64,000 nucleotides of DNA from assembly GCF_037975245.1 (NCBI RefSeq), contig NC_092581.1, positions 15,873,303 to 15,937,302 on the forward strand. Reading direction: 5' to 3'. Position 1 is the stretch's first letter. Every line of letters begins with the position of its first letter. The position numbers and the translations under genes were made by a program. The stretch is from Apostichopus japonicus. Taxonomy: Eukaryota > Echinodermata > Holothuroidea > Aspidochirotida > Stichopodidae. Below are positions 1 to 64,000 of the stretch, piece after piece. The notes beneath the pieces were generated by a model. That model was not told the DNA's origin. It was given only the letters and a program-made list of their open reading frames with translations, and did not search any database.

Positions 1-148
1 GTCCAGGTTTATCTGTGATTGTTCAGGTGAGGTTGCATGATATCATATGTTTATCTGTGTTAGTTTATACTCTAGCGTATAATCCTACTGGGAACATGAC
101 TTTTTGCGAATCAAGGAATACACATAAACGTAAATATGTGACAGTTTT

Positions 149-609
149 GTATGTATGTATGTATGTATGTATGTATGTATGTATGTATGTATGTATGTAT
201 GTATGTATGTATGTATGTATGTATGTATGTATGTATGTATGTATGTATGTATGTATGTATGTATGTATGTATGTATGTATGTATGTATGCATGCATGCAT
301 GCATGCATGCATGCATGCATGCATGCATGTATGTATGTATGTATGTATGTATGTATGTATGTATGTATGTATGTATGTATGTATGTATGTATGTATGTAT
401 GTATGTATGTATGTATGTATGTATGTATGTATGTATGTATGTATGTATGTATGTATGTATGTATGTATGTATGTATGTATGTATGTATGTATGTATGTAT
501 GCGTGTATGTATGTATGTATGTATGTATGTATGTATGTATGTATGTATGTATGTATGTATGTATGTATGTATGTATGTATGTATGTATGTATGTATGTAT
601 GTATGTATA
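149..609. repeat. (ATGT)n microsatellite, about 460 bp
   Basis: An almost uninterrupted tetranucleotide array of ATGT units with an internal block of ATGC units near 289-327 and one GCGT variant near 501. It joins directly to the 3' end of the SINE at 610-825, read on the minus strand, where it is a (CATA)n tail. All long ORFs here are repeat translations and are not genes. Confidence 0.97.
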
Positions 610-825
610 TATGATCTTCCCGCAAGCAGGAACTCGCGAAAGAAGCCATGGAGGCTTTTTTAGACTCGCAAGCTGACCGAAGCCAATCTCTCGGCACACA
701 TCCATTTAACGTCCATGTCGGGAAGTTGTTATTGCACAACACCCTTGCCAGACGACACACATTGCTGTCGGCGGGGAATCGAACCGGCCCTTTGTCCTGA
801 TATATGTCCTGTCACGGCTAGCTTC
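610..825 (-). mobile_element. tRNA-derived SINE, copy 1
   Basis: On the minus strand a Pol III box B-like motif (GGTTCGATTCC, around 776-786) follows a weak box A-like segment near 815-825. The body includes GACGTTAAA, TTCGGTCAGCTTGCGAG, TGGCTTCTTTCGCGAGTTCC and a terminal TGCTTGCGGGAAGATC hairpin-like segment, then passes into the (CATA)n tail. The same body in the same order recurs at 44480-44715, so this is a dispersed family. The boundaries are approximate. Confidence 0.75.
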
Positions 826-904
826 TTTCCCTTCACGTGACCCTCCCCTCTTGGGAAAACAAACATTTGTAGTATTTACTTCACAAAATATTCGAACGAG
901 GTAA

Positions 905-1010
905 ATATTTTTGATTTGATTTGATTTATTTGATTTTCCACAGATAATAAATAATACATGTGGAGGGAAGTCCTCTAAAAAGCCAAAGTCTTTAGGCTAG
1001 GTCTATACCT
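905..1010 (-). mobile_element. LINE 3'-tail fragment (tentative)
   Basis: A short (TTTGA)n run is followed by ATGTGGAGGGAAGTCCTC and TAAAAAGCC. Read on the minus strand this resembles the 3' end of the LINE near 32815-32905 (GGAAGACTTCCTCCAC followed by AAATAAAT repeats). It is probably a heavily truncated copy of a related LINE. Confidence 0.35.
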
Positions 1011-2188
1011 TTCATCTTTTTTCTCAAATTGTATGGGAAATTCATTGTTCATTCAATGTTGAACTCGTATGACCTTTGACCTCCACACAAAACTGCCATT
1101 CGTCAAGAAGTCACTAAAATGGACTGACATAATGTGTCACATTCAGGCGGTATGATGCTTCCAAAAAGTGTGGGGGGGGGGGGCAACAACATCATAGGGG
1201 CACTTTCTCATTCCACAACCACACTCGTTATCCTATAAACCGTTACACACCAGCCATATCACTAAAATAGATATGATGTGTTAGTATGCTAATTGCTATC
1301 AATACTATTTATTGAGATTATTTATTGTTAACCATGCTACAATAAGATATGGGATGCCATTTAAAAAAAAGCATGTACAGACTAAAAAAAAAAAATTCAT
1401 ATAAAATATTAAAATTAACAAAGGCTTAAGATATCCAAAAGACAGTTCTTCATCAAAGGGGCACATTTGTGTAGTAGGGCACATTTGCTGTTTTGGAAAA
1501 AGTGGGGGGGGGGCAAGTGCCCCCGGCTCCTACCCCCTGATCACATTGAAATGACGTTTACTTTCGGATGGATCGGTCTATAGCTTTAATCATTTGTATA
1601 TCTTTTAAGTTCAATTGGCCGTTACATCGGCATCGTTGTTAATGCAATGTCATCACGTGGTGAAGCAAGAGTCTTGGATGTACGTATCATATTTTCCTAT
1701 GCCGACACATTTCGGAATGTGTTCGGTCACCGTGACAACGTGGTGGCCTGTACACCGTATGGCCAAGTATAAAAAGGCATCGTTAAAAAATAAACGGACA
1801 GTTTTGGAAATTGTCGAAATTCGTAACAATTTGTGACCTATATTAGTATTTTACATACCGGAGTACACGGCTTATCTTCATTTAATTTGATTATAGTGCA
1901 GAGTCGTTTCAATCCTCCCACCCCCTCCCCATTCAACTTTTGCAACCAACACAAATGACCCCCTCCCCTTCTTACACCCCCTACACCTGTGCAGGATCGT
2001 AGGTAAGTGAATCTATATCGTTCACAGTAAGAACTAACGTCTGAAATGGCCTGTTGAGGCCACGGTATTGAATCGCACCACCCGCATGGTTGCATTGGGA
2101 TATACTCTCTATATATGCAAAATCTTATTAGTATACACTGTACAGTCTGTTGAATTATTTGACCTTAGGTTATAGCTAAGGTGGGACT
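1011..2188. other. Non-coding interval
   Basis: No exon with splice sites or protein similarity was recognised. It contains two poly(G) runs (about 1171-1183 and 1504-1511) and short ORFs without recognisable content. Confidence 0.5.
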
Positions 2189-2330
2189 TATTCGCAGGGC
2201 AGCCCTGCGAATAGCCAGACACATACACCTTATTCACAGGGCAGCCCTGTGAATAGCCAGACACAAGCATCTTATTTGCAGGGCTGCCCTGCGAATAGCC
2301 AGACACATACACCTTATTCACAGGGCAGCC
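2189..2330. repeat. Tandem palindromic hairpin repeats
   Basis: Three complete units and one half unit, each about 47 bp. Each is a near-perfect palindrome (TTATTCGCAGGGC / GCCCTGCGAATA) followed by a spacer CCAGACACATACACC or close variant. The second unit has TTCACAGGG paired with CCCTGTGAA, so both arms changed together and the stem is preserved. A related inverted copy lies at 2853-2910. Confidence 0.85.
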
Positions 2331-2852
2331 TTAGACTGGGTTATCGGGCTCAGTAATTTTTGGGGCTATTCGAGTTTGCTTTTGGGCACCAGCTATCTTT
2401 TTGAGAGTCTTAATTGGGAGCCTCTATATTTTGAGGAATTTATTGGCCTTTGGGATTCCTATCTTAATGCTGTAAGGATTGGTTTTGGCCCGGGAGCCTA
2501 GGGCCTTAAGATTGAACCAGTCTAGCATTAGTACCGCCAACATAAAAATGTCATCCCTCGATCATTTTCACCTTTGTTTTTGCAGAGTGACTGCTCATTT
2601 GCATGTAAAGGTGTGGGAGGGGAGGGGTGTCACACCTTTAACCATATTGGCTTTCAGGCAATATCGGCTTTTGGGGAATCCCAAGATAAGCTCCCTTAAA
2701 ATAAGCTTTTAAACTTGAACTGCTGGGGCTCCAAAAATTAGCTTATGAAGTGGCTAAGACTATTTGGGCCCAATAGGTTGGCTTTTTCAAGGCCCCTAAA
2801 CTGACTGGTATCAATAGCAAAACCTAATAATAAACCTATTTTCAAAATCGTC
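2331..2852. other. Internal region between inverted hairpin arrays
   Basis: About 520 bp bounded on the left by direct hairpin units and on the right by a unit in opposite orientation (spacer GGTGTCTGTGTACG, roughly the complement of the left spacer). It may be the body of a foldback or MITE-like element. No coding content was recognised. Confidence 0.35.
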
Positions 2853-2910
2853 ACAGCCCTGCGAATAAGGTGTCTGTGTACGTTATTCGCCGGGCTGCCC
2901 TGCGAATAAT
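2853..2910. repeat. Inverted copy of the hairpin repeat
   Basis: GCCCTGCGAATAAGG, a spacer, then TTATTCGCCGGGC / GCCCTGCGAATAA. This matches the 2189-2330 units in reverse orientation. Confidence 0.75.
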
Positions 2911-4448
2911 CACTTCGTATAGCTAAACCATATAGAGACTGGTAGTACGTGTATACTTGTGTTTATGTAATATTAAAGCCACGTACCAATTCACTGCACG
3001 ATATTTTGTTCAAACAAACATTAACTTGTACAGTAAACTGAGTTTTATTATGATGCAATCCATTTAACCGGAAGCAACATTGTAGGCACGATAACAATAA
3101 TCACGCTCGATATATGGCAGAAGTAGCGTTACAACAAAGCTCATGACAGTACGCTTGGGCTGAGCAAGCACTCATACAGTTTTATTCAAGTGAGTAAGCC
3201 TATGTATAATTTCTAATATTTCTATACCAGTAGATTAATTCCTATAATTTACAGGCCAGTGGAGTATCGTTGGTTATGTGCATATACATGATATGATACA
3301 GCAGCAATGAGTGTCTAATTATATGATATAACATTATAGTGTATGGTAATCGCCATTTACTCGTTCTTATATTCTTCTTGCGATATTCAGTCAACAACAG
3401 TCATAGTGATAAAGAGTAAACCATAGTTTAATATAGATATCAAACAATTCTCTCGATATAAACGCTAACTAATGGAACTGTATAGGTCTATGCATGCCTG
3501 TACATCAAACTGGGTATCTCTCGATCTCAGTGGCAAGAGTTGTATACCGTGGATAATCTTGGGACAATACAAATAAATACCACAAGCTGCAGGCTACTCC
3601 ACTGACAAGCCGGTCAAGAATCAAAGGTATAGCTCATGCAACATTTCTTCGAGATGGAGAGGGGGGGGGGGGGGGAGGAGCTATAGCCTGTTTTCGTCGC
3701 AATCTTTGCACGTTTTGTTTTGCTTTCAAATGTTGCCTTTTGTAAACCAGATAGTATTGTCAGATAATAAATCTACACGGTTGCAAGTTATGCTTATACA
3801 TTCGAAAAGACTTTTAACTCACTGAACATTTTAATGGGCTAAGCCTTTTTGTCTGATTCGGTATTCTACTATATTTCACACTACACTTCAATATCACATG
3901 GCCCGAGTAACCAGGGAGTTGTTTAAAGTTACAAAGAAATGTCCATTGTACTCGTTTCCTCTCCTGGGATTGTGCGTGGGGGGGGGGGGGAGGGGTGCTA
4001 GGTTGTAGGGAGATGACTGCGAGATCAGGGTTGTGTGCTTATTTGAATAACAACTCCCTGGAGTAACAGTCTGACCGCTTCATTGTACAGTTGGATCTCG
4101 AGGTGAGGGACGTCTCAGACAATCCTTTCCCTTCTGGCGGTACACGTAGAGCGTTGGCATTTGAATGCTATGCACCCGTAGTATTGTGCTTTATCCGTCG
4201 GAAAAGATCACAAGTCGTTTATTGTCATGCTAATGATAGTCTTATCGATTCTTTCGTAATCTCTGTTCATATCACCTAGAGAAAGAATATGTAATCCCTC
4301 CGTTTCGTGTGATGTATAGGTAGAATCACTATCAAACTTCAACCCTAAGGTCTCTCGTTTAATTTGAGATTTTCACAGGAGACTGCGACTCGTTAGCAAC
4401 CCCGTGAAGTTGCGTTTCTGTGTAGTCTACTAAACATCGAGTGACGTC
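2911..4448. other. Upstream interval of the hydroxyacid oxidase gene
   Basis: No further exon was recognised. It must hold the promoter and 5' UTR of the gene starting at 4449, but no clear TATA box or initiator could be assigned. Poly(G) runs occur near 3661-3674 and 3979-3990. Confidence 0.4.
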
Positions 4449-14254
<9,806 letters not shown>

Positions 14255-14365
14255 ATGAGGTCACAATAAGAAGATGTGACGTCACCCCTGGTTTCTCTTT
14301 TTACCTCACTTGCTCTCTATCTCGTTCTCTATCTCTCTTGCCTTGATTTGTAGTGTAAAATATCA

Positions 14366-14371
14366 AATAAA
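14366..14371 (+). promoter_or_regulatory. Polyadenylation signal AATAAA
   Basis: Canonical hexamer 112 bases after the stop codon of the hydroxyacid oxidase gene and about 105 bases before the end of the convergent minus-strand gene. Confidence 0.7.
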
Positions 14372-14476
14372 ATATAGTTAAGTTATGCTTTGCAACAATC
14401 TATTTAATGCATTTTAGGTATGATACATCATAAAGACATTTTAAATATTATCAAAAGACAATTGCGACGAGGCTAA

Positions 14477-16550
14477 TCAATCATTAAAGCTATACAGATG
14501 CCTCCACTGGTCATTCTCTGGATGATTGCCTCCACGATTTTGTCCCTGATTGCGAAACATTCCCAAGGTCCTTAGACCCCTCCGTAGTTTCGTCATTTCC
14601 GATTGAATCTTTTGCGCCCGTAGACGGGCTCGTTCTAAATCGAAGACTGCCTTCATGGTCTCTTCTCTTAAATCCTTTAAGACTCCGTAGATTCCGATCT
14701 CTTCACATCTCGGATTGTCGTGATCTATTTGATCAAATGTCGTCTGGAACACCTTTAAAGCCTATACATGCATATGGCGGGAAAAGATATGAATGATAGT
14801 GTGAATTTAAACAGCCAAATAACATGGTACAGCCATATGTCTATTTAAACGCCATGTTCTGAATGAAATTTATTATTCACACATGCAGTGGGCCAATTTT
14901 ACCTAATATTTGATTGAATATCGTGTGGAACACTGAATGAGCCTATGGAGTATAAAAGGGTGTGGGAGGTGTAGGTGGGTGAGGTGTAAACAAGTATCAC
15001 AGACCAAATGAAGTAATTTATTTACTTGTAAACGCATTGTTAGGCACGAAATGTATTTTATAAGGTACAAACTCATCACGATGCAAATAAGGTCAATACA
15101 CAAAGAAGCCGACACCATTGCCATGCGGGTTTGCCGCATAGCTATATTCCTGACATTTTACATATGTCAATATCAGATTATGAATATTTTGGAAAAGGGA
15201 AACATTTGTAGAAAGACTAAGTCTATGCTAAATAGTATTGTACAAAGTTGTGTACACACTACCGATACTTCAACTCAAGCCCAGTCGCGCTATATATGTA
15301 GATATGAAATCTCATAAATCCTAATAAGAGAATGAAATTGAATAAAATACTGCGATGAAATAACAATAAAGGTTTACCCTGTTTGTGACTCCTTGCCGAT
15401 TTTGGCAATTTTACAAACTAATTCTATTCACACTTCAATTGGTTCAGTCAATGACCTTGAATAAATCTTGCTGATGTATGCATGAACGCTTAGAGTCTTT
15501 GTTCATACATGGAATCTCTATCTTTGAATGATTAAAATGTAATCTCATAGAGTTCTTCAATTCATGTGTGACCCACTTGGTGTCGCTACTATTTCATGTC
15601 CCGATTCCACCACCCCTACAGTCCTACTCTCTCTGCTGATGCCCGTAGCAAACAATGGACGGAACAACCAGTGGTGAGGGGTGAAGGTACAGTATATATG
15701 CTCATGTTACACAGGTCTATGTCAATATCGAAAAACTTCCCTGTAAAGTGACTTTGCAAACTCTTGTATGCAACGTCCGTCGCATATATACAAACCTGTT
15801 CTGCACTTGTAAACGACTGATCTGCAGCGTCTAATATCGTAGTTAGGTCCTCTGATATACTACTGAAAAGTTCGTCTGGTGTTTGAGTATAGTAAGGAGG
15901 GAGGATGTTGGTATTGGTGGAGACTGGTGGGTAGGTTGGGGACATATTACGACATCTTCTCAGTGAGAACCGATCAGCCTCGTCTTCGTTTTCCTTCTTC
16001 ACGACATGAACTCTCTGTAAATGAGAGAACCAATTTCTGACAACGTGCAAATCACACCGTGAGAAAACACTCTACCCACACAGGCTGAGTAGTATAGAAC
16101 ACAGTATATAAATTGGAGTGCCTTTCCCATACTTAAGGTTTTGCATCTATTATGATGGTGAAATTGTAAATGAAGTCCGACGTCAGTAAACTTACTTAGC
16201 TCAATTTGTACAAGGCTAGGCCCACAACTGTGTTAACATATTTTCTTTTCATGTACGTAAGTCAATTGCGATAATTGTCTTCTAATATGGTTGTTACACT
16301 TCCTTGGAGGATGAAGAAAGTAAAAAAAAAATGAAACTGATATGAAACATACACTCAGAGAATGACGTTGTTTCCTTTTAGAAAACGTCCTATAAACATG
16401 GTAAGACAGAGTGACTGTACTAATATTTTAATAGATTCCACTGGCACAAAGATCTCAGTTACTCACCTCTTTGGGTCGTACGGCCCTGTTTTCGCTCCGT
16501 AATGAAGTCATAATTACCTTATGTATGTTGCTGATAGGCTGCTTAAGCAT
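14477..16550 (-). CDS. Uncharacterised coiled-coil protein, 3 exons seen
   Basis: Exons on the minus strand: 16550-16467 (from ATG; donor GTGAGT), 16014-15796 (acceptor TTTACAG, donor GTTTGT) and 14761-14477 (acceptor TATAG, stop TAA). All junctions are phase 0, giving 195 residues from this ATG. The first exon may extend upstream (in-frame WAEREQFVD precedes the Met before a stop), so the true start is uncertain. Exon 2 contains a Pro/Thr/Tyr-rich segment followed by acidic DELFSSISEDLTTILDAADQ. Exon 3 is helical with heptad-like spacing (LREETMKAVFDLERARLRAQ, then KIQSEMTKLRRGLRTLG) and ends in a polar Asn/Gly-rich tail. I do not recognise the family. Consistent phase and splice sites over three exons make it a likely real gene, tail-to-tail with the oxidase. 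Confidence 0.7.
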
Positions 16551-17628
16551 GTCAACAAACTGTTCTCTCTCAGCCCAGTCATAAACAGTAAGTTAAATAT
16601 CTGTACTTTATTCATTCCATTCAATTTCATTCTCTGTGACATCACATGATAAACCTTGTCATCAGACGCGCTTATTGAATATGAATACTTGAATCATTTG
16701 TAGGCCCTTATGATGTAGATCAATGACTTACATGCGAACAGAACATATGATTGATATACGCGCAAAATAAACTAACGCAGTTATCAGACGACGGCGAGTT
16801 TTGGGCGCGCATTCCACATAGACTACTATGACAACTGGTTGCGCGGTTGCTGTGCAACAATATTGGACCGAAACAACGCTTTGTTAAACCATGTGAATGC
16901 AAACGAACGGCCAATACTAATGGTTAATTCTTAACAGACCTAATTGTGCGTAACGATCTATACTTAGTCTTTAATCCATAAAGCATAATATAAGAACTAG
17001 AGGGCGGACTGCCCAAAGTGACTGTGCCAGCAGGTGGCATACTCCTATTAGAGTCTATATCAATCCGCTCGATTGTTCTCCTGTTTCAGGAAAAGTGCCA
17101 AAAAGCAGCAGGAGAACATCTTTTGTGACCTGTTATCAATCATGATCTAGTTTTTTGTGGCTTGCATGTTGGAGAGCATGAATGGAAGTACATGTGGTGA
17201 AAAAATTGGGTCAATTGAGACAATTTTAGACCCCTTTAGGCTTCCCAGGAGCAGCGTAGGAAATTTGTTTACCACTGAGTGAAGAGGTTTGTTTACAAGT
17301 GACGAAAACTTCCGGCTCGGACAGCAAAAAATTTTCACAGTCATGGTACGGAAAATTGATGGTGCCATGAAAGGCCAACTTGTCAGCTATCCGGTGATGG
17401 GTAGCGTTAAGCTAGTGAAAACTTCTATCTAGACTTAGAGACCACATTACTTTTGTGATTTAGTGTGTAAGTCAATGGGGCTTTTAATGGGCGTATGCTA
17501 CCAGCATGGAGACCCCGCCGCCATTACCAAACCGGGCAAGTTGTGAGCGTCGTCTGCTCACTGTTTACGTTCAGCACACAGTCATGTACTAACAACTGAC
17601 CAAACTGCCGATAGTTGTTCCCAGAAAA
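16551..17628. other. Intergenic interval
   Basis: No exon was recognised. It contains a 9-bp inverted repeat GTTCTCCTG / CAGGAGAAC (about 17078-17121) and GC-richer sequence leading into the THAP fragment. It may be the end of a decayed DNA transposon. Confidence 0.35.
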
Positions 17629-17712
17629 ATGCCCGAATCCTGCATTGCATTCGGTTGCACCAAACGGAGAAAGAAAGGAAGTGGTATTTCCTTTCATAAG
17701 GAAGGATCTTAG
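17629..17712 (+). pseudogene. THAP zinc-finger N-terminal fragment
   Basis: ATG opens a short frame with the start of a THAP domain: MPESCIAFGCTKRRKKGSG, then ISFHK. This gives the first two Cys of the C2CH site (C-x4-C), the basic run after the second Cys and the SFHK/R segment. The frame stops eight codons later, no donor site follows, and the second half of the domain (Trp, Cys, His and AVPTIF-like end) is not seen nearby. It is probably a relic of a THAP-type transposase. A first exon of a host THAP gene is the alternative. Confidence 0.55.
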
Positions 17713-18004
17713 CAAAATGTCATATGTGTGAAGTCTTGTTAAAGTTTGAAAAACATTGTTAATGAGTTTCGGCCAAGGGCTTCGGCTATATACCCTAACT
17801 TCAGTGCTAGTATTCGCGATCGACCAGGCCAAGTTGTTATACATCGCCGATCCTCAATACATGCCTCATGCTGTCATACTCATAGAGTCATATGTCCAGT
17901 TCAAAATTGTAGGCTAGACGTTCCTTTCCAGAGTTCCTCCCTCACAGGGGACGCCTATTCCCAAACTCACTTTGTTAATGAAATGGAGTTAAACGACAAA
18001 GGGA

Positions 18005-18160
18005 AATGATATATATATAATTGAAATCGTAGTAAGTTGGAATAATCCAGAACAGTGAAAAAACTTCCGGCCTCCACCGGGATTCGAACCTGGGGCTCCC
18101 GCTTTATATTCGGACACCCTAACCACTAGGCTATGTCCAGAGGTTCGAAACTGGTAAGGA
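18005..18160 (-). mobile_element. tRNA-derived SINE-like element
   Basis: On the minus strand box A-like TAGCCTAGTGGTTAGGG (near 18134-18118) and box B GGTTCGAATCC (near 18096-18086) sit at tRNA-like spacing. The acceptor ends do not pair, so it is not a functional tRNA. It is followed by a short unique 3' part and TATATATAT. An (AT)n array lies on its other side. Confidence 0.65.
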
Positions 18161-18181
18161 AGGTCGTAATTCCACTATATA

Positions 18182-18307
<126 letters not shown>

Positions 18308-20700
18308 CACACATAACCACCCTCATTACGTTTTGATCCCCACTTCAAATGTAGGTCCACCTTATGTAATTGTGGCAGTCCATCGAGTTTCAGTACTGTA
18401 CCTCTATGGGTGTGAGGTGCGAAGTAGAAAAAAAATGGCAAAACATGTTCAATAAAGTACATTATCTTTATACCCTGTACAAGGCTATGGGCAGGGATAA
18501 GACTTTTTTTTAAACTTTAAAAGAAGAAAAGGGAAAATAAGTTGCACAGTTAGACTTTAGAAAGTAGTTCAATTGAATGTGGTTGCAATCACATACCAAG
18601 GACAGTCCTTACCAAATCAACTACGGTACGGGTCCTAGCTTACTCTCTCTGACTTTATGGAAAGTCTGTTCTGAAAACTGTTCTGAGTTTGATCTAAATA
18701 TGAGAAGGACACGTTAACTATTTCCTTTCTAGTTTAGATATTGTTTAGTTCCAAAAGATGACACACAAGCCTGATGATCCTTACAAACAGCAGTGCATTT
18801 CTTCACAAATCGTTAAAGCATCACACAGTTGTATTAACAGTATCAATAATTAAATTGTGTAAATTTTACCTCGCAGAACTCCTGACCGTCAACACAAACT
18901 TATACATAACGCAAGGTATCGGCCGAGCAATGACATAATTATTAGACCCTGACATATTATTAGTCAAAACAAATAGATAAAAGCATTATGTTGTTCATTA
19001 GTTCCCTTCACATAGTCCTACGGAAAGTAGATAGGATATTAGATTTATTAGACTTATTGAAGCCACGATGTGGGCCAATTCATTGGGGGGGGGGGGGCTT
19101 AGTTCATAACTAAGAACCCAGAAGAGGAATGTTATTTTTTAAATATGTTTTCGGTTTTCTCTCATGTAGGCAACTTTTCGTTCCCATATAATGTACTATT
19201 TATATAGTTTTATGCCTTGCATTGAGTCTTAATTTAACATTTGATTACTTGATTTGTGACCAAAAGAAGCAACTGTCATCAGCAAACGGTTGACACTTCC
19301 AAATCGCTTCTGAAACAACCCCATCATTCTCACCGGAGATTAACATACGCCAAAGGAGTGTGGGCCATATCACGCAAAGATTCAAGCCATATTATCGTGG
19401 CAGGCGGCAGGAGACACTTCATTAAATGGGAGAGAGTTTGTTTAGTCCATCTCAATATCATGTTTCTTTACTCAAGACAGTGCTGTCTGAATGTAAACTG
19501 TATAAACTTCTTGACTCGATCAATTGTAGGTTGTCTGTTATGTCATCATGATCGATGTTCTTTTACGTGAACCTTACTTTTCTGTGTAATATCTGTTCCT
19601 TTTCGAGGGGAATGGTGATGCACACCTGACGATGACCACACAGTCACAGTCCAGTTGCAAGGTGACTGGGGTTGAGAGCGGATCAGTCGTTCGGTAGTTT
19701 GGGTTTCGTGCCCACGTGCTTTCCTGGGCGACTTTTTCTTTAAAAGTATCTTACCCTACTAGTGCAGTGTTCGTGATTTGTTTCTGAAATACGACGCAAA
19801 ATAATTGTTGCTAATCTTCTCTTCATTTAAAAAAAAACTACTATAGTAAACCCCGGACTGCACCTTATAACTTGTACTAAATGTATCATTGCTGTTTATG
19901 TCTCCTTATTTATCCCTATGTATTTGGTAAAGAAACGTATACCTTCATGCTGTTAATTAGTGTTAATAATAAACAATACACGCAATGCACTAGATCAATT
20001 CGTAGTGACACGTGACAATTGAACGGATACACATGTTATAGTGTTGATAGGCTGAGACTTCGAGATCTGTCAGGTCGGGGTGCAGGGGTTGCGGGGGTGA
20101 GGGAGTGGTGAGGAGGGTAAGGGGGGTGGTGGCAGAAACGATGCAAAGCATTGGATTCTTTATGCGGGCATGTTAGGTGTATTATCAAAATGAGAATCCC
20201 CATCCACATTATCCCTAGCGCTGGTCTCGGGGATGTATCTTCCAGACCCCTGATACGCTCAGGCTTGGGGTGTTGAGAATATAAGGATCTGACCGTTCGT
20301 TTCTGCGTCCAGATGTACAAGTTACGGACATACTTGTTTGTCGAGCAGCTCCATTCATAGCTAATTTAACGGGCCCTCTCATCTAAATAAACATATCACT
20401 AAATGATGACAACACTTGATTGTGGTAAACATCTCCCTATAGTCACCACGCGTCTCACATTAATTTAAAGAGGAATTATACAGTTAATACTCGTTGGCAT
20501 AAGTACTACCGTTGTGATCATCAGGACTACACATTTTATGGGTCAGTAACCTTTGTGATTACACTACAAATTTTTGGGGTCAGGAACTAACTTGTTCAAA
20601 TATAACTCAAACCTCGATGGACAAAGCGCCCTCTAATTGTCCGTGTATTTGAAAAAAATCCCGGCTAATCTACATTGCTTCTCATGCTTTGGATCTGTTA
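18308..20700. other. Intergenic interval without recognised genes
   Basis: Searched by eye on both strands, in particular for the J-domain exon (HPD motif) expected for the DNAJC22-like gene read leftward from 20706. None was found. A poly(G) run lies near 19084-19097. A segment near 19600-19740 looks repeat-like but could not be classified. Confidence 0.4.
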
Positions 20701-20705
20701 CCAAC

Positions 20706-22180
20706 CTTATAAGCGTTCATCTCGCCCTGAGGATCAAACGAGTCCATCAGATCCGACCAAAGACGTCGGCATCCTCTGGCTTTCCCTCTCTGATATAATT
20801 GTTTCATGGTCGCCAAGAATTCCTTCCATAGGGTGAGTTGAAGAAGGGATTGACTGCATCTCTAACCTTGATTGTTTCCCCATCCCCTGTGGTAATGGAG
20901 GCATTGAAGTATATTGCCGAAACCCAAAGACCAGTTATGCAAGATCCTGTTCATCAAAACGTAAAATGTAACATATTACGTTTAAAAGAAAAAACGCAAG
21001 TATCAAACATTAACTTTACTTTAAAGTGAAAGTTAACTTTGAGCACTGGGATATTCTCTTTTCATCTTTGCTTTTCCAGGAAAATGTTTAGGTTCCTCCC
21101 GAGACCAGATTTGGCTGAGCATCCAAAAATTTGGATCCTGTGCATCCCTATATACTACAGATGATTAATCAATTTACATGTAATACATGCCCTGTATGGT
21201 ACATCTATACTAAAGTATGCCCACAAGCTAAATACCAGTCTTGAATTTAAGTATTCTTCAGCATGACAAATAAAAATGTCAGTGTTTTCACCTAAGTCCT
21301 TCAACTCTTGACTGGGGCCTGACCTTTGTCATATTGTTCACATGGGACAGTCCAGAGAAAAATATGCCTCTGCATATTGCCATAGTATCCCAATATCTTG
21401 TTATCGCAAATCAGTATTAGAAATAACGTAATAAAATCAGTTAACAGTAAATTTGCAAATGTTAGTGATTCAGATATTTCCAAGCATAATCCATTTTATT
21501 CTGAATCATGTTGCAATCGTTGATAACACAAGACCTGCATTTATACTAAACCAGCAAATATTATTATTTTCTTTGTTCAATTTAGAAAACACAGTCCAGC
21601 TGGGAGCAATACCATTTTAGTGATAACATCAAACGTACCTGCAATGAAAAGAACGAAAAGCCTCCTATACATATACTTTGAATCATCCAAGCTTCCGGAG
21701 CCTTCCTGAATCTTCTGAAATAAGAAGGGACTTAAAATGGCTTGGTATGCTACACCGCTGGGTAAGGTAAACAATGGGCTAAGCATGTATGATCCAAATG
21801 CAACGCTGGCTTTAGCGCACCCTGTTGTTCCCTACCGGTGTTACCCACTAGGCCTATGTGAACACCTACATCTATTGCAAATGGTACTACGAGAGAAAGT
21901 ACCAATAACTAACTTGGCGCAAAATCTAGAAAAGATGGTTTGGGATTCTTCATCATCTGTTGGATGAACTAACTTCCTTTTTATACTCTGGTGTATATCA
22001 TTGGCAGAGTCTACATATTTTGGAATTCTCCAGAGGTCTCTGCAAACTCCAACACCAAAAAATCCACCTGTGCACCACCATACAAATGCTTGTCTGTCAC
22101 GTCCAAGATAGAAATGGTGCAAACCGTATACACCACCTATAAGCCACAAAAAAATATGAAATCCACTTGTTCTTGGCCAT
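20706..22180 (-). pseudogene. DNAJC22-like: DNAJC22-like gene, frameshifted, J domain not found
   Basis: DNAJC22 (wurst) is a multipass membrane protein with an N-terminal TM2-like region and a C-terminal J domain, implicated in clathrin-mediated endocytosis in flies. Exon A (22180-21639, donor GTACGT) starts MAKNKWISY and continues GGVYGLHHFYLGRDRQAF, the hallmark of the family, then LWRIPKYVDSAND and later hydrophobic segments. Exon B (20946-20706, acceptor AACAG) encodes ITGLWVSAIYFNAS, DAVNPFFNS, WKEFLATMKQLYQRGKARG and FDPQGEMNAYK, the stretch just before the J domain. The junction joins in phase 1. Reading frame breaks occur at the A7 run 22148-22154, near 21900, near 21812 and near 20836. 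The donor GTTGGT implies a further exon with the HPD J domain, which I could not find. Either a decaying gene or poor local consensus. Confidence 0.8.
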
Positions 22181-22510
22181 GGTGATTTATTTTGATATAA
22201 ATTGACTCCACGCTGGGTGATCGGTGATTCATGGATTCAATGTCAAATTGGTTTTCAAACAGAAAATCTGTAGGTTCCACATCGTCATTGTGTACTAACT
22301 TAATGACAGGTGCAGTAACTGTAACTGGAAAGTGGTAAGAACCTTAAAACAAGGAAAGGAAATGGACCCTACAAATGCCGCATGTTTGTACCTTAGAAGT
22401 TGGCTTATTAACCCATGGGATAGTTAGTGTTATCCTCGTACCAATGGGTCTAGGCTAGCCTAAGTTAGACCTGTACTCCACATACTGCCAGGACCTGTGT
22501 GAGGTTTAGG

Positions 22511-22726
22511 CTACCACTGGTTTATCCTTCTTCGAATAAGGAGTTGTAGGGACAAATTATTCCCAGGCCGTTCACCAGATTTAAGTATTGTGTCAAAATA
22601 ATTATCCTCTTGCAGTTTTTTCTTCTTAATGCCTTCTGTGAATATATAACGATGTATCCGTCTTCGTGTAAGCAGGCTAGGAGTAATAATGGTGCTATCT
22701 AGACCGTAAGTTGGTGATACGGACAC
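22511..22726 (-). CDS. Hypothetical ORF, Arg/Lys-rich
   Basis: A 71-codon open frame ending in TAA. It has no ATG (it begins from a GTG codon), so it would have to be an exon. It contains STIITPSLLTRRRIHRYI, then a Lys run and LLIRRRINQW at the end. A possible acceptor CTAG lies at about 22700. Not recognised. It might belong with the ORF at 22782-23027, but the splice phases I tried did not join cleanly. Confidence 0.25.
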   Translation of the reverse strand: MSVSPTYGLDSTIITPSLLTRRRIHRYIFTEGIKKKKLQEDNYFDTILKSGERPGNNLSLQLLIRRRINQW

Positions 22727-22781
22727 AAGGTAAATGAAGATTTAGTAAAGGTCTCGCACCACAATTAATTGTTCCATTGAC

Positions 22782-23027
22782 TTACAAACTAAACTCGTCA
22801 TTTTCAAGACCTGCCAAAGCAAAGATAGTTTTCAACTGGTATATCCTACCCACCACATGATAGCTGAGATCTTGGCCTATCATGGCACTTCCATTTTCCA
22901 TATCATGACCGTTTAGATTTTGAGCTAGAAGAGGAGCAAGTTTAGCATAGTAACCCCCACCCTTCCGTCTGCTCGCTCGGAGTAATATCAACATGTAACC
23001 CTTCGATCCTCCATATTTCCACACCAT
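22782..23027 (-). CDS. Hypothetical ORF
   Basis: 81 codons from ATG with a good donor (GTAAGTC) overlapping the stop region near 22790. It contains YMLILLRASRRKGGGYYAKL and VVGRIYQLKTIFALAGLEND. Composition resembles real protein more than the surrounding random ORFs, but no family was recognised. Confidence 0.3.
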   Translation of the reverse strand: MVWKYGGSKGYMLILLRASRRKGGGYYAKLAPLLAQNLNGHDMENGSAMIGQDLSYHVVGRIYQLKTIFALAGLENDEFSL

Positions 23028-23868
23028 CTGTACTTTAAATTATGCTCTTTCATATAAAGGCAGAACAAACGATGACATTAACTGATAACATGCTTAAAAC
23101 ATGCTTTACCTTAGGTACTTTTACCTCTTTTCTCTGAAAATGGTTAACCTTTCGAGCGGATGAACACTACTCTAATTGTGGTGCGGTACCTAAAACGAAG
23201 ACCCTGGTTTTGACAGATTTTCGAAGGAGGATGTGAGGGCGCACTCATATTAATTGTAACAGGCAAAGTAACCGCAGAATGTCAGGGTCTTGAACAAGAC
23301 TAGTTTGAGTCCCGCTTCTGACCAAGAAATTCTTTGCCGCTCCTTTCCATATTATTTATTATAATTTCTCAGTCAGTTTTCAGGCTTCTTTTATATTATA
23401 CTTTATATACATAAAAACTTTCTCTCGCAATTAAATGTAACAACTTGCATTTTGTTTACACACTGTGATTTAATGAAGGTGCGGTCATGTAGTGCGTGTT
23501 TTGTGCTGTGTTGGACATATAGGATAAGACTTCCAATAATAGACTATTCGGAAATTAAATTTGAATTTCATTGAAAATTAAACATATCCTGTACAATAAA
23601 CTTGAAAAAAACTTGGACGTGTTATGCCCTAAAAGGTAAAGATTGCATCGTATCCCAGTATAAGCATTCCTCTTCGCCTGTGCATGCTTACGTTTGAAAC
23701 TTGAAACTAAAGAATTTCGAAAGGATGTGTAGGCGGTGTTTGGAAATTTCCGTCAGGAGTAACTTTTCCTATACATTGCCCTTATATTTTGATCTATTGT
23801 GTGGGTGTACCAGTGTTGTCTACATATAGATCAACGGATACATTACAATGAGCCTGATCTTGCTAGAC

Positions 23869-24213
23869 CAGGGTTGTCCAACCTACGGCCCGCGGGGCAC
23901 AGTCCGGCCTGCCGCAGGGTTGCGTCCGGCCCGCCAGAGATGCTCTACGGTGCGAAATTTTAGTGAGCAGATTTATTGATAACAATTTGAAGCTATATAA
24001 TCAATCATTCGAACCTTCTGGGTCCAAAAAAACTGCATACAGGTCAGTTTGTGTGACACTCTCAGCGGAGGGGGGGGGGGCGGCTGGACTTTATTCATCT
24101 GTTTTTTCAGGAAGGAAAATAAATCGAAAAATCGAGCGTAGGGTTCATGCGGCCCCTTCCTTCATCATAATCATTCCACGTGGCCCTCCTCTGCAAAAGG
24201 TTGGACAACCCTG
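23869..24213. mobile_element. hAT (Buster-like) MITE with perfect 8-bp TSD
   Basis: 345 bp with 16-bp perfect terminal inverted repeats CAGGGTTGTCCAACCT and perfect target duplications TGCTAGAC (23861-23868 and 24214-24221). The interior begins and ends with CGGCCC/GGCCCG-rich sequence. Non-coding; the 132-codon ORF across it is incidental. Confidence 0.95.
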
Positions 24214-24221
24214 TGCTAGAC

Positions 24222-26330
24222 CATCATATAACTGTCGTAAAGAACTCCCCAATAAACAACAAAGATTTAACTTAGTTATAGAACTAAGTAATATCATACT
24301 TTCCACGAAGATAATTTACAGAAACATTCCAGTGGTATTAGAAACTGGTATTAGAAAGTAATCACGCAAAGAAAATTTCGATCTTTTTCACTTGAAAACT
24401 GAATCAAGCAAACAAAGCCAACACTTTCAAAGGTGTCAGAACAGGCCAGAATTAAGTGCACGTAAGTTTGCGGAAGTACCTTCGGAGACTCCGAGTATCT
24501 GCACCCAAAATTTGTTCTGAAATGTTGAGGAATGTTAAATTTTGCAATAAGAGCCTTTGGCTATGGACTGTGATGTGGTTTCAATTATACTGACATCTCT
24601 TGAGATCTACTTGGGCCTTCTGGCGTATCATATGGTCCAATTATGCCTTCCGAGTCTTCTGATGTATTCTAGTGTCATCTAAGGTCTTCCTCTTTTGTGG
24701 TCTTGTGATGGTCTTGCGATGTATTGTACTGCCATCTAGAGTCAGTCCTTCCTTACTTAACTAACAAAGTGAGTTTGATAACTTTATGCGATGCAGGCTC
24801 AACTCTTTAATCCTATTGAAAAAGTATCTGATGTTAACCTCGGGTTGTAACACTGCTGTACTACAAAAAGAGAAGCCAACTAGAAGGGTTTATTTTCAAA
24901 AGAGTCCAACGGGCATTATGGTTCCTTGCTTAGTGGAATGTCAAAGTATTGTATGTCATTACGCAATTTCATGGAATGGACTTGACAAATTATTAAAAGT
25001 ATTGGGCCCCAAAAATTGGGGACCAAAGAATGTGTCCCTTAATGCATTTGAGTTAGAAATAAAATATGGGTCAACCCGGCCAAAAAACGGGCCGGGAATT
25101 TTGGGGCCCAGATGTTCCCAATGCATTTAGGCCTACATGTACAAGGTATTGGTCAACAACTGAATACCAAGTTTGTAAAGATTTTTACGTTTGACCCCAT
25201 AACCTCATTATTATTGATAAGATCATGGCGAAAAACAATAGGGCTCACCTACCATAATACATCTACACGGCCAGTATGTCAAATATCCATCACTCCGTTG
25301 GTGAATTGTCGCGGACCAAAGCAAGTGCTACAGACGTACACGTAAACACAAACCCACACACACCCGTAGCTGCAACCCCAGCAAAGACCAGAATCGGATG
25401 GAATCTGGAAGAGGAAGGAGGGGGAAGGGTGGATTGGTAAGTGCATATACTTTACGGCCTAAGTAGGGGAGCACTGTCCTACGTGAGTTGAAAACGCAAC
25501 ATGGCCAAATAATATTGAACCCACAATCATCTCCCTTCCTGGGTGATGGCTTTAGTAACAGAACATAAAGCAGTATTTAAAACGAAGAAAAAACATTGTT
25601 CTATTATACTATAATAGAAGGACTCGCACCATCATTTCTTAAACACAGTCGTATGCTTGCTGAAATACTGACTTAGCTCTATAGACTAGCTCGTCAAAAA
25701 CGATATAGAAACAAATCCTATGAAACTATGTGCCAGCCCTACATGTATGCTGTATCTCAAGAAGGAAATGAACAACAGTTGTCGCCGTGTGTAGGTTAGC
25801 TCGTATATTGTCAGCCACTTCCTGAAATCTGAATACGGTTCAAATAAAGCAATATATGCTTCCTTGAAAGGATATAATTATAATAAAATATATAAAAAAC
25901 CATAACATTTTATGTTAGCTCTAAACTTATTTTCCAAGGAGATCTTCAAATGGGAATAAAAAACCGAGTCTTATATAGGTCGAGCTTTGCGTGAAGCAAT
26001 ATACCAGCAAATATGATATAAAATTAAATAAAAAAAGAAAAGAAAAAGGAAAACGGATATTTGATCACAACTTCAATACGTCTACCTTGATTAAGTTAAT
26101 AATAATGTAAGGTTAATAGATTCTCCCTTTTTTTTTAATATATATATATTTCCATTTCCGCTAGACCCACATTGCTATGGTACCATAACGTTCTAGTTGT
26201 GTGTATGCGGTGCCTATCAAATGTAACATATGTCAAATTTGCTTTTTGTTTATTCCATAGCTGTAAATATTTGCATATATTATATAATTTCATATGATGT
26301 AACATAACGTTTAGCTTTTCTACTTATTTC
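24222..26330. other. Intergenic interval
   Basis: No gene was recognised. It contains the foldback at 25003-25109 and a stretch near 24590-24760 in which TCTTnTGATGT/GGTCTT motifs recur, suggesting degenerate tandem repeats. Confidence 0.4.
25003..25109. repeat. Short foldback (inverted repeat)
   Basis: GGGCCCCAAAAATT near the left end and AATTTTGGGGCCC near the right end form inverted arms about 80 bp apart. An inner hairpin GGGAC...GTCCC lies close to the left arm. ATGCATTT occurs inside and just outside. Confidence 0.6.
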
Positions 26331-26338
26331 CACTACGA

Positions 26339-26365
26339 TATATATATATATATATATATTTATTT

Positions 26366-26403
<38 letters not shown>

Positions 26404-26457
26404 GTAAATAAATACAGAATAACACACCAGAAAAAGCTTTTCTATTTATTTCCACTA

Positions 26458-26500
<43 letters not shown>

Positions 26501-26530
26501 TATATATATATATATTTATTTATATATATA

Positions 26531-26578
<48 letters not shown>

Positions 26579-26606
26579 AATAAATACAGAATAACACACC
26601 AGAAAA
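26339..26606. repeat. Partial tandem units with (AT)n cores
   Basis: Two copies of a segment [CTTTTCTA(C/T)TTATTTCCACTACG - (AT)n - AGTAAATAAATACAGAATA then ACACACCAGAAAAA] lie head-to-tail next to the hammerhead motif. The last unit runs into the ribozyme 3' strand. This multimeric arrangement is what rolling-circle or retrozyme-like elements leave. Confidence 0.7.
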
Positions 26607-26661
26607 ATTCCACTTCACGACCGGTTTCGTCCTTTGGGACTCATCAGGCGAAGGTAGGAAT
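26607..26661 (-). ncRNA. Type I hammerhead ribozyme motif
   Basis: Minus strand, 5' to 3': helix I strand ATTCC-TAC-CTTCGC, conserved core CTGATGA, helix II GTCC-CAAA-GGAC, core GAAA, a very short helix III ACC/GGT, cleavage triplet GTC, then helix I strand GTGAAG-T-GGAAT. Every invariant core position is present. Helix I pairs CTTCGC with GTGAAG (one G-U) and ATTCC with GGAAT across an internal loop that could dock with loop II. Predicted cleavage lies between 26619 and 26618. A minimal helix III of this kind is known from retrozymes and Penelope-like elements, where dimers are often needed. Activity is inferred, not shown. Confidence 0.85.
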
Positions 26662-26715
26662 CGAACCCCGGATCTTGTGTCACGAACCGAAGTCCGTACC
26701 ACTCGACCACAGTGA
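26655..26715 (-). mobile_element. tRNA-like head adjoining the hammerhead
   Basis: Box A-like TGGTCGAGTGG (near 26711-26701) and box B GGTTCGATTCC (near 26667-26657) on the minus strand at tRNA-like spacing. The last five bases of box B are also the outer helix I strand of the ribozyme. The acceptor stem is not tRNA-like, so it is a SINE-type Pol III promoter and not a tRNA gene. Confidence 0.7.
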
Positions 26716-26833
26716 TTCTACTGGTGTGAATGCGTATACATTGGCTTTTTATAATTGTCATTGAGGACGTATTACCCAAGTGTTATGATTGTTTTAGAAT
26801 TGCCCTTGATGTTTGAACTGTTACAGTATTTTT

Positions 26834-27200
26834 TGTATGCACCATAGCTTTAATGTATTTTTCTATCCTTTTAAAGTTTTATGGTATATACCTTTTAGGC
26901 GATATTTTTGTACTATTTGCATTTGAATGTTTCCTGTATTTTAAATGTTCACTGTATATTAATTGTTTCAATTCATGTAAAGTATTTTTTGTATCACTAA
27001 AGCTTTAATGTATTTTTTCTATCCTTTTATAAGTTTTATTGTGTGTACCTTTTAGGCGATATTTTTGTACTATTTGCTTTTGGATGTTTCCTGTATTTTA
27101 AATGTTTACTGTGTATTAATTGTTTCAATTTCTGTAAAGCGCTTTGAGCAGCGTTGCTGATGAACGCGCTATATAAGTACTACTTTATTATTATTATATT
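26834..27200 (+). mobile_element. L2/SINE-type 3'-tail repeat, tandemly doubled
   Basis: Two head-to-tail copies of about 165 bp share GTATTTTTTGTAT, GCTTTAATGTATTTTT, TTTTAGGCGATATTTTTG and TGTTTCCTGTATTTTAAATG. The second continues into TGTAAAGCGCTTTGAG, TTGCTGATGAACGCGC, TATATAAGTACT and (ATT)n. It matches 11835-12000 on the opposite strand. Confidence 0.75.
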
Positions 27201-28400
27201 ATTGCCAAACGTCATATTTATTATTATTTATTATTATTTGTAGTGAATTCAGTGAAATGGTACCCGAATATCTCTTCTCCCTACCTTCGGAAAATCATTT
27301 ACTTGGCGGATTAAAATCATCGTAGTATAGACTTAAATTAAAACACTGTGTCAAGTGTGCCCTCCTATCGATGTTTTGCCCATGAAAGATTATCATCTAA
27401 ACATGTCGAAACTTCAATGCATTTTGCTTTCCGGTTTTAAATTAATTCGTAAGCTGTAAACTATCTGACATTCTACATGGTTGCGAGGGTTGCAGCCATT
27501 TGTCAATGCACGGAGGCAATACATACAATGTGCTGATACATATCCACCAAGTTTGAATAATAAACGTTATGCCCAAATCATCTTTTTCTGAATTTAACTT
27601 GAGGGATTCAGCCATTTTGGTATGCGAATAATTACAGCACTAAAGTATTGCCTTTTGGGTTATTTGACCTATGACGTCATTCATCACGTAGGCGCTACAT
27701 ACTATTCCTTTCCACAGACCTGGCATGCGAATTTGAAGTAGTTTTAAAATATGTTTTTGTTGGGGGGGGGGGGGGGGGAAGTGTCGTTTCGCGAAATACT
27801 ACCATCGGTAAACTTGTGACGCACAGCCCAAATACCAAAGATCAAAAATAGAAGCACCACCTAACTATGCCATTGATACTGACAAACAGTCAAAACAGTA
27901 CAAAAAGCATGTAGTCAAACTAAAGCTACTCCAGCAGGAACTGACGAAGAGGTTGACGAAAGTAGGCGACATCAAATGAGGCTGTGACATCACACCAATA
28001 TGTCGATTACAATCAATTTGATAATGAGGCTAATAACAGAGCAGAGCACGACAAACTAAATGTGAACTCAGAGAGCAATTCATATGATTCACTAAACAGG
28101 AGTTTCTCAACATGTTATCATCGATGCTAATAAATATTCACAACTCAGTAAAACAATAGGCTGAGGGGCTACGATAAGCTGAACCAACAAGTTTAAATCA
28201 GTGAGAGTGGTGAAGTTAACAAGAATAACTACAACATATTGAATCGCCCATGTACAATATGAATCTGCATCATTAACGTATAAAGACTGCCAAAGTAACA
28301 ACTCTTCAAGAGATTTGTAAATATATCTTTTGTCCCAGCGAATCGATTTACATACTAATGTTTACATACTAATGATTGCATTGCATTGACATCAGAGCGG
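27201..28400. other. Intergenic interval
   Basis: No exon or element was recognised. Contains an 18-base poly(G) run near 27761-27778. Confidence 0.4.
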
Positions 28401-28607
28401 AAACATCTCTTCAACGGCTCTCGATTATTTACTTATTTTCTGTCTTTCGTGCATTTTTCTGGCCTCATTCTGAGGCATTTAACATTATCCTGTGAAACAG
28501 GAGGATTTTATTACGAATTTGGCATAACATTGATATAATTTGTACAAGTTTTTTTCAAACGATACAAGTGCCAAGGCGCCACTTGGCGCCAGGCTTTATC
28601 TCAGAAA

Positions 28608-29694
28608 ATGAGTACCGGATCCGCGAAAATGCCGCCAAATAGTTTCGTGTTGAAAACCAACAGTGTGAAGCTTGTTGATGTCAATTTTAAATCTACGGAC
28701 ATATTGAAGTCTTTGGCCAACGACATTGGAAAGAAAAATATTCTCGGGTGTGTTAAGACTCAAGGACAGTGGATCTTAACGGTAAAAAAACAAAGAAGAT
28801 GCAGAACTTATTCAAGAAACTGGATTAAAAATAGGGAATGAGGTATGTGACATCATGGGAGTGACCAAGACCATAATAACCGTAAGTGTTTTCGGAGTCC
28901 CAATGTACATTACCGATGATGAAATCTCCGGAAAACTGGAAGAATACGGATGTAGACTAAGATCCCCATGGGTACGTAAATATTACGAAGACTACCCCAA
29001 CATAGAAAATGGCATCAGATACGTAAGGCTCGAATTACCAAACAGTGTAAAGTCTCTACCGTACGCAATCACTATAGAGGGAACTCACTTAAGATTAAAG
29101 CACAATGGACAATCACGGGTGTGTAATCTCTGCTTATCAGATGATCACATAATGCGAGAGTGCCCACAATACACGTGTAGAGAGTGCGGTCAACAAGGGC
29201 ATTCAAGGAACCGCTGCCCTGAAATCCTCTGTTACAAATGCAACAAGCTGGGCCACACGAGTTACCACTGCGATGAAAAGGACGACACGGAAACAATGGA
29301 TGAGGACACAGAAATCGAGAACCCAATTGACAAGCCAACGACTTATGAGGACACAGAGAAACCAACGACTTATGAAGCACAGGAAAGTGAATCGAGACCT
29401 GCGAATACTGGGGTATTAACAAAAGATAAAGATGAGGAATGTATTAGTGACCTGAAAGAGAGAAGTCGGCAGTCTTCTAACCTGACTAAAGTTCAGCCGA
29501 TAACGGAGAGCGAATTAAATCAACAAGTCGGCGCAAAGATAAAGCGAACCCTATCATCGAATGACGGAGCAGACTGGATAGTCGTAAAAAAGAATAGCAC
29601 AAACCAGCAACAGAGGAAGAACATCCCCAGGCCCAACGTCACAACCACCAGGCGATATCACACAAGGGAAAGGGAACGAACAGAACCAAAATAA
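28608..29694 (+). pseudogene. LINE ORF1: RNA-binding protein with three zinc knuckles
   Basis: Nucleic-acid-binding ORF1 of the LINE. Starts MSTGSAKMPPNSF. A single extra base in the A7 run near 28783-28789 shifts the frame; after it the second frame continues to 29694 (about 360 residues in all). The N-terminal half contains an RRM-like region (TIITVSVFGVPMYITDDEI). Three CCHC knuckles follow at 29119-29275: CNLCLSDDHIMREC, CRECGQQGHSRNRC and CYKCNKLGHTSYHC, each C-x2-C-x4-H-x4-C. The C-terminal part is acidic then basic and low-complexity. ORF2 starts 29 bases downstream. Such proteins coat the element RNA. Confidence 0.88.
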
Positions 29695-29723
29695 GATTTA
29701 TATTCTCTTACTTACCAATTTTA

Positions 29724-32666
29724 ATGTTATCACTAATGGCGTCACCTATACTCCACGATATTAACGGCCTCAGAGAAAATAATGTCTCGTGTAAGTACCA
29801 TAACATAGACTCTTATAACAATCTGCCCCTCATCACGGTATATCACTGTACCACGACTGTTGTTCATAGCCTAAACAATAAGTTTGACGATATTAACACT
29901 TTCATTTCTGTATTAAATAATGACTTTACGGTAATTGGATTCACAGAAACCTGGTTCAATGATAATTTTTCTCCCCTCATAAAATTGGATAATTACAAAC
30001 TTGTTGAAAAACATCGTAACAATAAACGGGGCGGTGGAGTCTGTCTATTTGTACATAAAGATGTAAGTTTTATTTGTAGACCCGACCTATCAATTTTTAA
30101 TAATTCTATTGAATCTCTCTTTATAGAGGCTACTAACATAAATTCAAAAGATAAATTTCTTATCGGCATAGTCTACAGACCACCTAATGGTTCTTTAGAT
30201 GAGTTTAATGTTAATCTGGAAAATATTTTCAATATTATTTCGAATAAAAACTGTAAAACCTACATAATGGGAGATTATAATATTGATTTAACGAATGCAA
30301 TCAAATCAACTACGTTTTTAAATATTCTCTATTCGAACGGATTCATCCCTACAATAACTGTCCCAACTCGTATTAGTAGTATTACTACAAGCCTGATAGA
30401 TAACATCATTACAAACGATGATTCTACGATTACTTCAGGGGTTCTCATCACTGATATAAGTGACCATTTTCCGATATTTCTAAAAGTGGTAGGGAAGAAA
30501 ATCAGATCTAACAACACCATCTATAGACGTAATTACAATACTAACAACATAAAGCGGTTTACTTCTGAAGTAAGGGACACATATTGGGATAATGTTTTAA
30601 ACGAAAATGATGTCAATTCTGCTTATAATACCTTTTTTAATTATCTCAGTTCAACTTATAATAATTGTTTTCCCATTCGCCAAATCAATCATAAACAGCG
30701 TCGTAGAAAGAAACACCCATGGATTACGAATGGTATTTTGACTTCCATTAAAAGGAAGCACAAACTTTACAGACGTCAGTTAAAGTCTCCTACAGTTATG
30801 TACAAGTCTATGTATACAACGTATCGTAATAAGCTTAATCAAGTAATCAGACTTTCGAAAAAGCTCTATTTTGACAATAAATTTAATGAGAGCAGAAATA
30901 ACACAAACCATACATGGCGTACTATTAATGAAATGTTGCACAGTAACCGTAAAGAATCATCATATCCTGCTGTTTTCAAAGATGGTGACCAAGAAACCAG
31001 TGATGAAAATATCATTGCGAATAACTTCAACAATTTCTATGTAAATCTTGGACCATCGCTTGCTAGTAAAATAAAAAACAAAGGTAAATCACATAAAACC
31101 ATCTATGATAACAATAGTCATTCAACATTCACATTCCCAGTCACTGAAGAAGAACTAATTAAAATTGCAACTTCCAACTTGAAACCCAATAAAGCAGCAG
31201 GATATGATGATTTCATACCTGGTATTATAAAAAATGTTATTCCTTTTATTGCTAAGCCTTTGACCCATATATGTAATTTATCATTTAACACTGGCGTATT
31301 CCCAGATAAACTTAAAACGGCAAAGGTTATACCAATCTATAAAAAGGGAGATTCAAATGTATATGAGAATTATCGACCGATTTCATTGCTTTCCTGTTTT
31401 TCTAAAATCATAGAACGACTTATGTTCAATCGCATATTTAATTTTCTTAACCAATATAATATTCTCTGTAAAGAACAGTACGGCTTTCGACCCGAACATT
31501 CTACTGAACTGGCTTTGGCAGATGCACTTAACAGTTTACATACTAGTCTTAATAATGGCAAAAATTGCATTGGTGTATTCCTCGACCTTTCGAAGGCATT
31601 TGACACGATCGATCATACCATCCTTATCAATAAATTATTTTCATACGGCATCAGAGGAACTACTCTCAACTGGCTTGAAAGCTATTTCGAACAGATATCA
31701 GTATACCTTGTATAAAAACTCTAGATCCGATCTTGCTAAAATTCGTTGCGGCGTTCCACAGGGTTCAGTCTTAGGTCCTTTGTTATTTATTCTATATATT
31801 AACGATATTTGTCATGTCTCCAAACTAGCCAAAATTATTCTCTTCGCTGATGACACCAGTATTTTCTTCGAGAGCGACGACATAATCACATTATCTTCCA
31901 ACGTGTCAAATGAATTAAATAAATTCTGTAATTGGTTTTCAGCCAACAAATTATCACTAAATGTACAAAAAAGTAATTACATTGTCTTTAATACTCGTAA
32001 TACACTTATTTGGAATAAAGATATATGTATGGATGGGAAAATAATTAAGCAAGTTTATACTACTAAATTTTTAGGTGTAAATATTGATTGTAAACTTAGC
32101 TGGCGCAACCATATTTCAACTTTGCAGTATAATTGCACGGAATGTTGGCATATTATCTAAGTTGAAATATTATCTATCGGAAAACATACTCAGAACACTA
32201 TACCAGACCCTGGTTGTCCCGCATCTCACTTATTGTTCCATTATTTGGTCTGGTACATACAACACCAACCTTAACAATCTTATAATACTCCAAAAGGCAT
32301 GCCATTCGCCACATAACACACTCAGCCCCACGTGAGCACACCAGTCCCCTATTTAAGAAACTCATCTTACTAAAATTGCACGATCTCATTAAAGTTAAGC
32401 TTCCATTATTTACCTACAAGACCTGGAATGGATTACTACCAGCTGCCTTTGACAATTTTTTAACCAGTAACAGAGATGTACATAATCATAACACGAGGCA
32501 TGCTAATCATGCCCACTATAATCTCTACAATACCACCATTGGAACTTTAAGCCTACAAAACCGTGCAACAAAAACATGGAATCTTCTAATGAACGATTTA
32601 AAGAGTAAAAAGTCAGTCACATCCTTTAAGAAGTGGTTTTGTAAGGAAATAATAGCTAGTTACTGA
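29724..32666 (+). pseudogene. LINE ORF2: endonuclease-reverse transcriptase, frameshifted
   Basis: APE-type endonuclease first: FTETWF, RGGGVCLFV, GIVYRPP, GDYNIDL and SDHFPIFL carry the catalytic Glu, Asp/Asn and His positions. A linker follows, then the reverse transcriptase with IPIYKKGD, NYRPISLLS, FLDLSKAFDTIDH, GVPQGSVLGPLLF and the catalytic LFADDTSIFF (about 31840-31870). The C-terminal part has HLTYCSIIWSG and ends SVTSFKKWFCKEIIASY. Frame breaks lie near 31688, 32125 and 32300. About 980 residues if uninterrupted. The FADD box and WNLL/NTRHA-like tail place it in the jockey/CR1/L2 superfamily; finer placement needs a tree. Confidence 0.92.
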
Positions 32667-33002
32667 CTAAAACTAAATTATACCTGTATGTAATTACTAT
32701 ATATATATATTGAACATTTAATTTGTATTTATATCTATGTATGTATTCATACACATATATATATTTGGTTTTTTCCTTTTCTTTTCTTCTTTTCTTTTCT
32801 TTTCTTTCTTCAGGGAGTCTTCCACATTGTTAAGCTTTTAAGCTTTATGGAAGACTTCCTCCACTTTGTACTTTTGTGGCAAACAAATAAATAAATAAAT
32901 AATCGTATAAAAGTACAAAGTACATTGTGTTTAGCTGTCCAATAAGGCAGTGCTCACTTATTTTAACAGGAATAGTAGCGTTCATATATCTTTATATACA
33001 TG

Positions 33003-33006
<4 letters not shown>

Positions 33007-33084
<78 letters not shown>

Positions 33085-33104
33085 CATACATATATATATA
33101 TATA
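33007..33104. repeat. (AT)n microsatellite with ATAC units
   Basis: AT dinucleotide array interrupted by CATA units, about 100 bp after the LINE tail. Confidence 0.95.
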
Positions 33105-34856
33105 AGCGGGATAAATTATCCCTGACATTTAAAAAGCGAACAGTGCATCCCGAGTCGTTATTAGGCTTTAAAGTCGGTCTATAATTAGGTCTAAGAAGAA
33201 GGATGTGCTCATAAATACTCTGGTTTTCTTTTTAATGAGGCTGAAAAGGGAAAGAGACCTGGAGTATTGGTCCAATTCTTCCTACACTGATTGTTAAAGC
33301 TGAACCATGTCCCACACCCAATTTAAATATCGTTATTATTAGTATCCCATTTTCTATAGAATAGCTCTATTTGAAAACACCATGATGCTGAAGTTGTATT
33401 CTGAATTGCATCATGCGCTTTTCTTAAGGAATTTAAATTTTCTCTTGGCATATATGACAAATATTTATGGAAAAACCCTTTGGTAAAGTATAATTTTTAC
33501 CTTTAACCTAATCCATAGTTAGACCATACTGGGTACTAGCTTTTGCTCTAAAACACAAAGGTTGCATGCCTATAAATTATGTGCAAGCTGATACTTCATT
33601 TTCAGATATCTGGAATTAATTTAAAGATATGTGGACTTTAGTTCAGATATTTTGAATAATTATTTCAGATATCGCCAAGCTTCTAATAAGCTCAGAGATC
33701 TCAACTAATGACAATTCAAGTAGTAATGATCTTAATTGCTTAATTTAAAAATATATATAAATTAAATTTTCGAATAGTTTCTATTGAGGTGCATCGCCTA
33801 CATTAATTCTATGTATTCATTTTATCATTGTTATATAAACGTGTAGCTTTTTATAAGTGATATTAATCCAACTTGTGCATTAATAATATTCACTCAAGGC
33901 TGCGTAACATAAATGTTCACCTCAGTTTTTTATCCTAAATTTTGCCCATCCTGCATATCAATTAATATTTACAGTCAATATTTCTCCAATATTTACTTAG
34001 GTAAAAGTTGCATAACTTTTTACCTTGGACTTTATAACTAATATTTTCCCTAGTCCGTTTTTCATCAATATTTACACCATACTGAAGCGATAATGTTTAC
34101 TCTAGCCTATGTATCATCAATTATTACAGGAAATGTGTCTTTCATTGATACCTCTGTATGAGTATCTTTAATGTTTACCCCAGACTACATCATTAATATC
34201 TACCCTGTTCTGCAGATCATTCATAATTACCATAGCCTCCTGCCCTAAAACGTAAGTTAATTTCTTCCGGTTTGTTGACTTTTCACTATCATAAGCTACA
34301 AAAAATCCATAATTACAGAATTATGAAGAGAAGAAAGGAGAACATGTATACTGATATTTTACAAGCTAACATAATATAAATAAGTTGATGTACACTCTAA
34401 CAGTAAAAAAACTTAATTTGTACTTACCCATGTACCATGTCACAGAACGACGGAACACGAATCCTTCTTGCGACTTAAAGAAGAGTGTGTATCATTAATA
34501 TTTAACAATCTTGCGTATCATTAATAGCTCTTCGGCTCTTCAGTTTCGCGATGCTTGGAGTCCGCATTTTGAAGGAATATATCCACTTATGCTATATGCT
34601 ATAGACACATTTCACATTGTCTGGTGGAAACTATTACGCCGACGGATGCTCCCCTCCTCTAGTAAAACTCGTTCCCCCCTACCGCAAGTTTATAATGTGA
34701 CTTACTCAGCCTGTGTCAGACGTTTGGAATACCAAGTTTGTGCAATTTCTTGTATCCAAAAGAAACGTTCAAAAGAAGACATTAATTGTTATTTATGATG
34801 CCTAGTTTATTAGGCTAAAGAAATAACACAAATAACTACGGTAAAAATTAAAAAAA
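33105..34856. other. AT-rich interval without recognised genes
   Basis: Many TATTCA/TTAATATTTAC-like motifs recur (33900-34250), suggesting degenerate tandem repeats. No coding exon was recognised. Confidence 0.4.
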
Positions 34857-35442
34857 TCATTAATCATTAACCAATAACCATTAATCATTAATCATTAATC
34901 ATTCATCATTAATCATTAAACATTAATCATAAATCATTAATCATTAATCATTAATCATTTATCATTAATCATTAATTATTAACCATTAATCATTAATCAT
35001 TAATCATCAATCATTAATCATTAATCATTAATCATTTATCATTAATCATTAATCATAAACATTGATCATTAATCATTATTTATTAATCATTAATCATTAA
35101 TCATTTATCATTAATCATTAATCATTAAACATTAATCATAAATCATTATTCATTAATCATTAATCATTAATCATTAATCATTAATCATTTATCATTAATC
35201 ATTAATCATTAACCATTAACCATTAATCATTAATCTTTAATCATTAATCATCAATCATCAATCATCAATCATTAATCATTTATCATTAATCATTAATCAT
35301 AAACATTGATCATTAATCAGTAATCAGTAATCATTAATCATTAATAATCAATCATCAACCATTAAGCATAAACCAGTAACCAGTAATCAGTAATCAGTAA
35401 CCATTAACCATTAACCATTTACCATTAACTATGAACCATTAA
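34857..35442. repeat. 7-bp satellite (ATTAATC)n, about 590 bp
   Basis: Heptamer array with variants (ATCATTA, ACCATTA, ATCAGTA, ATCATAA). Variants become more frequent toward the right end, ending in ACCATTA units. Confidence 0.97.
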
Positions 35443-35448
35443 GCATTC

Positions 35449-35682
35449 TCAATCTCATTCTCAATCTCAATCTCAATCTCAATCTCAATCTCAATCTCAA
35501 TCTTAATCTTAATCTCAATCTCAATCTCAATCTTAATCTTAATCTCAATCTCAATCTTAATCTCAATCTCAATCTCAATCTCAATCTCAATCTCAATCTC
35601 AATCTCAATCTCAATCTCAATCTCAATCTCAATCTTAATCTTAATCTCAATCTCAATCTTAATCTTAATCTTAATCACAATT
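35449..35682. repeat. 6-bp satellite (TCTCAA)n, about 235 bp
   Basis: Hexamer array of AATCTC with interspersed AATCTT units, beginning seven bases after the heptamer array. Both share the AATC core. The Arg-Leu and Ile-Glu/Lys ORFs on the minus strand are repeat translations. Confidence 0.97.
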
Positions 35683-37570
35683 ACACCCGTTTCATATTTA
35701 CATTTAACCCTATAACCATCACTATCTCCTGCTCCATCCCACCCTTACCCTTATCTCATTTAATTCACGATAACTCGGCCATGTGCTATTTCCATACTAA
35801 ATAACTATATTATAATAATGTCGATAATTGAAAGTTAAATCCAAGTTCCGATTCGATGCTGCATACACTAGTAATTGTAATTCAGAGTCAAGCAGGCTGT
35901 ATGGTCAGTCACATCTAACCTAAAGTGAAAGGTATAAAACAAAAGTTGCACTGATTACGAAAATTTATGCTCAACTAACACTAAAAGAGAGTGCGATGTC
36001 GGAGGGTCAGAATGAGTGGGGAAGGCAAAACAAAATAAGTCAGTAGATGTTTCACTTTGTTGAAAACAGTAATTCTACTAATTAGAAAAAAAAAGTTTAA
36101 GCATAGATAGTCACAAATATAACCAAACAAAAATCAGAGTATATTATTCGCTTGCAAATTCGTATATTCCTTCTATGTTACCCTGCTAACCTCCGTCTGT
36201 TAGTCCTCGTATACAACTTACATTCATTCCTTGTGCCCATCTCCCCCAAAATAATAACAATAATAATAAAAACAAAGATAATAATAACACCCATTGCAGC
36301 TCGAATCCTCATCCAATCAAATTTGACTTAAAGGTATGCTGTATAGACCCCAACTACAGCAAGCTATCATACGTATTCACACAACTTTCCTAGCTATAGC
36401 GTACCAATAAAACAGATCTTTAAGCAAAGTAACTTTGGCAAAAATAAGGCATGGAAACTGCCCATGTGGAGGCAAAATGTTTTGTAGACGTTCCAACGGG
36501 CTGGAGGTTTTATTGACCAAATTTCCGCAACAACAGCCAGATGGAGAGTAAACATATTAACTAAGTAGAAAATAGATCAGATTTGGCATAATTGTTCCCC
36601 AAAACGAGTCATTAAAACACTGTTACAAGGTCTGATATACAATAGGATGGGTGGGATCAGATTTATGTTTGCATGCTCTAAAGAAATCATCTTACAACCG
36701 GTGACAGTGTCTGTGAATGTATTGTGACGGAAATGTGGCAAATGCCCTACCGATATGACTTTTATTTTAACAATATCCTGCTAGATCTAATCTAATTTGG
36801 CTTTTATAAAATAAATATCAGTGATCGAAGCTCCCGCAAAGAGCTTTGTGAATAAAGAATACAGAATATGGTAAACTTACCGTAGAAGGTACGGGTAAGC
36901 ACTACGGAATACGTTAAAGAAAGCAAAACAAAGACTTATAAAAGTAAGATGAATTGATATAACCGAGTTAACTGAAGCGTTTTCCAACTGTAATTTTGAA
37001 AATATTATTTAACAGTCAGTCTCCAAAATAAAGGAGGAGAAAATTTATTAACGTTAAAGAACTTTCCTGAAGTGTATATTTCGTTATGTTACAACCATTT
37101 TTTTGTTAGAATACTCGGGACTACTGCGGGATCAGAGTATGCTGTTTTGAATACAGTCACATCAAGCATTCTCTCTCCATTTTTCAAAGCAGTTAGTGAC
37201 ATCGGTGGATATACGCCGTTGTTGTGAACCCACAGATTATGTTATATCCGTCATTGCAATCAGATGTGTGTACATTTTTGTATTGAACCTGATTTTGTCT
37301 GTTGTCAGCTATTTGCTCACCAATCTTATCCATTAGCCAACCATTACCGATTTGCCCAACATTATGTTACAGCTGTAACGTTAAAAAGCAATTCTTTCTT
37401 GCTTAACATATTAAAAATCTTTCATCTCATGAAAAGTTTTTTCAGCGTTAGAATGTTTATTAAATTGATGTATAACTATTGTGGTGGTATCACGAACTCC
37501 ACGGACGATGTCTTCGCTTCATGTACGAGTCCGTATATGTAGCTACTGCTACAATTTGTATCTTGGTATC
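35683..37570. other. Left margin of the micro-exon unit array
   Basis: No ORF was recognised. From about 37100 the sequence GGATCAGAGTATGCTGT, ATACAGTCACATCAAGCA and AGTGACATCGGTGG matches the second conserved module of the repeat units to the right, but the splice motif of this copy (near 37020-37040) lacks a canonical donor. Confidence 0.5.
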
Positions 37571-37574
37571 TTAC

Positions 37575-40500
37575 TTTCTTTTATGAGGAGCAAACATAGG
37601 AAAATAGGATAACGTAATATAAGAACATCACCGTGTACTTCAAACAACAAATCTCTTTTATAACGTAATCAACATGCGAGATCAGGGTAGACTGTTACGA
37701 TTACAGCTACATCAATTATCCCTTCATTGAACAGCCATTTATTCAATACAGAGCATTGCGTGACGTTGATGCATATCCGTCGTCGCAGTGAACTCACGTG
37801 ATAACATCAGCAATTATCAGAGATGAATGCATCATTGCTTGGGAACCCATAATTCATTGACCCTCTTTTTGCTATTTACACCATTCTTATTCAATTGTAA
37901 GTTTTAAGAGAATTCCTTTGTTTACAATTTTTCTCACTCGCTACAGTTGCGAGAAGTTGATTTTGTGTTTAACGGCGATTGAAACACATCAGTGGAGTGT
38001 ATCACAACAAAACATTGGATTTGGACTAAAGTTTCATTTTCGTCTGTCCACTTGACACAAGAGACATTCCAATTTAATTACTCTTTTACTATATTGATAT
38101 TAAAGTGAATACGTTACCAAACGCAGTCTGATTATGTTACGAGGCGAAGCCTGTTCAATCTCATAAGAGAGTATGCTGACTCATGCATCTGTCGTTAAGC
38201 ACCAATTTGTTACACTAATTTCAAAGATGCGCCTGATTTAGTATTGTACTGTTAATTATTCATTAAATAAATAGAAACAATTTACTCATTACTTCGCAAT
38301 TTTGATATTCAAAAGACGGGCATCTCTTCATTTCATGAAGAGTTTTTCACCGTTTTTCTATACATTGATTTAGTTTGACGTTTTCTTTTCTGAAGCATCA
38401 ATTAAACTCCATCAAGTGTGCCTCTTCATGTACTATAGTCTGTTTATTTACTTATTGCTTAAATTTAACTGTAGGTATTCTAGTTAAAATGAACCATCAA
38501 ACACTGTGTTCATATGGGATAACGCGCTCGTCATTAAAAAAAACCTGCAAGGTTACATTGCACACGGCACTTTAACATGTATTGTGCATCTCGTGATATC
38601 TCGTACTATTAACGATTGATGCCTCTCTTTTCCTTCAAAATGAGATGGTATATATATTATCCTTCTCGGAATCCCTGATGTACTTTACTATGTAGCCTAA
38701 CAGGAGCAGGGGGAGCAGGTGGAACTTTCCCAGTCCGATTTTTTTAAATCGGTTTGTACTAAACAATAAAAAACCTTGAACCAAGAATGACGTAGTTAGA
38801 CTATCAAAGATGATAGCACTCTTTTGAATCTAATCCCTCCTACCCAAGGATCGCTCCCGTTAGGCCCCTCCCCAGGATGGACACCATATGTGCCATTACC
38901 TCTCCCGCAACCTAATGACTCCAAACTCATCCTTTTAATTTGAGAAAGCGCAGAACTAAGTTAAGAGAGAAATTAATTATATTTTCAACATTAACATGTC
39001 CAAAATAACGATTCAGACTGTGATAATTTGCTTCAATCAAAAATTCTTTTTCACTCCGTCAGTTTTCTAATTGGTCAAATTATTGAAGATTATGGACAAA
39101 GCGAAAAGAGTGCAATTGTATCAAACACTGGTACTATATTGTCCGAGTTATCTAAAATGTTATACAATAGAGTCACAAAAGAGTGTCTTAGCACGACTTA
39201 AAATATAGTACAAAACTACGATACTTGCTTGTACATTACATTTGGAACTAAGAGGCATTAAGGAACTAAGCTCTCAACTGTGATTAACTATGGTGTTCTA
39301 AAACTTATATGTTACTAATTAAACATCCGTGAAGAACCCGGTCTATAGTTTGGCTAAGAACTACACTTAAAATGCTGATCCTTTATTGTTCAACAAAAAA
39401 AACTTTATTTGCTTGACCATGGAGGACCAAAGTGCATAGTCTAAAACCGGCAAACAACCTACTCCTTTTGTATTATCAACATTTAACTAATCTAACTAAA
39501 CTATATATAGCGTAGACTTAGTGCACAGTAATGGGGAAAAAACAGGTTGGTACGGACGCTTAGAAGTGACATGTAACTGAATCGACGTTTTAATGAGATG
39601 CATCAAACATGAAATCCACAACATTTTAGCAGAAGTAGCAGAGGAACATTTTTAAGTTTTCGTTCTATTATTACAAAAAAAATAAAACAACGAAGTGTAT
39701 ATACTGTTGGTTCTTTGCTTTTGAAATAAGGCATAGCTTATCCCTAGTAATAAGTACAACGATCTATTGTATATAATAAATTTATGACAGTATAGAATCA
39801 ATGACAATCCAAACCGTTGAACTCATGATAGCATGTGTGAGTGTGTACCGTATTTGCTGAGCCGTATATACACGGCTCTGTGCATATCTTTGGTATGTGT
39901 GTGGGCACTGCCTTCTTGTAACACCCATATCTCTAAAAGTGTGTCCGATTGGCAACCCTTATACTTGGCATGTTGGTTTCCCATTATAGACAGGGACTTT
40001 TTTTGGTTTTATTGGTGTTCAATAGGTAGTCATCTGAATTCAACAGGATAAATCAGTGAAAACATTGTGCCTACCTTATTTCAAGAACGAAAACATGTAT
40101 GTAACCCATTCTGAGTTGGACAAACCACTTGATATTATTGTGACCACTATAGCTAAGGAAATGTAACATCGACAAGTCTCCCGTTCCATTAGCAGGTATT
40201 ACTTTGATGATTAATGTACTGATATTTGTGAAGGTCAAAATTCATCAAAGGGTCAACAGTATCTGCAGACTCATATAAATAAACTGTTTACATGATATCT
40301 TACATTTATAACAGGCAGCTCTGCATTTTATTTAGTGGTAATTACAGACTGTTGACTGTCAATATTTTATCATTGCTCAGTTCAATGAAATACATTTATC
40401 TTTATGTCTTTTTCTTCTAAAATAAATGTTTACAACTTTCTAACATTGTAACAAACTATGTCTGCTAAGAAGGGGCATACGGCAAGGGGAAAATGAGATG

Positions 40501-43500
40501 GGAGGAACAGAACTGACACCGTTATCTAGCGTATTTCTTATTCAATTAGCACAAATAATTTATAAGCTGCTCAGAAATATTGCCTATCAAAACAAATGTC
40601 TCAAATAGAAGCTTAGCTGAGTTTCTGCAAATGCGTTGCCGCTCTTGTTTACCCGTTTGCTGATGACGCGTTCGTTGATCTAATATAGGGCGCGCTATCC
40701 CATGTGAACACAGTGTTACCCGAGGCTTTTATAGAACCAACAGAAGAATATAAAATAACGTAATCTGACGTTACAGAAGTGTACTTTATACAACTATACT
40801 CTCAATTTGCGACACCAGAGTATGTATATTCATTCAATACATGTCATTTGGGAAACGTGAGTGCATATCCGACGTTGCAGATTACTCACGTGACATCAAT
40901 TCCGTCTCTAGTTTTATTACCATTCTTTTGTTTACTATTTTTCACCCATTACAGTTATAAGAAGTTCATTTCTCACATTACTGGTTATTAATGTCACTCG
41001 GAACCAATTTTAATTCGCAACAAACAAATTGAAAATGTATTCGAATGAATTAAAATATATTTCGAATGGCACTTATGGGCTTTCGTAGACACATGGGTTA
41101 TCACCTGTTTGTCTGTTCATTGACTTAATTTAAAATTGTCATTTTTGCAGCATTTACTTGACCACTTCATGTAAATATCTGTATATACATTGCTACTTAT
41201 GAAATTTAAGTGTACGTCTTCAACTTGAGATAAAATGTCTTACTCCGTTCTTTATGTTGATGGAGAATACAGAAAAAAGAAGAGAAAATAACGTTAACTA
41301 ACCTTACAGAAGTGTACTTCATTGAACCGTTTGGTACTTATAACTTACTGACCTACTTGCATTTAAGATTTGACAAGGGAGTTTACGTCTGGTGTCAATA
41401 CAAATGTCATTGTTATTTTACCATCAGCCATTGAGGTTGGACTCAAACATGTGTAAGTAATATATAGATTTCCTACAATGGTTTGATAAAGGAGTAATGT
41501 GGAGGGATTAATGAGGTTGATAAGGACTGGGATATGATCATGGTGTATTTTATGGACAGTTCACTACAATGGTACTATACTTTAATCCGTCTTGCAGAGT
41601 GCATCCTTCACATTCGAAGGTACCACATGTGCATTTAAACAGGAAAGTCATCCCTCTGTCATATAAATCAGAAGCTTTGCAATGCCAATCAAACATTGCA
41701 TTGTTGAACAGTTTGAAACTAATGCTGAAGTAAAGGAAATGGGATGGACAAGGACACAGCGATGGTTCCAGGATTAACATGGTTTACGTGGTCAACATTC
41801 TAGTAAAGCTATACTGAAAACCAACAGCTTATTATTAACAATGTAAACAATTAGTTGAGTAAAATGTTTGATGTGACTTCTTTAAATAATTTTCCTTTAA
41901 TTCTTTAATAAGAAGCTGGCTGTAGCCAGCGCAAGGTCGCCAAATCTGTTACACGGAGTTCTGCACGCACCGGTACCAGATGTGGATATATATGGAATAG
42001 AGCATCAACATAATGGCTGAAATAGCTTTGCGTGTATCTACTGAATATAGTATTACCGTAAGTGTTAAAAAAGTAAAATACACTTTCTTACCTTCACACA
42101 GGTCTAAGTGTATTGTAAGCAAAAGTAGAAAAGGAAGAACTTGGATGAGGTGAAGAAGGATGAACAAAGGGTAGACGGGGGGGGGGGGGGGGGGAATGGA
42201 CTTGTAGTAATGTTACTCAAGTCTACATCTCTTTGTTAAAGTATTATTTATCGTATGTATTCTTTTATCATCACAGTCAAAACAATCCTTATAAGAAATT
42301 ATGTATATTGATGAATAGTGCTTAAACCATATATATACATAGATATCATTTGATTTAACATCATGTTTTATTTGCATCAAACAAGAACAAAAAAGCTTCT
42401 CAATCCCGAAATGCCGTTCTCGAAATATATTAGTGCAAATTGCACTAACAGTGGAATTTGAAAAAGCAGGTGTCCACAGATGCGTAACTACGTAAACAGT
42501 TTTTCTTTATGTTTCTTATCATGTATATACCTAGGTCTGAAAACTGTTCTACTCTACGAAGCTCTAAAAAGGACATAGGAAAAATAATTATATTACGTAC
42601 GTACGTGATAATTCAATATTGGCCTACATGCAAGATACGTGCATATACGTAACGTACGGTTTTACTATATTATAATATAATATACTTCTCGTGCACTGTA
42701 CCTTGCATGTATCAATCATCCAACCACAGAAGTCAAGCTTAGTTATACGATTAAGCAGCTGACTAAAAAATGCCGGAGAGAGACAATGTAGGGTTATGCT
42801 AACACTACAGGTATGCATGTGCCTAAAATACATACGAACAAGTTCATCTCTCTCCATCTTTGTAATTAAGATGTAAGTGTTAACAAAGGCTATATCACGT
42901 AATAAAAACACGTACGTTTGTACTGAGGCCTACATTCGTTATAATTATCAGTAGTGAGTATTACGTACGTAGTAACTATTACGTACGTACGTACTAATAA
43001 TCACGTACGTACGTAATAATACTATGTACGTACGTACGTACGTAATATTATCACGTATGTACGTTATAAATATTACGAACGTACGTAGTAATTATCACGT
43101 ACGTACGTCATACATATCACGTACGTACGTCATACATATCATGTACGCAAGTTATACATATCACGTGCGTACGAAGTATTTATCACGTACGTACGCAATA
43201 CATATTGTACGTACGTAACAAACATCACGAGCGTACGTGATATCACACGTACGTACGAACGTAGTATTATTACGTACGTACGTAATTATTTAGTTTACGA
43301 TGTCCTATCTAGAGCTTCGTACTACTCTCAATACAGTGGTTATAAAATTTTATAATGTCAATTCAAAGTACAAACATATACTCAAGCAGTTAATTGTAAG
43401 TCACAAAATTAAAGAAAAACTATTTGCTTTAGTGTAATTTATACAAGATGTATAATCTTCCATGACCATCTCGTATACGCCATATTAGAATTTCAAGAAA

Positions 43501-46345
43501 GTTTGTTTTACTTGGGGGTTAACATTATGTTCCTCTTTCACAAATGTTAAATCATTTTATCATTCAATAATTTTTTAAATTTATATGAACATCTACAATT
43601 TTGTGGTTTTGATGACGTCGTTTTTTATTCGAACAGTAAGTCATGAGACATCTTTGGATCACAATAAATACATTTTACCACTACCGTAGTTTAGATTTGA
43701 AAATCGCTTAACTTCACATGTCTGTTCAAGCAGATTTTGCTATAACTTTCAATTGAAATAATATGTCTTACCAACTCCTATAGCGAAAATAATATTATAA
43801 TAATGTAAGGATAAAAAGGAGAAGGGGAAAACCGTCACTGATACTATACTGCATTACTCACATGTAATAGACTACGTTACATATATATTTTTAGTTAATG
43901 TAATCAAACGCTCGGGATCAGAATTTTATCACCTCTCACGGAAGTTAATTACGTTCTTATGACTCTGAACGTAAATTGGGTCCATTTTTATTACCTGCTG
44001 CAGTGGATCCGAAGATGTGTAGGCTGAACTGAATTGGCTGTCGCCAATCTACAAATACGTCATTATTTCCAAACAGAGCATTGTTAAATGAGTCTTGTGT
44101 ATTTAATATCCATTAAACTTCAGTGAGCATATTACTCAGTATTCTTTCGTATCATTATCATTCTTAAAGTCATATAAACATATATAGCTTCTCTTTCTAA
44201 TGTTTACACTCCCAGAAACCCTTTTGCAATCATGAGTACGCATGTCCATTTCCATTACTATAACTTTTGATTTTCACTCAGGTGATTGCTGAAGGAAACA
44301 ATTCATCGCCGTACAAAACTGACTTGTACATCTCGTTTTCTCCCCACCACCGTTTGCGAATTGAATCTAACATTTATTTTAGTAGCATATGTATGTATGT
44401 ATGTTTGTATGTATGGGTGTGTGTATGTATGCGTGTGTACGTGTGTGTGTATCGGTGTATGTATGTGTGTATGTTTGTATGTATTTTAGATCCTCCTGCA
44501 AGCAGGAACTAGCGAAGAAGCCATCATTGGCTTATCAAAGCCGCAAGCTGACCGTAGTCAGTCTCTTAGATTCATATTTTAACGTCCATGATTATGAATT
44601 GTCAATTGTCAACAACTCTGTAACTGGTTGACATACGTTAAACTTGGGGTGACTCGAACTCGGGACCTTATGATTGAAAGGCACCGGCGTTAACCACTGA
44701 GCTGACACTCCCTTGTATATATTTCACCCGGAAGTGGTGTCACTTTATATAAACAACTATATTATTATCGGGCTACTGCTATAGCTATTTAAACTTAAAA
44801 TTGTCTTAATCATCTCAAAATTAAACTAGATTGCCTCACCATTTTCCAAGACTTTTAGAAACAACAGAAAACGATGACGATTGAAAAGGAGAATATGGAG
44901 ACGAAAGGTAAAAGAGGAGAAGTAATAGCAGAAAGAGAAAAAGATGAACAAAACATTAAAGTATTGTTAAAAGTAATCAAAATAAGTGTACATCTGCCGG
45001 TTAAAGTAATCAAAGTGCGAGTTTTATTTCACCGTCACAGCCAAATGAATCTTAACTATAACAAATACTATATAATGAGGAAGAGAGGATGGAACACAAA
45101 TCGATCATTTGACATGTTTTATGCGAGATAAATTTAAACCTAAATCCAGATTGTTAGACTGGAATCATGAAAATTTTGACTTATTATTAACGGTTCTCAT
45201 TTTAGTAACTTTGTTTCTTAAATAAGTTATATATATATTCTTCTATACAGTAATCTAGAAACTGATAACAACAAAATTTCATCAATTTAAGAGGTCGAAC
45301 TTGAATGTGATATCATGAGTCAGGTGATTGTGAAGATGTCACTTTATCTTTTGTATATTTCTTAAGTGACACAACTTTAGATCAAACAACGTAGCCTATA
45401 TTATTGGTGTACTCTGTTTGACACAACAGACATCTGAAGTGAAATCACTTCTTACTTTTCCGAATATAAGGGAATCCATATGTTGTTATTGACCCTTAAC
45501 TAGCATATGCTAGGACAAGGACCCTACCAGATTAGAACATAGTACATAAGTATATCGACTACCTTACAAATAACGAAAAGCTCTTCTCTTAAAAGGGATA
45601 TTCAGGTGGCAGACACTGTGACATTTACATGAATAAAAGAAATGTTCCATACTATTCGTTGGAAACCCCATCTCATTTTACCCTAATCCAAAATTTGGTT
45701 TATTTAATGTAACCTACTTTTTGACGGCCTATGTCATTGATTCTCCACAATGAAGGCAAAAAGTGAAATATTCTTTAAAATATTTGTTTTCCGATAATAT
45801 TCTTCTTGTAGATTTTTCCTTGAAACCTGATACAATTGGCATGTTTGCTTAGCTGTCATGTTTATTCCTTATCAGAGTTGCATAAATATGCAAGTTTTGT
45901 GTACATTCATTTCTACTATGTATAAGAGAGTTCAACGACTTCAAGAAAGTAAGAATAATTTCAGCTGAATTGCCGTGATGACATCATTCACTCCTCTGTT
46001 GCCAGATTCATTCACAAAATATCACCAAAACATATCTTCTCCATACAATCAATATTAGCCACTGGAATATTTCTTTAACTGGCGCCTTGTTTAATCAGTC
46101 TTGTTTTTTGCATTTTACTGTGAGTCATTACTCCCATGATTCATCTAATGAAAAGCCATCGAATGTTTGTCTGCACTGTGAATTATTGTAGAAGTTTCGG
46201 TACTATTGCCTTCATCGGCCGGGACTTCACTTCATGAGATGCAAGTATATGTCGCTATTGCTCTATGTTTACTTAAAAATAATATCTCACTACTAGTATA
46301 GTTTTGCTGCGAGTCCTCAAATTAAAAGAAATGTCTTACCCGATC
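37575..46345 (-). CDS. Candidate micro-exons, left group
   Basis: Minus-strand sites with acceptor AG, 3n bases, then a GT donor. 46340-46345 GATCGG (GTAAGAC); 44840-44851 TCTTGGAAAATG (GTGAGGC); 43772-43777 GAGTTG (GTAAGAC); 41244-41249 AACGGA (GTAAGAC); 40720-40725 CCTCGG (GTAACAC, +4 not consensus); 37575-37577 AAA (GTAAGAT). Each is preceded by a T/C-rich stretch and embedded in a diverged copy of the common repeat unit. Lengths of 3, 6 and 12 bases all keep frame. With introns in phase 1 none contains a stop. No function can be assigned. The 12-base and 3-base members are the least certain because flanks are more diverged. Transcription is inferred. Confidence 0.5.
41550..41674 (-). CDS. 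Candidate terminal exon of a secreted Cys-rich peptide
   Basis: Open frame of 41 codons to a TAA at 41552-41550, following an AG at 41676-41675 that gives the phase expected from the signal-peptide exon at 42092-42167. It encodes SDLYDRGMTFLFKCTCG, TFECEGCTLQD and ends VVNCP, with five cysteines in about 25 residues. The frame is open further upstream and a stronger pyrimidine-rich acceptor (CCTTTACTTCAG, near 41727) exists but does not fit phase 1. The family is not recognised. Confidence 0.35.
42092..42167 (-). CDS. Candidate signal-peptide exon
   Basis: ATG at 42167 opens MFILLHLIQVLPFLLLLTIH then LDLCE and one base of the next codon before the donor GTAAGAAAG. This is a textbook secretion signal: short, strongly hydrophobic, with a Cys/Glu after the core. 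The intron is phase 1, the same phase in which all candidate micro-exons in this region are open. Caveat: the stretch is pyrimidine-rich, and any such tract translates to Leu/Phe/Pro/Ser, so it could instead be a splice acceptor tract before a 12-base exon (42092-42103, after CACTTAG). Confidence 0.45.
42960..43287. repeat. Minisatellite of (ACGT)n palindromes
   Basis: About a dozen blocks of CACGTACGTACGT or variants spaced by AT-rich linkers (ATACATAT, AATAAT), roughly every 20-30 bp. A further block lies at 42595-42607. CpG-dense in an otherwise AT-rich, CpG-poor region. Every block is self-complementary. Confidence 0.9.
44385..44479. repeat. (TATG/TGTG)n tail of SINE copy 2
   Basis: A degenerate ATGT/GTGT array, read on the minus strand as a (CATA)n tail of the SINE at 44480-44715. 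Same arrangement as 149-609, but short. Confidence 0.85.
44480..44715 (-). mobile_element. tRNA-derived SINE, copy 2
   Basis: Minus strand: head TCAGCTCAGTGGTTAACG (box A-like) and GAGTTCGAGTC (box B-like), then a body with GGACGTTAAAATATGAATC, TACGGTCAGCTTGCGGC, TGGCTTCTTCGCTAGTTCC and TGCTTGCAGGAGGATC, then the CATA tail. Body and tail match copy 1 at 610-825. Heads differ, so the family may have exchanged tRNA heads. Confidence 0.8.
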
Positions 46346-47365
46346 CTTTCATGTAGAAAACAGAAGAGGGAAAAAAGTTATGAAAGCAAACGTAATGAAG
46401 TGTACTTTATTTATGTAACAAATATATTGTTAAAACAATTCAATATGCGAAATCAGAGTATACTTTTGTATACAAACAATGCAGTCGCGGTTAATCCATG
46501 CAGAGATGCGGTAGGTATATGGATTACCGATTGGAACCGTCACACCATCTACTCTTCTGTCTCATTTATTCATCATACGTGACCCTTGCAATTTAAAGAG
46601 AATGATGTTGTTTACTGCTTGTTTCAACATTTCCAGTCGTGCAAAATCCAAGTTATCACTACTGTTGATCTCGAGATATAGAGTATTTTGTTATCTGAAC
46701 GCTTAATTTGGACATTACCTTCCTTGTTTGTCAGTTTATTTGCTACTAACTCGAGAAATCTGCAGTTACCTACGTTCTTATATTCCCTCGTCAATTGGAT
46801 CTATTTGTTATTACCATGTGACCACTGTGAGATATATCTTCTATGAGGGCAACTCTGCTTTGGTAAACCGAGTAAATATGTTGAATGGCTACACCTCTGA
46901 CTACTCCAGGAAGTTGGATCACAGTAGGGAGGTTTGTGATATCATCTAGGCAAATTATATCAGAAACTTTACTAGGCTTTTATAATCTTCTTGTTGATTC
47001 ATCAGAAACATGATACAATTGGAATGTTTGCTTAGCTAACAAGACTCTCTGTACTTAGAAGTCTGGATATCAAAATTTATCTTTATTATAGGAATAGTAT
47101 TTTCCTCTGTGGATACATTATCAAGAAAAACAAAGACAGTTTCAACTATAGTGTAATGATGACAAATATACATTCAGCTGTTAAGGGATGCATTTAAAAA
47201 AAATCATACATGTCAAATTAAAAAAAAAACATTACATATGGAGATGAGAAATGACGAGGATGAAGTTTTTGCCTACAGATTCAGAACATATTAAGCAACT
47301 AGCCAAAAAGCAATCATCCATCACAAAATACTTTAAGGTGTTCGGATTGAAATGAAATGTCTTAC

Positions 47366-50300
47366 CAATTTCTATTAGGGAGAAAACAAAAGACGAAGAA
47401 GATGCCACAGAAGTTTTTTTTTCTTTATATTTCAACAGTGCTCTTGTTAAAATAATCAACATGGGAATTTTGTATACTTTTATTATACAGCCACATCACT
47501 CAGCATCCATGCAATCAGCATCCATAGAAATTAAAGCATTAAAGAGAAATCATTTGTTTACTACTTTGACTCCCGTGACGTTTGTTAAAAGTCCATTTTA
47601 TTCCTACTGTAGATAACTGCTTATTTGTCTGTAGAATGACTTAGTTTGAAGCTTTCATTGTTGCAGCAATAAGTTGAGCAAAAGTGTCTTGTCTTTAGCT
47701 AATGTAATAACAGTACTGTATATATGTCTTGAAAATACAATGAAATGTCTTGTCTTACCGAAAGCTGTTGGAGAGAAAACAGAAGAAAAATATTAACGTA
47801 AATTAATGTTACTTAAGTGTACTTCTTCATGTTATAACGGTTCTCTTGTACTCAACATAAGAGATCCATGCATTTATTTGGACAGTCAACCTAAAGAGCT
47901 GTTCATTCATTTAAATACATCAAGTAGCGTGAGTGAATATCGGCCGTCGCGGTGAACCGATGTGACAGATGTATCACAATTGCTCTCACTTAACATATCC
48001 AAAACGTTTACTGTATTTTATTTCTAGAGACAAATCATGTTGTTACTACTTTTGTCAACAATACCGTCGTGACAAGTTCTAATTATCACAACTCTGGATC
48101 AAGATATATCAATTTTGTAGTTTGACTTGGATATTGCATCTTCTGTGTCGTTCTTTTCCTTTTAAACACATCTGAAGTCAGTTACATTTGACGACTGTGA
48201 CTGTAGTCATGACAGTGAGTAGATCATACTATGATATGGCGTGATATATGATAAGGTTGCTACTAGATCTGATGACGCTAGTACGCTGAATGCCAACAAC
48301 TATACCATCCAGCTACGAATATGCTATTCTCTTTCAAATTTGCTCTTGTACTGTTCAGCAAATTATTCTTTGATCTGTGAGTAAACATTTTAATCAATAT
48401 ATTACAAGCTGTCTGAACTTTTTGTAAAGTTTTGGTTTATATATTTCAAATAGTTCATCTTTTCATCTCCTGGAGAAGTTTCTCATGTTTTTCTCTAGAC
48501 TGACATAGTTTCACGCTTTCATTGCTGCATCGTTAACTCGAGCGACAGGATTGTGTCTGCAGTTAGGTCTATAACACTATTGTGTATACGTATTTAACTT
48601 AAAACAAAGTGTCTTACCGTAAGCTGTTAAAGAGAAAACAGTAAAAGAAAAGTTGTTCACGTAAATTAATGTTACTGAAGTGTGTACTTCTTCAAGTTAA
48701 AACGGTTCTCTTGTACTCAACATAAGAGATCAGACTATGGGTTTATTTGGACAATCAACTTAAAGAGCTGTTCATTCATATAAATTCATCAAGTAACGTA
48801 AGTGAAAATCCGCCATCGCAGTGAACCGATATGATAGATGTATCATAATTGCTCTCACTTAACATATTTAATATGTTTACTGTATTATTTACATTTGACG
48901 ACTGTGACTGTAGTCTTGACAGTGAAGTAGATCATACTATGATACGGCGTGATATATGATAAGGTTGCTACTAGATCTGAGGACGCTAGTACGCTGAATG
49001 CCTACAACTCTACCACCCAGCTGCAGATAGGCTATCCTCTTTCAAAGTTGCTCTTGTACTGTTCAGCAAATCATTCCTTGAGCTGTGAGTAAACATGTTA
49101 ATCATTATTTTACAAGCCCTCTGAACTGTTTGTAAAGGTTTGGTTTTATATATTTCAAATAGTTCATCTTTTCATCTCATGGAGAAGTTTCTCATGTTTT
49201 TCTCTAGACTGACATAGTTTTACGCTTTCATTGCTGCATCGTTAACTCGAGCGACAGGATCGTGTCTGCATTTAGGTCTATAACACTATTGTGTATACGT
49301 ATTTAAATTAAAATAAAATGTCTTACTGTAACCTGTTAAAGAGAGAACAGAAGGAAAAATGTTGTTAACGTCAATTACTTTTACTGAAGTGTATCCTTCT
49401 TCATGTTATAACGGTTCTCTTGTACTCAGCATAAGAGATCTGACTATGGGTTTATTTGGAAAGTCAACTTAAGGAGCTGTTCGTTCATTTAAATTCATAA
49501 AGTAACGTGAGGGAATATCCGCCATCGCAGTAAACCGATATGACAGATGTATCACAATTGTTCTCACTTAACATATTCAATACGTACACTGTATTTTATT
49601 TCTAAAGACAGATCATGTGGTTACTACTTTTATCAACAATACCGTCGTTACAAGTTCTAATTATTACAACTCTGGATCAAGATATATTAATTTTGTAGTT
49701 TGACTAGGATATTGCATCTTCTTTGTCGTTCTTTTCCTTTTAATCACATCTGAAGTCCTTTACATTTGACGACTGCGGCTGTAGTTATGACAGTGAAGTA
49801 GATCATACTATGGTATGGCGTGATATATGATAAGGTTGCTACTAGATCTGATGACGCTACTACACTGAATGCCAACAACTATACCATCCAGCTACAAATA
49901 TGCTATTCTCTTTCAAAATTGCTCTTGTACTGTTCAGCAAAATATTCTTTGAGCTGTGAGTAAATATGTTAATCATTATACTACAAGCTGTCTGAACTTT
50001 TTGTAAAGTTTTGGTTTTATATATTTCATATAGTTCATCTTTTCATCTCATGGAGAAGTTTCTCATGTTTTTTTTCCTAGACTGACATAGTTTTACGCTT
50101 TCATTGCTGTATCGTTAACTCAAGCGACAGGATCTTGAATGCATTTAGGTCTATAACACTATTGTGTTAACGTATTTAAATTAAAATAAAATGTCTTACT
50201 GTTAACTGTTAAAGAGAGAACAAAGGGAAAAAGTTGTTAACGTAATTTAATGTTACTGAAGTGTATACTCTTCTTTATGTTATAACCGTTCTCTTGTACT

Positions 50301-53300
50301 CAACATAAGAGATCTGACTATGGGTGTATTTGGAAAGTCATCTTAAAGAGCTGTTAATTCATTTAAATTCATAAAGTAACGTGAGTGAATATCCGCCATC
50401 GGCGTGAACCGATATGATAGATGTATCACAATTGCTCTCACTTAACATATTCAATACGTTTACTGTATTTTATTTCTAAAGACAGATCATGTGATTACTA
50501 CTTTTATCAACAATACCGTCGTGACAAGTTCTAATTATTACAACTCTGGATCAAGATATATTAATTTTGTAGTTTGACTTGGATATTACATCTTCTTTGT
50601 CGTTCTTTTCCTTTCAATCACATCTGAAGTCAGTAACATTTGACGACTGCGACTGTAGTCATGACAGTGAAGTAGATCATACTATGATATGGCGTGATAT
50701 ATGATAAGGTTGCTACTAGATCTGATGACGCTAGTACACTGAATGCCTACAAATATACCATCCAGCTACAAATATGCTATTCTCTTTCAAAGTTGCTCTT
50801 GTACTGTTCAGCAAATTATTCCTTGATCTGTGAGTAAACATTTTACTTATTATTTTACAAGCTGTCTGAACTTTTTGTAAAGTTTTGGTTTATATATTTC
50901 AAATAGTTCATCTTTTCATCTCCTGGAAAACTTGTTCATGTTTTTCTCTAGTTTGACATAGTTTCACGCTATCATTGCTGCATCGTTAACTCGAGCGACA
51001 GGATTGTGTCTGCAGTTAGGTCTATAACACTATTGTGTATACGTATTTAACTTAAAACAAAGTGTCTTACCGTAAGCTGTTAAAGAGAAAACAGTAGAAG
51101 AAAAGTTGTTCACGTCAATTAATGTTACTGAAGTGTATACGTCTTCATGTTATAATGGTTCTCTTGTACTCAACACAAGAAATCAGACTATGGGTTTATT
51201 TGGACGGTCAACTTAAAGAGCTGTTCATTCATTTAAGTTCATCAAGTAACGTGAGTGGATATCCGCCATCGGCGTGAACCGATATGATAGATGTATCATA
51301 ATTGCTCTCACTTAACATATTCTATACGTTTACTGTATTTTATTACTAAAGACAAATCATGTGGTTACTACTTTTGTCAACGATACCGTCGTGACAAGTT
51401 CTAATTATCACAACTCTGGATCAAGATATATCATGTTTTTAGTTTGACTTGGATAATACATCTTCTGTGTCGTCCGTTTCCTTCTAAAAACATCTGAAAG
51501 TCAGTTACATTTGACGACTGTGACTGTAGTCATGACAGTGAAGTAGATCATATAATGATGCGGCGTGATATATGATAAGGTTGCTACTAGATCCGAGGAC
51601 ACTAGTACTTTGAATGCCTACATCTCTACCACACAGCTACAAATATACTATTCTCTTTCAAAATTGCTCTTGTACTGTTCTGCAAATCATTCCTTGAGCT
51701 GTGAGTAAACATTTTACTCATTATTTTACAGGCTGTCTGAACTGTTTGTTAAGTTTGGGTTTTATATATTTCAAATAGGTCATCAGTTTAACTCATAGAG
51801 AAGTTTCTCATGTTTTTTTTCTCTAGACTGACATAGTTTCACGCTTTTATTGCTGCATCGTTAACTCGAGCGACAGGATCTTATATGCATTTAGTTCTAT
51901 AACACTATTGTGTATACGTATTAAAATTAAAATAAAATGTCTTACTGTGACCTGTTAAAGGACAAACAGAAGAAGAAAAGTGTTGTTAACGTAATTTAAT
52001 GTTACTAAAGTGTATACTTCTTCATGTTATAACGGTTCTCTTGTACTATACATAAGAGATCAGACTATGGGTTTATTTGGACAGTTACTTTAAAGAGCTG
52101 TTCATTCATTTAAATTCATCGAGTAACGTGAGGGAATATCCGCCATCGCAGTGAACCGATATGATAGATGTATCACAATTGCTCTCACTTAACATATTCA
52201 ATACGTTTACTGTATTTTATTTCTAAAGACGGATCATGTGGTTACTACTTTTATCAACAATACCGTCGTGACAAGTTCTAATTATTACAACTCTGGATCA
52301 AGATATATTAATTTTGTAGTTTGACTTGGATATTACATCTTCTTTGTCATTCTTTTCCTTTTAATCACATCTGAAGTCAGTAACATTTGACAACTGCGAC
52401 TGTAGTCATGACAGTGAAGTAGATCATACTATGGTATGGCGTGATATATGATAAGGTTGCTATAGAGTATTTAAATTAAAATAAAAATGTTTTACTGATA
52501 GCTGTTAAAGAGAAAACAGAAGAAGAAAAGTTGTTAACGTCAATTAATGTTACTGAAGTGTATACTGCTTCATGTTATAACGGTTCTCTTGTACTCAACA
52601 TAAGAAATCTGACTATGGGTTTATTTGGACGGTCAACTTAAAGAGCTGTTCATTCATTTAAATTCATCAAGTAACGTGAGTAAATATCCGCCATCGGCGT
52701 GAACCGATATGATAGATGTATCATAATTGCTCTCACTTAACATATTCGATACGTTTACTGTATTTTATTACTAAAGACAAATCATGTGGTTACTACTTTT
52801 GTCAACAATACCGTCGTGACAAGTCCTAATTATCACAACTCTAGATCAAGATATATCATGTTTTTAGTTTGACTTTGATAATACATCTTCTGTGTCGTCC
52901 GTTTCCTTCTAAACACATCTGAAAGTCAGTTACATTTGACGACCGTGACTGTAGTCATGACAGTGAAGTAGATCATATAATGATGCGGCGTGATATATGA
53001 TAAGGTTGCTGCTAGATCTGAGGACACTAGTACTTTGAATGCCTACAACTCTACCATCCAGCTACATATGCTATTCGCTTTCAAAATTGCTCTTGTACTG
53101 TTCAGCAAATCATTTCTTGAGCTGTGAGTAAACATTTTACTCATTATTTTACCAGCTGTCTGAACTGTTTGTTAAGTTTGGGTTTTATATATTTCAAATA
53201 GTTCATCTTTTCATCTCATGGAGAAGTTTCTCATGTTTTTCTCTAGTCTGACATAGTTTCACGCTTTCATTGCTGTATCGTTAACTCAAGCGACAGGATC

Positions 53301-54621
53301 TTGAATGCATTTAGGTCTATAACACTATTGTGTATACGTATTTAAACTAAAATGAATGTCTTACGTCCAACTGTTATAGGGAAAACAAAAGAAGTAAAGT
53401 TTTATGTTACTGAAGTGTATACTTCCTAATTATATAACGGTTCTCATGTACTCAGCATAAGAGATCTGACTATGCATTTATTTGGACAGTTAACTTAAAG
53501 AGCTGCTCATTCATTTAAATACATCAAGTAACGTGAGTGAATATCCGCCATCGCAGTGAACCGATATGATAGTTGTATGTTAGCAAAGGAAAGTTGTTAA
53601 CGTAATTTAACGTAAAAGTCAAGTCACGTGGTTACTATTTTTGTCGACATGACGGTCTTCAACTATACCGCACAGCTATAGGTAGGCTCTTCATTTTCAA
53701 ACTTATTCTTGTACTGTATATTTATTTATTGATTGAGCTGTAGTAAACATTCTAAACATTCTAATCATTAGTTTGCAAGTTGTCTGAAATGATTGTTAAC
53801 TTTTGGTTTATATATTTCACGTTAGTCCATCTTTTCATCCCATAAAGAATTTTTTACCACTTTTATATAGATAATACTGGATTAGATTGTTACTTTGATT
53901 TTGGCATGGTCTTTGAATGGTCTTAGCTTTATCTAAACGACTGTAAACGTCCGTACCACTGTAATTCAATGTAAGTATTCAAAATGATATAAATGTCTTA
54001 CCATATACTTTTACAGAGGAATTAGAAGAAGACGAAAAAGACGAAGAAGACGAAGAAGTATACTTTTTCATGTTCCCAAAAGTATGTTGTTAAGTAACCA
54101 TCATGCGATTTCAGAATACACTGTAATGATTACAGCCACATCAATCAGCTAATTCAAAGCATTAAGTGACATTGATGCATTATCGCCGTCGCAGTGGACT
54201 CGTGTGATAATCGTAACTTTCATCAGAGATTATACATCATCGTTTGGAAGTTGAACTTATCGAATCTCACCTATCACATCATCACCATTCTTACCGCGTT
54301 TAAAGGGTACTACTTTATTTACTAATTTTCCATCCCGTTACAGTCCAATTATGAATATTGTGGATAACGGGATGCAGAGCTTGTCACTACTGGACGTAAT
54401 ATTTGCACTTTATATTTGGATATTACCTTTCCATCTATCTTGCTTACCACTAGTGATCCGAAGCTAATTACATTATTACTGTTCCGACATTAAAACAGAT
54501 TATATGCTAGTATAGGCAACCATAGTATGATAATCACTGTATATTTAATTATTCGTATACTTTTTATGTCTCAAATTGTTTAAGTAGATTTGATAAAAAA
54601 GAAATGTCTTACAGTCTATTA
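47366..54621 (-). CDS. Candidate micro-exons, central amplified group
   Basis: Sites in minus orientation: 54613-54621 TAATAGACT (or only 54613-54615 ACT); 54002-54007 TATATG; 53365-53370 TTGGAC; 52496-52501 CTATCA; 51946-51951 GTCACA; 51071-51076 CTTACG; 50200-50205 TTAACA; 49327-49332 GTTACA; 48618-48623 CTTACG; 47759-47764 CTTTCG; 47366-47371 AAATTG. Nearly all have the donor GTAAGAC (GTAAAAC at 52496). Most are preceded by a tract such as TTTTCTCTTTAACAG. About 25-30 bases upstream lies a branch-point-like GTTAAC. The hexamers differ between units whose flanks are nearly identical. In phase 1 all are open. In phase 0 the 9-base form contains stops. The frame beginning one base into the exon has a TAA in TTAACA. 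Confidence 0.6.
47740..54010. repeat. About 870-bp tandem repeat, 7-8 copies
   Basis: Successive micro-exon positions are spaced 859, 709, 873, 871, 875, 550, 869 and 637 bp. Full copies contain, in order on the plus strand, the CTTAC splice module, GTTACTGAAGTGTATAC, TTCTCTTGTACTCAACATAA, CCGCCATCG, GTTTACTGTATTTTATT, CAATACCGTCGTGACAAG, TTTGACGACTG, GATAAGGTTGCTACTAGATC, TTCAGCAAAT and CATCGTTAACTCGAGCGACA. The 709-, 550- and 637-bp copies have internal deletions; the 709-bp one lacks the CAATACCGTCGTGACAAG block. The flanking units (37-47 kb and 54-64 kb) are older relatives. Confidence 0.9.
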
Positions 54622-54776
54622 CTAAAAAGAAGACAGAAGAAGAAATTATTTAGTTAAACTAACATTACTGCAGGGTGCGTTTTTTTGTTTTTGTTTTTGT
54701 TTTTTTGTTTTGTTAAACTAATCAACATGCGAGATCGGAATATACTGTCATAGATCTGTGACATGTGTATGCTATG

Positions 54777-54843
<67 letters not shown>
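54777..54843. repeat. (AT)n microsatellite
   Basis: AT dinucleotide run of about 66 bp inside a micro-exon unit. A (GTTTTT)n stretch lies just to its left near 54678-54712. Confidence 0.96.
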
Positions 54844-54846
<3 letters not shown>

Positions 54847-54955
54847 CGTAATTTATATTCTTTGGCGGCATTAACTCCATTGCTGGTGTATTTAAATGTA
54901 TGTCAACATAGTTACTGATATAGTTTTACTAATAAATTCAAATGAAATTTCTTAC

Positions 54956-57900
54956 CGATGACTTCATGATAGCGAAAGAGGAAGAAGAAAATCATTAACC
55001 GAAAGTAAAGTTATTGAAATGTATACTTCTTTATGTTACAACTTTTATCTGGTTAAAGTAATCAACGTTCGAGGACAGAGTAAACAGTTATAGCATTACA
55101 GCCAACTGAGTTAGCTATTTATGTAATACAAATCACTAATTGACATGGTCGCGTATCCGACGTCGCTGTGTAAATGTCATCGATATGCTAGAAGTATGAG
55201 ATCAATCGGCTATTCATTCAATGCATACCATCAAGTAACGTGGTGCATATCCGCTATTGCAGTAAACCCACATAATAACCATAACTTCAATCAGAGAGTG
55301 CGTTTTTACATCCGTGAATCTATCTATCTCCTTTCACTTTTATCTATCTCCTTGCATTTAATAACCACGTAAAGTTCATTTTATCGTTATTTTGCATCAA
55401 GACATTTAACTATTAAGATACATAACTTTAGAGTGTGATTCATTTCTTATTATCAACCTCATCGTGATGTATGATACGATAGGAACTCGGTTAGATCTGA
55501 TGGAGCCAGTAAGTCGCATTTCATCGACTGTTGTCCAGCTGCAGGTATAGTATCGCCTCTAACTTTTAGTCTTGCACTTTTCATTATTCATTGAAACATT
55601 TACCCATTTTTCGTCAGTTGTTTAGATAAATATCTTAAATGTTGGTTTTCATATTCAAAACTCGTTCATCTTTATCATGAAGACTTTTCCACAGCTTGGA
55701 TATACGTCATTGACTGGTTCGTAACTTTTATTTCGGGATCACGAACTTCATCTACGATGTCTTCACTTGATGTGTTAAAGGCCTGTCAATGTAGTAATGA
55801 AGTATCTTACCCGAATCTTTTATGGAAAAATACATAGGAAAAGTGAATAACGTACAATAAGAAGGTACTGTGTACTTCATATAACAAAACAACAAACGAG
55901 ATCAGAGACGACTAGTACGATTTCAGCCACATCCATCAGCAATTCATTCAATGCAAAACATAAAGTGACGTTGGTGAATATCGGTCGTCGCAATGAACTC
56001 ACGTGATGACATTATGTTTTATCAGAGGTTTATGCATCATTGCTGTGAATTCATCGAACCTCCTTTTGCAATTTTTACCATTACTATTCAGTTGTAAGTT
56101 TTATGAGAATACCTTTGCTTACTATTTTTCTCACCAACAACGCTCGCGAGGGGTTTTTGACCAATAACAAGGCATTAACTGATCTGGTACATTATCTCCG
56201 TCGTCGTTAACCAACACTGATAGGTGATAACCTGTGGCGTTACCAGCGGAGGAGTGTGCGGCAGTATGGGAGCTCTCAGTTAAATGCCTTGCCCCCCCCC
56301 CCCACACACACACACTCACTTCACCCTCCAAATGACATTTGGTGGAGGAAAATAGTGGACGACACTTACAAAATGCATTAAAAAGTGTAGCATGTTTTAA
56401 TATCGTTAAAATTTGCGCCTATTTTATCAGATTATTACATTTGATTATTCACTGAACTGTAGTATACTTTCTACTCCCTATTCGCAAATTGGCTAACAAG
56501 ATTTATTAAACTTTCGTTTATTTGTTCAAAAGTAATATATATCTTTTTATAACTTAAATACGTTTCCACTGTTTGTTTATAGTATGACTTAGTTAATGCA
56601 ATCATTTTGGCAGCATTTACTTTATCGAAGAGTACTACACTTCATGTGAATGTCTATAAACGTATTCACTACTTAAATATTTTGATATTATTTCACTCTA
56701 AGTCAACAAATTAAATTGTCTTACCAAGGAAGTCTATAGAGAAACCAAAAATTTAAATATTATCTTAACTTGACGTTATTGAAGTGTGTATATCCAAACG
56801 TTACAACAATTCTCTTGATTACGAACTCAACATGCAAGAGCAGAGTAACTTTTTGAATACAGCAAGAACATTCAGCTATTTATTTAATGCAAAGAATTAA
56901 AGTCTCGATAGGTGTTTGCTGATCAATTTCGGAAAACAAACTTCCGAAGCAGATTCAATGTTTCTTATTCTAAATGCACTCTGACCGGGTGGGTTTAATG
57001 TCGAAAGCTGATGCAATCGACAGAAAGACATTAATTTTATGTTGCCCTTATGGCGCGAACGATTTACCGTAAAATCACTGCGACCGCCCATATCAGCATG
57101 GGTTCATTACACAAATGTAACCTATATATATATACTCGTATCGTTCACTTTTTTGACACGATTCTACGGAGGAAACGTCTGAAAACACCGGTTCATTCAT
57201 TACAATGGAGAGAATGACACAATTTCGCAAGATACATCGGTAAGACCGAAAGAAAGATACTAAGAAGGGACCTAACACAGGCTAGTCACGAAAGTGAAAG
57301 TATTCCTAGGCCTAACGGTCGTAAACAAAACATAGAGATTTGATTGACGCATGGTCTGTTGGGCGGGGCTTGCAAAGTTTGATTGAAGTAAGTAGAATCT
57401 ACGGACTCGTTAATAAATCTGGCGAATTTTATGAAGCTCAAAATGTTTAACGACAGATAACTCAATAAAGGTAATGAATATTGATATGGAAATTGCATAG
57501 AACGGTGTCATTTTCATTTAGCATTTATTGCAATAAGCTGGAAAGTTCGAAGTTTAAATTTGGCAAACACGTATTGAGACTTTAAGTGACGTCGGTCTAT
57601 TACCGTCGTCGTCGTGAATCCATACAGATAGGTGATAACATTATTCACAGGTGTATACATTATCGTGTGGAGCATGAGTTCCGGGATACTCTCACATAAC
57701 GTCTACTCACCGTTCTAACTTTAGTTTAACAATTCAATTTTGGCAGCATTTACTTCATCAAGGGGTTCGTCACTTCATGTTAATGTCTATAGATATCTTA
57801 CTTCTTAATATTTTGTACGACTTTAAAAATAAATTAAATTACTTACCTCCCACTTCAATAGAGAGACATAAAGAATTCAAAATATTATTGTGAATTTACG

Positions 57901-60900
57901 TTACGGAAATGTATATTTTTTGATGGTACTGCAAGTCTATTGTTAAAGTACTCAATATGCCAGAGCAGAGTATAGTGCTATGAGTACAGCCAGAACAATT
58001 GACTGTTCAGTCAGTGCAAAGCATTAAGTGACATTTGTATTTGAACCCAGTCGTCGTGAATTCTCACATATAGGAGTTTATCATAGCAGATTATTTTATT
58101 TGATTAATCGCTCAACTGTAGTATGCCTTTCACTCTCTACCTTCATAGTTGGCTAAGAATATTTGTTAACATTGGAGATATATGTGCACAACTCATACAT
58201 TGTTTTATCTCATGAAGACATTACCATTGCTTGTCTGTAAATCGACCTAGTTTAACAATTACATTTTGGCAGCATTTACTTAATCGAGGGAGTCTTCACT
58301 TTTTGTAAATAACTATAGACAATTTACTTGTTTATGTTGCCTCTATTAACTATACAACTTCAAATTAAAATCACTTACCCCAGGCTTCAATAGAGAGAAA
58401 AAAATCCGAAATATTATCTTAAGTTAACATAAACTGAGGTTTATATTTCTTTATGGTAAAACAAGTCTACTGTCTAAGTACTCAACACGCGAGAGCAGAG
58501 TATAGTGAATTTAATACAGCCAGAACATATGACTGTTCATTTAAGTGGAAAGCATTAAGTGACGTCGGTATATTTCTCACGTGGTACATCCTCACAGATA
58601 GGAGACCTCAACCAGAGGTGGCAGCATTATCTTATAGAACTGATTGCCGGTCTACCCGCATCCATCATCTGCAAACCATTCTTATTCAGGTGTATAACTT
58701 TAAATAGAAATTCTTTTTTTTTCTCTTTTCACACCGTTATCTTCTGGGGAGGTACATTCGCAAACTCTGGTTCCTGATATATAAAACATTTACTTCATCG
58801 AAGAAATCTTCAGTTCGTGTGCATGGCTATACACTTAACACTTCTTAATTATTTTGATCTTTTTACTCTAAGTCAACAAATATAAATGTCTTACCAAAGT
58901 CATCTATAGAGAAATTAATAGAACAACATATTACCATAAATTAAGAGAATATTACAGTATATTATTAATTTTGATTATTCACTGAGCTGTAGTATACTTT
59001 CTACTCACTGTTTTGCAAGTTGGCCAACAAGATTTGTTACAATTTGGTTTGGTTGTTTACAAGTCATATATCTTTTTTTATGAAAAGGATCTTTACTTCA
59101 TGTGAATGTCTATAAACTTTTAACTTCTTAAAGAGGCCATATCACGAAAAAATCCAACTCATCTAGAGTAACTTACTCCGAATCTATGAGAAAATCTATG
59201 TTCAAAACTATCCTCATCACCTTGAAAACCTCAAGGACTAATTAGAAATGAACGTTTTAATATGCGCATCTGAAAATAGATATCTGAAAATGCGATTTCA
59301 AAACAAGACAATGATGAAGTCATGTTAGGAACACAAGTGCCAATCCCAGGCACGTACCGGATGCGCGACAATCATACCGTCACACATACACGCACATTTA
59401 CACTGAGAGAACTACCACTGTATAACGCTATATCGTTAGCAATTTCAAGTTTGTTTTACAAAATGTTGTATAATATCCGAGAGAAATGTCGGTCCGTTGT
59501 GTTGTTGGGGGCTGCACAAAACATAACCCATGCAATTAGCCTTCATCGATGGCCGGGAAAAAAAAACACGGCGATTATGACCAAGTTAGTGCACAACACC
59601 AGCGCCGATTTCACTGGTCATAGCCAGTATGCAGCTCCGTATGAAGCGAACACTTCACGGAAGCATACCACGATCCCTCCTTTTTTATGAATTAAATCAA
59701 ATGGACTTTAACAATTCGACATAAAAGAGTCGTTCTGCTGTCAAGTAATCCACATTAAAAATACTCTGAAGACCAGATCGGGGAACAGGAAACCTCCAAT
59801 GGGGCAAATGGCGATCCTTTGGAGGTAGCGCGGTCGAGCACTAGTAGTACTAGTATTAGCATTATTACACTGAAGTCGCAATAGACGAAGAGATTTTGCT
59901 GTATCATTTAAATTAACACCCCCTTCATTGCTCTATTGTATACTAATAAGCTATGAGGTTAGCTTCAGAAGTGATGGGTTACATCTTCTTGTGAAAAATC
60001 TCAGTGCCCCAATTTATTTCTGGAATATGCTGGATCAGTTAGTTATAGCAATAATTTCTTATTCCTATTCCAGGAAAACCATTTTTTTTATGTTGGGGGA
60101 GGGAGTGGGGGTAATGGGGATGGGACAAAATGGGTAGGTAAAATGATTTTATTCCAAAGGGTGTTTAAATCTCAAAGCGATTTATTTTAAATTATCAGAG
60201 CCAAAAATTCACACAACGTAGTTCAAGTCTTAAATCATTGAAAAAAGTTTATTCAATATCAGTTCTAGACAGTCATTCTGGACAATCTGAACAAGCCTGT
60301 GACTAAACTAACATTAACAACAATCATTTTATTATATGGCATAAAAGTAAAACTGTACTTTCCATAGACATTATCATTCTTAAATTACACTAATGTAATT
60401 TGTGACATCAAAGGAGGTTTAAAGAAAAACAACTTACATGAAATTTTTGGCTTTAAGCCTACAAAGCAGTTGCATGTTCATCGCTATCAATCGTTGTTGT
60501 GACAAATTAATTAGAATAGGCCTAATCCAGAAGCAAATACAATAAAGGGTAATTTAAACCAAGAAACACTGCACGACGCAACTCACATGCAAAAATGTTA
60601 CCCACGCACGACGTCACGAACAACAATGACGGGCAACGTGAAACACAGCATCACACACATTAAAACAATCGAAGACCATTAACAGGGTGTACTGCTGAGT
60701 TTCTGAAGAAAGATTGTAAAACAAAACAACTGCTGCTGAAGAAACAAAGTCTAATCATTCAAGAGTTCTGCTGCCTCCATTGGTCTTTATTATGACTTTT
60801 CTGTGAAATATCATTGGTGGTATGGATATTTTGGCTTCCAGATTAAAGGTACAAAGCAAACATGTCTGGGAGGTAAATGCTCATAAAACGGTCAATGCCC

Positions 60901-63652
60901 GTTCCCTTATGAACATATTATATGACATCACGGTCACGCCAATACTTGTGTCCAAATGCTACAAACATGCCTTTTCTTTCATTGTTGATGTTGGGTCTGG
61001 AAAATAACCATTTCATCCTGAATTAAAAGTCTTAAATTTCAATATATCAACACTGAGGGAACCCTGACGGATTGATAATCCAACACAATCGTAGAATAGA
61101 AAAGGTGTTTCTGGAGGCATTTCTCAACCAAGGCTTCCTATACAATGAGTTTTCTCCTGGCAACTTTAATCCAGTGTAATGACCATTGGCTGGAAACTCC
61201 CTTCTGATCCTTTGGCCGCACATGATGGTAGCGCAACCCTGACGTGTCTTGCTATGAACCCCCAGTACCATTGAACCGGTTGACCGTAGGCTATGTATCT
61301 GTACTGCCTGGGAAAAAAATATGAAAGTTCAAAATGTATTAATGTTGGCCCATGATCTCCACAATAACAAGCAGGCATACAATGTACAGTTATGGTTACA
61401 TTTGTTGTAAATTTACACCTTCCATATATCATGAAACATTCTTTTGTTTCAGAAAATTGATTTGCAAACTCCAGGCCAAAGTACTAGCCTAGTAATAATG
61501 AGTATGAAATAACACATATACCTACCAACATAGCATGGGTGCATAATGCAACTTACATCCCCGAGCCAAACTTTCAGTGTGCAACCAACCCTACTAAATA
61601 CTACAACACACTGTACATATGGGTTGTAAGTTACCGTAACACAACGCACAATACGGTTTAGGGAGTTCCGCGAATTCCAACAACACATGCACAAAATGGA
61701 CTGGATTTTGTTTTTAAATGCTTCGTTAATAAATTCTTACCACGTTGTATGTTCCTTGCAATCGTTTCGAACGGGTTTCTTCTTCGATATGTTGTGGAGC
61801 TTCAATTTCGGCTCGTTTAACAGGTTCGAACTGATACGGTTCTAACACCTCAGGTCCACCCTCAACGTTCGGTTCAATATTGGCCTGATCATCGCCTTCA
61901 CTCTCTGCTTCGAATATGATAAAGGGCACTCTAATTATAGCCCAATTTCACTGCCTGGTGAAGAACCACTATCACTTTGAACTTCGGTTGCCGCAATTGG
62001 TTCTGGATCCGCCATGTCACAGGAAATTTTGATATCGCACTTGTGATCGGTGTTTTGTTTAGTAACTACTAGTGGTATGTGTACTTGTCTAATGTGTACG
62101 TGAATGGTATGTTCGGCGTAAACAGCGACAACAGTTGTGTTCATAACATGACGTCACATGACGTCATGCGAATCGGAAAATTTTCGAGTAAACAAAGTTT
62201 CAATCGCCGAAGAGGGTAAATTCATTCTCAATTTTCGACTTGAAAAATCAAGTTTCAAACTGGCAGATTGGTTGATACATGTTCTAGAGAACATTCATTG
62301 TTGGATCCCAAAAATATAGGACTTTGAAATTTTCGTGTCATGGCTACTTTAACTGTTCAACTCTAAGTCAACAAATTAAACTGTCTTACCATAGTTTGCT
62401 ATAGAGAGTCAAAAGAAGAACATATCTTAAATTGTCAAGACAGATGTGTATATTTCCACTCGTTACAACAATTACCTTGTTTACGTACTCAACATGCAAG
62501 AGCAAAGTATTTTATTAATATACAGAGAGATTAATCGGCTGTTCAATAAATACAAGGCATAAACTGACGTTGGTACATTATCCCCCGTCGTAGTGAATCC
62601 ACACAGGCGATAACATTATTCATAGGTGTATATATTATCGTTTGGAGCCTGATTTTCTCACATAACGTATACTCACCATTCTAAACTTAGTTTAACATTT
62701 CAGTGTTGGAGGCATTAACTTCATCAAGGTCTTCACTTCATGTTAATGTCTATAGACATATTACTTCTTAATATTGAGATTTTGTACTATACAACTTCAA
62801 ATTAACATATCTTAATCTGTGACTTCAATAGGAATGTAGTGTTATGAACACAGCCAGAACAATTGACTGTTCATTTGGTGAAAAGCATTAAGTGACATTG
62901 GTATATTAACCCCGTCGTCGTGAATCCTAACATATAAGAAAATATTACAGCAGATTATTATTTGTTATTATTCACTGAACTGTAGTATACTTTCTACTCA
63001 CTATTTTGCAAGTCGGCTAACAAGATTTGTTACAATTTGGTATGTTTTTTTTCACAAGTCATATATCTCTTTATCTCATGAAGACTTGACCATTGCTTGT
63101 ATGTACATTGGCCAAGTTTAACAATTACATTTTGGCAGCATTTTCATCACCGAGGGGGTCTTCCCTCATTGGAATGTCTATAGACAAATTACTTGTACTT
63201 ATTGTAACTTTTTACTATACAACTTGAAATTAAAATATCCTACCCTTCACTGCAGTAGAGAGGAAAACACAAAATATTATCTTTTATTAACATTACTGAG
63301 GTGTTTATTTCTTTATGGTACAACAAGTCTCAGGTTTAAGTAGTCAACATGCAAGAATAGGAAAGTAGTGTTGTGAATACAGCCAGAACAATTGACAATA
63401 CATTTAGTGGACAGCATAGAGTGACGTCGGAATATTGCCCACGTTGTGGTGAATCCTCACAGATAGGAGACCTATCCGGGATATTCTCACATATCGTATA
63501 ATCACCATTCTAACTTTAGTTTATCAATTCATTTTTGGCAGCAGTTACTTCATGAAGAGGGTCTTCACGGCATGTTAATGTCTATAGACATATTACTTCT
63601 TAATATTTAGATTTTCAATATTCAACTTCAAATACAAAATCTGAATCCGTGA
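54956..63652 (-). CDS. Candidate micro-exons, right group
   Basis: Minus orientation, with donor: 63244-63249 TGAAGG (GTAGGA); 62390-62398 CAAACTATG (GTAAGAC); 58895-58903 ATGACTTTG (GTAAGAC); 58379-58384 CCTGGG (GTAAGTG); 57847-57852 TGGGAG (GTAAGTA); 56725-56733 ACTTCCTTG (GTAAGAC); 55811-55816 ATTCGG (GTAAGAT); 54956-54961 TCATCG (GTAAGAA). Two degenerate copies at 63647-63652 (TCACGG) and 62817-62822 (TCACAG) keep the acceptor TATTGAAG but have AT in place of the donor GT. The three 9-base members share the acceptor CTCTATAG; 6-base members use TATTGAAG, AAAAG or similar. The array continues past the right end of the window, so the 5' end of any such gene lies outside. Confidence 0.55.
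59485..59690 (+). pseudogene. THAP-domain fragment, frameshifted
   Basis: ATG at 59487 opens MSVRCVVGGCTKHN, the first half of a THAP domain (C-x4-C). A stop and frame change follow near 59535. In another frame SLHRWPGKK continues, and after a further shift the segment ending SADFTGHSQY matches the second helix region of THAP domains. Closing Cys and His residues were not found. At least two frame breaks in about 150 bases make it a relic. Located just inside the left end of the transposon, the usual place for the N-terminus of a THAP-containing transposase. Confidence 0.65.
61065..62016 (-). pseudogene. P2X7 C-terminal-like zinc domain, fragmented exons
   Basis: Exon-like pieces in order on the minus strand. 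From ATG 62016: MADPEPIAATEVQSDSGSS, then after a frame change GGPEVLEPYQFEP and ETRSKRLQGT to a donor GTAAGAA near 61739. Next 61700-61557 (acceptor ATCCAG, donor GTAAGT): cysteine-rich CMCCWNSRNSLNRIVRC, then YNPYVQCVV and LKVWLGD. Next from 61317 (acceptor TTCCCAG): QYRYIAYGQPVQWYWGF, IARHVRVALPSC, then after another frame break IRREFPANGHYTGLKLP. This is the pattern of the cysteine-rich cytoplasmic ballast domain of P2X7, which occurs as a stand-alone domain in many invertebrates. No P2X channel part is present. The phases of the last junction do not join cleanly, so an exon may be missing. Confidence 0.65.
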
Positions 63653-64000
63653 CTTCAATAGAACAAAAAGAAGAAAGAAAATAAAGGTGCCAAAATATTA
63701 TCTTGAATTAACAACACTGAGGTGTATTCCTTTATGGTACAACAATTCTATTGTTAAGTACTCAACATGCCAGAGCAAGAGCATATGGTTATAAATACCG
63801 CAAAAAAAAATTGACTGTTTATTCAGTGCAATGCATTAAGTCGCATTGGTATGTTTACCCCGTCGTCGTGAATCCTCACAGATAGGAAGTTATTATAGCA
63901 GATTATTACATTTGAATATTCAATGAACTGTAGTATGCTCTCTACTCACTGTTTTGCAAGTTGGCTAACAAGATTTGTTAAAATTTCGTTTGTTTGTTCA
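62353..64000. other. Right end of the unit array
   Basis: Diverged repeat units continue to the window edge. Conserved modules such as TTTGGCAGCA, AGCATTAAGTGACATTGG, CCCGTCGTCGTGAATCC and GTAGTATACTTTCTACTCAC recur every 400-900 bp. Apart from the micro-exon sites listed no coding content was recognised. Confidence 0.6.

Follow-up and report, generated by a model that had tools for sequence, protein, structure and literature searches.

Tandem micro-exons in Apostichopus japonicus: a predicted gene for a secreted protein encoded largely two or three codons at a time

We believe that the array of tiny exon-like segments on the minus strand of the window (the whole stretch of 64,000 nucleotides analysed) is very probably the main part of a micro-exon gene that codes for a protein, and that the genome has about 19 such genes. 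The evidence lies in the sequence: the splice-signal anatomy, the phase of the segments, the absence of stops in that phase, an exon 1 and a largely common exon order. We infer that the segments are transcribed and spliced; the minus-strand transcript would span at least 43 kb and run through a signal-peptide exon 1, seven cysteine exons (15-30 nt) and then about 38 micro-exons (3-12 nt), which would contribute one to four residues apiece. Since the exons have one symmetric phase in common, the frame would survive the retention, skipping, duplication or loss of any of them. The product would be a secreted protein, Cys-rich in its amino part and variable in its tail, presumably a recognition or defence factor.

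The initial annotation proposed about 25 minus-strand candidate micro-exons of 3-12 nt, and these sites are indeed present; we count 26 in the window (19 of 6 nt, four of 9 nt, two of 12 nt and one of 3 nt), from 63249 down to 37575. The uppermost proposed unit, near 63652 (tattgaag TCACG gattcag), is without a donor and was left out of the count. The 6-nt exons are TGAAGG (63244..63249), CCTGGG (58379..58384), TGGGAG (57847..57852), ATTCGG (55811..55816), TCATCG (54956..54961), TATATG (54002..54007), TTGGAC (53365..53370), CTATCA (52496..52501), GTCACA (51946..51951), CTTACG (51071..51076 and 48618..48623), TTAACA (50200..50205), GTTACA (49327..49332), CTTTCG (47759..47764), AAATTG (47366..47371), GATCGG (46340..46345), GAGTTG (43772..43777), AACGGA (41244..41249) and CCTCGG (40720..40725). 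Those of 9 nt are CAAACTATG (62390..62398), ATGACTTTG (58895..58903), ACTTCCTTG (56725..56733) and TAATAGACT (54613..54621, with ATA GAC read between split codons); those of 12 nt are TCTTGGAAAATG (44840..44851) and ACCTGTGTGAAG (42092..42103), the latter containing a Cys codon. The exons at 40720 and 44840 were picked with a phase and no-stop filter. The 3-nt exon AAA (37575..37577) is the weakest member, and the C copy has a 2-nt deletion at this site. The donor, described earlier as mostly GTAAGAC, is weaker at 63244 (GTAGGA), 52496 (GTAAAA), 44840 (GTGAGG) and 40720 (GTAACA).

The portion of the gene in the window (37575..64000, minus strand) continues rightward to exon 1. Beyond the window edge are 12 further micro-exons, seven exons of 15-30 nt and one signal-peptide-like exon; the array extends about 8.3 kb past the window, its outermost member being a 9-nt exon at C21:15945637-15945645.

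The claim that the lengths are always whole codons stands, with few exceptions. It was examined in five array loci, A to E (the window gene and four paralogous loci, the latter read in large part), by a rule free of length: a donor GTAAGA or GTAAGT, a pyrimidine tract, the first AG and a segment that may measure anything between 0 and 30 nt. Applied to the five array regions, this rule finds 148 sense sites, 146 of them multiples of three (6, 9, 15 nt); the antisense of the same regions gives 17 sites, and the 67 kb scanned in the A region beyond the array give 7 on both strands together. Genome-wide, TTTCTCTNTAACAG-N6-GTAAGAC has 54 matches and its reversed control 0. With N{0,30} in place of a fixed length, one genome-wide pattern has exactly 6 nt in 62 of 64 matches (control 4), a second exactly 9 nt in 10 of 10 (control 0) and a third 9 nt in 52 of 56 (control 5). 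Among 182 matrix-called sites with the first AG chosen, four are not multiples of three; two of these, both in E, become 6 nt with an earlier donor, and the two left over (1 nt in C and 8 nt in D, at C23:9235997) look degenerate. The exons of 15, 18, 24 and 30 nt were searched with a filter for multiples of three and do not bear on the rule. Neither is the rule tested by the exons paired between copies (171 of equal length and 14 differing, each by 3 nt), because other lengths had been removed beforehand. The pattern is real, but whole-codon lengths, which the initial annotation took as a sign of coding, are no proof of it by themselves: the units mostly go back to a few ancestral ones, and their lengths are not independent draws.

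As was also noted earlier, the acceptor and donor stay recognisable: in the array the AG and the GTAAG of the donor hardly vary, and the intron interiors diverge. Copies A-D also agree for the most part in the order of their exons. Several sites have poor acceptors (GAAG or AAAG), and in the first array exon of D the AG used in A-C is lost and the next AG lies 3 nt on.

When the 191 micro-exons of the five genes are joined in order, the three frames contain 16, 46 and 0 stops (450 codons, 27.4 stops expected); two sites that are not multiples of three were dropped ahead of this count. The array of the window gene has zero in-frame stops. The count includes seven micro-exons that were selected with a no-stop filter or by homology to exons so selected; these and the mini-exons, chosen in the same way, do not test the frame. 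The stop-free frame is also the frame set by exon 1, itself located in a separate step through its conservation, and this single open frame supports the earlier proposal of symmetric exons, that is, putative coding micro-exons of one phase.

Exon 1 of the window gene lies at C21:15954119-15954179 on the minus strand, 16.8-16.9 kb past the window end. By inspection, it encodes a putative signal peptide with a conserved hydrophobic start (MKLYAFLWITLTGCYA-SECL...). In the fetched genes A, B, D and E it ends after codon base 1, matching the phase of the array; a random match has a chance of 1 in 3, and exon 1 was picked by eye among conserved stretches, with phase not used in the picking. In D its donor is GTACGT instead of GTAAGT. 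The exon is also present in the diverged gene E on C17, which was kept out of training (BLOSUM score 104, against 30 for the next best and 26 for the best on the antisense strand).

The exon-1 peptide has at least 19 strong matches in the genome (E<=6e-4) and is identical in six copies, the window copy included. Within 60 kb downstream and on the same strand, 17 of the 19 have micro-exon pattern matches; two have none. Conversely, 120 of the 130 splice-pattern matches fall within 60 kb downstream of a same-strand exon-1 match, that is, in 0.1% of strand space, the 60-kb limit having been set after the pattern matches had been seen. Two more lie at about 61 kb from exon 1, and all five matches of other lengths (24, 24, 30, 16, 8) are elsewhere in the genome.

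The seven mini-exons (15-30 nt) after exon 1 have one or two Cys codons each. The Cys is kept in the alignment to E in the 18-nt exon (PRLCK/PSRCK), the 30-nt exon and the first 24-nt exon, for which a Cys codon was not demanded; its conservation in the others is no independent test, since the search itself required it. The predicted product, about 160 aa long, would begin with a signal peptide and a Cys-rich amino part and end in a variable tail; the whole codons of its 6-nt exons most frequently code for Tyr, Ser, Arg or Trp. Searches with this product found no Pfam family, no homologue and no similar known protein.

No terminal exon with a stop was found among the conserved 3' candidates examined, as none keeps acceptor and frame in the copies. 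The array in E continues to the end of the fetched sequence. A conserved 200-nt block at 34401-34600 of the window was rejected as a terminal exon: it has 13 other places at 91-97%, of which 12 match array copies by position and one (C21:8421248) is without a matching exon 1, and it is considered repeat-like because its bases 137-191 are dispersed on nine contigs at 82-87%.

The copies clearly differ from one another. In 136 flank-matched exon pairs (A-D), exon divergence is 0.156 versus 0.070 in the flanks, and 0.152, 0.218 and 0.097 at codon positions 1, 2 and 3. In 171 pairs including E, the whole codons have 8 synonymous and 99 non-synonymous differences, a ratio of 12.4 versus 4.35 for random changes; these pairs cannot be treated as independent. 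Counted over 24 groups of orthologous exons, position 2 varies at 18 of 59 sites and position 3 at 9 of 59 (p 0.08 by Fisher's test; a sign test gives 10 to 4, p 0.18, with 10 ties), and the variable codons are 18 non-synonymous and 1 synonymous. Exon variability, 0.215, is inside the range of six flanking control windows (0.136-0.328). Positive or diversifying selection, seen in the pairwise counts, is not significant by exon group and is not claimed.

Could the segments be spliced and yet not translated as a string, serving as recursive-splicing or decoy micro-exons that subdivide a very long intron and for the most part do not remain in the mature RNA? The regular spacing (median introns of 640-849 nt) and the strong pyrimidine tract and donor agree with this, and the near-random sequence of the 6-nt exons, whose first five positions carry 0.03-0.22 bits, fits signals that outweigh content. 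However, such a role gives no reason for stop avoidance in one frame only (0 versus 16 and 46), for 6 or 9 nt instead of 0 nt, or for a phase common with the signal-peptide exon, and we regard it as very improbable. That the array was built by tandem duplication of exon-intron units, as proposed initially, is supported, and some units are near-identical, for example the four TGCGGG units spaced 516 nt in copy B. The same duplicates would suit a non-coding tandem repeat whose motif merely resembles splice sites; we find this hardly credible, considering that AG and GTAAG are near-invariant despite the diverging intron interiors, that the signal is sense-only and that on five contigs it accompanies a signal-peptide exon that is conserved.

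A decaying pseudogene, belonging to a genuine family, is another way to see the window copy, given the signal loss near 63652, the donor GTAAAA, the last AAA exon and, in D, the 8-nt site and one unit whose donor is broken; this is very improbable, as the window copy is among the six with an identical exon-1 peptide and its array is without an in-frame stop. We thus keep to a coding micro-exon gene. Some 45 internal exons in one phase also suggest a further reading, offered tentatively and regarded as rather doubtful: a combinatorial splicing cassette, in which tissue- or cell-specific inclusion of two-codon exons would yield very many disulfide-rich secreted isoforms and tandem exon duplication would renew the repertoire. 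If true, recognition or effector proteins of an animal that lacks antibody genes would be diversified somatically at the RNA level.

A protein encoded largely two or three codons at a time would be an extreme test of the spliceosome on exons too short for exon definition, and the 191 exons from five paralogous genes offer a ready-made collection in which to study splice-signal requirements. Genes of this kind would probably escape standard gene finders, and more of them may therefore exist undetected.

Schistosoma micro-exon genes (MEGs) form a multigene family with secreted products that carry a signal peptide, and have many very short exons, mostly multiples of three, among long introns; there are 10-20 short exons per gene, most of 15 bp, and a hydrophobic/aromatic FL..F-X6-W motif follows the signal peptide (PMC10526429). 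Compared with that description, the present genes are alike in their many short, mostly 3n, presumably spliced exons among long introns, in a putative signal peptide in the first coding exon (by inspection) and in forming a multigene family with predicted secreted products. They are unlike in having about 38 micro-exons per gene, mostly of 6 nt, and a Cys-rich mini-exon block, and the FL..F-X6-W motif is absent by eye from the predicted products. The Pfam and homologue searches with the predicted product revealed no sequence relationship. The comparison made in the initial annotation holds in kind (short 3n exons, putative secretion): the predicted gene would work like a schistosome micro-exon gene, and the searches gave no sign that it belongs to that family. 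The initial reading as a whole is largely supported.

Aphid bicycle genes have many micro-exons (about 17 exons per gene on average), nearly all internal exons beginning at codon position 2, and rapidly evolving products (PMC9168663). The predicted genes here are similar in their many micro-exons, in internal exons starting at codon position 2 and, apparently, in rapidly evolving products; they differ in the number of exons. Bicycle proteins have a CYC motif, which is absent by eye from the predicted product here, and bicycle exons are longer than the present micro-exons. Vertebrate neural microexons, in-frame and of 3-27 nt, have the same strong upstream pyrimidine tracts; they are single cassette exons in ordinary genes, whereas here the arrays form most of the predicted protein. 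The use of micro-exons to make variable secreted proteins may have arisen again outside flatworms and aphids, apparently in a more extreme form of the micro-exon genes of parasitic flatworms, with dozens of two- or three-codon exons and a predicted secreted protein.

The micro-exon sites (segments of 3-12 nt) that the initial annotation placed on the minus strand of the window (C21:15873303-15937302) are found in the sequence as described. We read this gene (locus A) in the window plus 40 kb to its right, together with four paralogous arrays: B (contig C11, 6.38-6.44 Mb), C (C23, 7.89-7.94 Mb), D (C23, 9.22-9.27 Mb) and E (C17, 13.94-14.01 Mb). These are five of about 19 copies, copy C being read without exon 1 and copy E without its 3' end. 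A micro-exon array is present at every locus, and the exon order is largely alike across A-D.

A weight matrix for acceptor/donor pairs was trained on A-D, with E outside the training set. At a summed score of at least 18 every pair it gives lies on the sense strand, in each of the five regions (E included), and most are of 6 and 9 nt; at a score of 14, two antisense pairs appear in D. The raw matrix pairs, in which one donor may count with several acceptors and lengths that are not multiples of three are included, contain 7 of the latter among 44 in E (summed score at least 18). The whole-codon lengths claimed earlier are borne out by a matrix-free rule with no length preference, under which 146 of the 148 sense sites in the five regions are multiples of three, against 17 antisense sites; 11 of these 17 lie in E, and seven of E's are one repeated item of 15/16 nt. 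On the antisense strand of the E array (C17:13.94-13.98 Mb) this item, GAG-CCCGTTACCATTTGT-GTAAGTCCAT with variants, is repeated in seven units, with 15 or 16 nt from AG to GT.

Genome-wide searches covered the 672-Mb assembly (35 contigs) with patterns joining an acceptor-side motif and a donor, the reversed pattern serving as control. One pattern gave 54 matches against 0 reversed; the second, 64 against 4 (exactly 6 nt in 62 of the 64); the third, 10 against 0 (all of 9 nt); and the fourth, 56 against 5 (9 nt in 52 of the 56, 6 nt in one). The peptide of exon 1 has at least 22 matches in the genome, at least 19 of them at E ≤ 6e-4, on contigs C4, C11, C17, C21 and C23. Same-strand micro-exon matches follow within 60 kb downstream for 17 of the 19 strong exon-1 matches, and these spans hold 120 of 130 pattern matches. 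Ten matches fall outside these spans: two on C11 at about 61 kb, a further two on C17 and one on C20 that measure 6 or 9 nt, and the full set of five with other lengths. Sites where an exon-1 or a micro-exon match stands alone are C17:27774783 and C21:10469161 (plus strand), and C7:14007984, C7:13872807, C12:12522275, C20:8649514 and C17:6620875 (minus strand); they are perhaps diverged or partial members of the family.

For the reading frame, 182 called sites became 191 exons (A 38, including its 15-nt exon, B 37, C 36, D 36, E 44): before stops were counted, one site was omitted from C (1 nt) and one from D (8 nt), and in E the reading of three calls was changed from 14-18 nt to 6 nt. Joined in order, the exons contain 16, 46 and 0 stops by frame, where composition predicts 27.4, in a set that includes eleven exons missed by the matrix, seven of which were picked by a no-stop filter or are homologous to exons so picked. 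Read in the frame without stops, each exon completes a codon with its first two bases and opens the next with its last.

Exon 1 agrees with this phase. In A it is ATGAAACTGTACGCGTTCTTATGGATCACACTGACTGGCTGCTATGCGAGTGAATGCTTAA, followed by GTAAGT, and stands among conserved stretches upstream of the arrays; it has a signal-peptide-like start and ends after the first base of a codon. Exon 1 of B is the same, that of D is MKLYAFLWITLTGCYASDCI (donor GTACGT) and that of E is MKLYAFLWITLTGCYALECI (donor GTAAGT). The chance of such a phase match is one in three, so the weight rests on the joint picture; with one frame free of stops and exon 1 ending in the matching phase, we believe that the micro-exons are coding, as had been proposed. 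The interval from exon 1 to the array holds mini-exons of 24, 18, 24, 18, 30, 24 and 15 nt, all sharing that phase; they were found using phase and no-stop filters. Strict patterns recover seven each in A, C and E, six in D and four in B.

Joining 45 exons of the window gene yields a predicted product of 158 residues with no stop and no end found; an extra 9-nt exon at C21:15945637-15945645 brings the total to 46, of which 38 are of 3-12 nt. The whole codon of the 6-nt exons (n=126) most commonly encodes Tyr (26), Ser (18), Arg (15) or Trp (13). Pfam has no match for the window product and a single sub-cutoff match (E-value 0.028) for that of locus E; a protein database of uncertain animal coverage yielded no candidate, and the best PDB match has an E-value of 0.27. 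From its signal peptide, Cys residues and variability we guess that the protein is secreted and acts in recognition or defence.

The exon-intron units are tandem duplicates, as proposed: near-identical, evenly spaced 6-mers occur in runs, and the units have a core in common (pyrimidine tract, AG, exon, GTAAGA, T-rich intron start). In the first array exon of D the AG of A-C is lost and the next AG lies 3 nt on, the frame being kept. Compared by exon group, exons change at about the rate of nearby intron; in pairwise counts they change faster. Selection on the exons is not established by these comparisons. We presume that splicing would turn a primary transcript at least 43 kb long into an mRNA whose variable tail is built from pieces of 1-4 residues. 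At 6 nt an exon falls below the size that ordinary exon definition requires, so a unit is probably recognised by its long pyrimidine tract and strong donor. Because the exons share one phase, the reading frame would survive the duplication, loss or skipping of any of them.

Other elements occur in the window. A Type I hammerhead ribozyme (26613-26653, minus strand; 38.6 bits, above the Rfam gathering score) is possibly part of a mobile element, and a 157-nt tandem repeat (26825-27139) lies near it. LINE-like retroelement ORFs occupy 28539-32666 (plus strand), the frame at 29598-31715 having endonuclease/phosphatase and reverse transcriptase domains. A 200-nt block (34401-34600, minus strand) recurs at 91-97% at 13 other places, 12 of which correspond in position to array copies; the part from base 137 to base 191 has further copies at 82-87% on nine contigs. 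At 34855-35681, 85 copies of the heptamer AATCATT run straight into 39 copies of TCTCAA, and an intron of the micro-exon array contains a tRNA-like stretch (about 44480-44730, minus strand), SINE-like by eye, with a CATA-type tail.

Among the papers listed in an open-licence library on microexons, secreted families, sea cucumbers and other echinoderms, none looked like work on this family; they included schistosome and parasite papers and a sea anemone toxin paper that names microexon three times. The likeness to schistosome micro-exon genes suggested in the initial annotation stands in a broad sense, those genes being broadly of the same kind as this family (PMC10526429), and the same can be said of the aphid bicycle genes (PMC9168663).
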